Under the pieces are notes generated by a model. The model was not told the origin of the DNA and ran no database searches. It worked only from the letters and a program-made list of their open reading frames with translations. A stretch of DNA of 64,000 nt from Lutjanus erythropterus (Eukaryota; Chordata; Actinopteri; Lutjaniformes; Lutjanidae). This document shows, piece after piece, positions 1 to 64,000 of the stretch (its first letter is position 1; each line of letters starts with the position of its first letter). The translations under genes and the position numbers were made by a program. The stretch covers positions 2,612,646 to 2,676,645 of the forward strand of contig CM034597.1 of assembly GCA_020091685.1 (NCBI GenBank), written 5' to 3'.

Positions 1-600
1 GCTAATGACTGGCTATCACATGCACACAAGGAGTTATGAGCCTTTCCGCCTTTGATGTGACACACGTCTCAACAATTCCAGTAGGTGTCATGAAAAAAGA
101 TGTAGCACTTCACCTAAGTCAAAAATGCCCTGGTCTCACAACAGTTACCCCAGCACAGAGTGTCTAGCAACGGAGAGATGGGATGATTATTGTGCATGGA
201 TCAGTAGGTAGGCTGCTTGAATTTGCAGAGATACTGCAAATGTGTATATTAAAAAACACGTTGATCTTCATATGCAGAAAATTAGTTTCATGGTACAGCG
301 AGAACTGCAGAACATTTGAGGTCTGGTCATCTTCAGCAAGAGACATTGTATTGGCTGCATTAACTGACTGTCCCATGGCTGACTGTAAGTGTGGAATCCA
401 GACTGGTCACCCTTAAAAGATACATACATGTGTCTGGGAATTAGTCTTGATTTTTATTTGGCTTTGACTGACTGTCTTTATGGGAATTAATTCCAAAAAT
501 AAGACACAAGATGACTGTTCAAAGACAACTGATTGTGCACATCAAAGTGAGTACCACTTCACATGTGACAAAAGTAGTATAAAGGTTTTTGTGTCTCCAG
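1..600. other. No supported gene; intron-like sequence
   Basis: Unique-looking AT-rich sequence. A 48-base stretch at 337-384 sits between a plausible acceptor and a GTAAGT donor, but its reading frame does not join the candidate exon that starts at 601, so it is not called. Confidence 0.4.
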
Positions 601-701
601 GGGGAGATGATGATGTTACTTAAGCCGGCATCTGTTGCAACTGAAAGCTTCAAGTTTGACGATGAAATAAATCAGGGGTTGCTGAGCTGGAAAGAAGTGA
701 G
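601..701 (+). CDS. Candidate internal exon, unassigned gene
   Basis: A pyrimidine-biased acceptor ending TGTCTCCAG at 600 is followed by an open frame reading GEMMMLLKPASV, ESFKFDDEINQGLLSWKE and then VR. Two donors are possible. GTGAGG after 696 gives 32 full codons (phase 0). GTTAAGT after 701 leaves two bases over, which is the phase the exon at 5236 needs. With the second donor the joined peptide runs LLSWKEVR then SVLTADW. The second donor has a non-consensus T at +3, and the exon could be a chance open frame. I do not recognise the protein. Confidence 0.3.
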
Positions 702-1041
702 GTTAAGTACATAAAATAAGACCTCTGTTGCCTGCTCTGCATCTTTGCTGGAGGCTACATTAACTTCAACTGGCTTACTATAACTGACTCTGTACAGTTG
801 AAGGAATCAGGCTGATTTGATTTGGGTAATGTAAACACCTGGTAAACTACACATTGTTAGTCTGTTTATGTGATAGTAACACTGCCATATATTCCTGAAG
901 AAACACCTGCTACAAAACAACCATTTCATAGCATTCTGATACTGTCCACTCAGTCGAATTGTGTTATCAATAACTGTTTTTTAATTATTTTCTTCTTCTG
1001 CTTTTGTTCAGAATAACCTGTTGACCAGTATGGCTATTTCA

Positions 1042-1640
1042 GCAGTGCTTTGCACCAGGCACGGCACCAGGATTTCAGTGTTGGGTGGGCCACAGTGACT
1101 TTGGGTGGGCCTTTTAATTACAAAAGTTAACACTGTTTCCAACTGTTAGTCTTACTTTAACAAAAATGATAACATGCTGAGGAAGGTGAACAGGAGAGAG
1201 CACGCTGCGCTGTTCATTCATAAACTGAACTGTCTCTGCTGTGAAGGTCATCTGAAGACAATCAAGTCAGGCAGGAATATTCAGATCTACCTCCTGTATT
1301 GTCAACATTATCTGCAAGTTCTAGCTTTGATGAGAAATGCATTTGCGGCTATAAAATAAGACAATGATATTCTGATACACCTGTCATCATTTTCTGTTGA
1401 ACAATCGGCATAGTGTGACATGCGTGTGTAATTGTAATGTGTCTGAGGTGCCAAATAATGTCCTGTTGTGACTGGTCCAGACCTCACATGCAATAATAGC
1501 CAAATAAATGTATTTTTTGAAATGGAAAGTTTTTTGTCTTAAGTGTATTAAAATGCTGATTTTGATCATTAAAAAGGTGGGCCAGTTGTACAAGTGGGTG
1601 GGCCCAGGCTGGTTAGGCCCACAAATAACACTGTACCTGC
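1042..1640. repeat. Unclassified interspersed repeat with GGTGGGCC clusters at both ends
   Basis: GGGTGGGCC occurs twice near 1083-1111 and again at 1576-1605, on both sides of an AT-rich core. The clusters are in direct rather than inverted orientation. This resembles a degraded non-autonomous transposon lying just before the acceptor of the broken gene copy at 1654. The class is not established. Confidence 0.3.
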
Positions 1641-1653
1641 TTTACATCATCCT

Positions 1654-2588
1654 AGAAGAAAGTGATGTTTCAAAAGTAACCCTGCCTTTGGGAATACCAG
1701 GCTCTGTTGAGGGACTGAAAAGTGAGATACAGAGACAATGTGAGGTCTCAGGAGACTTTAGACTACAATACAAGGACATTGAATTTGATGAGTTCATAAA
1801 CCTGACATCCACCTCAGATGTTCAAAACAAGGCTACAATCAATGTGATTTACCTCCCAAGTGCTTTATCTACAAGTAGCTTCTCTTCTTAACCCAGCCTG
1901 GATGAGATCACTTCCATTTCATCTGTGAACACTGACATTCTCTCATCTTCAGAGTCATTATCATCGTCATCATCCCTCAGATGTGAGCCATGTCTTTCCT
2001 GTGCCCGAGTTCGTCTATGATATAGAGCTCCAACTCCAGCGTGCAAATAGCGACTTTCAAAATAATGATATCCTCTTCAGTCCCAGTCCAAGAATGAAGT
2101 CTGATACTCTTGAATGTTTGGCATCACAAATCATCGAATATAAAGCATATCTCTCCAGTACTGAATCTGATGCAAATTAGTGAAGAAATACCCCATGCTT
2201 AAGGGAGCAAGGTTCTATTACTGCCTTCCATGAGTGGAAGATTAGTTTGAAACATAAAATGGCAAGCTCTAAGCTGCAGAACACTGGATGTGCAGAGCTG
2301 AATGTTGATTCCCTCAAGGTGATCCATGGCACATCTCCAAATCCAATGACAAAACCTAGAAGAGCAGAGGTGGACTACTGTCCTAACTATCCAACAGGAC
2401 AATCCAGAGAGTTCCTAGAGGAGGAGAGGCTGTCATTACCTGACTGAGGCGACACAAGAGCAGCAACCAACAGGTGGTTAAAGAGAAAATGGAAAGGACA
2501 TTTGCTCACAGGCGGCATGTGGTGATTGAAGACAAGCCTTTCATTGCAGAGTTCAAAAGAAGGCAGCCAGCTCCCTTTTCCAAGCATG
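1654..2588 (+). pseudogene. Broken copy of a multicopy teleost gene with an N-terminal PB1-like domain (often annotated SAMD3-like)
   Basis: The conceptual protein is spread over several frames. It starts after an acceptor ending CATCCTAG at 1653 with EESDVSKVTLPLGIPGSVEG and FRLQYKDIEFDEFINLTS, a PB1-like ubiquitin-fold region. A serine-rich linker follows, then HVFPVPEFVYDIELQLQRAN, VKKYPMLK, KMASSKLQNTGCAELNV, KPRRAEVDYCPNYPTGQS, and finally EKMERTFAHRRHVV and IEDKPFIAEFKRR. This order matches, from memory, a large fish family commonly labelled sterile alpha motif domain-containing protein 3-like. An in-frame stop at 1889-1891 and frame changes near 1980, 2175 and 2220-2450 break it. The copy ends at a GTCAGT donor-like site and has an acceptor at its start, so it looks like a genomic duplicate rather than a processed retrocopy. 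It is read here as a pseudogene. Confidence 0.65.
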
Positions 2589-3449
2589 AGGTCAGTCATA
2601 TACTGTGTTGATTGCTAATTTCAGTGTTAATTTTTTTAAGGGGATAAAGGGATGATGTTAAAAGGAATGTTCATCCAAAAGTGAAAATTGTAATTATGAA
2701 CTTATTCTAATGCAAGTTGAGCTGTCTTTGTTCATGTAATGCAAATTTGTCTAGTTCCTTTGACTAAAAATGTGTGGTGGCCATTAAAGCAAGGCTAGAA
2801 AATCATACCAGGATGTTACTGAAGCTGCTGTGAAAACTCCAGCTTTGGGAAAAATAATTGTTCATAAATTCTGGACAGGAAACACTGCATTGTTTCATAC
2901 CTGCCAACAGTGTTCTATCTGTTCTTCATCTGTGCTTCATGCTTAATATGATTTTGTTTATTTGGCTCAAACAAATTTGGATTTGTTTCCAGAGAGATAT
3001 TATTGATTTTATACAGTGACATTGCTGTTGTAACATTACTGTTGCTGCTCTAAAAACATGATTTAAAATATAAAATTTAATTATGCATTAAAACTTTTTA
3101 ATAGATTTTTTAAAATTATTGATGAAGAAGTGCCTATCGATAAAATTGTATGAATACCATCACAAATTACAAGGAAAAATCCTGCACTTAAAGTCCTACA
3201 AAAGTACAAAAGTCGAAGTACTAAGAACTACTTTTACTGTAGTACCTCTGGTGGCAGGTTCTGTTGAATAAAGCCAGTCAGAAACGTGTCTTTCTGTAAG
3301 GTTTATTCAAGCATCTGCAGATGGACTCACAGCACAGTCAAAGAATGAGCTGGATCAGTTTTGCATGTGCAGGCTCTGTGGTCAAGTTAGCAATAATAAA
3401 TATGCAACACCCCGGCAGACATTCAAAATAAAAGCACAAAAACTACACA
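2589..3449. other. No gene seen; AT-rich sequence with repeat scraps
   Basis: Near 2668 there is a GGAATGTTCATCC-like start typical of fish miniature elements. A short stretch at 3180-3240 contains the AAGTACTACTTTTACTGTAG type of motif seen in hAT-like repeats. Neither can be delimited. Confidence 0.3.
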
Positions 3450-3665
3450 CAACAAAAATATAAATGCAACACTTTTTTTTGGTCCCCTTTGTCATGAGTT
3501 AAGACTTTCTGTGCACTTAAAAGCCTTATCCTTCTCAAATGTTGTTAAAATCTGTCAGTGAGCACCTTTGCTTTGCCAAAATCATCCATCCACCTGACAG
3601 GTGTGGCTTATCAAACATTGATTAGACATCAGGATTATTGCTCAGGTGTTCTTTGGACTGGTCAT
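3450..3665 (+). mobile_element. Single long terminal repeat end of a Tc1-like transposon
   Basis: The segment opens with AAAAATATAAATGCAACACT and runs through CACCTGACAGGTGTGGCTTA and GATTAGACATCAGGATTATT to GGACTGGTCA. This matches from memory the roughly 210-bp terminal inverted repeat of a Tc1/mariner family widespread in fish. No transposase and no second terminal repeat follows, so it is a lone end. Confidence 0.65.
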
Positions 3666-4054
3666 AGTAACAGAACATTCTGTTCACATGACAACATTTT
3701 TAACATGAAACTGTCAACTTTTTGTAGTTTTTGGCCGTTCATTCGCACATAACAGTGTTTTGAGGTCTGAAAACACAAACTTTTGAAACTGGGTTCCATG
3801 CCACCCTTACGATCGCTGTGTAAACTGGCAATATGCAATTCCTGCCATTCATTCACCATTAACTTCTTGCTTGTTTGTACTCACTGCTCTGTAGAAGAAA
3901 GTGTTTGTGTGCAGGCAAGTGATGTTATTCTGTGGTGTTTAATTACAAAGTAATGAAAAAGTGGCATGTGATCTGTGTGTATGGGGATCATCTTCACATT
4001 GTTGTCGACTCAACGCAGAACTTTTGTTGCAAAGGGAAAATTTTTCAGTTTTTG

Positions 4055-4600
4055 ACTAGGCCGTTGTTGCTGGAGCTTGGGCTTTGCCTCTCCCTTTCCT
4101 TGTGTTTCCTGTTGTTTCCCCTTCCTAGTGTTTCATTTTTGTCTCAGTCTGTCTCTGTGTTGCTGGGTGTGGACTCTCAGTTCCCTCCTCCTGCCTGTCC
4201 ATCTGATCCTGCTCACCTGCACCTAATCCATGCATCAAAGAGATCGTTCAGTCTCCAATGTGGTACAAATATCTAGGCATTTTTTCTTAGTGTGAAGGAT
4301 CTGAAGCAGAGAGAAAGGGACTTAACTGATGCCCAGCAAAACACCAAAAAATACAAACAATGAAAATCCACTATCTCCACCCGAACACCAGTCTCAACCA
4401 GCCTTGTCTCCGTCTTCTGCCACCTGTTTGGATTGTTCAACTATCAGCTCTTTTGCCTGTCCTGCTCTGCCATACCTTGCCCTCCTCAGCCAGAATCCAG
4501 TCCACTTCAGCCAAGACTTGAGCCTGCCCTCAACAGACCACAATGAACTGTCTGAACCATTCTCGGTCTCCAGGTTGTGCTTGCTTTTAGGTCCAAATAT
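4055..4600 (+). mobile_element. LTR-like retrotransposon remnant, interrupted
   Basis: Pyrimidine-rich text with TTGTGTTTCCTGTTGTTTCC, GTTGCTGGGTGTGGACTC and GCTCACCTGCACCTAATCCA, resuming near 4380 with CCACCTGTTTGGATTGTTC, resembles fish Ty3/gypsy-type LTR sequence. Unrelated purine-rich sequence at about 4240-4375 separates the halves. TG...CA ends and a target duplication were not found. Confidence 0.3.
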
Positions 4601-5235
4601 TGAACTGCTTTAACAATTGTCTTGTAAACATGGCCTAATATGTGCAGTTTTTTCTTGAAAAAAAAGACATTTGTCAGGCACTGAACTGTGACTATTAGGT
4701 CTACAGATACCCAGGGGGGAAAGTCTTCAGTTGGCTTTGAACAGAAACACAGAAACAGTTGGTCAAGATGTCCTTCAGAGGGCGTCTTTTTGAGGACATT
4801 TCAAAGCACTTACTTTTTCACTTTTACTGCAGTAAAGAAGTTTGCACAGTACTACTACTTTTACCAGAAACTTTTTTACAGAAGTATCTGCACTTGACAT
4901 AAAACATGAAGCGAACAGCTCCTGTTACATGTTACTGCTGCTCCTATGTGACCTGAAAATTATATCAACAGAAAAGATACATTTGCTACTGATTGGTTTG
5001 AGCAAAACAGAACACCTCGCCCTCGCAAGAAGACATCAAAAACTACAAACACAATGACAGATAATGATAAAATCATATTACATAAATATTTTCTGACCAT
5101 CATCATGTACACATGTAGTACTTGGAATGTCAGCGTAGGTCAACAGTATTCAAAAGTTATTACATGATCAGCTGGTACAAGCCTCTATGTTGATGAAGAT
5201 TTCCCTGACACACTGCTTTCTCTCTCTGCCATCAG
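4600..5235. other. Intron-like sequence upstream of the 5236 exon
   Basis: No repeat or gene recognised beyond a short hAT-type AAGTACTTTCACTTTTACTGCAGTA stretch near 4810. The last 30 bases are a pyrimidine-rich acceptor region ending CTCTCTCTGCCATCAG. Confidence 0.35.
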
Positions 5236-5320
5236 GAGTGTGTTGACTGCTGACTGGCTGTATTGTCTGTTGGGAGGCGGTGAGCGCCATATCAGCATGC
5301 AGCTCAAACTCTATTGGCAG
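5236..5320 (+). CDS. Probable internal exon of an unassigned plus-strand gene
   Basis: This 85-bp segment has near-consensus splice sites: acceptor CTCTCTGCCATCAG before 5236 and donor CAG|GTGAGT after 5320. Only one frame is open. It leaves one leading base to finish a split codon and then 28 codons beginning SVLTADWLYCLLGG and ending HISMQLKLYWQ, with the exon end in phase 0. Composition is more GC-rich than the flanks, and the alternating hydrophobic residues of ISMQLKLYW suggest a beta strand. No family was recognised. It is probably part of the same gene as the segments at 53.6 and 60.8 kb. It falls below usual ORF length cut-offs, so ORF scans would miss it. A chance splice-site pair remains possible. 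Confidence 0.55.
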
Positions 5321-5768
5321 GTGAGTAGGACAGATGGGCGCTCAGTGGACGAGTGTGCGTGTGAATGATTATTGGTTAAAAGAGTTGCCGACTGGGGTCT
5401 TCACCAGCCTATCAATCAGTGCTGTTTAGCAACCTCTGGTTGCTGCATAAGGCCTACTAAAGCATTTATAATGAACCCACAAGGGCAAGCTGTGTCAGTG
5501 TGTGTGTCCATACTCTTGACAATAGACTGGACAGAACCTTAGAAAAGGAACAGTTAAGGGCATGGTTCATGCTGTATATCAGACAGTTTATCTTCACATC
5601 AATACCTGACTCTGGCCTCTGAACTCTCTGACCCTTCCAGTCACTGTGGACAGCAAAAGCAACTGAAGACCTGGTGATAATTCAGGAGTTGATATCAAGT
5701 GACATCAGTTTTCATTCATAGCACATTAGAATTCCTGAAAGACTGTAAAGTAACAAATGTGTTCTCAG

Positions 5769-6375
5769 CAGTGGTGGAAAGAGTACTGGAAATCTGTACT
5801 CAAGTACAAGTACTGTTACATTACTAAAATATTGATTACAAGTAAAAGTACTAGAACCTGAAAAGTTCTCAAGAAAAGGTGCAGAGTATTCATTCATTCA
5901 TTTTCTGTAACCGCTTATTCCATAAGGGTCGCGGTCTGCTGGAGCCTATTTCAGCTGACATTGGGCGAGAGGCGGGGTACACCCTGGACAAGTCGCCAGT
6001 TCATCACTAGGTTCACCCTGGACAAGTCGCTAGTTCATCACATCACAGAGTATTTGTCTCAAAAAATACTCAGAGTAGTTAGTTTTGTTGGTGTTTATTG
6101 CATTATGAATAGGGGTTTGGAGATTGTGAGTAGTTTCCTTAACTGATAGTTGTAAATGTTAACAATCGATTAATCATTTATAAGACACATTTATTTCCTG
6201 ATTTTCAGAATTTGGGGCCTTTTTTGTCTGTTTTTCTTATTTTAAGTTGAGCTTTAAGTTCTCTTATTCAACAAGTAAAAATACAGACTTGAAAATCTAC
6301 TTATAAAAGTACAAGCACCCAAAAAACTACTTAATTACAGTAATGAGTATTTGTAATTAGTTACTTCCACCCCTG
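5769..6375 (+). mobile_element. Non-autonomous hAT-like element with perfect 8-bp target duplication
   Basis: The element starts CAGTGGTGGAAAGAGTACT and ends AGTTACTTCCACCCCTG, so its ends are inverted CAG(T/G)GGTGGAA repeats. GTTCTCAG lies directly before (5761-5768) and directly after (6376-6383), the 8-bp duplication typical of hAT insertions. The interior has the repeated TACTCAAGTACAAGTAC motif and no transposase. A second copy lies at 47977-48768. A younger insertion sits at 5891-6045. Confidence 0.8.
5891..6045 (+). repeat. Short interspersed repeat nested in the hAT-like element
   Basis: It contains CATTTTCTGTAACCGCTTAT, GGGTCGCGGTCTGCTGGAGC and GGCGGGGTACACCCTGGACA, a very common teleost repeat of uncertain class. 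CAGAGTATT flanks it on both sides (5882-5890 and 6046-6054), a 9-bp target duplication. The ACCCTGGACAAGTCGC unit occurs twice in tandem (from about 5981 and 6015). A minus-strand relative lies at 41730-41856. Confidence 0.7.
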
Positions 6376-6477
6376 GTTCTCAGTGTGTCACACCACAGAA
6401 ATATGTGCTGTTAAACTTTTGATCGTCATCAGTCTTGTTGCAGTTTGAATTTGGGTCTGCTCCGTTGTCCCACTCAG

Positions 6478-6498
6478 AAAAAAAAAAAAAAAAAAAAG
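6478..6498. repeat. Poly(A) run
   Basis: An uninterrupted A homopolymer of about 21 bases. No retroelement body is recognised next to it. Confidence 0.9.
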
Positions 6499-7853
6499 AT
6501 TCTTGGCTCTAATAAACATGATGCAATATTTTTAAGTAAAATGTGACGGATATATATGTTTGTTTATGTAAACAAGTAAACATTATGTGAATATGCTCAG
6601 TATAAGCTGAATGTAAATAAGTCAAGTGAAGGTTATTTACTGGATCACATAAAGAAACTGTATGTGTCACACTCCAACACAGTTTATCTCTAAGTTTGCA
6701 TTAAGTTAATTAAATCTAACTGAAGGTACTTGATTTATTCACACTGACTCAACATGATAGAAAACACTGTATTGCAACCATTAACAATAAAATAGAACAT
6801 GAAATACAAAGTCACAGGTTTTTGTGTGCTGACGGTCATGATGGAGACATTATTGGCTTGTTAATGTCAGGTTGTCCTAACAAAGACCTCTAAAACAATG
6901 TCAACTTTGCATTAAAAGTGACATGATTTGACACTAAATGACAACAGTCATAAACCTTCAAGACTCCTTCATGTTCATGCCAGGTATCATGACGTGGTTA
7001 TGTCAGTGTAATAACAGTCTTACGCACAGCCCTTCAAATAAAATGTTGCCATATGTTTTTTTTCTTAGGATTATGAAGCCATAGCTTTTATAAACAACAC
7101 AGAAAAAATATGTTTGCTTTTTTACACTGAAAACTATGCAAACCCTGTAAAAAGGTGAGACTCTTTTCAAGTGTTACTTGTTTGCATGTGAGATGTTGTT
7201 TAGGAGATTAGGCAATTGAAGCTGGTAAAGTGTCAGGTGAAGCTGAAACATTGAAAAGGTTTGAAGTGTTAATTGATGTTTGATCATTTAAAGAGTGACG
7301 GGTGAAAAAAAGATTTCAATACAGCTGTGGGGAAAAAGCTGAAAAAACAACTCAATTAACATTTTTTTTAAGTTGTCAGTTAAATTAGGACAAGCCAATG
7401 AAGGTTTAGTCGAGTTTACTCAACAAAGGATCCAATACAGTAATAACACATATACCATTTACATATGTATTTATTTAAGCCCTCTTACAGTGTATTAAAT
7501 GTTCATGACCTCATTTGAAGATGTTATCTAACCGCCTCTGACCTTTTTCTTAAAGGCTTGATTCAGTGTTTCATTCAGTGTTGTGTTCTTGTTTTATTTT
7601 AGCATTAAAAAACCCCTGAAGCAGCTTCTAAAAAAAGTTCAGCTCTACAAACAAGACAAAAAGTACTTAGAGACATCAGTATTTTTGCAATCCATGAATA
7701 TAAAATTAAAGGTTTCAAAGGAAAAGACAAAAAGAAGAGTAGAATGCTGACCTTAATGAATACTCTTTCAATCCAAAATCAACATCACCATAATTGTCCT
7801 TTTAGTGATGAGTGATGTTTTAAATGTTCTCTCTTCATCTTTCAGACAGAATT
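6499..7853. other. No gene or repeat recognised
   Basis: AT-rich sequence with scattered oligo(A) and oligo(T). Nothing supported on either strand. Confidence 0.4.
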
Positions 7854-8055
7854 TGTGTCTTTAAGGCTAAAAGTGTGCAAACCAAAGCCCTGTGATGAAC
7901 AGAAAATATCAAACAGACTGAATAAGACACAAAACTTCTTCCATCCGTACAGTGTGGAAAAGTGCAGCTCGCTGTTTGGTCTCTTTCCTTCAGAGCTGAG
8001 ATGTTGTTTGAAGCAGAACATTAAGGCGGACATAATTTGTTGTCATCTGGTTTGA
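7854..8055 (+). CDS. Weak candidate terminal exon or chance ORF
   Basis: A good pyrimidine-rich acceptor (CTCTCTTCATCTTTCAG) is followed by an open frame ending in TGA. It includes LRLKVCKPKPCDEQ, NFFHPYSVEKCSSLFGL and LRCCLKQNIKADIICCHLV. It would start in phase 0, matching the end of the 5236-5320 exon, so it could be an alternative last exon. Against this, there is no clear polyadenylation signal until the AATAAATAAATAAA near 8489, no family is recognised, and both strands are open here. Confidence 0.18.
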
Positions 8056-8924
8056 CTGAATTGCTTAATGTGAAAAGTGATGAATGGCCAAAATTAAAAG
8101 TGCTCTGTCCATTTGGCCATCGCTGTAACTTTGTGAAATTACTTCTTCTTGTGAAGACTACAGGGAAATTGAAAAATCCAGGAATGTGGTTCCCAAATCC
8201 TCCTTTGTGTGCCACACCACCTACATCTCTGTATATAAATATTCCTGCTCCAGCCATTATACATTAGGAATAGTAGACATGAGTGTGCTGTAACCATGGT
8301 GACCACTGATAGCACAAAATGAGCCATATGATCAGTAAAATGGTAAATGATAAACTGTGAGAATGTGAGATGCTGTCAGAGTTTTTATAGCTCCTTGGTT
8401 TTAATAGCAGGACTAACAGCTGTGGCTGTGTCATGGAAATGTTGATTTTTATGTTTTATGAATTAATGTGATGATGTACACTGCAAAAAAATAAATAAAT
8501 AAATCAGCAGTACTAAAAAATATAGAAATATTTGTTAGTGTTACATGTACTCTTAGATTACAGTTAAAATTTATTCAGTTGAGTTTTTAATTTAAGTATA
8601 AAAACACATTTCATTTTCAGTAAAATCAATATAGTAATAAATAAAATAGGTTTTTAAAATATTTTTAAATATTTCTGTTTTAGGGACCTTTTCCCCTCAC
8701 TAATTGAAAATTAGAAGTTTAATAAACAAAAAAGAAAATTGCAAGTTACTAGAACCTCTAAACAAAAGTAAATTTTTCACTATGTATGGAAATAATTTTG
8801 GTTTTATAGTGTAGTCTAACTTATAATTAATTTGTATGGTTAGTCCTCCTGAAATCTGGCTATTTCATACATAAACACTATTAATTGTAGCACACACATA
8901 GTTTACATTTAGACAAACAAACAG
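8056..8924. other. No gene seen; AT-rich
   Basis: A TATATAAATATT stretch near 8232 and an AAAT microsatellite near 8487-8503 are the only notable marks. Confidence 0.4.
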
Positions 8925-9520
8925 GCAAATCTGTTGAGCTTGTGTTTTCATTTGCTCTGGCAGATTGGTCCGCCCCCTTTCCATTAAGACAAATTTCCAT
9001 CTTTCTTGGATCTAACTGGTCCAATCACAACAGTTTACTTAATATGAGTCACGTTCTACGACGACTACCAGAGGATTTGAAATGTCACATATTTTGCTGC
9101 TGTGATTGGTTGGAGGTCTATTCAGTTGCATCCAGGCAGCAGATCCATCCAGCGCAACACTTAGCTTGTGGTGTCCGAGGCTCCAGAAATTACATGGGAG
9201 AAATTCTTTGGAAGATTCCACTGCAGAAAGGAAGTAGTTCTGGTAGATTCTGCTGTAGACAGAAAGTAGTTCCTGCAAGAAACTGCTTACAACAAGGTCT
9301 GTGGATTATCTTGAGTAACCAGGTTATGATTCCTGAAAAGAGAAATCACTGTTGAATTTTTCAAATGTATTTTTATTGACTTTGAGCTCCGCAAGCTGAG
9401 TGCCATTATATTGGTGAGATGGCAGACATCTCTACAGCTGACATCTGCAAAACTCTGCAATTCACTCCAGAACTATGTAGATGGATGAATAACACTACAG
9501 GTCAGAGGAAAAATATGTAT
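8925..9520 (+). mobile_element. Teleost miniature element copy
   Basis: From about 9270 the text reads AAACTGCTTACAACAAGGTC, GTAACCAGGTTATGATTCCT, GAGCTCCGCAAGCTGAGTGC and GATGGCAGACATCTCTACAG, a common fish repeat. A second copy of this part lies at 59140-59350, and what looks like the opposite end of the family lies at 14856. The left part includes TTTTCATTTGCTCTGGCAGA, a motif seen again near 13010. The longest open frame here (8942-9355) is not a gene. Confidence 0.5.
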
Positions 9521-10129
9521 TTTTGATTAATTGTGAACATGAAATAATCAACTGGCTGCTGTCATTGCTAACAACTAGCTACTTGGGACCATGCTCTTTC
9601 AAAAGCAATCATTCCAAATGTTTGAGTTGAGTGAAACAAGATGGCAGATTTACAAGACTCAGCTAGAATGCAGCATCTGTGGTCTCTGTCTTCATCTGTT
9701 CTTGAATGTACTGTAGTGAGTGATGGAGAATGAGCTCTGCCCAGCACGCTGTTCAGTGGTGTAACAGTTAATAGAGGTCCCCTCTTGATACATTACACAG
9801 TGTGTGCTTCTCGTTGGCTTGATATTGTGAAGTCTTCAAATTAATTTCAGATATTTTTCCTTTGTATCTCTGGTGGAGTTTATTTCAGACAATCAACGCT
9901 GATGTTGATTTTGATTGATGTGAGTAAGAGCATAATTAGTAGCATGACGTGTGTATTTAAGTTTCCATAGCCACACCTTAGTTTGAGAAGAAAGCATTGT
10001 TACGCTTGTGGCAATGTTACAGTTGTACTGGTTCTCCCATGAAAACACTGTACCTGAGTCTGTATGACGTTCTCTATCTATATGTGACATAGAACATACT
10101 CTACACGTGTAGGCTACCCCAGAGGATTA

Positions 10130-10905
10130 CTGGTACCTGTGAGTGTGGATTGTGATATGGTCATTGTATTTCTACACTTGGTTATGTTTTGTCATTTAGT
10201 GAATTTTACCACCATCTATTGGATTACAAGATGTATGGTATTTATTCCGTCAAGGCTGACACGCCAGATGTTTGTTACACAGAACCATGTGGAAGGTCAT
10301 TCTTAGAAACTTTTGGAAAAGGGCAAGCACTTTGAAAAAACACTTGACAAGTAATCAGGCGGGCTAACACCAATCAGATCAAGCTCTTGCAGAAGCCGGT
10401 CGGGAAAAGAGCAAAACCATCATTTCGATGGAGAAAAGCCTTCAGTGTCATTCTTTGTTCTTCTTTCAGTGAAGACATCCTCTCCAGTTCTGATATAACT
10501 GATGCTATCACAGTATCTACGCTAATCTCTTCAGGAGCCGCCATTGTTTGTCACTTCCATGGATGCTTGTCATTGTCGCCACACCTCAAAACCACACCCA
10601 GAACTGCCAGTAATCCCTCCAAGGATGCTGGCTGGCTGCACCACTTTTGGTGTAGACACAAATGGATCATTGGAAAGCCCGGCAAGACAGATTCTATTGT
10701 GATCTCACAAATCTATCTGCCTCACAAGATAACAAATGCCCTACCTCGCAATGCAATAAAAAATGATATGTGTATCTGCCTTGTGTTTGGGATCCACTCC
10801 AGAATTTAATGGGTTCTTCCTTGGCCCGTGCTACACCCTTCAACCAAGTTTCACGAAATTGCGCCAGTAGTTTTTCCATAATCCTGCGGACAAACAGAGA
10901 AACAG
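10130..10905 (+). mobile_element. Degraded non-autonomous repeat
   Basis: It contains CTTTTGGAAAAGGGCAAGCA, CACCAATCAGATCAAGCTCT, GCTGCACCACTTTTGGTG, TGGATCATTGGAAAGCC and CAGTAGTTTTTCCATAATCC, all segments of a repeat found many times in perch-like fish genomes (recall). The 140-codon open frame at 10387-10809 runs along it and matches no protein. Confidence 0.45.
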
Positions 10906-11110
10906 ATAGCACTGAAAACACAGCCTCCTTGGCAGAAGTGGGAAATATGTCCAGGAGAACTCAAGAGCAATACACCGGCTAAGGGTGAAGTCAATCAGAT
11001 CAACTGTTGTTGAGAAAATTGAAGGACAGACAGAAACTCCCTCCATTTGAGTTATATTGATAGGTGCAGCTTTAAGCTTTTTATTTCTTGGAGGGTTTAT
11101 GGATACTTAC

Positions 11111-11175
11111 CCTGAGTTGCTGTCAATGTGCTGATTCCAACAGTATGTGTTTTCCAGACTGACTGATTTATGACT
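11111..11175 (-). CDS. Speculative minus-strand exon
   Basis: On the minus strand an acceptor ending ACTTCTTTTCAG precedes a 65-bp segment that ends at a GTAAGTATCC donor. Two of three frames are open; one begins SHKSVSLENTYCWNQ. The splice sites are strong, but short decoys like this are expected in 128 kb of searched strand, and there is no protein match. It could equally be a non-coding RNA exon or chance. Confidence 0.15.
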
Positions 11176-12350
11176 CTGAAAAGAAGTAAAATGCAGTAAT
11201 CAGGCACTTGGGATAAACTTTGCTACAACAGCTTTTGGCATCAGCCTCACTCAGCACAGTTCCAAAGTCAGCCTGTGCAGGGGACTGGGGGAGTGGTACA
11301 GTGTGTTTTTGGATGTGACAATTTTTTTTTTTTTTTTTTGAGGGACTAAAGCCACCATTTTTGGCAGCAAGTCAGAGGTATACCTGCCTTGAGAAAAGAA
11401 GTAAAAGGAAATCCTCAATGTCAGAACTCAAGTTCAGACCCTTTTCATGCTGTGTTTTTTTCTTCCACCTCTTGTTTAGCTTTTTTCCTTTTTTCCTCTG
11501 TGTACCTGAGGACAGGGGAGGGAGATGGCTTCAGCTCCGAGGACAACATGAAGGCCCTCCTCGATGCTTCCACCTGGCACAATGCCCTCCCTTTGTGTTC
11601 ACCACTGTTTTAAGGATACACACCCCTCTGTGTGCGGATGCGTGTGTTTTCACCATCCAAGCTTGGCCATTTGCATTTGCTTGATGTGAGATAAGTGCGA
11701 GGAGAGGTTTCAGTACACAGCACATCAAGAGACTTCTGGTTTCCGCTCTTCCCTTGCCCCCCCCCCTTCTCCAACCCAAGTGGCTTTCAAGATGCAGCGT
11801 GTATGTGTGGGCGCAATGCGCACATTCTGTTTGAGGGCTCTTTAGCTTAAAAAAGCTTGAGCCAAGGAAGCCTCTTCTTCTATCCCACCACCACCACCAT
11901 TACCACCAAAAATCATCCTTTTCTCTGCCCTCTGCCTCAGATTTCATTTCACTGTGAAGAAGAACAACGAGATATGGTTCTGCATGAAGCTGAGCCCTCT
12001 TTCACTTAGAACCACTCTACTGTATCCTTCTCTGTTTCCTTTGTGTCATCTTGCAGAGATGAAGCATCTATTTCAACATCAGGGAAAAAAAATGCATTTT
12101 TTCACAAATGTTTTATCTCTGCCTAAATGCTTTCTCACACTCAAGTTTAGTTTGCTGACATTTTTTTGCACTCGTCACAAAAGAGAAAACACAAAGACAC
12201 ATATGCATATGTGCAATTCCCCAAGGGATGGGCAATACCACAGAACTTAACTCTGGTTGGTTAGAACATCAGGAACTGATGCTTTAAAGAACATTAATAT
12301 TTCAAAGGAAGCTACTGCTACATACAGTACCAAGACAGTATTATAGTGTG
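11176..12350. other. No gene seen; poly(T) and pyrimidine-rich tracts
   Basis: A poly(T) run lies at about 11322-11339, with C/T-rich patches at 11740-11775 and 11870-11940. The several overlapping open frames here follow from the skewed composition. Confidence 0.4.
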
Positions 12351-12354
12351 TGAC

Positions 12355-12690
12355 CAGGCTTGGGGAGTAATGGATTACATGTGACAGGATTATGTAATAT
12401 CTTCAGGCTAAACACCTACATGACTCTGCTATAATAAACCACTTGAAGTTTTTTAATAGGGAAAACAACACAAACAGATAACTTGAAGCCTGGCAAGATG
12501 GATTCTCGCATTATCTCGTGAATCTAACTATCCTCCAAAATCACTTGTAGCACCTTAAAGCATTTCCTTGCGAGGTTGGTAAAGTTAATTATTGAGTCTC
12601 ATTCCCACATCGTCAAATAACACAACCTGGAAATGGGACTCAACAATTAACTATCTTTCTCCAGGATCACTTGTAGCACCTTTAGAAATA
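12355..12690 (+). repeat. hAT-type end fragment plus repeat scrap
   Basis: CAGGCTTGGGGAGTAATGGA at 12355 is the same kind of terminus as at 20131 and, inverted, at 38325. About 80 bases later CTGGCAAGATGGATTCTCGC begins a stretch related to part of the 10130-10905 repeat. Here CACTTGTAGCACCTT occurs twice (about 12541 and 12667). Confidence 0.35.
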
Positions 12691-13409
12691 TTATCATCCA
12701 TCACTGATGATTACCACATGCAAAAAGAAATTGTCTTCTGTTTAAAGACTGTCTAAAATGCAAACAAAATCTGCTCCAGTTTGGACCATCATTACAAAAC
12801 TGGCTCCTGATATATTAATACTGGTTGTTAGTCAGACCCACATAAACACGAATATGAGTTATTATAGAACACAGCAATAACTGCGTCTGCCTCTATAAGC
12901 CAACCTCATCCTCACCTTCTAAAAGGCCCCCAACGGAAACTTTATTTGGCCTCAGCCTCTTTTGTTTCTACCAGCCTGGGAACCAGCCAAATCTGCCAAG
13001 CGCTCGTTTTCATTTGTTCTGGCAGATTCACATTTCTGAATCAGTCTGTCTGTTATCACAGTTATTAGCTTAAATTTACATACATAAACAGTTTCTGATC
13101 AGCTTTTGGCAATCCTGTCTGATGGCATACTGCGCAGAACTATGCATAGAAGTATGCATTGACATAGTCTGTGGCTCCAAGAGGCTTTTTTGTACATCTG
13201 GACAAGATGCATGTGCCTACTGATTTTTGTACATGTTGATGAAACATACCGCAGGTCCTGTAGATGTTTAATAAGATACCCAGCTGAAATACATGTTACA
13301 TTTGGGGCAGATTCAACCATTAGGTGCAAAGTGACATCAACTTCCTGTTTCCTGGTGAAACATCAAAACCCCGCCACGTCCTTCAAAGACAGCTAAATCA
13401 TTTAATTAC

Positions 13410-13492
13410 TTCTGTACAGTGACTGATAGAGAGCTGAACATTATGACGTCACAGTGAATTTGACCTTTGACATTTCGGATAAAGATAAATAA
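13410..13492 (+). repeat. Fragment of the repeat also present at 47640
   Basis: AGAGAGCTGAACATTATGA and GTCACAGTGAA followed by TTGACCTTTGAC are shared with 47680-47730. Confidence 0.55.
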
Positions 13493-14192
13493 AAAACCCT
13501 CGGCAAGGGGGACGCTCACCTCCCGGTAGCCACCTCAGGAGGTGTCCTCGAGCTACTTGATTTTTTCCTTGATCAGGCTCAGTTCTTCATTCTAGAATCT
13601 TTCAGACCTCTTTCACAGCAACTGACACAAGTTAAGTGATATTTTTGATGTCAATGAAACAGGCAGCGTTAAGAAACACTTATGCAAATAGTTTTGATTA
13701 CAGTTATATGAAGTGAAGTTATAAAGAAATAACTATTTACAATTTTATGTTCACAGCAGCATCTTTAAAAACATTTTCTGAATCTGCCTCACACTTTTAC
13801 CCCAGTCTACCTCAGTTACTACAGCATTCAGGAAAGTCAGTAGAAGTAGAAAGGAGGACATTTGGTCTCACTGGTTTCAACAGGACATTAATGTAGAAAC
13901 CTGCTACAGGTGATGTGGACACTGTGGACTACAGGAAATGGTGGAACATGTCATTTTAAATTGTCTGAGACAAATATGAGACACTTAAAACTACACTTCA
14001 TCATACTCTGTCTAGTGTCATTTAGTTTATTTGAAGTCTGTCTCATGCAGACTGGACAAAAGCTTTAAATACATATGTGAGTTCAGGCCAGAGACACAGT
14101 AACATTTGAGAAAAACACAAAAGTAAAAGAGGTTATTCTGCATTTGTCTCATAAACATTTCATACAATTCATTCATTCATTCTTGAATGTAC

Positions 14193-14243
14193 CTGTGTGT
14201 CCATCAAAAGACTCTTTCTTTCACGGAGCAGCTGTCTCTGTGG
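14193..14243 (-). CDS. Speculative minus-strand exon
   Basis: On the minus strand a strong acceptor (TTATTTTTTTCCCTCAG) precedes 51 bp, 17 full codons reading PQRQLLRERKSLLMDTQ, followed by a GTACAT donor. Phase 0 at both ends would join the 11111-11175 candidate in an open frame. Nothing independent supports it. Confidence 0.15.
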
Positions 14244-14855
14244 CTGAGGGAAAAAAATAACTGTTGTGGAACCTGCAGTAAAAACAATTAGTGACCAAGT
14301 AAAACCAAATACCACACAAGGGGAACAAGGGGAGAACAAGATGGACACCAACTTCAACTAATACAAGGCAAAAACTATCGAAAGCCTAAACCCCCCTCTG
14401 ACTTGGCAGCACATGGTTTGGTCTGAGCGCTGGCTTTCAGATTTAAGAGGCTCCACCCCTGACACACACCTTTTTCTCAACCAGGAAGTGAAGCACCCCC
14501 AACAACCACAGCAAAGTCAAAGACAAAGAAATATGTGGTTAATATAACAGAAAAGAGTCTGTTTAACCCCACAGTGTGAGGATGTGTTCACTCCATTTAA
14601 ACAGAGTGAGAATAAAAAGAAATCAAAAGATTAACATCAAACAAACTGTCATGTGAATTGTTTGGGTGTGTTTGACTGCAGCTGAAATGAACCTGTGCAG
14701 GTGAGTGTGAGTTGCTGTTAGCATGTGTGGCTGTGGTCATCAAACATTTAGCACTCTTTTTAAAGACACCACTCGTAGCAGCAAAATTTTCTCTGCATCT
14801 CCAACCGTGTACAGAAATGAACCAAAAATGATAAAACTACTGATATTAAAATGGT

Positions 14856-14960
14856 TAAAGGGACATGCATCCCCAAATTCACTTTTTCCTTTCATCTGTT
14901 TATCCATGTAGACGGTTTTGGTGAGTTGCAGAGTTTTCATTCCATTCAATGCTCGGGCCC
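14856..14960 (+). mobile_element. Fragment of a TTAA-type miniature element
   Basis: TTAAAGGGACATGCATCCCC followed by TGTAGACGGTTTTGGTGAG resembles the opposite end of the family seen at 8925-9520 and 59100-59350. Only one end is recognisable. Confidence 0.4.
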
Positions 14961-15117
14961 TAATAACTTTAGTTTGTAATTAGTGAAAAACTCATGCAAA
15001 TATGTCTACATTGCTTTGCCAGTTTTAATGCAAGCCTCAAGTGTAAATTTTAAGAAGAGCCCTGATGAAATTGTCAGTCTGATTCTGATTACACTTTTAC
15101 TTCAACACAAAAATGAC

Positions 15118-15992
15118 CAGTGTTGGAGTAACTGTATTTCCACTACTATGGTGGTAAGTAGACATGTAACAAATTACTTTTATTGCATTATTAATGTAAT
15201 TAATGAAATCTGCTGAAGTTTAAATGGACTTTTACTCGTTACTTTTAGTCTAAGCAGAGCTTTGAAGTCAGCTGTTGCTGTTTCTTCTTTTCTAGAATGC
15301 AATTGGTCACATGCTGTGTTCCTCACAGAAAGAAATCAATCACAGTACCCGCTCTCAACTGGTATTGATGTAAAAGAGGAAAAACGTCATCCAGGCACAT
15401 TCTGTAACAAGCAAGCTCTCCCTCTTTCATTCAAACAAAACTCGGTAATGGTGACAGCAGGAGAAAGACAAAATTAAATCTCAAGATGTTGTTATGATTA
15501 CAAAAAGAAATAATTCCAGGTAGGCTTTTAATGTTGGATTATTTTTATCGGGATGAGAAATACCACATAATTACTGTGTATTTACTGCCCCTGAAGACAG
15601 AAAGAAATCTTAATTATTTAACAGACTTGGAGAACTCCTTACAGTTGTCTTCAATCTAATTTTATGCAGTGATTTTAATACAGTTACATCAGAAAATGAC
15701 AACAGCTGTCCTTTTTGTTTTTGACTATTTCTATGCTGAAGTTTTTATAGGTGTTTCTATAGGCTTTGTGTAGCATTAGAAAATGTACTTTGTAATTTGT
15801 ACTTTTGACACTTAAGTCTTTTTAAAAGCAAGTACTTTTGAATACTTGTGTATTTGTAAAAGCAAGTATTGTAGTACTTTAATTCAAGTAAAATTTTGAC
15901 TGAACAACTTTCACTTGTAGTTGAGTAATATTTGACCAGGAGTATCTATACTTTGACTCAAGTACTGGGGTTGAGTACTTTGTCCACCACTG
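15118..15992 (+). mobile_element. hAT-like non-autonomous element
   Basis: The left end CAGTGTTGGAGTAACTG and the right end, inverted, CAGTGGTGGACAAAGTACTC frame an interior rich in AAGTACTTTT and TCAAGTA motifs. No clear 8-bp target duplication was found (left flank AAATGAC, right flank CCATTAGT). The boundaries are read from the ends. Confidence 0.5.
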
Positions 15993-16589
15993 CCATTAGT
16001 CTGTTATCAGACCTTTATTTTGAAAGGGGTGAGTGCAGTGTTCTGTGGTAATGGAAATGAACTGTTTGTTATTCTGACTTTCTTCACTCAATGCTGTACA
16101 TCCATGTTGTATATGTTGTTCTTCTACTCCCACTGTGACTGTTACATGCCCAAGTTTTGGGCTCCACAGCTAGGATCCCTTTAAGAATCAGGCAAACTAC
16201 TTCATTGTCCTCTTTTCTTAACTCTTTTGAAAACTTCTTTATATAGAATGGCTTTTAACTAAATTGTCTCTTTGTCTGATGCCTCTATTCTGTTCTAGTT
16301 CACTTAATGTCTTTTATCTTTGTTTATTTCTTCATGTTGATATTACTCTGTTGTGTAAGTACATTGTGCATTTTTGTTGTTATGCTTTTGAAGCACTTCA
16401 TAAACCAGTTTTTTTAGAGTGATATATAAAATAAATATTATTATGATGAGGACATAACAGGAACAAGTGTTCATGTAAATAAAGTGAAGTTTCCTACAGA
16501 CAAGGACATCAGCCAAGCAGAGGAGACCTTATACTGAGGCAGCACTCTGCCTCCACAGGTGTGTTTCAAGTCCAAATTTGAATGTTCCA

Positions 16590-17600
16590 CTTTTAGCAGC
16601 ATTGCACTAGGAATGGCAGTGTCAGTCTGTTGGTCCATCACTTTGTTTGAAACTGAAAAATCTCAGTGACTACTGGACTGATCACCATGATATTATGTAA
16701 AGTCGTGGCCCTCAGTGTGTTGCACCAACTGGTATTTACTAAGCCTAGTCCTAACTGCAAAGCTGCAAAGTTGGTCGTTAAGTCCAGTCTTTAGAATGGA
16801 CTTTACTTTGTTTGTACCAACCAGACTTAAACCTTGTCTTAACTACACCCAACCTTAGCAATGTACGTTCATGTGAATGCCCACAAGACTATGGCTGTTG
16901 CCTAGCAGTGTACGTTGCACATGTACATCTTTAACAATATTCTGCTGATTTGTTGCTCATCATTTCTAATTTGCTGCAACTTTATAGGGAATCAAAGATT
17001 TAAAAAGGCAGCTTCATCTCGCATTGAGTTAAGAAAATTTTCAGAGCTGTACAGCCAGACCAAGAAAATGCTGACTGCCAATGTGGAGAGAAAAAACAGA
17101 AGACATAAATGGTTGTTCAGATAAAAGACACAGGTGTTACTGAGCACACCGTCTGTTTTAACTGCAGTTTCCTGAGACTACCTCAAAAATATTAAGTTGT
17201 AGAGAGAGGAGAAACTTTAGAAACTTTGTGAAAAGCTCTCTGTGACAAATTGTTAATTATTTGGGCCTTCTTGTAAATCCTGCAAATGCATTTAATGCAT
17301 ATGTGTTACTGAATATGATTCATTTCCCAGCTGCTTTGCTTTCATTTTCTGAACAGCTCTATTGAATAACACATTTCTTTGAGAAGAAGGATTAAGCCTG
17401 GATGGTGCAACCAGCATAACTATTAGGTTGGATTAACTGATCAGACTTAAGTCTAGTTGGTGCAACCAGCGCCAGGTTGATAAGTATTTATCCGATACTT
17501 GACCAGAAACCTGCAAAACTAATATCACCCCATCAGATTCAACTGTACTTTGTGTTTGGTTCCAATTAACACATTTCAGCAAGCTAATAAAAAATAAACT
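16590..17600 (+). repeat. Common teleost repeat, split by a miniature element
   Basis: The left part (16590-16714) has CTGTTGGTCCATCACTTTG and GTGACTACTGGACTGATCAC. The right part (from 17470) has CTGCAAAACTAATATCACCC and AACTGTACTTTGTGTTTGGT. Both are pieces of one widespread repeat (recall), now separated by the element at 16718-17468. Confidence 0.5.
16718..17468. mobile_element. Miniature inverted-repeat element
   Basis: Ends TGTTGCACCAACTGG and, inverted, GGTTGCACCAACTAGAC form an imperfect terminal inverted repeat of about 14 bp. A second GGTGCAACCAGC copy lies just inside the right end (near 17404). The element splits a known repeat. CAG occurs on both sides and could be a 3-bp target duplication, but this is weak. 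Confidence 0.5.
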
Positions 17601-18620
17601 AAGATGGTAAACATGCCATCAGCAGCCGACAAGTCAACCAGTCATTCACAGTCACTCAGACAGCCAGGCTCTTGTCAAGTCAGCTGGTTAGCCAAGCCCT
17701 GCAGACACTCACTTTGCCAGCAGGTCAGCCAATCAGTACCTCAGTCAGTCCATCAGAGATTCAGTTTTCCAGGCAGTGAGTGAGGAAAGGGGAGTTTAGC
17801 TCTGTAGAAAAGAGAGCTGTGGAAAGAAAAGGTCTCAGGGAGCGGAGTTAACAAGGCTGGCCCGAGGCCTCAAACAGCTCCAAGTACAAGTGGTCAGGGA
17901 GGAGACGAGGAGCAGAGACAGGGGATAGAGGAAAAGGACAGGAGAGATGGGGGGACTTAAGATGAGCAGAGCGGATAGGACAACAGAAGAGGGCTGAGGT
18001 GAGAGCAGGATCTTGAATGATAATGGGCTTTTGGAAGGTTTCCAAAAAGGTACAGATATTTGTACATTGTACTGATGTATTGCAGCGCTTTTGAGATACT
18101 TTGTGAATTAACACATGTTCCTATAATCCACAGGCCACAGGGGTGTGTACAAACAGGGATATTATTCTGATATGTGCAGTAACCCTGTAGACCCCAGCAG
18201 AATTCAAGAACATCCCTACAGTTCACTGAAAATTCTTGTCTGCATGAGAATTGTTCTGCTCAACCCAAACAAACATCTCTACCTCAAAAACAAAAAGAAA
18301 TTGATTCCATTTGTAAAATATGATTTCCTCTTTAATTTGAAGCCAAATATGTGGCGTAGCTTTTCAGATCAAATTTGATTCAATATATTTCTAAAAAACA
18401 CCAGACAAAATAACTAGTAGCAAAATAAAAAAGTCCCACACTTTAGAAAAAGAAGACATTTTTTTTGAATAGCATGTTGCACAGACATGAGTCACAAAGC
18501 AAAAAGCAAAACAAAAGAGAAATTTAAAAGACAAAATGAAGACAAAATAAAGAATGCATATGCATAGTAAGTACATAAAATGCAGACCTGGTGGATGCAG
18601 GTTAAGTAAACACATCTTTA
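17600..18620. other. No gene seen; CAGTCA-rich and purine-rich patches
   Basis: Sequence at 17630-17775 is a loose array of GTCAGCCA/CAGTCA-like words. A purine-rich tract follows at 17770-17960. No protein or RNA feature is supported. Confidence 0.35.
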
Positions 18621-18860
18621 AACATGTAGGTCTTTTTTAAAAGAGGTCACACAATCAGCAGACTGTAAAAGTGCAGGCAGAGTGTTCCACAGTTTAAGTG
18701 CCACAGCCTCAAAAATCACCACAGGTCTTAAAGTGAGTAGGTGGGGCAGACAGCAGATTTATTGTTTTAGACCTCAGCAAGCGAGTTGAAGAGTAAGGGT
18801 GGAGTAATTCAGTGACACATGCAGGAGCCTGATTGTGCAATGCTCTGAAAGTACTGATTC
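18620..18860 (+). repeat. Interspersed repeat fragment
   Basis: GAGTGTTCCACAGTTTAAGT, GGTCTTAAAGTGAGTAGG and GAGCCTGATTGTGCAATGCT match the layout of a retroelement 3' region common in fish (recall). No coding frame survives. Confidence 0.4.
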
Positions 18861-18999
18861 AACTTCTTTACTTAAGTACGAAAGTGAAAACGTACAGACT
18901 TGGAAATGAATTCAAACTATAAAGGTATCATCTTCGTCTTGTAATGACTTTTATTTGTTTTCATTATATGTCTTTAATGCAGTGCAGTTATGAGATGAA

Positions 19000-19120
19000 A
19001 AATCAATGGAATTTATTAAATAAAGAGTCATAATTATGAGAAAAAATAATTATTTTAAATCTCATAATCATGACCTACCATGGGGTGATGTTTTTTTCAA
19101 TGGTGAAAATGGGCTTCTGT
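19000..19120 (+). repeat. End fragment of the fold-back family seen at 52457
   Basis: AGTCATAATTATGAG, CTACCATGGGGTGATG and TTCAATGGTGAAAATGGGCT parallel the right half of the element at 52457-52883. Confidence 0.5.
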
Positions 19121-20130
19121 ACACAGCCTTTTATGGGGGATTTCTGACTTGTCAGCACCATTCAGACATTCAAAATGAAATTTAAATAAATGCATAAAAT
19201 GCTGTTTTGCTTTCATCTTCCTTGAACTTAAAATAACTCCTCCCTGCTGACATGATGACAGGGCTGCTGGGGTTCTCAAAGTTTTGATGACTGAGTACCA
19301 ATTTAGGGAGCCAGCCGTGTGATTGAGGGCCGCACAGGAAAACCCATGAACTTGTCGCAGGATTTGTGGGCTCATAAAGCGTTTAACATTAAATCACTTG
19401 AGCATCAAATTCACCTCTTTGCAGATAAGGGAGATCACTTTATCTTTCCCCCGAGGGCCAAAAGAGTCAAAGTGGATCCATTTTTCCTGAAACCTCCTTT
19501 ACTCCAAAACCATACAGTGTTTTTCTGTGGTGACTTTTGACACTGCTGGGTAGCGTAAATGTAGGCTATGACAGCACTGAAATAAATATTAAGTGCCAAT
19601 GTAATGCATGCAATGTTTGGACACTGCACAAAATGTTTCTGAGGTCCACCATCGATGGCCTCTGATTAGGCTGAAGGATCATACAATCCAATCCAGTGAT
19701 TTTGGCCAGTATTAAAAAAAACAGAATGATAAGAAGATTACCAACTGTACCACACCTGGAAGTCTGTCCTACCATATACATTCTAGTAATTTAATATGTT
19801 AATTTATTATTCCAGTGAATTTTTTTTTTTGACTGTTAAGACATGCTGGTACTGGTTAAATGCAGTAACTTATTAACAAATCTGTGATGAAGCTGACGGG
19901 TATGAATGTTGCTGATGGAGAAGACACAGTACACCAACCAAGCAGTGAGATCTGAGGCTGAACAGTCCAGATGAATGTGGACTCATTCATTATTTGGCAA
20001 GCAGTGGGTCACTGCTGCCCATTTGATCTAATGTGTTGTAACAGTTTATTAATGATTTACCAAGTGTTTACAGCCTAATTCATAACCTGATTACAACCCA
20101 TTTAATCATTTAGAAGGGCAGACTTACTGT
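19120..20130. other. No gene seen
   Basis: Open frames at 19097-19375 and 19319-19540 overlap on opposite strands and match nothing recognised. Confidence 0.35.
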
Positions 20131-20540
20131 CAGGCTTGGGAAGTAACAGATTACATGCAACAGGATTACGTAATCTGGATACAAAGGTAACTGTATTCCG
20201 TTACAAGATGTAGTCAGATTACAGTAGAAATGGGGATTATTAGGATTCCAATTTTAAACTAAATAACAATATCCTACCATGCACAGTTCACACACAGCTG
20301 TCAATTCATTATCATGGCCTCTAGTGAAAAATGCTTCACTGGGTGGAAATTTCAACATTTTTTGTCTTTAAATTAATCAATCAACCAACAAATTGTGCAC
20401 AACAAAGGAAGGAACAGCTGGATGAACTAATAAACACATGAATATTAAACACTTAGAGCTGCAATGATTAATCTGTTATTAATCAAGTATCATTTTGAGT
20501 CACGTTTGAGTCACTTCACTTCAATGGCACATAAAACATA
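20131..20540 (+). mobile_element. hAT-like element, one end only
   Basis: Starts CAGGCTTGGGAAGTAACAGA and continues through CAGCTGTCAATTCATTATC, TTCACTGGGTGGAAATTTCA and CTTAGAGCTGCAATGATTAA. The same segments occur in inverted order in the element at 37545-38325. The copy loses similarity after about 20500. Confidence 0.55.
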
Positions 20541-20677
20541 TAAACATAACATCAGATGTCTGATGCTACAGGGTGCACCTAAAGCATCATCATTTTTAGT
20601 ACGGGCCACTGAGCAAGTGGCCACATTTGACACACTGGGAGTAAGAACAGGCTGCCTGAGTTGAATCTTAACCAGTT

Positions 20678-21123
20678 GATTCCACCAAGTGCACCACAGT
20701 TCTGATCCGCAAGCCCCACCAGCGGCATTTCAGAGGCATTTCAGCAGCAGAGCGTTTTGCCCCCAGATAACGTTTACTTGCTCAGATTTTGTTGATTAGG
20801 TCCTCTTGCCTTGCTTTTGTGCTGCTACCATGGATCAGCAGGCTATGTGGTTAAATAGCTTGTTTTCTGTCTGGCTTTAAGATCGTGAGTCTGCACGGGG
20901 TCTTTTATTTTGAAAATTAACCGGATTCACCCTGCTGTTTCTGTCTGACTTCCTGCCTGTTCGATCTGCTCTGTGCTAATTGACGCGGCATCTGTCAAAA
21001 AAAGACTCTAGGAAGCGCTGAGACACTGCTGGTGGAATCACAAGCATTGTGTAGAATGGCTGCAATCAGCCCCGGCTGCCGCAGCGTGGCCATAATGCAA
21101 TGCAGCCACGCTTGGTGAAATTT
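20678..21123. mobile_element. Miniature element with CACCAAG ends
   Basis: Left end ATTCCACCAAGTGCACCACA and inverted right end TTTCACCAAGCGTGGCTGCA frame about 445 bp with GGAATCACAAGCATTGTGTA and GCTGCAATCAGCCCCGGCTG near the right end. This looks like a fish miniature transposon known from recall. Confidence 0.5.
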
Positions 21124-21259
21124 ACCACTTAATCTTAAAAAATGCACGTGCACAAGCATTTTAAATCAGAACAGCAGATGAGCTCTGCTTCAAGAACACA
21201 GAACACATATCATACTCTGTTTCCCACAATACTTTTTATAGTGTACTGTAGTATTAAGT

Positions 21260-21740
21260 ATAAGGAGCTACGATGATTATTGTATTATAAATCAATCAAA
21301 AGCTATTTTGATAATTCAGTCATAATTGAGTTACTTTTTAATTAACAGTTTCTCTGATTTCAGCTTCTTAAAGGTGAATATTTTCTGGTTTCTTTACTCC
21401 TCTATGACAGTAAACTGAATATCAAAAAACAAGATCTTTGACATAATCGTCTTGGACTCTTATCGACATTTTAAACAATTTTCTGACACTTTATGGATCA
21501 AGTGACTAATTGATTAATGAAGAAAGTGATCGACAGATTAATTGATAATGAAAATAGGACTTGGAAAAATAGGTCCAAACGTGGAGCACACAATCGTATT
21601 TTTCAGCAGACAAGATTGTGAAAGGATTAACAAATTGATTAAGAGAGAAAATGATGGACAGATGAATCGGTGATGAAAATAATTGTTAGTTGCAGTGGAT
21701 TTGCAGTTAGTGCAGTGCAGATTTTCAGTGAACAGCACTG
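21260..21740 (+). repeat. AT-rich interspersed repeat of the GATTAATTGATAATGAAAAT family
   Basis: TTTCTTTACTCCTCTATGAC, GTAAACTGAATATC, ACACTTTATGGATCAA and AGATTAATTGATAATGAAAAT also occur with changes at 54240-54540 and, inverted, in 37700-37980. Confidence 0.5.
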
Positions 21741-22964
21741 TCTGAGAGCTCTTGCTCACCAGAACACGTTGTAAAACTCGTCTTTTTTTTTTGTCTCTTT
21801 CAGTCTGGGTGCATTAAGGTGCTTTCAGCGATGCGGCTGTAGCACATCACTGTTCAGTGTTTTGAAGCAGCAGCAGCAGGGTGCCGCTGCTTGCAGCTCA
21901 ATCAGATCCTAGCAGCCTGTTCACCTGCAGGCTGCTGCTCCCCACCAAGTCAAATCTCATCATGCAGTTAAATAGAGCCGCTTCTGGCTTGAAATAAGGG
22001 CAATGGATAGGATTATGACGCCGTATTTAATATAACTAATTTTTCATTTCATTATTTATGCATTAAGATGTAAGTGGTACTTAAATGTCTGAATTGATTA
22101 AAGTGAAGCTAGTTATATTTTCTTTATATACTTTAAAAACCTTGAAATATTCATCTGCAACGTGACTACTAAGGAGAGATATTTAATAGATGTACTAGAG
22201 TACAATATTTCCTCTTAAATTCTAGTAGAGTTGAAAGTACAGAGTACAGTACGTGAGTAAAAATGCTTAATGATACCATCCACAACTGCATATAACCTCA
22301 AAATGAAACCACAGCTGGATTAATCGTCCACAGACTGGTATTTCATTTCCAGTGAGACTTTGTTTTATTTTGACTGGCTGTTCAGCACCTGACTACATAT
22401 CATGTTTAAATATATGTAATTGGAGAATGATAGGATACTGCTAAATTACAGTTTGATTGCTTCAAAGAAATCTCAGGTGTCCTCCAGATAAATTGCAGTC
22501 TCTGTGCGATCACATTTCCAGCTCACACGCTAAGATAAAAGCAGACAGGGAAGAAATATGGATAAAAGGAGGACAAAAAAATGTATGGATGAACAGAAAG
22601 GACAGAAGAAATGGATACAAGAGGGATGAGACAAGAGTATCTAAACTTCTCCAGTCAAATGATACATTCAGCTGATCCTTTTTGTGTCTAGATCTAGACA
22701 AAAAAAAAGACTATATTGTTTTGCTTGAAGCCAGTCACCACAAACTATCTTCATAAAAAGAACCGTTGAATAAAGGTATCAAATGACATCATTATTTAAA
22801 TGATACCTTGGCCCAAGAGACAGTCTGGGTAGGACTGAAGAATGTTGGCAGCAAAGAAAACTGAGGGAGGATAAAGGTAAAAAAAAAATAAATAAAAAAA
22901 AAGGTAAAGGGAAGAGATCAGTGACCTCCTCAGACACGGCTCTTGTTTGGCTAACATCAGTGTA

Positions 22965-23290
22965 TGGCTGCATGATGCTAACCTCTCTCAACGTCTTTGG
23001 AAAGCAAAAGCTTGGCTCTAAATCCAGGTTAAACAAAGGTGAGGAATTCAAAGTACATTTTAAGGGGAATGAGGTCTCTGTTAAAACATTTGTCAGCTAC
23101 TTGGGTTGTACACTAGACTGCAATGCCAGCGTGCAAGTGTGGCCCTGACAGTGATGGGAACAGTGAAGAGCTAAGTTGTTGGCCAGAAATTCAAGGCTCT
23201 CTGGAGAGGAAAACTTGTGGTATCCAGTTTTGATAATGCTCACACATCCTGGTTCTGGAGTATTCCCAAGTTAATTCTCAGCCACTATAC
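22965..23290 (+). pseudogene. Non-LTR retrotransposon reverse-transcriptase remnant
   Basis: The frame gives FGKQKLGSKSRLN, FKGNEVSVKTFVSYLGCTLD and, after frame breaks, a trace like SSFDNAHTSWFWS. This fits the region after the catalytic core of a LINE reverse transcriptase (..KYLG.. then a C-terminal thumb motif). It is followed at once by a different LINE fragment. Confidence 0.55.
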
Positions 23291-23990
23291 ACACCTCTGC
23301 TAGGTAACCTGGTCAGTAGTTTCAGTTGGATCTCCCACCACTGTTACGCTGACAATTTGTAGCTTTACCTCTTGGTTAAACAAAATGATGCATCGGTACC
23401 CTCCCTGACTGCTTGGCTGCCACAAAGTGGAGTGGATCTCTCAAAATGTTCTCCAGTTGAACCCTGACTAAAGCGAGATCCTCTTGATCAGTCCAAGCAA
23501 TTCCATCTGTGAAATAAAACCCTGCATCAGCACTATGGCCACTTGTGTGTACTCCTTGAACTGCACATAAACACACTAGTAAAAAAACAAAACAAAACAA
23601 AAAAAACAACAACAAAACTGCTTATTTCAATTCTGCAATACTGCAAAAATAAAATTCATGCTTCCCACAAGAGACCTGGAACTATTCATCCATACCCTCA
23701 TCTTCTCATGCCCTCAAAATGCTGCAGCCAGGCTTCTTACTACAACCAACCACAGAGCCCATATCACACTGATCCTCGCTCCCCTCCACTGGCTTCCTGT
23801 TGAGTATTTCAAGATCCTACTCATCACTTCCAAAACCCTCCACCGCCCTGCCATACATCTCTGAACTTCTGCTGCCCTACTCCACCTCCACACAGCTCAG
23901 ATCAACTGACCGAGGTCTTTTATACATACCCCACATCCTACGAAAATCCAAGGGTGAATGTGGTTTTGCCGGTCGGGCCCCATTTCTTTG
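23290..23990 (+). pseudogene. L2-like LINE remnant
   Basis: Near 23340 the frame gives HHCYADN then LYL, a damaged version of the YADD box of reverse transcriptase. Around 23715-23990 broken frames give QNAAARLLTTTN, HITLILAPLHWLPVE, PAIHL, and LRSTDRGLLYIP in the next frame, then GPISLA. This order (NAAARLLT, LHWLPV, ISELLxPY, LRSxDxGLL, APxLWN) is typical of L2-type ORF2 C-termini. A GT microsatellite cuts it off at 23993. Confidence 0.7.
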
Positions 23991-23992
<2 letters not shown>

Positions 23993-24061
<69 letters not shown>

Positions 24062-24072
24062 TGCGCGTGCGC
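23993..24072. repeat. GT microsatellite
   Basis: About 33 tandem GT units followed by GCGCGTGCGCGTGCGC. The open frames at 23800-24167 on both strands are made of this repeat and are not genes. Confidence 0.95.
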
Positions 24073-24111
24073 ATGTAATCGTGTGTAGGGAGAGTGAAGT
24101 ACAGCATTACA

Positions 24112-24500
24112 ATCAGTATCAGAAATACTTTATTGATTTGGTCACAATACAGGTGCTTCAACTTTAGGATACAAAAATATCACAGCATAGAGTAACTGTA
24201 AAAATATATATAGTCTACTACTATATATAAAAGAGATAATATAACAATAATAACAACTTATATATAATACGTGTGCAAAGAAACATTTGTATATAGAGTT
24301 GTGCTAGGTGTTTATATTTATTGTATAGGGTTTTATATAAAATTGTGATAATTGTTTACATTTATATTTTGCTGTGTATGGAAATGGGTGTTTATAAATT
24401 CATTATGAGTTGAGATGAATAGTTGAAAAAAGGGTAGGAGTAAACAAAAATGTATACTTCTTCCTACTCCTTTTCAAACATGTAGTGTTTACTTTGTCTG
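24112..24500 (-). repeat. LINE 3'-tail-like sequence
   Basis: CAGTATCAGAAATACTTTATTGA resembles, inverted, the 3' end of common fish LINEs. AGGAGTAAACAAAAATGTAT and ACTTCTTCCTACTCCTTTTC near 24435 are another typical LINE tail motif. Confidence 0.4.
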
Positions 24501-24761
24501 TTGTACTTAATCGCTATTCTATTATATAAAAATTAGTTTGCAATGCAACACAATACACACAAGTACACAAAATGTCACTGCTTCAACATTACTGTTTTTT
24601 CAAATGGGTACAAGCGATAATAGCACACACTGGTTTTAATACATGCTGGAGTTCCTACACATTACAGTTACAAAGTTAGCATAGCCGCTACATCTACACC
24701 AAAAAATAGCTTAGCTGCTAACTTTACATACAACAGCTCCAGTTACACTTCAAATACACAG

Positions 24762-25271
24762 TGTTATGCCCAGCTCATTGGAGAGCATAACAAAGACAGG
24801 AGGCCCACACAATAACAGCTTTGAACAAACAATTAATTTATTGAAAATGAAACAACATAAACAACCAAATAGCTAAATATGGGAATCAGTGGTGTAATGA
24901 AGGTGTTGGGTGCTGTGAATGTGGGTGCTAACACGTACAAAAGGAAAACCAAGGCTAAGCTAAACAAAGTCAAACCAAACCAAACAAAACCCGGTGGGTG
25001 CCTGAAAGGCACCAGCCTTCCAAGAGGGAGAGAGAGAGCCATCTTGGATTCTCCCAAGCTTTTAAAGGCCCTGCCCAGGTGGAAGCAATCCACCAACGAG
25101 GAGGGAGGGGCAAGCAACCAGGGAGGGAACCAGCAAAGGAAAGAAGAGGCAGGAGCAGGAACTGACCTGAGGCCTGTGGCCGTCACAACAGCGGGAATGA
25201 ACAGCCAACTTCCAACTCTCCATAACTCCCTGTACACTTCTGTCCACTTATTACCCAGTTTGCTTACCTGA
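24762..25271 (-). mobile_element. Solo-LTR-like element flanked by a 10-bp direct repeat
   Basis: AAATACACAG occurs immediately before (24752-24761) and after (25272-25281). In minus orientation the element has a TTTAAAAG box, a Kozak-less open stretch, AATAAA near its end, and finishes GGGCATAACA, all LTR-like. The 148-codon minus-strand frame (24833-25279) lies inside it and is not a gene. A 10-bp duplication is longer than the usual 4-6 bp for LTR integration, so the class is uncertain. Confidence 0.5.
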
Positions 25272-25439
25272 AAATACACAGATTAAAGAGTACATCACAT
25301 TTTGACACACCTCTGTCCAACTCAGCACGAAGTGCCCTTATTTACATCTGGCAGAGATGCTCACTTTAGGAGATGCTCCCTTTTGTGTCGAAAAGAGGCA
25401 ACAACAAATATTTTCGTATGCACCATTTGATATGCAGGA

Positions 25440-26775
25440 TTTTGGTAGCTGCTTGCTATAATGAAATGAAATTACAATTAAATGAAATGAAATGGCAGTT
25501 ACATTAAATAAAATATGGGGGTGGCTTTTTACAATAACATTTTGTATTTATGAACTTCTTGTCCTACGAACTCATCTTCACAAGTGTCCTGGCAGAACTT
25601 GATGGGGTGTCACCAGCAGTAGGGGGAGGTGAGGATGATGATGTGTTGGTGTATGTATGTATGCTTGTTGGTGTTCGTCTGTTCTTATTGATAAATGAGC
25701 TCCAGTAACTGTGAATGAATCTTATTTGGTTGTTTTTGATGCTGTGTGTCTTTTAGCTGAGATGTATTCAGATAGGAGTAGCTGCCATTGGGTTGTTTCT
25801 GTTTTTCCAGTTTAGGACTATAGTTTTCTTAGCGATTGTTAAGGCGACCAGTAAGGGTTGTTCATATTTCAGTGGAGGTTCAACTGACAAGAGACGGACA
25901 AATGTGGAGACTGGAATGCTGCATCCTCTGATTGAAGATCATATATGAATGAAATTTGTCCAGAGTGTTTGAGTGGGTGGGCAGAGCCTGATCAAGGTAA
26001 TCATCAGTGGTGTCTAAGGTGCAGTGTATACATTTGTTGTTGTCTATGAGTCCCATTGTGTATTACTTTTTATTGAATAAGTTGCAGTTTGGAGTTTTTT
26101 TGGACATTGCGAAGATGTTAATGCAGATGTGCATCCAGGAGTTGGTGTTTATGGTAATGGCTGGATCTTTTTCTCTGTCTTTTTTCACAGTCTTGGGAGG
26201 TCATTATCTGTTTTTCCAAGGAGTTCTGAAAATATTTCTTTCTGAGTGGCTCTGAGTTTGATTTGACTGAACAATGGTGGTGTCTCCAGGGTGTTGTTTG
26301 ATGTGTTAATTTTTTTCCTTTTAAACATTGTTTCAGTTGTGAATATTGTAAGAAGCTGTTGTTGCCAATGATATATTTCAGTTTTAGTGTTTCAAACATT
26401 TTGAGTGAGTCATAATCAAATGTGTTCCAGATGTATAATTCCTGCTGTTTTTTCCATAAACCGAATGATAGTGGTTTATTTTTTTATTTGAAAGTCCAGA
26501 TTGTGCCAGATGAGTGTGAGTGTGTTTGAAGATATGTGGTGCATTTCCTCCAGGCTGTCAAAATCATTGCTATAAATGAATGAGTTTTTAAAACAGCTGT
26601 GATTTTTGATTGACCGGGTGAGGAAAGGAAAATCTTTCTTGGCAATTGTATTGTTCTATGTCCATCCAGGGGTGTTGTGTTTGAGTTTTTTGCAACCAGA
26701 AGGGATATTCTTGTTTCTTTTTAGCTGTTTTTTAATGTATTTTCTGTACATTTGAAATAAAGAATCTTCACACCT
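25440..26775 (-). pseudogene. L1-type LINE ORF2 C-terminal remnant
   Basis: Reading the minus strand from 26770 down, broken frames give LTAWRKCTTYLQTHSHSSGT, WNTFDYDSLKMFETLKLKYI, NNSFLQYSQLKQ, a damaged middle, and finally LKYEQPLLVALTIAKKTI, VLNWKNRNNP. These are the spaced C-terminal motifs of fish L1-like ORF2 (tAWrk..., lkY..., FLqYlQLk, LaltxAKktIxxnWk). Several stops and shifts kill it. The stretch to 25440 is its probable 3' tail. Confidence 0.6.
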
Positions 26776-27184
26776 TCATTCATTCATTAAACTAAAACTG
26801 GTCCATTAAATGTGCCATATACAATCCTGCCAAACTTAATGACAGTCTACAACAGTACAGTTCCAGACATCTAAAACTCTCTAGTCAGTGCGGCCAAAAC
26901 TAATTCAGCTCTGAAATAGCAGCAGAACTTTGTGACACTAGATCACTACTATGGGCCTCCTCTGCGTGCTCCATTATTGTCTTATTTCAGGACACCTCGA
27001 CTGATAGAAGAAACCAGTGCCGGTGAAATTTTTAGAACTCCCCACTGAAACACTTGAATGCATCAGCGGAGTCCTTGGAAATGGCATATCTGCCTCGGGA
27101 ATTTCAAACTCTCTACTGAGAGTTGTAATGAAATTATAGTAGAAGAGATGGCAAAGTGTCCGCCTCGCAACCAGAGACCATAAA
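26776..27184. other. No gene; repeat-poor sequence, possible conserved non-coding DNA
   Basis: Sequence at 26957-27180 has balanced composition, few stops in one minus frame and no recognised repeat. Conservation cannot be judged from one genome. Confidence 0.25.
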
Positions 27185-27370
27185 TCCCACAGTATAAACC
27201 CCTGACTCCTTCCTCTTCTCCCTCCTCCTCCTCCTCTTTGTCCTTCCCAGCACATCTCCAATCCGTCTCTACTTCGGTCTCCCCTCTTCACCTTTTTTTT
27301 CTTTAATAGTCCAGGACGATATTTTCTCTCCTCTCGTTTCCCTCTTCTTTTTCCTCCACTTTATACTTTC
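27185..27370. repeat. Pyrimidine-rich low-complexity tract
   Basis: CTCCTT/CTCCTC-type words dominate the plus strand, with a short T run at 27292-27300. Confidence 0.7.
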
Positions 27371-28099
27371 GCTCTGTCCCCCAGACCCTCACATGAACTT
27401 TCTCTTGAGGTCCCATTTATCACAGATTGGATTTCTCCTGTTGTCTGGTTCCTCTGGAGGGTACTTCATCTCTGAGACCAAGCTGCACCAGAATCTCAAC
27501 ACTCCAACTATTTCTGTCTGCTTATCACCTCCACTATCAACTATCACTAACTCAGTATTCAGGCTGGTGAGAGAGGAGGAACCAATATCAAAATCAAAGG
27601 GTAGCTGAGCAATGACAAAATATATATTTGTGTATTTCACTCTTTTTTGAAAATTGGGACAAAACTGTGTTTTTGTATTTTTACTCTTCAATTATGCTGG
27701 AAAATATATTAATATATTCTACCTATTTTAAAAGATCAAATGCTATTAAACAGTGTAGTCATAGTGAGCAGCCATTCTGTTTTTTAAAGTGTCTCTTAAT
27801 GTTAATCAAAATACACATTTGAAACCATAATTCTTATTTAGCTTTGATTTAGGACTACAGAGTTGACGTGTTTAGACACATCTGATAGCAAAAGTTTACC
27901 GGTGCTTGAGCAGTATCCCTGCCTTTTTTAAACCAGGAAGTGAGACAGAGGTCCTTAGGGTGTAGCAAACCCTTTTTATGCCTGATTAAATTGAAAATCA
28001 AAAGAGTTGATGGAAATCTGGGACACAACAAATTGATTTTAAGACAAAGATGATCATAGTAACACATATTCATACCTATGTTATTGTTAGTATTAGGTT

Positions 28100-28260
28100 T
28101 TAAAGATCTTCGAACACATTTTTAAATTGTTTGAAGTTGCGAGTCCTTGTCTGGGACAAGTGTCTTCTGGCACATAGAAAGTTTAGAAATTAAGGATTTA
28201 TGAAACTATGTCATTCATGAAATGTTTTGGTTTGCTTTAATTTTTTTAAAGAATTAATTG
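28100..28260 (-). repeat. Truncated LINE 3' end, same family as 33575-34700
   Basis: GAGTCCTTGTCTGGGACAAG, TCTTCTGGCACATAGAAAG and TTTAGAAATTAAGGA parallel 33580-33650 (GAGTTCTTGTGTGGGACAAG, TTTTCTGGTACAGAACAAG, TTTAGTAATTAAAAAGA). Only the 3' untranslated end is present. Confidence 0.55.
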
Positions 28261-28376
28261 TCACCAAAAAATGGGAATTAGAGCATTGGTATTAATAATT
28301 GTAAAAAAAAAAATGGTGAAACATAATTTGTCTGAATTTTAAAGAATGGACGATTAACAGTTACATCACTTTATTA

Positions 28377-28770
28377 TTGTCATGATTTGGGGCTTTCTGT
28401 TTTATTTTGTAGTCCTGGTCCTGTCTCATGTGTCTTCACCTTACTTCCTGTCTTTGTCCTTGTTCCACTCTTTTTGATTTCTATTTGTTCCACCTGTGTG
28501 TGATTAGTTGCTTGTCTCTTTAGTCCTTGTGTTTCTGTGCCTGTTTGTTGTCCTCCTTTTGTGTCATCCCCTGTGTTTCAGACTTTTGTTGCATTTTTTG
28601 GACTTTGGATTTGTTTTTGATTTGTTTGGTTTTTTTTGGGGGGGGGGCTTTGTGTTCCTCATTTGCCCTCAATGGATTTGTTTGTTTTTGGACTTCAGTT
28701 GAACTGTTTCTGCTTCACCCCGCTCTGCACTTTTGGGTCTACCATCTTGTTTAGTTTGACACACACCTGA
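28377..28770 (+). mobile_element. LTR-like sequence
   Basis: Begins TTGTCATGATTTGGGGC and ends CACACACCTGACAG, with a T/G-rich interior (TGTTCCACCTGTGTGTGATT) typical of fish gypsy LTRs. TGTCA...TGACA ends are visible, but no target duplication. The 28508-28754 open frames reflect this composition. Confidence 0.4.
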
Positions 28771-28905
28771 CAGTTCCATTTCTTGTATCCCTCTATTTCT
28801 TTTGACTTGTTGAATGTTGAATGTTCAACACGTAAATGACAGAGTAGATTGACTGACGACAATCCCCAAAATGACCTGACTATTGGAGAATATACAGGAC
28901 CTTAA

Positions 28906-29362
28906 AGGGAACATGCTGCCCTTTTCATGTGGCTGTCCAGTCAGTGTTGATGGTAAATTTAGACAATTAAAGCAACAACTTCCTCAGTGCTGCTATTTTG
29001 ACCAAGAAAGCTGAATTTCCCTGCTCACAGAGCTGTGCAGCAGTGCCTTCTTGTACCAGGATGCATGTTTGTGACTCCCATGACCATTGTGCATTGTTAT
29101 CATCACCCTACCCCAAGGCTTATACTCTGCTGGCCAAACCATAGTGTTAAGTCACTTAAATATTCACTTAGCATGTCCCCTGGCTACCAGGAGGAGGAGA
29201 CTAGAAATCCAAGCTGAACTAGGCTATAGTTCTTCACTGGATGCAGGAAGAAGATCTATATTTTCTGTCAATATGGCAGCAGTGAGCAATTTGTTGCTTC
29301 AGTTGACTACATTTACATTAACACTGACTGGACATCCACATGAAAAGTGGTGAATTTCCCCT
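28906..29362. mobile_element. TTAA-flanked miniature element (piggyBac-like)
   Basis: TTAA occurs at 28902-28905 and 29363-29366. The ends form a long imperfect inverted repeat of about 60 bp. The left arm has CTTTTCATGTGGCTGTCCAG and TCAGTGTTGATG. The right arm, inverted, has CTTTTCATGTGGATGTCCAG and TCAGTGTTAATG. No transposase is present. The open frame at 29087-29353 is inside it. Confidence 0.7.
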
Positions 29363-29366
29363 TTAA

Positions 29367-30084
29367 GTACGTTCTATAAGTCACATGACAATAAACATGG
29401 AAACCATCACAGTTTGATCAGGTTTAGGAGAAAGTCCTGTTTGTTTATACAACCTCACCTGACTCTCTCCTTTTCTCCTGTCATAATTACTCTGGTTACT
29501 AGAAGTCAGTGCCTGTTGAAGGTTATAATAAAACTGCTGGTGGTTACTCAGAGACTGTGATCTACAAGCCTGGATCAGCTTTACAAATGAAAGAAAATGG
29601 TTTGATCTACAACATAAGACAAGTTTTAAAAAGGGCAATAGGGATAATTGTAGATTAAAAAAGTTAAAAATCACCATTTTGTATATTTCATTAACAGTTA
29701 TCTCCTATGTTAAAGTTGACATATTATTTGGATTGTCCAGCTGTCAGCTGACAAAATGTAAAAAGGAGGAGAAAACACTGACATTCATCAATATTCTACA
29801 GAATTTTAGATCAGTTATAGAGCTGAAACATTCCTCAATTATTCCAACTGAAAATTAATCTGCAACTTTTATAATAATTTGAATGCAGTTTTAATGCTGG
29901 ATTTCTGGCACTATTTGCATTTAAGTATAAACATTTGTTTTATCAACTGAAAAATATCACATACCAATGCAATACTTATAATAATATCTACCTATTTTGT
30001 TGCTATGCTCCTGTGTGTTATTAATATTAATTTACTTAGCATTGTGGAACTTCTGTGTTCCTTACTAAAGTTGGACATTATATA
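29367..30084. other. No gene or repeat recognised
   Basis: AT-rich. A GAAAGAAAATGGTTT stretch and scattered oligo(A) only. Confidence 0.35.
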
Positions 30085-30590
30085 TGTTCATGTCTGAAAA
30101 CATGTGAAAACACTGAAAGATATGTGGTAGTGAACTGTGGTGTTTGACCATTAAGCTGTTGTCCATGATTTCTGTGTTCAGGATTTTTTGGCCGGACCTA
30201 AAACACGTCTCAGTTATGTGCCAGAGCCATGGTGCTCAACACTATATAAGCCCCACAAATGATACCGCCTCCCCTCACCCTCCCTAATGGTCAGTTACAA
30301 ACATACCTTCAGTGACTCTCTCAGTCCAGATCAGCCCAGCAGTTCACTTCAGTTCCAACAACCTGACACAGAAGAAAAAACAAATACCATCCTGTCACCG
30401 TCCTCTGGCTCTGGTGGCTCAAACATGTCTGGACATGTCCAATAAATCTGCTAGACAGGGCGTCCATGTTTCAAGTCGTAGTGGTGTTTGACACTGAGAC
30501 AGTGGAATGGACACGCCCCCAGAGTGTCAGAGCAGAGCAGGCTGCTCATTTTTTCGTGATTTTGAAACCTAATTTCATATACTTCTTTTT
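30085..30590 (+). repeat. Repeat copy A of a pair (B at 62405-62950)
   Basis: Shares with 62405-62950, in the same order and orientation, TTTCTGTGTTCAGGATTTTTT, GGTTACAAACATACCTT-like text, CAGTTCCAACAACC, a 30-base identical run at about 30387-30416, and GACAGTGGAA/ACACGCCC. It contains TATATAAG near 30242 and AATAAA near 30441, which is LTR-like, but no TG...CA ends were fixed. Confidence 0.6.
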
Positions 30591-30870
30591 TAAAAGGAAG
30601 CATATATGTTGTAGATATCTACTATAGAAGCCTTTTAAAGGCCTTAAGATGTTAAAGAAGAGATGAAAGTTTCACTCTGACTTGGATCATAAATAACAGT
30701 CAGCATCACAGTGGGAGCTGTAAAGTTCACTGTTCACATTAAATGTTAATGCATGGGCCACGCTACAATCAGCAGAGATGCTTTCCCTTTGGCAAGTCAA
30801 CATGCTTGACTCTGAAATACATTCAGATCCAATCCTGACTTGTGTTTCTCACCATCCTCATTCACTCCTC

Positions 30871-31047
30871 TCAGACCCCAGAGGAGGACACGTCCTCTGC
30901 AAGACCACCGTCTGGCTGTCTGCTCTACCCAAACATTTCCTCATCACCCTGACCTTACGGAGGGCAGAGGAAGGCCTTATCTACAAGAAGATATACTCCA
31001 GGATGGTCCTCTCCTCTAAGTTTGTGTACATTATGTGTTGTGTTTAA
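30871..31047 (+). CDS. Weak candidate exon or ORF
   Basis: A good acceptor (CATTCACTCCTCTCAG) precedes GC-richer sequence with a frame reading PRGGHVLCKTTVWLSALPKH, FLITLTLRRAEEGLIYKK and IYSRMVLSSK before a TAA. Codons look protein-like. However, a second frame is also nearly open, no good donor or polyadenylation signal follows, and I recognise no family. A terminal exon of another transcript or a pseudo-exon is possible. Confidence 0.22.
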   Translation, partial: SDPRGGHVLCKTTVWLSALPKHFLITLTLRRAEEGLIYKKIYSRMVLSSKFVYIMCCV

Positions 31048-31109
31048 TGAATTACACTACACTGATTTTGAATAGGCCTAATGGCTGTTGAATCAGTGAA
31101 GATACAAAC

Positions 31110-31175
31110 AATGGAGGACTTAAAATAAGATAAACTTTAGTGATCCCATACTGTGGAAATGGACTTTTTCTAGTC
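31110..31175 (-). repeat. LINE 3'-tail-like motif
   Basis: AAATAAGATAAACTTTAGTG followed by ATCCCATACTGTGG resembles the (AAGATAAACTTTATTGATCCC) type tail found in fish LINEs. Confidence 0.4.
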
Positions 31176-31729
31176 AGGTTTCTACTCTTTGTGATGCGAC
31201 TGTTGAAACTGAGATCTGAGAATGTGGCATCATCACTAAGTCTATTACTAACCTTCAAATAAAGTGGTTTAAATAATCTGGATAAGCTGTCTGCACTCAT
31301 GATTCTTGACCTGTTGGATTTTATTCTTTTTTTTATCTCAGCAGTTACTTTAGTTATAACTGACAGAAATTATGAATTAGAAAATCCAAGTTGTAACAAA
31401 CCAGAATTATCCACTGGATGAGTATCAACAATAACTGACACAACTTAATTTAATGCAACATAACATTATATATTAGTCTAACTGCACTAGAGCTAACCTT
31501 GTTGAAGCTTCTACCATAGCTTCTGATAACTCACTTTTTGTCTTTTTGAGGAGAGAACAGAAATGTTGCAATGGCTGCACCCAAAAAGAGGCAGATGAAA
31601 GACTGATAAAGAGTGAGAAACCAAGCTTCTCTATTGTGTTAAATTAGTCTCAAAACCCACGCATGAAAATGTGCTCATGATAAAGCGTAAAGAACTAGCA
31701 GCAACTGCCTGAAATGTGCACAGGAGCGC

Positions 31730-32480
31730 CAAAAATTGCAGTTCCTTGAATGGCCACCTGAGGCTGGCTCCAAAAGCAAGTCAATCTCCATATTAAATAT
31801 ATTAATCCCCACATTAAAGTGCAGGTTTACAGCCTGGTAGAACAAACTCTGCAGCAATTTCCTGCATGACAACTGCATGTACTCCATGACTAAATTATTA
31901 TAATCAAACACCAATAAAGTGATAGCACAAATAATTCTATAGAGAGACACCCTCATATTGCAATTTTTTCCTGTAAATGTATTGTTTTTGCATTTATTTG
32001 TATTATGTATATTAAAGTGCCCAGTTTTACAGTATTTTTACAGCCTGGTAGAAGAAATAGTTTTGGTCTCTCGTATATTTCCACCATAATAGCTGTAAGA
32101 ATTTTTATATGACTCACCCATTTAAATTATACCAAGGTGTAAAGTTATGCATAATTAAGGGTGTGGCCACTTTGAATGAGTGGATGCCACCACAGATTGC
32201 TAGCTACAAGGCAGCTGCCTCGGCTCCAATCACATTCCTCCTTTTTAGTTAAACCTTTAGAACTCTTTAGTCCTCTTTATTTTAGTTAGTCTAGTCTGGC
32301 ACTGCCAAGATGGCGAAAGCCGCAATGGTTCTTTAGAAAACTGTGAGTGACGTCCTGGAGACTACGTCCACTGTTTACAGAAAGGCATCCTTGCAAAGCT
32401 AAATTTCCCCTCTGCAGGCACGAATGTGGACCCACAGCAGTCCCAGGTTTACAAGGGTGTAAAAGCATGCATCACACCCA
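31730..32480 (+). mobile_element. Non-autonomous repeat with internal duplication
   Basis: GAATGGCCACCTGAGGCTGG, CTCCAAAAGCAAGTCAATCT and TTTACAGCCTGGTAGAA occur near the left end. The TTTACAGCCTGGTAGAA unit repeats at about 32037. Further on are AAAGTTATGCATAATTAAGG, GTGTGGCCACTTTGAATGAG and CTGGCACTGCCAAGATGGCG. These are blocks of a repeat common in perch-like fish (recall). Confidence 0.5.
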
Positions 32481-33199
32481 CAGATAAATATTTTCCACCA
32501 TCAGTTGAAATTTGAATAATAAATGCCAAATGCAAGACGGTGGGTCGCGCATCTGTGTTCTCCGCTGCTCTCCACGCAGCAACATTTGGGAATATATCCA
32601 CGTTGCACAGACTGTCTCCTTGGGCACTCTCTGTTTTGGTTTATGTATGTGTAAAGGGCTGGGTGCAGGTGAATATAGATCAGCAGGTGTTGTGATGATT
32701 AAATACTCTCTAACCAGTCACACCTCTGGTCTCAGAGCTCTGAAACAGCTGAGCCAGTCACAGTTAAACATAATGACAGCTCAGCAAATGAAAAGCCTCA
32801 CCTCAGGAAATGTCTGGATGGTTCAGAGCATCACAACATGAACACACATCAACACAAATCTGTACCCGAAGACAGATGGAGTCTAACTTTCCATCAGGTA
32901 GTTATAACAACAATAGAAATTAAAAATAAAGAAAGTGAAGTGACTGGTGGCTCCTGGCTTCAGCTGGCACTGATGGAGGTGCATCAGGCAGAAATACTCA
33001 GGAGGCAGATCCATCTGTCTTTACATCTGGTGATGATTACATTGGATGGAGGCTATTTTAGAAATAATTCTAATATTTTCTATAATTTTTCACCTGTTCA
33101 TGGTCAGATTGTTTAGCAGTTAATGTTACACAGCTGTATTTCACACACAGAGAATGGTCCGAAAAAGATAAAATATCCAGTGAGTGGCAGTTCTCTGGG
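32481..33199. other. No gene seen
   Basis: Two modest open frames (32512-32841 and 32838-33116) abut but match nothing recognised and have no splice or start context. Confidence 0.3.
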
Positions 33200-33570
33200 C
33201 GTGTAGACACGTCACAAAGCTCAAATCATCTCAAACTGGTTTCTTGAACGTGACAATAAGTTCATTGTACTCCAGTGTACTCCACAGTCACCAGATCTCA
33301 GTCTACTAGAGCACCTTTGGGATGAGGTGGAACGGGAGATTCACATCATGGATGTGCATCCGACAAATCTGCAGCAACTGCATGATGCTACCATGTCAAT
33401 ATGGACCAAAATCTCTGAGGAACGTTTCCAGAATCTTGTTGAAGCTGTGCCACAAAGAATTAAGGCAGTTATGAAGGCAAAAGTGGGTCCAACCTGGTAC
33501 GAGCAAGGTGTACCTAATGAAGTGGCTGGTGAGTGTTTGTTATCAGTAGGTATCGTTACTTTTGGATTTT
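33200..33570 (+). pseudogene. 3' end of a Tc1-like transposase
   Basis: The frame gives LLEHLWDEVEREIHIMDVHP, TNLQQLHDATMSIWTKISEE and RIKAVMKAKVGPTWYEQG. This is the C-terminal third of a Tc1 transposase. The glutamate codon at 33309-33311, in EHLWD, is the third residue of the DDE/DD34E catalytic triad. The two aspartates and the DNA-binding domain are missing, and the sequence upstream is out of frame, so it cannot make an active enzyme. The apparent 81-codon ORF from 33327 is only an internal methionine. Confidence 0.8.
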
Positions 33571-33574
33571 AAAT

Positions 33575-34700
33575 AGTTTGACATGTGAGTTCTTGTGTGG
33601 GACAAGGCTGTTTTCTGGTACAGAACAAGTTTAGTAATTAAAAAGATGAAAGCACAACATTTCATAAACTAGATGTATCTCATATGATTTTTGTTTTCAA
33701 ACAGATGGTTCCTTAAATCAGTGTATACAGGGCAATAAAACGGAAAATGATATTCATCCTCAACAACATCAAGATCACACCAGACACATACAGTACGTTT
33801 CTCTTCAGGGATACCTTTGTATCTGCCTACAGCACTAGCCAGTGGTAGGGTACCAGTTCTTACCTGGGCACATAGGGATTTCTGTCCTGTCTTCAAATTA
33901 AGAGTTGTATAAGGTTCTGTGTGGAAATCATCTTTGATTTGAATGTAGTTTCTGAGCTTTGGTTTAGACCAAATCATTTCTTTCATTGTTCTTTATGGAT
34001 CTTTAGTAGTTTTTGTTTGACTATATTTGTATTACACTGCGCATTGTTCCTGAAAATAACATTTAATTCCGGAAAAGGAAATAATACAGATACCTCTTTT
34101 GCCTAGGGATGATTATGAGTTGTATCCCAGTTCAAGATCTTTGTGGTCAGCCTCTCCTCTGGCAATTGAGCAAGGCAGTTCCAACCAAACTATTTCACAT
34201 CTCTGTTTCACAAGACATGACACCCATCCCATGTCCCCTTCAACAGCCGCCTTAGTGGTATATTTGTGAACCCCAAGAAAACACCTCATGGTTCGAGTCT
34301 AAGTAACATTACTGTCAGGTCTGTCTTTAAAAACCCCACATTGCTGCAGCATAAAATAAAATTGAGCCAACCACTGAATCATAAAGTTTTGAAAATGTTA
34401 AAAAACCAAGGTCAGGACATGATTTCATTTTACTCATTACAGACCTTAAAGTTCTCCCTGCTGACTCTGCTAGTGATTTTCTTTCTTCAGAAAAGGTCAT
34501 ATTTTTATTAAAAACAAAAAGATATTTGTATGAAGTAGTATACTTTAAGAAATTTAATCCACACTGAAATCTGAGTTTTCTGACTCTTGATGGCAAATCA
34601 CCATTTACTACACCAACAATATCATCTGCTTCTAACACAATACTTAAGTGAATGCCCAGAGGGCTGTGCAAGTGAGATTAATATGTCAGCAGGTATTTTG
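33575..34700 (-). pseudogene. Non-LTR retrotransposon 3' remnant
   Basis: Read down the minus strand: FVFNKNMTFSEERK, RTLRSVMSKMKSCPDLGF and VVGSILFYAAAMWGF (34671-34327) correspond to the region after the reverse-transcriptase palm (.ILdYAsgvWG). A broken middle follows, then SKPKLRNYIQIK, CAQVRTGTLPLASAVGRYKG and VCVWC...EYHFPFYCPVY (33986-33669). The last part is a C-x2-C-x9-H-x4-C zinc-knuckle typical of LINE C-termini. The 3' untranslated end (33575-33668) is shared with 28100-28260. Frames change at least twice. The element abuts the Tc1 remnant. Confidence 0.75.
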
Positions 34701-36660
34701 ATTCTAAAGAGTTTTCAGTGTCATGAAGGTGGCTCTCTTTAAACCTGGCTAGATCACCATGGTAACTGATGCTGATCTCACAACCTGGTCTGGAGAAGGA
34801 TTAAATCGTCCATAAAAAGTGCCGAAGTTCTTTATGAGCGAAATACATTATAAACTGAGAGAAGACATTAAAAATGAAAAGTTGCTGAGCTGTACGTTCA
34901 TGTCACAAAACAAAGCCGTATAATGTAGAAATGTAACAGGATGTAACAGCAGCACAGACTGTCTGCATCACGCTGTCATGGTAACCTCCGTTTGGTGATG
35001 CAGAGACCTTTTTCCCGTTTGCTTCAGATCATATTAACACTTTAACATTACACATTACATCATCCACACACTAAAATAATGATGAAGCGACCACATTTGA
35101 ACACGATTTACTATTTAAAGTGAGTTTTGCATTGCTGATACTGCAGCTCAGAACTCTGATTAGAAAATATCAGTCTATCCTATCTATCATGGAAAATCAT
35201 CAGTTACACCAATTTCACTTTGATTTTCCCAAAACCTTAAGTGCTGTATGAAGTTTATCTGTTTAATGTGCAGTTGTCATGTTAGAAATAAACAGCAGCA
35301 TTAAGGTCACAATTCAGTTAATGAGTAATTTTCAGCAGTATTCTTCTTCTCCTGCATTATTTGCAACAAATGTTGCTTTTTGCTGTAATATATTTTTTAT
35401 ATTTTCCACAGCTCTTCATTATAACAACTTGATCATTTTGACTGAAGTGGGCGGCTCATGATCGCCTCACTTTGTGTCGAGGAAGAGTCAAATGATGCAG
35501 CAAATGCCCGTTTTCGAGTCTGAAGAAGAAAGCCTGAGTTAACAAAACAAGTTGATAACCACCGCCGTGATATCTGTTATCTCTGACTGGGGGTTTAGGT
35601 TTTGTCAAGCAGCTCATGCAAAGAAAGTCTGGCTTTGTTGAGCTTCCTTTGTATTACAGCCCTCTGATTGGCTTGCTTGATTTCTTTCATATAAATATAT
35701 AATGACGGTGAGTTTGAGGAATGTGTGATAGCTTGTGTCCCCGACCCTGCACCCCCATCAGGTGAAGATTTGAATATTCGTGGGTAATTCTCACTGAAGC
35801 TTCGAAGCCCCAAAAATGGTATTCGGGACAGTGCTAAACCAAACATTTACAAGGCCAAATTTTCAAGCAGGCTGTAGATGTATCACCCCACAACTGCACC
35901 CACCTCACAAAACATGTGCTATGCAGCCACACCTCATTACCCCCTTTTCTTTAGGGAGAAAGCAGTTTAGTGGGTCAGAGCTAATCTGGTTGTGGTTAAT
36001 GGGGCTGTCCGTCCAAAAAGCAAGCAAGAATGAGTAAAAGGAAGCGGGCAAAAGATCCATGCTATTGTATTTACCCAGTATGGAGGAGAATGGCCAGGCT
36101 AACATTTGTGTGTGTGTGAGAGTGTGTGTTTGTGGTGGCTTTGTAGCGCACTGCCTGCTGGCGTGTTGATTTCTATTGAGTCTGTAGTATTAGAAGTCAT
36201 CAGTCTCTTACATGGCCTCCAGCTCACAGGGGTTAACAATGGCAGGAATGTCTGTGTTCAGTATGCTCCTGGCGAGGCTTATGTGAGCTGCCACTGGAAT
36301 CAAAATCATCTCCAAATATATCAGAGGCAGAAAAGAGCATGGACATATTTTACTCAATTAGAGTCCTGCTACTGAGCCTTCAGTGGAATTTCAACTAGGT
36401 AAAAACTAGCTCATTAAAAATAAGTTTATTTTCAGACTCGGATCAGTGAGGTTTTTATGAACGTTCCATAAATATAAACAGGTCGATAGAGAAACAGGAC
36501 TCGCATAACTGGCATAAGAGGTGAAACCAAGAATGTTTCCTGGTGAGACAGATTTGATGAAATAAATGAGAGTAAGTAGAATGGAAATAAACTGAATGTT
36601 GAGCAGATACGTAAACAGCTGGAACCAGAACAGGTACACACTCTGAGAAATCAAGGTGCT
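34701..36660. other. No gene; mostly unique-looking sequence
   Basis: CACCATGGTAACTGATGCTG near 34753 is a repeat scrap. Sequence at 35850-36370 is repeat-poor and of balanced composition. It includes AGCTAATCTGGTTGTGGTTA and could be conserved non-coding DNA, but that needs alignment. Confidence 0.3.
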
Positions 36661-36669
36661 AACTAGAGC

Positions 36670-37000
36670 CATAAAGGGTGTTTCCACTTGTCCCCACGGG
36701 AGAACCCATTTTGGTTCCTTGTAGAACCTTTTATCACGGTTCTACTTGGGACCCTTTCAGAGATTTCTTCCTAGAGCCCAACATAAGGGGTTACACCTGG
36801 GTTCTACCAGGAACGCTACAGGAGATCTTCAAGGATCTCAGCAATCCTTGAAGAACACTTTGTGCCAAAAGGGTTCTTTTGATGAAAAGGATTCTTAATG
36901 GAACCCTTACTCGTACAAAGAACCCTTGACAAATCCTTTAATCAAAAAAGGCTTTTACACAAGTTCTGAGAAGAACCTCAGCATTTCCTAGAGTGAACTC
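36670..37000. repeat. GAACC/GGTTC-rich interspersed repeat
   Basis: AGAACC and GGTTCT words recur at irregular spacing on both strands (for example AAAGGGTTCTTTTGATG, AAAGAACCCTTGACAAATCC). This is a known type of teleost miniature element with self-complementary segments. Its exact ends were not resolved. Confidence 0.5.
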
Positions 37001-37544
37001 AGCTGATGACTGACATCTCTGTTCTGTGAAAATAACTCAGGCAGAACAGGAAGACTGAGTCCTGAGCAGCAACAGAAGGAAGAGTTGGGAACTCAGCCGT
37101 TACGTGACATGTAGGAGAAGATCAGCAGCTCATGTAAGGTCCAGCACTCTCAGGGAAGATATAATACATCAAACACAGGACTTAAGCACAGGAGACCAAA
37201 GTTCCCATATGAGACAATTGTCAATGATGATCTTTACCTAACTTAACAAAGTAGTTCTGATCCCTAAACTTACCAAAGACTTTTATTTTGAAAGTATAAA
37301 CAGATGTTGTACATTTATTATTGTTAACTTGACTGTGAAATGAGGACAGTGGAGAAAACATTAGTTTGAAATTCATGCTGAATGTTACAAAAAAAGGAAA
37401 ATTTGTATCCATATATATGAATCAGACTAAAATTTGTGACTATTTCACAAACCACTGTGAGACTGTGTTGGCATGGGGGGTTAAAAAAACATTTTCAGTA
37501 TTTAGAAATAGTAACTTTATCATTACTGTTTATAAGCATATAGG

Positions 37545-38325
37545 CAGGGCTGGGAGGGTTTCTTTAAAATTTCTATTCTGATAGATTTACTTATTACCTG
37601 TTAAAAATGTAGTCAATAATGTAATCCAAATTTCACAATATTAAAGTAATGCAACTTGACAACTGTATGTTACTTTTGGATTGCCTCAATATAAAATGTG
37701 TGAAACTGTTTAGTTGTTTGGTCCATGAAATGATAGAAAATGGTAAAAAATGTTGATCAAAGTCCAAGATGACATCCTCAAATGTCTTGTTTTGTCCAAA
37801 ACTCAAAGATATTCAGTTTACTGTCAGAGAGGAGGAAAGAAACCAGAAAATATTTACATTTAAGATGCTGAAATCAGAGAATTTTGATCTTTAAAAAAGA
37901 AAAAAAGACTCAAAATGATTAACCAACTGTGTTAACAGTCGGCCAATAAAAGATTAATCGTTGCAGCTCTAAGTGTTTTATGTTGGTTGTTAGGTTTATT
38001 GGTTTGTCCAGCTGTTCCTTCCTTTGTTGCGCACAATTTATTGATTGATTGGTTGATTTAAAGACACAAAATGTTGAAATTTCCACTCAGTGAAGCATTT
38101 TTTCACTAAAGGCCAGGATAATGAATTGTCAGCTGTGTGTGCACTGAGCATGATAGGATATCGTTTATTTAAAAACTGTAATTCTACCAATAATCCACAT
38201 TTTTACTAAATTTATCTGTAATTAGATTACATGTTTTTTATCTGTACCTGTAATGGCATACAGTAACCTTTTTTTGTTATGATTATGTAATCCTGTTACA
38301 TGTAATCCGTTACTCCCTGGGCCTG
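37545..38325 (-). mobile_element. hAT-like non-autonomous element
   Basis: Starts CAGGGCTGGGAGGGTTTCTT and ends, inverted, CAGGCCCAGGGAGTAACGGA. CATATAGG (37537-37544) and CATATGAG (38326-38333) flank it, an imperfect 8-bp target duplication (6 of 8). The interior includes GCAGCTCTAAGTGTTTTATG and the segments shared, inverted, with 20131-20540. Confidence 0.65.
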
Positions 38326-39774
38326 CATATGAGTTACATCTAATTCCATTTTCATTTCAAACTCATTCGATGCACATCAATCATAGTCAGTTGAAACACT
38401 GACGTAAAGGTGGGGAATTGAATCATAAAAACAACAGAATCTAAATTTCAAAGCTCTCCTGCCTGTGGTGGGATTGCCCTCTGCAGAGCTCAGTGAACTT
38501 GCACATATTGCAAACACAAAGTAAGTTTGTAGCTTTGTTCTTGCAAAGGCAAACAGATCAACACCAGAGACAGACTCGGTTGTTTTTCCGCCTACCTCTG
38601 CACTGACTCCAGGGCCCGCTGGCCAGCCTCCAAAAAGGGCTTAATCAACCACAGCTGCAACAATCCAGCAAATTCTCAAAGCCCCATGTCCATTCATTCA
38701 TTGTCTTGATTACATGACACCCAAACAACATATTACTTCATGTTGATGTATGATTTGTTCAGTTTGTTTAGCAGTTAATTTGCAAGAGCACGGGTCTGTA
38801 GCCCAGTCACTGAGTGAACATCTTTCTTTGTGACTGATAAAACTGCTCAGCTGCAAGGAAACAATTGAGCCTTGACTCAGGCAAACAGGTACAGAGGCCA
38901 TATCGCTACCGTGCTGTTTTTATGCCAGAGCAGTTAAAAGAATCCGTCACCCCACCGGTGATACATGAAGACCCAGACAGAAAAGATTAGAGGATTAGAA
39001 GAGTGGGGGTGATAAAGAAGAAAGAGCAGGGCTGTGTCCACAATCACTCCCCATTTACTACATACTGCACTACTAAATTGTTGGACATTTTATTTGAGTG
39101 CAGCTCTACTTTGTAGAACAGTCAAATCACACTGCTTCACATTCTGTTCATCTCGATCTTGGGCCTCACTTTATTCAATTTGTGAGCTGAAAACGGTGCA
39201 TTCAATCAATGACTAATCATCATAATTAATCTGGGAAATACGGTATCTGCTTCATTAGCAGTGACCATGAATGAGTTGTTTGTCTGATGCATGCACTCCA
39301 TCTGTTGTTTCATTACTTGCTTTTACCTCCTGGGTTACAGCAGACATGCCATTCATTTCTCAGACTAGCATTTCCATCTCTGTTTCTTTATTACTCATTT
39401 CCCACCAGATAATGTGCCCTATATGCTTATGAAACATTTTCAGCTAGAAACAGTATGTACGCTACACAGTGTTCACTTCTATTTTTTCTCTCAAAAAGCT
39501 CCAGTAGCTGCATCTTTAGAAATTCACAGGATAGTGGATGTGGTTATGTAATGGAGGTAAAGTGGGGGAGGTTGGTTTCTGAACTTAGTTCATTCTTGAC
39601 TTTGAAATAGTGGCTTGACAAAATTGGCCAAAGTTCCCAGAGCTTTCAACTACATTTCACATGGATGCATGGGTGGATCCATCTGCAGATGAACTAAACT
39701 AAAAATTCCACAGACATTTTTCACCGCAAATATTTTGAGTTGTCAACTAATGTCATTGATTGCTGCATTTCATT
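38326..39774. other. No gene called; repeat-poor region
   Basis: Apart from the candidate segment at 38596-38654, nothing is supported. AT-rich stretches alternate with balanced sequence around 38440-39030. Confidence 0.3.
38596..38654 (-). CDS. Speculative minus-strand exon or conserved element
   Basis: On the minus strand an acceptor ending GGATTGTTGCAG precedes 59 GC-rich bases reading LWLIKPFLEAGQRALESVQ plus two bases, then a GTAGGC donor. The peptide is protein-like. The frame does not join the other minus-strand candidates, and there is no match. GC-rich text in an AT-rich setting could also mark a conserved non-coding element. Confidence 0.2.
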
Positions 39775-39891
39775 AGGGATAACACCAGACAAGTTGTAGA
39801 TTCCATGATTGTAATGGATGATGTGTGGACTAAGGACCACGGCAGAGTCCATTACAATCATGGAACCTAGAAACTTGGAGGGCATTATCCT
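39775..39891. repeat. Long imperfect fold-back hairpin
   Basis: TTCCATGATTGTAATGGA (39801-39818) and its exact reverse complement (39848-39865) form an 18-bp perfect stem around a 29-base loop. Pairing continues outward with bulges (CAAGTT on the left pairs with AACTTG on the right; AGGGATAA pairs with TTATCCT). The loop itself has GTGG/CCAC. It could be a microRNA-like precursor or a small snap-back transposon. Confidence 0.7.
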
Positions 39892-40084
39892 GTCAGCATG
39901 TTCTCACTCCCAACTTGTAAAAAATGGCAGCACAGTCAGAGGCCCTGCACTTCAAACTGTGATGCTCTACATACCCCTGTAGCACCAGTTTTGTCTTGGA
40001 GGACTCCATGTTAAAGTTGGAAATAAATATGCAATATCCAGGTAGACTTTCAAAATAAAGCTTGCTGAGAAACATAATAAACAC

Positions 40085-40510
40085 ACTGGGCCCCATTTTG
40101 ATGGCTAACGTGCATGGCACCTGGGCATTTAGTGTATGTCTGATGTGCATTAAATGAAGGATTTGGTAAGTTGGAGATGTGAACACAGAAGCTGAAATGA
40201 CCCACTTTGTAGTGACACAGACACTGTGGTTATGCACATCTTCCTATCTGAGTATACCCTCCTTTAAATAGAAGGAAAATCCTGCACCATTTGACTTTAG
40301 ACCAGGTTTTTGTTGGTCAATAACACAGTTGCTTTCTGTTGCCTCAAGATAGCAATGTGTCAGCAATGTGCCTCATCACACCCCCAACACATCCATGGGT
40401 GCACAGATGGGTGCGAGTACATTTGCTACCTGTACAATGTGGGCGCTGGGTGAGAAAATGACAAATGCGTCTGTCAGAAATAGCAATGACAGGTGTGCGG
40501 CACTGTACAC
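40085..40510. repeat. Degraded GGGCCC-type miniature element
   Basis: ACTGGGCCCCATTTTGATGG near 40086 and TTTGACTTTAGACCAGGTTT and TTGTTGGTCAATAACACAG further on match blocks of a fish repeat known from recall. The right end is not resolved. Confidence 0.4.
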
Positions 40511-40602
40511 AGCTTTGCCCATAACGTTATGAAAGTTGTAGTTTTGTTTGGCTTAGGCACCAAAACTACCTAACACCAGATGCACACCTTCAGAGGTGAC
40601 AG

Positions 40603-41469
40603 TAGAGGGGTACCTAGTAGGGTTTCTGACTGAACCCGCCACAAGTCCAAAACAAAAATCAGAAAGCCTATCAGGGTTGGGCTGGGCTTGGTTATTATTA
40701 TGTCCAAACCCGCCCCGAGCCCGACGCAGTTTGTTACCTGACATGGTCATTGTTATCATGGTCACAGCACTGAAGCACAGCACATCACACACATAAACAC
40801 ACTCAATACGAACAGAGTTAATAGACACACACTGTGGCCTAACATTTTACACAGTCTCACACACACACACAGTATACCTATTGTCATCAGCAGTGACAAA
40901 TATAAGATCATGAACTCTTCTTGAACTGTAACTGTTGTTAACTGAACTACGTTCATAATCCAACCATCATGGTTTATTTGGAGATGTCATGGAGGAAGAG
41001 GATGTCATCCACCATGGATGGCTTCAGCACTGTCCTGTTTCAAGCAGTGCAAAAGTTCTGCTCACTGCTGCTGTTGGCAGGACGGGCAAGAATACTCTGA
41101 GTGAGTCCAGCCAGCTTCATATTAGTGAGACGTTGTTCTCACCACCAGCCCAAAAGATCCATGTTGTTGTGTCTAATGTGGTTCTGTGCAGAATGCAGTT
41201 TTGTTTGACATCCTCCATTTTCATTAGTTTAGGTTGAATATTTACCGCCACCTGCCTGAAATGTAACTTTTGGCCTGTGTAGCATTTAGGCGTTGTCAGG
41301 TAAATAACAAACTCCAGTACTGAATAGGCCGTAGCACAACACAGCAGCACGTCAAGTAGGCTGAACCTGAGCTGAACCCAAGCATGATTTCTGATTTGTT
41401 GTCTGAACATGGCCTGACCCATCAGAACCTAATGGGTCCTGTTGGGTTTGGGTTGGGTATCTACACTCT
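40603..41469. mobile_element. Possible hAT-like non-autonomous element
   Basis: The ends TAGAGGGGTACC and, inverted, CAGAGTGTAGATACCC flank sequence with AACCCG/GGGTT motifs near both ends. GGTACCTA occurs near each end (40609-40616, 41470-41477) and may be part of the termini or a target duplication. ORFs inside (40553-40828, 40989-41237, 41117-41422) are incidental. Confidence 0.4.
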
Positions 41470-41729
41470 GGTACCTACAGTATCATAGTTTGAAGCATAG
41501 GGCCACTGACAAAGCTGCAATATTTGATATGCTGGGAGTGAGAATGGAAAAATGCCATATTTCATCATGAAAATACAAATTTCATCATCATAAATTGGCA
41601 CATTTACTCATTTTGATGTCCTCACCTACTAAACCAGGAAGTTATATATTGAAACAAAAAAAAAGTTTAACTGATAACTCTAAACCGCTTACAGGTGTGA
41701 ATGTAAGTGGTTGTTTGTCTCTGTGTGTC

Positions 41730-41856
41730 AACCCTGAGATAAACTTGAGCAGCTTGTCCAGGGTGAACCCCGCCTCTCATCCAGTGTCAACTGGGATAGG
41801 CTCCAGTCCTCCACAACCCATCAGGATAAGCAGTTACAGACGATGGATGGATGGAA
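41730..41856 (-). repeat. Short interspersed repeat, same family as 5891-6045
   Basis: Minus strand reads CATCCATCCATCGTCTGTAA, GGAGCCTATCCCAGTTGACA and GGCGGGGTTCACCCTGGACA, parallel to 5891-6045. Confidence 0.6.
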
Positions 41857-42343
41857 AAATGTAAAACATGTATAAGAACAAATGGTGAAAAGATGAAATA
41901 ATATAAATAGAGATATAGATTCATAGATAAATAATATTTCAAATTAAAATCGTGTTTATACGTCTGTATGCAATGTTGGGTACCTGCTTAAATTAGGGAT
42001 GTGCACTATTAGTTGACTATACAATTAAATGTACCCACCATCATTACTCAGCACTTGAAATACTAGTTGTTTAAAGTATTTATCAATATTTTATTCATCT
42101 ACAATGCCAGTTAAGTGTTGCCTCTAAGGTGTTATTGCAGCTGCTCACCACTAGTCAGAGCCGTGGCCCCCTTCAGACAGCAGCCCCTCTGGTCTACGCT
42201 CTGTTTTTGGTCTGAAAAGTTGAAGCATTTAGTGGACTGTTGTCAGTTTTGTATTGTAGTGCAATGTTTGTATTGTAGATTCTGATGCTTGCAAAAATGT
42301 GCATAGTTGAAGAAACACCTATTCACTGTTATTCCACCATTAA

Positions 42344-43092
42344 AGGGGAACTATTATGCTTTTCCTCTTTTCTGACCTATAAATGTTGTCACCATGTCGG
42401 ATACTCGTGTTAAACGATTCCAAAGCGTCAAATATTGAGGTTCATGCATTTGGAAGGGAGCCCTGCAAGTTGTTTTGGAGGCTCTGCACGCTGTGTTTTA
42501 CTGTCTTTTTTTTAACAGTGTAGTAACATTGCGTGCCAGGCCTGCCTGCCTGCTCCCCCGCTCTGCTTCGGAAGTTATATCGCTGTGCGCTGCTCTGCTG
42601 TCTAAAACGATTTCAGTGTTAGCACGTTGAGCATGGCTCCCAGAAAATGATTGTTCAGTTCCTAAAGAGTCAAGCACCAGGCAGAAGTGGATAGAGTTGC
42701 TTTTTCCCGGCCAGCAAAAGAAAAATACCTCCGTGTTTGTCTGTCTACGGCACTTCACAGGGGACTGTTTTGTCAACACGGGCCAATACGAAGCTGGATT
42801 AGCCGGGAGCCGGGCTCGCCAGCACTCGCCAGCCCTTCGGAAGTCCTCGGGAGTGTGACCAATCACAGCGGAGTGGGCGTGGCGGGAGGCATACATGGAG
42901 GAGGGCCGGGGGGGTGGAGTAAATTACACAGACCGTTTTCGCGGGATGCAGAAAATACAAGGAAGAGATGCAGCGAGAGGCACAGCGTCCTGAAGATCTA
43001 CAAAGCTTTCTGTGCGGGCGATCGTGTGTAGCTGCTCTATAGGAGTCCAAAATCAAATACAAAGGTCTGAAAATGAGTATAATAGGTCTCCT
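42344..43092. mobile_element. TTAA-flanked miniature element (piggyBac-like)
   Basis: TTAA lies at 42340-42343 and 43093-43096. Left end AGGGGAACTATTATGC and inverted right end AGGAGACCTATTATAC are inverted repeats. The GC-rich centre (42780-43000) gives long open frames on both strands (42498-42896, 42687-43031) that overlap and match nothing. They are not called as genes. Confidence 0.7.
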
Positions 43093-43096
43093 TTAA

Positions 43097-46000
43097 GTGA
43101 CATAGACACTTATTTTTGGGCACTTTTACACATGCATGAACTCAATCTTCACTTCACCTTCAATTAAACTTTGGTTTACCAAAGAAGTGTGTGTGGTTGA
43201 CAGAGTGTTTGCCTCAGCAGGCACTTGTCACTCTCCTGCATTTGTGTGTGTGTGTGATCGTGGCCCTGTGTAATCTTTTTTATCTTAATCTTTTTAAATT
43301 TTGTTCTGAGCATTCTTTATTTGACATTTTCTATTACATTTTTGTTACATTTTCTCCAGATTGTTAATTGGCATCATAAACACAACCAACAAATGACTTA
43401 TGTGCAGCTCATTCCACAAGATATTTATTGTTCTAATTTGCTGCTGTTCATTTCCTAGAATCACTTTCAACACCTCCAGCAATTAATTTTATTCATTACG
43501 TTTGTTTGTTTGATTTTATTGCACATAATAAAAGAAAAAACACAAAAAAAATCAGTAAATCAGTAAAAGGAAACAAGATACATACAGCACAGTAATGACT
43601 GAGAAGTTAAAAATAATTGAAACACACACTGGATAAAAGAAGAGCAGCATCATGTTGGCTGATCAGTGTAAAACCTGTTTCCATGTGAGTGTGTGAGGGT
43701 ACTAGCATGAGGCTATTGTGTAAAATGCATTTCCCTTTATATTTGTTGAACATACTGGAAAATGTCAGAAGTCCATGCACTTTTATTCTGAGACAGTGAC
43801 ACCTAAACCTGATGTTTATTCCTGATGCAGAGACTGTTTAGGGAGGATTTTTCCTTAAATGTCAAACTATGTTTTCCTGTTTGTGTGAGGGCATTGCTTC
43901 ATGTTATTAGTTTGGAAGTACCTGCACGTGGGTGTGTGTGTCTGTGTGTATGCCCTCAGGCAGCCACAGGGGACATTGCATAGTGAAAATTGCTTTTTTA
44001 GTCCATTCATGTACTGAAAAATCAAAAATCTGCTGTGAACTCTGTGTGAAGGTTGTGAAAGCCTGCCCTTACCCATCCATCTGTCCATCTTCTGTTCTTT
44101 TTTTCTTACTTCCTCAATAATGGCAATGTCGCAAGTAGAGCACACAGACCTCGGGGAGTACACAGAGTGTGTGTGCTCATGTCTGTGTCGGTACATACGT
44201 GTCATTTAGACTCCATTAACCTCCACCAGCTAAAAGTCATCTGGGAGTCGGGGAGAGGAGTGTGTCCTGAAAACAGGATAAGAACACAAAGAAAAGGCAG
44301 AGGAAGAATGACAGATCCTCCACTGTGATTTCCAGACCATTCTTTAATGCTATTGCAGGGCTGAGTGGGGAGGTCTGTGAGTGTGTGTGTGTTGACGGGG
44401 GCATGCCAGGGGCCTGGCATACTGACCCTCTATATGTGGTCTCATTGTCTACAAAAACTCAAGTCCATTGCACAAAAGCAAGACAAACAGAAGTCTTTGA
44501 GTAAATACAAAACCAGACAAAAGCCCCTGTGTCTGGTCTTCAGCAGGCCTATATCATCACGGCTCAGTGGCTCAGTTATGTATTAGAGTTTGCTGTATTT
44601 TTCTTAGTCTTGTTACTGAACACACTAGAAGTGGGTAACAAAAACAAACATGTGGTCATCACTGTTGAACAGTCGCAACTTTTTTAAAAACCTGTACTAT
44701 ACTGTATGGCAGGCATAAATTTAACAGACTTCAGGCTGACAGCCACTCGCATGTCAGAGAATGTCAGAGAAGTCACAGAGTTTAAAGTCAAAGACAACAT
44801 TTTTGCAGACTGAGAATCTTGTAGGGTCACTATTTAGAAGATTACAACTAGATTATTTTGGTCTCATCCCCACAGACATTCATCACAGCTCCTTTTGAAT
44901 TTAAGATCCAGTATTTTCTGATCAGGCATCTGACATGGAGTCTATTAAATAGGGTGGAAATTAGACGAATTTTAAAAGTATGCCACTATTATTATTATTC
45001 TAACATGTCTATTTTTCAGCACTATGATTGAATAAAATATTGAAATATTTAATAGTACTTGTAATAATAAAAATTGAATAATAAAAAAGATAAATTGATA
45101 GATTAATCGTTTTAAAAATAATCATTAGGTGCAACCCTAATTATTTGTCTGGAACAGATATCATTTCAAAAGTCATTAGGTGTAAGGCCGGCATTAGGCA
45201 ACAAAACTACCTGGTTAGGTTTGGAAAAATATTATGGTTTTGGTCAAAATAAGTATGTCACATGATGCACATAACATTATGTAATTTATTCTCATATATG
45301 AGCATTCTTGCTCTTTAGTTAAAAGGAAGGATCGGCCTATCACCTGCACACAAACCTGGACCTCGGTGTATGCACTGCACACTATTTGAAAGTATAGTAT
45401 GTATGTATTTTATACACAGATTGAAGAATCAGAGCTGGATAGACTGTGTGTCTTACAATTAAGTTGATATGATGTAGTGCTGTACTTCCATAAAGTTTGA
45501 GGACTGAAATAAAACTGCTAGAAAAAAGAATAGTCTAAATGAAAGCAGCCGAGCCAGACATATGTCTGACTTTTAGTTTATTGTCTGGGTCAAACTGTGA
45601 AAACACTGGATCCCACTCCTAATATAATGCAGAGCTCCTTCAGAGCAACTGTCTGCACAGGCTGAGTAATACTGAACTGGATGAGTAAACTGACCTTTCT
45701 GTGTAAAATCGGTGGCATGACTCATTAAATTCAGGGGATTATAAAAACAAACAGGTTTTATCTCACCTGTTTGATGATGGAACATTTAGTCCATCAAATG
45801 ATTTAGTAGGTGGACGGAAACTTAATCACTACACAAGTAATTTATAAAGCAAAAATACCAAATAATAGGATTTTCTACTTTTATCATATCATTATAATAG
45901 TATTTAAAAATATATAACTGTTGGTTGGTAAAAACAAGAAAGGGAGATTGTGATGGATATTTTTCACAATTTTCTGATATTTGATTAGTTAATGGAAAAA

Positions 46001-46414
46001 CTATTCAACAGACTAATAGATAATGAAAATTATCATTTGTTGCAGCCCTAGTTATTTCAGAAACACAAACATTGAAATTATAATTAGAATAAATTTATCT
46101 TATTTAACTGTGATCCAGGAAGGTCTGCAAAGTTTGTTAAATGTTATCTTGTGTTAATTGTGTGCACACAGTTTCTCTATGCATTGAGTGATTGTAACAA
46201 AAATTAGTTTGAACTCACTTTCACCTCCACATAAATCCGGCCGCAAGGATCCTTTTACACAGAATACATTTTGACATATCACAGCAGGAAAAGCACAAGT
46301 GTGTCTAATAAAATGAATAATGGCTGAGTTCCATTTAGGGTCTTCAGTTTCAGGCTCCTGGTGTTGTTCATGCTGGCTCACAGCTGACAGTTTTTGACCA
46401 CTTGAACAGGACAT
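43097..46414. other. No gene; AT-rich sequence with repeat scraps
   Basis: Scraps of the ATTAATCGTTTT...TGCAACCCTAA family lie at 45080-45140, and AATAGATAATGAAAATTATC with TTGCAGCCCTAG at 46015-46053. Open frames at 43867-44205 and 44202-44420 run through GT-rich sequence and are not supported. Confidence 0.35.
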
Positions 46415-47100
46415 AGCTGTTATTAAAGTGATAGTTTCACTCAATATCTCCTCCCCCCTGTGCTTATATGAGGATGGGTGAAGATCTCCAGTTCACAAAA
46501 CACTCCTGGAGCTTCAGAAGAAAACAGAGTTGCAGCCAAATCCAGTACAATTGAAGTGAATGGTGAACAGTTTTAAAATGTAAAAAAAAAAAGAACACAA
46601 AAAAACCCACAAAATGTCTCCATACTTTTCGTGTGGTGTAATCCAAGTTTCCATAGCCTGCGACATTTGACCCAAAAAGACACCATTTACACCATGTTTT
46701 TAGCCGAAATGTCGGCTGTAGCCTCTCAGACCTGATCCATACATACGCCACAAGCTCTCGCCAAAGTGGCGCAGCTGCAGCAAAGAAATGATGTTCCTCT
46801 TCTATGTCGAAGTCCTTGGACATCCTCTTCTTTGTTGCGAAGTCATCTCTGCGCATAACAAGTTACTATTTCTGAGCAGATCTCTCTCTGAGTCGCTTCC
46901 ACGTAGCATGTAAACACAGATGTGAAGGTATCGTGTGGTCTCATATGTCTTGTGTCATGACGCTTGGGCGAGAGCCTGTGTACCCGCTTCAGGCGTGTGC
47001 ACGGGGTCCTGCTTTGACGTTTATTTAAAATTATATCAGATTAGGGTCCTAAAGACATTTTAGCCTGGGCTGAAACAACATCGTCTGACCGGCACACTGG
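46415..47100. mobile_element. Non-autonomous repeat
   Basis: AAAGTGATAGTTTCACTCAA, GTGAAGATCTCCAGTTCACA, AAAACACTCCTGGAGCTTCA, ATACTTTTCGTGTGGTGTAA and TTGCGAAGTCATCTCTGCGC are blocks of a repeat common in fish (recall). The 130-codon minus frame at 46464-46856 includes MSKDFDIEEEHHFFAAAAPL and runs through this element. Confidence 0.5.
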
Positions 47101-47639
47101 CAGTCACTTTTTCTTATACAAGATAGAAAATGAAAATCAAACTGTTTTGCAAATGTAAGGTTTTGCTGTTTTAATAATTGCTTCTTTTTTTGTTTTTTTG
47201 TTTGTGGTTGTCTGCAAAGACAATCAAATGACCAAAAGATACATGGACCCACCTGACATAATAATCACCACTTCCTCAATTTATCTTCATTACAAGGAAT
47301 GTTTGGGTCAGTTTTGATCCTGTTAATTTAGCCAAGATTTAAGTTTTATTCATCTTTATCAGTGACCTTTTATAAATGTATTAATACAGATAATTTCTCA
47401 TTATTGAACCAGTCACTGCATCCATATGCATCAGCCTGTCCTCAGTCATACTGATGGTGTCATATAATGTCTGTAGTGAAGACTTTGAACAAATGTACTG
47501 TGGATCTTACCACTATATAGACATGTAACTTTAACATGTAACTTTAAAGAAATTTAATAAAAGGTGTTAAGTGTATTTTTTGGCAAAATGGAAGTTCTCA
47601 CTACAGCATGATTCCAGTGAATCATTTCCAGATAGAAAC

Positions 47640-47960
47640 CTGCTGTCTTCACTTAGAGACTATTTTTACAGAGGACTGACAGAGAGCTGAACATTATGAT
47701 GTCACAGTGAAGTTGACCTTTGACCTTTTGGAAATAAAACATCACCTCATCATTTTATCCTGTCAGATATTTGTGTGTAATTTTGTCATAATTAGCATAT
47801 GAAATCTTGAGTTATGGCCAAAAATGTGTTTGTGAGGTCACCGTGACATTTGGCCATCAAATCAGCTCATCTTTGAGTTCAAGTGAATATTTAGTTTAGG
47901 TTTGAAGAAATTCCCTCAAGCAGTTCTTGAAATATCACAGTCACAAGAATGGGATGATAA
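47640..47960 (+). repeat. Interspersed repeat (TGACCTTTGACC family)
   Basis: GAAGTTGACCTTTGACCTTT, AATTTTGTCATAATTAGCAT, ATGAAATCTTGAGTTATGGC, GAGGTCACCGTGACATTTGG and AAGAAATTCCCTCAAGCAGT are a widespread teleost repeat (recall). A short fragment lies at 13410. Confidence 0.6.
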
Positions 47961-47976
47961 AAAAAACAACAAAAAA

Positions 47977-48768
47977 CAGTGATGTAAAAAGTACTGAAAA
48001 TCTGTACTCAAGTACAAGTACTATTACATTGAAATAGTACTAATTGCAAGTAAAAGTACTGGTGCTACAAAAGTACTTAAGTAAAAGTATTCTTGTCAAA
48101 AACTACTCGTAGTATTAGTTACTTTTTAGCCGCTGATGTTTAATACATTATCAATAGCAGCCCTCAATTGAAAGTGGTTTCTGTTTGTCCAAATCTTCAG
48201 TCTCAGTTCCTCCTCTGCTCTGTTCAGTGGTCATGGTTACCTCTCGAAGGGTTGCAGATTTTGTGCATTTTCCTTAACTGATGAAAAAACCAATAATCAA
48301 TTTATCATTAACAATGTTTTAGATACAAATCACATAAAAAAAAAAAAAAATCATAATTTTTTTTTCTTTTTCTTATTCAACAAATGGCTCCACCAGACAA
48401 AACAATGTTCATGACGTGCAATTACAGCTATTTTTAGACCGTTAAATTCAAATACATACTGATTAATAGATTCTTAAAATCCTTTCTCCAAACCTGTGCT
48501 GCTGCAGTGTTTGGTTTTCTGTCCATATCTCATTGTTTTTATTGGCCTGCTTGAGAGCAGATCACCTGATTGGCTACAAATGTGTAGGTGAAAGGTCTGG
48601 ATATTAACTCAAATTGTACTCAATAATAAAATATGATTCTAAAAGTATCTAAGTAGATTAATGCATACTTAAGTAAAAGTGCAGACTTGAAAATGTACTC
48701 ATGAAAGTACAAGTACCTAAAAAATTGACTTAATTACAGTAATTTGTAATTAGTTACTTCCACCCCTG
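47977..48768 (+). mobile_element. hAT-like non-autonomous element, second copy
   Basis: Starts CAGTGATGTAAAAAGTACTG and ends AGTTACTTCCACCCCTG, the same termini as 5769-6375, and shares TCTGTACTCAAGTACAAGTA. It lacks the 155-bp insertion found in that copy but has extra AT-rich interior. No clear target duplication (A-rich flanks). Confidence 0.7.
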
Positions 48769-48902
48769 GAAAACATAATGCTTGTGACCATAAAAACAAA
48801 GACATAAAAAAAAAAAAAAAAAGCATACAGTCACGTAAAAAATTCAGCTGATCAGTCCAGTAGTATTAGAGATTAGCTGCAGACAGGATGTAGTTTCAGT
48901 GA

Positions 48903-48942
48903 TCACTCACTCACTCACTCACTCACTCACACACACACACAA
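48903..48942. repeat. CACT/CA microsatellite
   Basis: About six CACT units followed by CACACACACACA. Confidence 0.9.
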
Positions 48943-48959
48943 GCGAGTACATGATCCCC

Positions 48960-49970
48960 CGGCTTATGCTTGGTGGGGATAATTATGAATATACAGTAGC
49001 AAACAGAATGAGGAATGAGAACATTGTGAACAAGCAAATGTGAATTTGAAATTGAAGAGCCGCTCGATCCAAAGTATAAATTTCTCCATGTTGTTCTAAT
49101 TGAATTTGTAGATGAGCCTCATAAGTCATAAGACATATAAGCTCCAATCATCAACCAGATTCTACATGAAAAAAAACATGAGAGCAGAAACTGATGAGGC
49201 AGGTAAGTCTGTGTTCATCCATCTTGCCGGTACATTTATCAGACATTATGAGGCGGTGTCATCCAGCAGCGTGGCCAACACGCTGGCTTGTTGCTGGTGC
49301 TGCTGCTGGCGCTTCGTTGAAGGCATCATCTGTGTGTGTTTGCAGTAATTATTGGGGCCTTTAAGACTGAGCCAGCTCCGTTGGCCTCCGACAGAAATTG
49401 CCGTCAAATGGTACGAAATGGGTTCATCGCTTCCCACCCAAGGAAACTGTTGCTGTCAAGAACAAAGAAACAGCTTTTTTCTCTTGGCTTTGTAATCTGA
49501 AACACCCACCACTATGTCTGCTCCGCACAACTCCCTGACCAGGTACTGCCAACTCTCCTCCAGTGAGACTCGCTTTTGGCTGCTCGAAAACTTGTGAGAA
49601 GGTGCCAGATGACATTATATGCTAATTTGCATATAATACCATCTCTGCTTCCCTGCTAAGAATAGATTCTTTAGTAGAGGGGGAGATTTACTGTGTATAG
49701 GATGAAGCACTGTGATGAGATCTCTATGGGTTTGTCAGCGTTTACTTGCATCAGTATCAGCTGTGCCAATTTGTCACCAAACGCTCAAGGAGTTGACACA
49801 TTAAGAACGCTCCCCGTGGTTGTTTGTCAAAGCGTACTTTTTAGACCGTCTGAAATCTGCTAAATGTGGCCACAGTCATCAAGTTTGCAGCAGCAGTTTG
49901 TGACTTTAACTGGTCTGAAAACAAGACGAGGGTGTACAGGCAGCACTGCTGTGAGGCTGGGAAAGTCTTT
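48960..49970. promoter_or_regulatory. Repeat-poor block, candidate conserved non-coding region with octamer palindrome
   Basis: About 1 kb with none of the repeats that crowd the rest of the window. At 49614-49637 ATTATATGC and GCATATAAT form a perfect 9-bp inverted repeat around TAATTT. The repeat contains the octamer ATTTGCAT (49625-49632), the classic POU/Oct site, and ATGCTAAT on the other strand. A TTTATCAGACATTATGAGG stretch and CTG-rich text near 49280-49310 lie upstream. Enhancer function is an inference. A GTAAGT site at 49203 with an open 49112 start is likely chance. Confidence 0.35.
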
Positions 49971-50390
49971 GCAAAAGATCTAAGCTGTAACATGAATAAA
50001 GCTGAGGTCCAAAGTTTGATTTTGAAAGCAAAGTAGTAGTAGTAAATAGTAAATATAGCATTTTGATAAATGAATCTTTGTATAACAGGTGGTGGTAAAA
50101 TATAGCAGTAGATTTTTCAGTTATCTGTACTTCACTTGAGTATTTATTTTTTTGACAACTTTTTACTTCTACTCCCTACATTTGAACACGAACATCTGTA
50201 CTTTCCATACATTTTCAAAACAGGCTCATTACTTTATTCTTGATGCATTTGAAGGAAATTATTGATTGTTTATATATCATCATGCGCTGCTGATTTCAGC
50301 CTAAATGGATGCAACAATAACACATAGAAAGGACGATTCCTAGATGCATCCATCAACATAGGACAGACGTAACAAAACTAAAATAAAAAT

Positions 50391-51029
50391 GTTGGAAAAC
50401 TCCCCTATACTGTGACTGGCTGTTAAGCAACTCCCCTGTATTGTTATTGGCTGTTGGAAAACTCCCCTGTATTGTGACTGGCTGTTGGAAAACTCCAATG
50501 TGCTGTGATTGGCTGTTAGAAAAAACACCTGTGCTGTGATTGGCTGTTAGAAAATGGTCCTGTAATGTGATTGGCTGTCGGAAAACTCCTCTGTGCTCTG
50601 ATTGGCTATTGGAAAACCTCCCTTGCTGTGATTTGTTGATGTAAGGTCCCTCTGTATTGTGATTGGCTGTTGGAAAATCCTCCTCTTTTGTCATTGGCTG
50701 TTAGGAAACTCCCCTGTCCTCTGATTGGCTGTTGGAAAACTCCCGTGTTGTGATTTGCTGTTAGAAAACCACCCTGTGCTGTGATTGGGTGTTTTAAAAA
50801 CCCCTTGCATGGTGATTGGCTGTTGGAAATCTCTCCTGTATTCGGATTGGGTGTTGGAAAATCTCCCTGTATTGTGATTGAATGTTGAAAAGTCCCCCGG
50901 TATTGTGATTGGCTGTCGCAAAAAAACATCTATTGGCTGTTGGAAAATTTCCCTGTATTGGATGTTGGAAAACTCCTGTGCTGTGATTGGCTGTTAGAAA
51001 AAGGTCCTGTACTGTGATTGGCTGTTCGA
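50391..51029. repeat. Minisatellite with an ATTGG (inverted CCAAT) motif in most units
   Basis: About 21 diverged tandem units of roughly 30 bp with consensus near GGAAAACTCCCCTGT then GCTGTGATTGGCTGTT. Most units keep GATTGGCTG, the reverse complement of a CCAAT box. Minus-strand open frames across it (50353-50694, 50606-50929, 50794-51258) read QPITIQG/NSQSQYRG-type repeats and are products of the array. Confidence 0.9.
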
Positions 51030-51639
51030 CAAATAAGACCAAAAAAGGCATAAAAGATGTAACAAAACAAACACGATGTAAAAGATGTAAAAAGATGTTA
51101 AAAAAAAACATCACGAAAAGATATAACAGGATGTAATAAGATGTAAAGAATGAAAAGAATGTTTTGTTTCTTTTGGTCATTTCTGTGTAACAAAAAAAAT
51201 TACAAAGACATAAGACAAAAAAAGTTGAAAAAGAAAAAAACATAACAAGACAAGACAAAAAACCTAAAAAAAAGACAAAACAGACGCACCAAGAAACAGA
51301 CAGAGAGGGAGACTCGACTGTGGAGAAACAGTGAGAATCAGTTAGCTTTGGTGAGAAATGTCAGTCAGAAGACAACTTTTTACTTTTATAATTTGAGTAC
51401 ATTTCAGAGCCTGAACTTTTTCACTTTTATTGCAGTAAAGAAGTAGAATCAGTTCTTCTACTTTGTCCTTTTTTACGCAAGTATAAACATTATCAGGGTT
51501 TTCTTACACATTAAACCTGCATTAATTGTTTTTGTGGCCACTAGAGGGCAGCAAAACAAGCAACACCCCATCATTGACATACTGTGTTATCACATTATAA
51601 AGATGATGGCAAAATGTGAAAACAGGTAGAAGTGGGACT

Positions 51640-51870
51640 AAGTCATTTTGAAAGTCATAAGTAAGACCCAAGTCTTTGCATTCAAACCCCAAATCCTACG
51701 TCAGTAAAGTCTCAAGTCAAGTCCTGAGTCCTACACTTTGGTTCTTAAGTCCTAAACAAGTCATAATGCACTCCTCAACAAAATGTAGTGCCATTTAACA
51801 ACAGAGCCTTGACTTACCGTTCTTTGTGCAGCTTCAAATGTTGAAAAAACCGAACAGACTTATTACTGTG
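51640..51870. repeat. AAGTC-rich interspersed repeat
   Basis: AAGTCTCAAGTCAAGTCCTG, TTAAGTCCTAAACAAGTCAT and TTGACTTACCGTTCTTTGTG are part of a fish repeat with AAGTC words. A GTAAGT donor-like site on its minus strand is part of the repeat. Confidence 0.45.
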
Positions 51871-52456
51871 ATATTCATTTAAATTTCATATTCATGTTTG
51901 TCGTTCTTGAATAATGCATACATATAATATTATTTTGTTACGTTTCTCTGCAAGCTTTGATATTTGTTGAAATCTGAAATTTGGTGTTGTCCTTGGAAGA
52001 TGATGCATACATATGCTGTTTTATGCAGATGTATTTTTAACAAAACAACGTATGTTTTCCCAACAATTCGCCTAATCCAATTTCTGTTTCTGTCAAACCG
52101 TTTCTGGGATTGGGACAGGGGGGTCAAAATATGCAGGGGGTCCAGCATCCAAAAACAGACTGAGAACCACAGTGGTATAGTTAGAGGATCAGTGGATTTC
52201 TGACAGGACAGCCTGATACCCAAACCAGGGCCTAATGAAAGCAACATGACTGCCAGGCTTTCAGAGGAATGCTCACCCAAATATTCACACTTAGCACAAT
52301 GTGTAGGCAGCTCTAGTTTGGTCTCTCTTTATCTGCTAAATACACCATGTTCAACAGCTTGCCTGTCTGCTCTTTGGTGCTGCAGATAATGTACAGTGTT
52401 AGAGCTCAATATATGTTTTCACAAAAAGAAAAAAGAAAGAAAAACAACTACAATTG

Positions 52457-52883
52457 TATGGAAGCCCAAGTCCTCCAACACAAGAAAAAAAAAAGCACGG
52501 TAAATTATAATTATAAACTGAAAATCAAAATTATGAGATAGAAAGTCATAAATATGGGGTAAAAAAAATCTGAAATTATGAGATAAAAAGTTGAAATTAT
52601 TAGATAAAAAGTCATAATTCTGAGATAAGTCATTCTGAGATAATATGTCAAAATGATTATTATATAACTATGACTTTTTATCCTGTAATTTCAACTTTTT
52701 CATCTCAAAATTGACTTTGTATCTCATTATATCTACTTTTTAACTCTTGTGACTTCTTAATCTCATAATCATGACTTTTCTCATAGTTTCCACTTTTTAA
52801 TCTCATCATTTTTCATCATTTCTATTTCATAATTTTTACCATGGCAACATTTTTTCTTTCACTGGTGAAAATGAGCTTCCATA
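52457..52883. mobile_element. Fold-back miniature element
   Basis: Left end TATGGAAGCCCAA and inverted right end TATGGAAGCTCATTTTCACC pair. The interior has GAAATTATGAGATAAAAAGT words on the left and ACTTTTTATCCTGTAATTTC / TTAATCTCATAATCATGAC words on the right, so most of the 427 bp can fold on itself. A partial copy is at 19000-19120. Confidence 0.65.
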
Positions 52884-53455
52884 GTACTGAGACTGAAAAC
52901 AGTAAAGTTGTCAGTCATGGAACAGAACTGGGTTCATCACTATAAGCAGAACCTCTCATAATATTAATGTTTACCACCGTCAGTATTTAGTGTTTGAATA
53001 ATAACATATGCTGCTAACATGAAAATGTGCATTAAACACAGCGTACAGCTGCTTGGTCTGTAAAGCTAACATTAGCTGTTAGTCTTACCTATAAAAGTTT
53101 CTTTAAGTTAGATGTTGAGACACACACTTTCAACTTTGCGACTGTCAGATTAGCTGGTTTCACTGAGACCAGAGTGGTGTTAAGACGTGAGGCATTGTAA
53201 CGTGTGAACATTGTGCATGGTAATATATCATTCTTTATTTTAAAATGTATTTGAAAACTGTAATCCTGCTAAATAAGATCCATTTTTACTCAATGTAGCT
53301 GTAATCTGACTGTCTTGCTTTCCTTTAACTGTAATGTGTCATTTGATGCTTCAAAGTTAGTCCCCAATCCTGTGCACAGCCAACCGTCTGAATGTCCTCC
53401 AATGAGCAGTGACATCTGTGTGTATGATGTTTCTGTCCAATCAGTGGACCCGGGT

Positions 53456-53479
53456 CTGTGTGTGTGTGTGTGTGTGTGC
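53456..53479. repeat. GT microsatellite
   Basis: Eleven to twelve GT units, about 110 bases upstream of the exon at 53587/53615. Confidence 0.9.
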
Positions 53480-53614
53480 TTGCATCACTTATGCTTGTAA
53501 CTCTCCTCACATTCTCATCCATCATGAACTCGCAGCACCTCTAACCTGTACCGTATGTGTTCTGCACATTGTGTTCCCTCCCCCAGGCAGGTGTGTGTGT
53601 GTATGTGCGTTCAG

Positions 53615-53760
53615 GTCTGATGGAGCGGCTTCAGTATGGCAGCCTGCTGGTTAAATCGGGCGACCGCAGAGAGAACAACCCCGCACTGCTTTACTGCCAG
53701 GCTCAGCTCGCCACCGCTCCCTACCTGCTGCAGATCAGCACGCAGCAGGAGAACACGCTG
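53615..53760 (+). CDS. Probable internal exon of an unassigned plus-strand gene
   Basis: A markedly GC-rich segment in AT-rich surroundings, open in one frame: LMERLQYGSLLVKSGD, RRENNPALLYCQAQLATAPY and LLQISTQQENTL, ending in phase 0 at a CTG|GTGAGC donor. Two acceptors are possible. The one ending TGCGTTCAG at 53614 leaves two bases to finish a codon. The one ending TTCCCTCCCCCAG at 53586 has a better pyrimidine tract and gives a phase-0 exon of 174 bp that would also encode AGVCVYVRSG from GT-rich sequence. The phase-0 version would splice directly to the exon at 5236-5320. The donor phase fits the next candidate at 60751. Family not recognised. This is the strongest coding signal in the window. 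Confidence 0.7.
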
Positions 53761-54239
53761 GTGAGCAGCTGTACAGTCTGTGTGTAGGAGGGTAATGACT
53801 GAATGTTTCTGTGGTAGCTTGTCAGCGTGTGTGAGTGTTTCTGTGTATTTGTATCTGTATGAGATCCAGTGTAAGCCAGGATTAATATAAAGTGTATTTG
53901 TATAGTTACTGTACTGCCACAGTGTAAGTAACAGATTACATTTACTCTTGCCAACTCTACCGATTTTCCCAGGGGATTATTTTTTTGTCCTGGGATCACA
54001 ATTATCTTGTATTTCTCAAGAATTCCCACATTGTAAGGAACTTTTTAAACGAAAATGTCATGCATTTTGTCACATCCATTTTCTTTTAAGGACAGGAACA
54101 AAAAATGGAATAATCAAACTGATAAATATTTGTTTATGCCAGATAGTTACTCAAGTTCACACTAGTGGGATGAATTATTCTGTATTCTTTCAAGAGAATT
54201 AAAAGTAAAATTTAAAGTATTCAACATAAACATGCTGTA

Positions 54240-54620
54240 GAACTGCAAGATTAATTGCTAACTGATAATTGATTATTCACTCTGAGTGTTTTTTTAAAAG
54301 AAAAAAGTCACTTAAATATGATTGTTTTCTGCTTTCCTTACTCCTCTGTAACACTGCACTGAATATCTCTGAGTTGTGGACAAAACAAGACATTTGAAGA
54401 CGTCATGTTGGGCTTTGGGAAACACTGATCAACTTTTTTCAACATTGTCAGACATTTTATGGATCAAACAATTAATCATTTAATTCAGAAAATGATCAAC
54501 AGATCGATCAATAATGAAAATAATGGTTACAGGAAAGACTTGAGAAATACATGTGTGTGCTCCAGTACGTTTGGACCTCAAGTGACAAGATTGTGACAGG
54601 ATTAATTAATGGATTCACTG
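54240..54620 (+). repeat. AT-rich interspersed repeat, same family as 21260-21740
   Basis: CTTTCCTTACTCCTCTGTAA, CACTGAATATCTCTGAG, ACATTTTATGGATCAAACAA and CAATAATGAAAATAATGG parallel 21370-21690. Confidence 0.55.
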
Positions 54621-55364
54621 AGAAAATGCTCATAATCATTGTCCTTTAAAAGTCTCCTAATCCCTATTTTTGAGGTCTCAAGGTTTCGCAAGTACAGTCA
54701 TGTTCTTATACTGTTATACTGTACATGTTGAGAATTTTTAAAAATATGTCATTTTACTTTTACTGACCCTCTTCACAATGTAATCATTAAACTGGACTAC
54801 ATAGCATCAATGGTGATTTCATTTTAGTATCGATACAATACTTTTTCTCACATCACTTGTAAGTAAGCTGAGTGCTACCTACTGACAATACGCTGCAGCA
54901 CAAGAGCAGGTAACTGTGGCAAAAGCGGTGCTTTCTCACAATAGCACAATAGGGTGGGACTCTTTCAGGTGCTTCCTGGAAATATTCCTGAACATATTGC
55001 CAGAGCAGACCAAACATATAAATCATAAACACAGTTTGAAATATATAAGTGCAAGTGGGATTAATGGTGTGGTCTCTCTCAGTGTGTCATTATGTGTGTG
55101 TGTGGTGACAGTAAGGCCCCAATTTGACAAACCAGGAATTCTCTTTAAATTAAGGTCAGGTTTTGGTTAAGAGTTACTCAGTTTAGACTGTGTGTGTATG
55201 TGTGTGTGTGCCAGGATGGCCTCCAGTGTAGCATCATCAAGGAACACTTTTAGCAGCATAGTAGCAACAGAGAGCGAGAACTAGGCTGGCTTGTTTTAAT
55301 AAAGTCTTGAATTATGCACGGCAATAAGCAGAGCCTGGACTTGAATATTTATGAAGTGAGGAGA

Positions 55365-55404
<40 letters not shown>

Positions 55405-56098
55405 GAATCAGAAAGCAGAGGCTGGCCCTCTTTCTGTCCTCTGTTTGTGTGTGTTTGTACGTGTGAGCAAAAGTGTGTAATGAGTGGGAGTGTGTGTGTT
55501 TGTGTGCGGTGATGAGAAACAATAAGAAAGGAATGAGAGGAACCGTGTGTGTGAACGTGAAGAACAAGTGTGCTATTATGTGTGTGTGAAATGAGCACTT
55601 GAGCAGGGGAGAAATTAAGAGTGAGAGTGAGAGTGTGTGTTAGGGAGAGAGTGACTTAGTGTGGAGCACTGTAAGTGTAGTAGTCTGGTTAGTTTGGATA
55701 TACTGCAGCGAGGATCACTGAGTGAAACCTAATTAAACAATATAGTGTAGCACATTCAAGACAGGCATGAATCTTTAGGAACCAAATGTCCCACTAAATA
55801 TTATAATACGTATACATCATCACCAGAAGTAGTAATAAAACTCTTATTAACACTACAACAGCCAAGTTAGTCATTTTGACCCTTTTCAAATTTATATGCG
55901 CAATAATTTGTTGAATTAAAAAACACAATGCTGCTGGTACCAGACTTTGTGTGTGGTGGGTGTGTATGTATACATTAGACAAAGAAAATGTGATCACCAC
56001 TGTTATATTGTTACTTTTTTCACAGTTAGAGATGCATCGTGGTTGCATAGCAACTATAATTATATTGTATGTGTTGTATTGTATATATAATTAGAGGC
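54621..56098. other. No gene; GT-rich and GA-rich stretches
   Basis: Contains a GA microsatellite (55362-55405) and GTGTGTGT-rich patches at 55080-55220 and 55440-55650. The open frames at 55296-55598 are formed by these repeats. Confidence 0.4.
55362..55405. repeat. GA microsatellite
   Basis: About 20 GA units with one AA interruption. Confidence 0.9.
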
Positions 56099-56270
56099 AG
56101 GGGAGACCAGGGATGGTTGTAACACCTTTTGTCTCAGCACCTACAACTCATGGAATTTTTGTGTTAAAGCTCTCAAATGTTGAAACAAAGTACCCTTACT
56201 TATTACAAACAGCAATGTTTACAACGTTTTTTGGTTTTATTTTTGTACTCGTTTCCAGCCTTTTTTCATA
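56099..56270 (+). repeat. Repeat copy, inverted partner at 63731-63902
   Basis: Begins AGGGGAGACCAGGGATGGTT and runs 172 bp to TTTTTTCAT. The minus strand of 63731-63902 is the same length and about nine bases in ten identical by eye, including ATGTTGAAACAAAGTA and CTTACTTATTACAAACAGCA. One sharp boundary is at the AGGGGAGACC end. Confidence 0.75.
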
Positions 56271-56904
56271 GGCTATGATTGTTTTTTGTGATGGTTGTAG
56301 GGGGACAGTTGTTTATTATTAATGTTAAAATAACATGTTTACATTTTGGTGTTTTTTTCATTTTTTAAAAAGATAAACTATTAGAATAAATGCATTAATC
56401 TCTTAGTCTGGTATTTATCATGGCAGATGATAGAGTTTGGAAGTCAAAGGTCAAAATGAAGCTTATGGCTGTTCTAGTTATGGAATTCTGACACCTCTAG
56501 TGTTAATTTACTGCATGACTGAAAGTATATGTGATTTGCATGACATGGCTTGTCTTAAACCAATTTCATTCCATTACAAATACTTTAAACAGTTCAAAAT
56601 TAGGTTCACCAAAATGGAACAGGGCCACCTCCATGTTGGCAGAAAAGGCTGAAACTTGGGCCATAACATGACGTTGCTGGGACGTCCCGTTGAGAAACAT
56701 CTTTAAAGCTAGAGTAGGTAATTTAATTTAGAGGCATAATGTTAGCTACACAGACAAATGCTCACATCAACTACACAGACCAACCACCAACTCTGGCTTA
56801 ACAGAGGAACTGCTGATGTTAGCTACACAGACCAACCTGCAACTTTAGCTACACAGAGCAACTGCTAATATTAAGGGGTAATCCAAAAGTAATCAAGTTC
56901 CATT

Positions 56905-56976
56905 ACTGACTGTATTTTTTAACAAGTGATTAGTATCTTTATAGGAATACATTTTTATGTAACCCTTCCAACCCTG
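56905..56976 (-). repeat. hAT-type end fragment
   Basis: Ends TGTAACCCTTCCAACCCTG, inverted CAGGGTTGGAAGGGTTAC, the same kind of terminus as the element starting at 37545. Confidence 0.45.
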
Positions 56977-57780
56977 GTGACACACAGTCATGATGTGAAA
57001 ACAACACCAGCCACACACTGTCACGGCTGCTAATTACAGTAGCTAATGTAACACTGAGGAAATACAGTGTTTTGGTCATCTAACTGTAAAGGAAGGAATC
57101 TCTGTCTGTCTTGTGTTTATGTCCTTCACATATATCAAGAACTGTCACCACTACCACTGCACTAGTGTTTTTAATTCAAATTTCATAAATCAAACATTGA
57201 TTAAATTAAATCAAAAGTGAATGAGGGAAAATTATTAGTGTTCCATTGCCATTGTGGGCTTTTTAAAGTTCTATCCATTTATTCTCTACTGCCTTGCCAA
57301 ATTCATGGTCTTTCTCAGTGTTTAATGGTGGTGGTCTGGGAAGTGATCCAGATTTCTAAACTCTCTTTCCGTCACCAGAGTTCATGACCATAGATGAGAG
57401 TCAGAAAGTAAATCCACTGGTTTTTCAAAGTTGATGCCAGTAATTTTTATAGTGAAGCTGCTAAGTTTTTACATTATTTAGAAAATTTAAATTGGACCAT
57501 TTTTTTAAACTGAAAAAACTTAATACTTGCACATCTCTGTTTCCTCACAATTATATTTTTGCTCAGGTCAAACAGCCAGAAGGTCGCCAACTTCCCTACA
57601 CCACTCTTTAAAAAGTAAAAGCAGCTGGACCAAGAAAACCTATTCCTCTTTCTTTCCTTTCCTCTGCCGCCCACTTTCCTTTCCTTCATTTATTTTCCAC
57701 CCCTGTCCTCTGCTTCGACTTCCTATCCGTCTCTCTTTAGATCCATTCCCCACCCACCCTCAGCCTTAGGAACCATTTCC
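56977..57780. other. No gene seen
   Basis: AT-rich, with a TTCATGACCATAGATGAGAG repeat scrap near 57380 and a C/T-rich patch at 57640-57780. Confidence 0.35.
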
Positions 57781-57789
57781 CGCCCTGCC

Positions 57790-58190
57790 CTTTTCTCTGT
57801 GACTCTGAAGATAGCGCAGGAAGTTAATTTTCATGTAAGTGGACTCTTTGCCGCTTCAAGTGTTGCTGTTCAGGCCTCAAGCACATCCTGGCCAGCCTTA
57901 TTTATCCTAGCAGTGGGTAGCTCCATGGCTAGGATGTCAATTAATGACACACTCCACTGGTGCAAGGAGAGAAAGTGTGCAGAGGTTTCCATCTAATAGC
58001 AGACATCTTGTTTCCCGCCGGCCAAAGTTCTCCCAGAGTCCCGTTGGGGCTCTCAGAGGAGTTATCAGTTAATAGTATTAACTGTGGAGGGCACAGTGAT
58101 GGTGGACCTTGTCATTTAGAATGTAATTTACAGCTCCGTTTCAAGAAATACATGACTGTGAGACATTCCCCATGTAATCTACAACTGTAA
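57790..58190. promoter_or_regulatory. Repeat-poor block, possible conserved non-coding element
   Basis: Balanced composition and no recognised repeat. AT-hook-like cores such as GTCAATTAATGACA and AGTTAATAGTATTAACTG (both self-complementary) resemble homeodomain sites. Function is an inference only. Confidence 0.25.
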
Positions 58191-58219
58191 TGTTTGTTTT
58201 GTTTACTTTCTTTCTGCAG

Positions 58220-59090
58220 TAGAATCTACTAGAACTGCTACTTTAGGATTGACCAGAACTATTTTAGAATCTACGGGAAAAATGCTAAAATCTACAGGAA
58301 AAACATTATAATCTACCAGAAGTACTTTAAAATCTACCACACCTACTTTAGAATCTAGCAGAACTACTTTAGAAGCCACCAGAAAAAACATTAGTTTCTA
58401 TCAAAAGTACTTTGGAATCTAACAGAACAACTTTAGAATCTAATGGAACTACTTTAGAAACTATGAGAAAAACATTCGAATCTACCAGAAGTACTTTAAA
58501 ATCTACCACACCTACTTTAGAATCTAACAGAACTACTTTAGAATCTATGAGGGAAAAAATTAGAATCTATGGAACTACTTTAGACTCTATTGGAAAAACA
58601 TTAGAATCTACCAGAACTACTTTAGAATCTAACAGAATCTAACGGAACTACCTTAGAGTCTATGGGAAAAACATTAGAATCTACCGGAACTACTTTAGAA
58701 TCTACGCAAAAAACATTAGAATCTACCAGAACTACTTTAGAATCTATGGGAAAAACATTAGAATCTATGGGACAAACATTAGAATCTACAAGAACAACTT
58801 TAGAATATATGCAAAAAACATTAGAATCTATAGAACTACTTTAGACTGTATGGGAAAAACATTAGAATCTACCAGAACTACATTAGTATCTACCAGAACT
58901 ACTTTAGAATCTATGGGGGAAAACAATAGAATCTATAGAACTACTTTAGAATCTATGGGAAAAACATTAGAATCTACCAGAACTACTTTAGAATCTAATG
59001 GAACTACTTTAGAATCTATAGGGAAAACATTAGAATCTATAGAACTACTTTAGACTCTATGGGAAAAACATTACAATCTACCAGAACTAT
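58220..59090. repeat. 21-bp-period minisatellite with long open frames
   Basis: About 41 units of 21 bp in two main forms, TTAGAATCTACCAGAACTAC-T and TTAGAATCTATGGGAAAAAC-A. Because 21 is divisible by three, each plus-strand frame repeats a seven-residue unit: LESTRTT or LESMGKT. Open stretches of 76, 60 and 67 codons result (58412-58642, 58662-58844, 58850-59053), separated by one-base slips. There is no start context, splice support or composition to suggest a protein. Confidence 0.9.
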
Positions 59091-59111
59091 TTTCTTTGTA
59101 ATACAAAGAAA
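59091..59111. repeat. Perfect short palindrome at the minisatellite edge
   Basis: TTTCTTTGTA (59091-59100), one base, then TACAAAGAAA (59102-59111). Ten-bp arms, directly at the right boundary of the 21-bp array. Confidence 0.85.
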
Positions 59112-59350
59112 TTTTCTACGAGAAACAAAATAGTTCTGACATGAAACTGCTCACAGCAAGGTCTGTGGTTTGTCCTGAGTTACCAGGTCATGATTTCTTG
59201 AAAGAGACATTCCTTTTGAATTGTTCAAACTGATTTTTTTGGTGCTTTGAGCACCACAAGCCGAGTTCCATTTAGTCTCATTATATTAGACAGAAGACAG
59301 ACATCTCTGCGGCTGATATCTCCAAAACTATGCAGCCCAAAACTCTGCAG
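59112..59350 (+). mobile_element. Miniature element copy, same family as 8925-9520
   Basis: AAACTGCTCACAGCAAGGTC, GAGTTACCAGGTCATGATTT, GTGCTTTGAGCACCACAAGC and AGACAGACATCTCTGCGG parallel 9270-9450. Confidence 0.55.
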
Positions 59351-59395
59351 TATTTTTGATTTTGGGGGTAAACTTTTTTAAAAGAAATGCCAGGG

Positions 59396-59560
59396 TGCCC
59401 TGATGGCTCAGTTGGTACAGTGTGTGCTCTATGTACTGAGATAAGTGTCTGCAACAGCTGTGTGTTCGTCTCCCATCTATGACCCTTTGCTGCATGCCAT
59501 CACCCCATTCTCTCTCCTGCTTCCCCACTGTATCTATAGCTGTCCTATCTATACAAAAAA
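59396..59560 (+). repeat. tRNA-derived SINE
   Basis: GCCCTGATGGCTCAGTTGG holds an RNA polymerase III A box (TGGCTCAGTTGG, 59404-59415). A decayed B box lies near GTGTTCGTCTC (59462-59472). The tail GACCCTTTGCTGCATGCCAT then CTCTCTCCTGCTTCCC and TGTCCTATCTATACAAAAA fits a common fish SINE (recall). It is not a functional tRNA gene. Confidence 0.75.
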
Positions 59561-59619
59561 AATCCACCAAATATCTCCATGACTTATTTTTACATATGTA
59601 TTTTTATCAAATAGATTAA

Positions 59620-59720
59620 AGATTCGAGATTCAAGACTTTATTGTCATTGTGCAGGCATAACAAAATTGCAGTTGCATCCTTAAATGGTGCTTGTAGTCA
59701 CACATATTTATAAATTGAGA
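59620..59720 (-). repeat. Retroelement 3'-tail-like sequence
   Basis: GATTCAAGACTTTATTGTCA followed by TTGTGCAGGCATAACAAAAT is, in reverse, a widespread fish retroelement tail (recall). Confidence 0.45.
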
Positions 59721-60750
59721 TTTACACATATTTACAAAGAATAAATAGAGATAAGATGCAGTGTGGCAGGTATGGACTAATAGTCAGTGTAAAGTTAGAT
59801 GCTTCCTGTCACAGTCAGACAGTAGACTGACAAAGTTGGTGTTAAACTCTTATTAACTTATTCAGGATCCTGCAACCAGAATATTAACTAAAAGCAAAGG
59901 GTATGAACACATTGTTCCCATTTCATCCTCTTGTTCTTGGCTCCTAGTAAAAGAAAAATTATTTTTAAATCTATGAATGCCTTTTCTCTTTCCTTTTTCA
60001 TTGACATGCTCACTGAAGACATGCTGGACACCTGACAAATCTGTTAGATCATCAAGTAAAGGTCTCCTCACTAAGCATAGAATGTGCTGTTGGGATCTGG
60101 TCACTATTCACTTCCATTGTTTGGGAGATTCTGCAACACTCTTTTCCTGTGAAACTCCAGCAGTGTTTTGTGGACTAAAAAACTAAACGTGACCTTCAAT
60201 CAGCATAAGGATTAGCAGATGATGACTGAATTTTTGGGTGAACTATCCCTTAAATAAATGCAAACAAGGCAGGGCACTTCGTCCCTCATAGCAGAATGTG
60301 TATGTGTGGAGCCAGACCTTTCTCCAGCTCTGAGTGCTGTGGGCAGAGGTCTGGCTGTGCGAGACAATTATGCAAAATAAAGTTTGAGGGGCATGCAAAT
60401 TCTGGGAGTTCCTCTGCAGAAAGAACAAAATGGGAGTGCACTGGGAGATGACCTTGAAATACAGGAGAAACCTGGGAAAAAAAACATCCTGATCTCAGAT
60501 TTGAGGTCAGTTCATTCCACTGTAAGCTTTATAATTACAACATATTTCGTTTTATTCAGAAACCTTCCCTCAGTGTGCGTTAATGTCAATAATGATGCTT
60601 CATGATGCTTTTCCACACATAATGCAACAAAGTCATGGCACTGCAGTCAGTGAGTCTTTCTTCATGTGTACCATAGAGAGGTCGAGTTCTTTTTAATGTG
60701 CTTGTTTTGTAAAGTGTTCAGCGACGTTCAAGAACAGGTGCATTTTTCAG
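59721..60750. other. Intron-like sequence; one miniature-element end
   Basis: TTTTTGGGTGAACTATCCCT at 60232-60251, followed by TTAAA, is the right end of a TTAA-type element. CCAGACCTTTCTCCAGCTCT and AGGTCTGGCTGTGCGAGAC (60313-60365) form a partial hairpin from another repeat. Confidence 0.4.
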
Positions 60751-60864
60751 GGAACAAAAACCAAGGGCAACTCCCTCATGGTGACTCTGACATTCAATAA
60801 AGCCGAGGAAAGACACCTTGAGAGTCATGCACTCTGGATGGTGTTGTTAGGTTGTAATGCCCAG
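60751..60864 (+). CDS. Probable internal exon of an unassigned plus-strand gene
   Basis: A 114-bp segment, exactly 38 codons, lies between an acceptor ending CATTTTTCAG and a CAG|GTCAGT donor. The frame reads GTKTKGNSLMVTLTFNKAEE then RHLESHALWMVLLGCNAQ. Phase is 0 at both ends, so it follows the 53615-53760 exon directly, giving QQENTL then GTKTKGNS. The peptide has strand-like alternation (LMVTLTF) and a plausible helix (ESHALWMVLL). It is below usual ORF length cut-offs. I do not recognise the protein. Conservation or RNA data are lacking, so chance cannot be fully excluded. Confidence 0.55.
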
Positions 60865-62404
60865 GTCAGTACTGACATTCTGTAAGTCCTTTCACATGTA
60901 GAACTGAGTGTGTTCATGTGTAATGTCCCCTGACTGACTGGCATGCTCCTCTGGTAACACAGATAAAGCACTGAGAATAGTTTTCTCTGTTAGAACATGT
61001 TGTGCCTTATTTAGTCTCAGAGCCTCACCACCACCACAGAGGGGAAAGAGGAGCAGGGCTGAGGAGCAAAAAAAAGCTGTGGGAACCCCCTGTGATTTCT
61101 GGTGCCCCACTAAGGTTGGGAAACAACGCCATAGCCGATGATAATTTTTCATGATGATTCTGGGAGGAAATTTGTAATTATTTGTGTTAAAATATCATGT
61201 TTATCTGGTCTGGATGGTGGCATCTTTTTTTAATTCTCTCAAAAACGTGAAACACAAAAGCACATGTGGTGAATGGATTAAACTCTGTCTTCATCTAACA
61301 TAAGCTGCATACATTAGCATGTCTGGCTAACTAATGTTAGCGTACTAGCTGCAGTAACTTTACCTCCAGACAAGCTTGTTAAATCCCACTGCATCTGCAT
61401 TTGTTCTGTGGGGGTTTGAGGAGGATGTAGAAACAAAGTGGGTCGACAACAATGCAACTCTCTCTGGTTCACTGTCTCAGGTCAAAGCCGGGTTAGCTTA
61501 GCTCTTATCTTGGCTCTCTTCCTGTGGTGATCATGGTCCAGCTGGTCTGGCTGGGTGACTCAAGGTCTGCTGCACTAACTGAGTCCCTGCACTTCCTTTT
61601 CCCACATTAATGAGTGTATTTCTGTCATCTATCATGTTTTCACCAACTGACCAATGTTTGCTGAGATGTAAGCTAGCTTTAGTTTCAGTCTGGTAGCATC
61701 AACATTATATCGTACGCAGCTGTTAGCTAACTTTACATAAACACTTTCGCAGGGCTCTCGTTTAAAACAAGAAACAGAAACAAAACATCAGTTGGAGACT
61801 TCTCAGCTGACTCGAGTGAAGTTAGCATTAGCTTACATCAGCCAACTACACTTATGAAATCTGCTTGTGAGTCATTATTTTAGCCGACAAAATCAACCAT
61901 TGTCAGCTAGAAATGAGAATCTGCTTTTGTTTAGTTCTCCAAGGCTTCAAAGACCTTGTATGTCAACAAATACTCCCAAATAATATATTAAATTTGCCAC
62001 CGTTATCACTGTAAACTGCATAAATGCAGCGCAAGAATGGAGAGCTTAGCAGCCACATTAACTAAGGAGGGTGGGGCTTAACAAAGGATCAGTTCAGTTC
62101 ACGTTTGGATTTTGGGTCCTTTTTGAATAACTATGGCATTCTTTTTGTTCCCAACTACATCAACACAGCATTTTCAGTTTCTTATAGCCCTATTTGTCAG
62201 AGTCCAAAATCAAATACAACTCTATTCTAAAATGCTTGTGTATGTTACATGTTTATTTGTAAAATTAGCACTACCGACAAAAAGTAACAGCACAGTGGCA
62301 TACATACTTATAGCAATGCCAAGATAACCTTACACTGTACAATGCTGCATTTTAAATTACAGCAAGGAAAAATGGTCAATGGACAATAGATAGAATGTTA
62401 CGTC
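60865..62404. other. No gene; degraded repeat text likely
   Basis: TTAGCATGTCTGGCTAACTAATGTTAGC and similar GCTAGC-rich words (61315-61870) are typical of old teleost repeats. GAGTCCAAAATCAAATACAA near 62198 also occurs at 43044 in the TTAA element, which suggests a shared end. Confidence 0.35.
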
Positions 62405-62950
62405 ACATGTTAAAACATAGTTGCTGAAAACGTGAAGACTGAGAACTATGTAGTACTGAATTGTGGAGTTAGACCGTTAAACTGTTGTTCATAATTTCTG
62501 TGTTCAGGATTTTTTTTGGATGACCTGAAAAATGGCTCTGTGCCGTGTCGGAGCCAAAGTCCTAGGCCCCACGAACCAACACACAAACAACACCACCTCC
62601 TCTTCCCGTCACAATCTCAAACGGTGGGTTACAAACATACCTTTAGTGACTCTTTCAGTCCAAATCAGTCCAGCAGTACACTTCAGCTCACTTCAGTTCC
62701 AACAACCCGACAAAGAGGAAAAAAATACCATCCTGTCACCGTCCTCTGGCTCTGGTTGTTCACACATGACTGGACATGTCCAATACAGCTGCTAGACAGA
62801 GTGTCCGTGTTTCAGGTGGGTTTCAGGTCATAGTGGTGTTTGACAATGAGACAGTGGAACAGACACGCCCGCAGCATTTCATAGCAGAGTAAACGGATCA
62901 TTTTTCATGATTTTTAGACCTAATTTTATGTTTAGTGATTTTTTTAATCA
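62405..62950 (+). repeat. Repeat copy B of a pair (A at 30085-30590)
   Basis: Same order and orientation of blocks as copy A, including the 30-base identical run at about 62729-62758. It lacks the TATATAAG of copy A. The open frames at 62516-62833 and 62532-62795 lie inside it. Confidence 0.6.
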
Positions 62951-63730
62951 TTTAAATTTGTGTCTGTAACAAACTCAGAACACACATTTATTGTTGCTTT
63001 ACATGTTCTTTAGAGAACTTTATGCATTGTAAAATGGTGGAATAAAGAAAAGATTCAAAGCCTTTCTGAAACAAAAAGCCTTTTCTGTGACAAATGATAA
63101 CAGGACCAAAAATGGTACGTTTTGTGAGGCCACTTTTAAGTAAATCTAAAAGCTTGTATAGATTATCTGAAGAAAATTGTGTTTGAAAAAGGTAAAATGA
63201 TCAAAATGAATAGGTTTTGGTAGCCAATTTTTCAGCCGTCTAGACAGCATCTCAGAAAAGCACTCTGAATCAGGACTTTATCTTCCATTTAAGTATTTAT
63301 CTTTCTCCAAAAAAAGCCATTTTACTCTGCTGTATTGAAGCACTAAAGGTACTTTAAAGGTTCCCAACTTTGAAGTTAGTTCGTTCAATTCATTGTCCAG
63401 TACAGCATTCATGTACCTCTAACAGCCGGTCAAAATGTGATAGAGCTATGTCAGATTGCTCTCCTCTCTCAGGGGTGTTAATAATTCACAACCCACAGCA
63501 TCCAGTTTGACTGAAAGGGCCCCAAGAAATGCCAGACTGTGGCTGGTAAAAAAATGAAAAGCTTACTTCCCACCTCAGGGCAGCAGAGAAAGCAGGTACC
63601 TGAGTACCTGAGTAGGCAAGAGTCAATCCATACAAACAGATATCTAGATGTGAATGCACAATCTGTCGACAAGGGCCAAGATTTTGGTATCGGAAGCGTT
63701 CTGGTTTGTGTTTATGGTCTGTTTGTAGTA
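62951..63730. other. No gene or repeat recognised
   Basis: A pyrimidine-rich acceptor-like site ends at 63472 (GCTCTCCTCTCTCAG). The frame that follows does not match the phase of the 60751-60864 exon, so no exon is called. Confidence 0.35.
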
Positions 63731-63902
63731 CATGGGAAAAGTCCGGAAACGAGTACAAAAATAAAACCAAGACGAGTTGTAAACATTGCTGTTTGTAATA
63801 AGTAAGGATACTTTGTTTCAACATTTGAGAGTTTTAACACAAAAATTCAGTGAGTTATAGGTGCTGAGACAAAAAGTGTTACAACCATCCCTGGTCTCCC
63901 CT
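63731..63902 (-). repeat. Repeat copy, inverted partner at 56099-56270
   Basis: Reverse complement begins AGGGGAGACCAGGGATGGTT. Same 172-bp length as its partner and nearly identical. The remaining 98 bases of the window show nothing recognisable. Confidence 0.75.
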
Positions 63903-64000
63903 ACTTTATTTTTAATTGAGACTAATTAATCTATTATTTTTTATTTTAATGTTGGAAAATTGGAAATCGTGACCACTTGTCAAGTTTTATTGACAGAGAC

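Follow-up and report, generated by a model that had tools for sequence, protein, structure and literature searches.

A spata16 locus in a fish genome, probably decaying, with a false exon in one of its introns

The closest described relative of the gene studied here is SPATA16 (NYD-SP12). An excerpt of one study describes the mammalian protein as carrying a TPR domain and as located at the Golgi and in proacrosomal vesicles; mouse SPATA16 is testis-specific there, and deletion of exon 4 blocks spermatid maturation, with acrosome formation looking normal (PMC5666888). According to the same excerpt, human exon 4 ends at codon 283, and R283 at this end is a globozoospermia site (PMC5666888). For fish, excerpts of the respective papers state that the sperm of most teleosts lack an acrosome, which is present in sturgeon (PMC12530800), that Slo3 appears to have degenerated in many teleosts (PMC5337896), and that CatSper losses occurred in fish (PMC2572835). 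In the accessible part of a survey of 69 fertilisation genes, a set that may or may not include SPATA16, no teleost pseudogene is reported (PMC3434135). No report of spata16 decay in fish was found among the listings and abstract openings of the open-licence literature, and this absence of earlier reports is weak evidence that such decay is new. The gene itself is already known, and what may be novel is its probable erosion. Taken as a whole, our reading is that the locus described below is this known gene, that one of three exons proposed for it is false, and that the gene is probably decaying; we give this reading a probability of about 0.6.

The window, that is, the whole stretch of 64,000 nucleotides analysed here, corresponds to C7:2612646-2676645 of a 938-Mb genome. 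An initial annotation had proposed that three short segments in it are successive exons of one plus-strand gene that could not be placed. The coordinates, AG and GT dinucleotides and open frames of the three segments (Table 1) were all confirmed, as was the compatibility of their phases, and phase compatibility is weak evidence for exons. Segment 1 consists of an AG, one base plus 28 codons, and then GTGAGT. Segment 2 has three possible acceptors, one at 53587 (phase 0) and two at 53591 and 53615 (each leaving two bases that complete a codon), and its donor follows CTG with GTGAGC. At the thresholds set by segments 1 and 2 themselves, nothing like them was detected on either strand of the window or in 20 dinucleotide shuffles, and the two segments are therefore more than chance.

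A profile search of the peptides had been suggested along with the proposal. When the peptides of the three segments were joined and submitted to a Pfam scan, the sole family matched was PF15015 (NYD-SP12_N), with 44.9 bits against a cut-off of 29.2, so that the gene said to be unplaceable can be assigned to spata16. Segments 1 and 2 matched this family in the proposed order, each also when taken alone (profile 280-307, E 9.8e-5, and profile 449-500, E 4.3e-6), while segment 3 gave no match by itself and was also absent among the genome matches. Joining segments 1 and 2 with a further piece at 30875 raised the score to 57.2 bits. The peptides had no match in PDB and none in NCBIfam.

PF15015 was also searched against the whole genome. 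Five of the six matches lay on the plus strand of C7, in family order (profile 141-203, 277-308 for segment 1, 350-400, 448-500 for segment 2, and 499-528), and the sixth, on C11 with an E of 8.3, was taken for chance. Single exons scored 15 to 23 bits; the curated cut-off of 29.2 bits was passed only by joined exons and by none of the six matches in the 938-Mb genome, as is expected for single exons. The search thus found one spata16 locus and no second copy in the genome; the locus extends at least over C7:2515254-2677829 on the plus strand, with five recognisable exons spread over 163 kb.

Table 1. Features of the locus. Positions given without C7 are on the scale of the window, negative ones lying before its start.
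Feature	Position	Strand	Remarks
PF15015 141-203 match	C7:2515235-2515423	+	genome search
Exon-4 remnant	-62249 to -62138	+	aligned to human 253-283 with a frameshift
Segment 1, assigned as spata16 exon	5236..5320	+	human residues 284-311; PF15015 280-307
spata16 exon remnant	30875..31005	+	PF15015 350-400; acceptor at 30875 putative; not in the initial annotation
Segment 2, assigned as spata16 exon	53587..53760	+	human residues ~453-502; PF15015 448-500
Low-copy duplicated stretch holding segment 3	59576..61064	.	at least two copies
Segment 3, slice of the duplicated stretch	60751..60864	+	no PF15015 match; frame-broken second copy
Exon following segment 2	65101-65184	+	17/28 identical to human; 1.1 kb beyond the window
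PF15015 499-528 match	C7:2677746-2677835 (exon at 65101)	+	genome search
spata16 exons beyond the window	-97391 and 65101	+	starts of the exon matched at PF15015 141-203 and of the exon following segment 2; missed by the initial annotation

The same five places were recovered by tblastn with human SPATA16 in 264 kb of C7, together with a weak sixth corresponding to exon 4. The human query aligns to the PF15015 profile over its full 564 positions (1-564) with 1191 bits, a sign of a good sequence. Identities, counted without gaps against this human sequence, range from 33% to 61% among the recognised exons: 17/40 at -97350 to -97231, 14/28 in segment 1, 14/42 in the remnant at 30875, and 22/50 in segment 2, for which tblastn gave an E of 7e-6 in the 264 kb. 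Since human exon 4 ends at codon 283, segment 1 should be exon 5. On these likenesses, the gene of segments 1 and 2 is almost certainly spata16, and the locus appears, by its family identity, to be the fish orthologue of SPATA16. Segments 1 and 2 thus hold as ordered exons of one plus-strand gene; given their short length and the distance between them, an ORF scan would miss them. Human SPATA16 has nlgn1 and ect2 as neighbours; a tblastn search of 294 kb, using ECT2 and a part of NLGN1 as queries, gave zero matches at E 0.1.

The view that all three segments belong, as exons, to a single unassigned gene has to be weighed at this point, and we regard it as extremely improbable. Their phases are compatible, and segment 3 (AG, 38 codons, GTCAGT) has a fair donor and a fair coding score; none of the 20 dinucleotide shuffles yielded its like at its own thresholds, which counts in its favour. 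Over 528 kb of strand, the window and 200 kb of flanks being read on both strands, six other candidates like it were detected, segments 2 and 3 left out: two came from the window's minus strand and four from one strand of one flank. For the bare pattern of an AG, exactly 38 open codons and a GT, the window has 38 instances on its plus strand and 33 on its minus strand. Moreover, the acceptor of segment 3 is poor, with a score of about 0 versus 8 for segment 1. The segments are also not consecutive as had been proposed: about 140 positions of the profile are absent between segments 1 and 2, and segment 2 joins directly to the exon at 65101. Segment 2 ends with QQENTL and the exon at 65101 begins with LQALL, both in phase 0; the two together align gap-free to human QQEAEL-LQSLM, so that segment 3, if it were an exon, would be a 38-residue insert at this junction.

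Segment 3 instead proved to be part of a duplication. A genome search with 60701-60914 returned the query itself and C7:949976-950173, 81% identical, copy counts of this kind being lower bounds. The similarity to the second copy covers 60488-61064 (79% identical), with further duplicated pieces at 60368-60470, 59790-60084, and 59576-59621, and thus extends beyond both ends of segment 3. Identity is 92 of 114 columns inside the segment, 124/150 upstream, and 118/152 downstream; as the inside resembles the flanks, the supposed exon shows no extra conservation. Within segment 3, the second copy has one 3-base and one 1-base gap and a stop in the frame of the segment. We therefore reject segment 3 as an exon with high confidence, given the lack of a family match, the broken frame of the duplicate and the continuation of segment 2 into 65101: it is a piece of duplicated DNA lying in the intron that separates segment 2 from the exon at 65101. 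The proposal of three exons of one gene stands for the first two segments, which match PF15015, and falls for the third.

Several repeats and unrelated loci were seen along the way. Two fragments, at -61073 to -60910 and at 16077-16128, are 77% and 87% identical, respectively, to another part of the region holding the second copy of segment 3; judged by these identities, they appear to belong to a dispersed repeat family. The first lies close to the exon-4 remnant and was not counted with the duplicate of segment 3. A minisatellite with a 21-base unit lies at 58220-59093, with about 20 copies per row, and it contains long repetitive open frames, for example 58373-58642 and 58643-59053, because 21 is a multiple of 3. 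Another, with a 31-base unit and about 21 copies, lies at 50390-51026. The broken open frames at 32703-33572 presumably resemble a Tc1-type transposase. On the minus strand at -54794 to -58567, in the intron between exons 4 and 5, there are open frames of 607 and 650 aa, which we take to resemble retroelement proteins. A run of plus-strand open frames at 1508-2590 (1508-1891, 1929-2180, 2184-2447) looks like what is left of a coding repeat or of a retrocopy and had no Pfam match. Elsewhere in the genome, the 19 globin exon matches found include clusters at C19:11102230-11142866 (13) and C20:10565123-10576508 (3); the match at C19:11134369-11134578 contains a TAA and may be a pseudogene. A beta-globin exon of the genome has its best PDB matches in chains 1xq5, 6rp5, 4esa, 2aa1 and 6hit, haemoglobins of perch-like, cod and Antarctic fishes, in agreement with the teleost origin supposed in the initial annotation.

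We then consider the state of the gene. Counterparts of human residues 204-252, 312-360, and 404-452 were absent from tblastn, from profile scans of most of the part inside the window, and from the genome search. Profile scanning, in which X stood for stops, extended over the plus strand from 5321 to 52590-52871 and over some 9.7 kb on the upstream side of segment 1; for the final 0.7-1 kb ahead of segment 2, coverage comes from tblastn and the genome search only. The best scores for the three pieces between their neighbouring exons were 38, 31, and 36, and controls of equal size reached 38, 40, and 37. A look-alike of human 407-446 at 35093-35209 (score 36) was rejected, as its score stays below the 37 attained by controls and the frame opened by the nearest strong acceptor, at 35028, meets a stop first. 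Candidate exons were also proposed by splice and codon scoring, using rough vertebrate tables, and none was adopted on that evidence. At the two ends of the protein, human residues 1-146 and about the last 40 had no counterpart found by tblastn, the recovery simulation described below having covered internal pieces.

Two exon remnants also carry defects. The exon-4 remnant aligns with a score of 50, but only when a frameshift is allowed; 300 stretches drawn at random from the region score no higher than 30. In tblastn the match is weak (E 3.2 in the 264-kb search, 0.019 in a search with the piece). Read in its own frame, the first half of the remnant, LNPSHFQRHLQQA (human LNPAYFRNHLRQA), runs to a stop shortly after exon 5 begins. 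The alternative frame, which does connect with exon 5, reads QAAK-SVLTADW (human EAAR-SAMIADY) and is stop-free, and the first half then yields other residues. The remnant begins with a GT microsatellite and is 10 bases shorter than the human exon over codons 270-282, and in the joining frame the counterpart of human R283 would be a lysine. Possibly the shift is an assembly error in this one genome rather than a real frameshift. The remnant at 30875 was first seen as 30853-31005 in the frame scan with stops read as X. The likely exon start is the acceptor at 30875, although the peptide scores higher when residues upstream of it are included (25.0 bits versus 21.0), which counts against this start. 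No good donor follows: the best nearby GT is no better than 46% of the 4028 GTs of the window, while the donors of the remaining five exons are in the top 5%.

An intact TPR-coding region in one frame was accordingly not found, the counterpart of 204-252 being absent and the exon-4 remnant needing a frameshift; nor was a full coding set with usable splice sites, as 312-360 and 404-452 were not found and no good donor follows the 30875 piece. These features suggest that this copy of spata16 has probably decayed to non-function. Counting against decay are about 200 codons over five exons without a stop, with splice sites that are mostly good.

It could be argued from these open codons that spata16 is a working, fast-evolving gene, whose missing exons have diverged or are split, whose exon-4 shift is an artefact or is spliced around, and whose exon at 30875 uses an unusual donor. 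The identities of the recognised exons span 33% to 61%, so some exons may be lower still, and in simulations without gaps or split exons 65-82% of pieces at 25% identity were recovered and 18-35% missed. An excerpt of a gonad transcriptome study of Spinibarbus hollandi also names spata16 in that fish (PMC9817534). At 35% identity, however, 95-98% of the simulated pieces were recovered (300 trials, again without gaps or split exons), and yet three pieces are absent, their best scores do not exceed the controls, and exon 4 and the exon at 30875 add two more defects. A working gene is thus possible but unlikely. A shortened protein might still be made, for instance if translation began at an ATG that the exon-4 remnant has in its 3' half, in frame with exon 5, the frame GRMQGEPCQAAK-SVLTADW being open through exon 5; this seems very unlikely, as the downstream pieces and a donor after 30875 are absent. 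Decay is therefore the reading that we retain.

Loss of the acrosome offers a conceivable cause. As teleost sperm mostly lack this structure, constraint on spata16 may have been relaxed, and under relaxed constraint exons could have been lost or shifted out of frame. We see about an even chance that spata16, which mammals need to form sperm, has ceased to work in a percomorph-like teleost lineage and stands half eroded, which would fit a need for it that was relaxed with the loss of the acrosome. If functional, a fish spata16 would most likely take part in Golgi traffic or in the shaping of spermatids. A transcript of the present copy would be without several stretches that the family conserves, and in it the first half of exon 4 would be read out of frame; judging from the sequence, this copy most likely does little or nothing.

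If the decay is true, spata16 would join the sperm genes known to be lost in fish, and fish would offer a natural test of what SPATA16 is for, the acrosome or, more generally, sperm formation. Human globozoospermia suggests a role in the acrosome, and the mouse exon 4 deletion a general one, as far as the excerpt goes (PMC5666888). Loss in fish without an acrosome but retention in sturgeons would favour the former. A word of caution also follows for annotation, as one of three phase-compatible short exons chosen by eye was no exon of the gene.

Compared with human SPATA16, no counterparts of residues 204-252, 312-360, 404-452, the first 146, and about the last 40 were found in the fish copy, and its exon 4 is out of frame. 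It resembles mammalian SPATA16 (NYD-SP12), the globozoospermia gene, in having five exons in family order on one strand, and segment 1 starts at the codon and in the phase expected from the end of human exon 4 at codon 283 (as given in the excerpt, PMC5666888). The losses of Slo3 and CatSper in fish concern other genes, and the present case comes from one genome and from sequence alone; what they have in common is that, in each, a mammalian male-fertility gene looks degenerate in a teleost.
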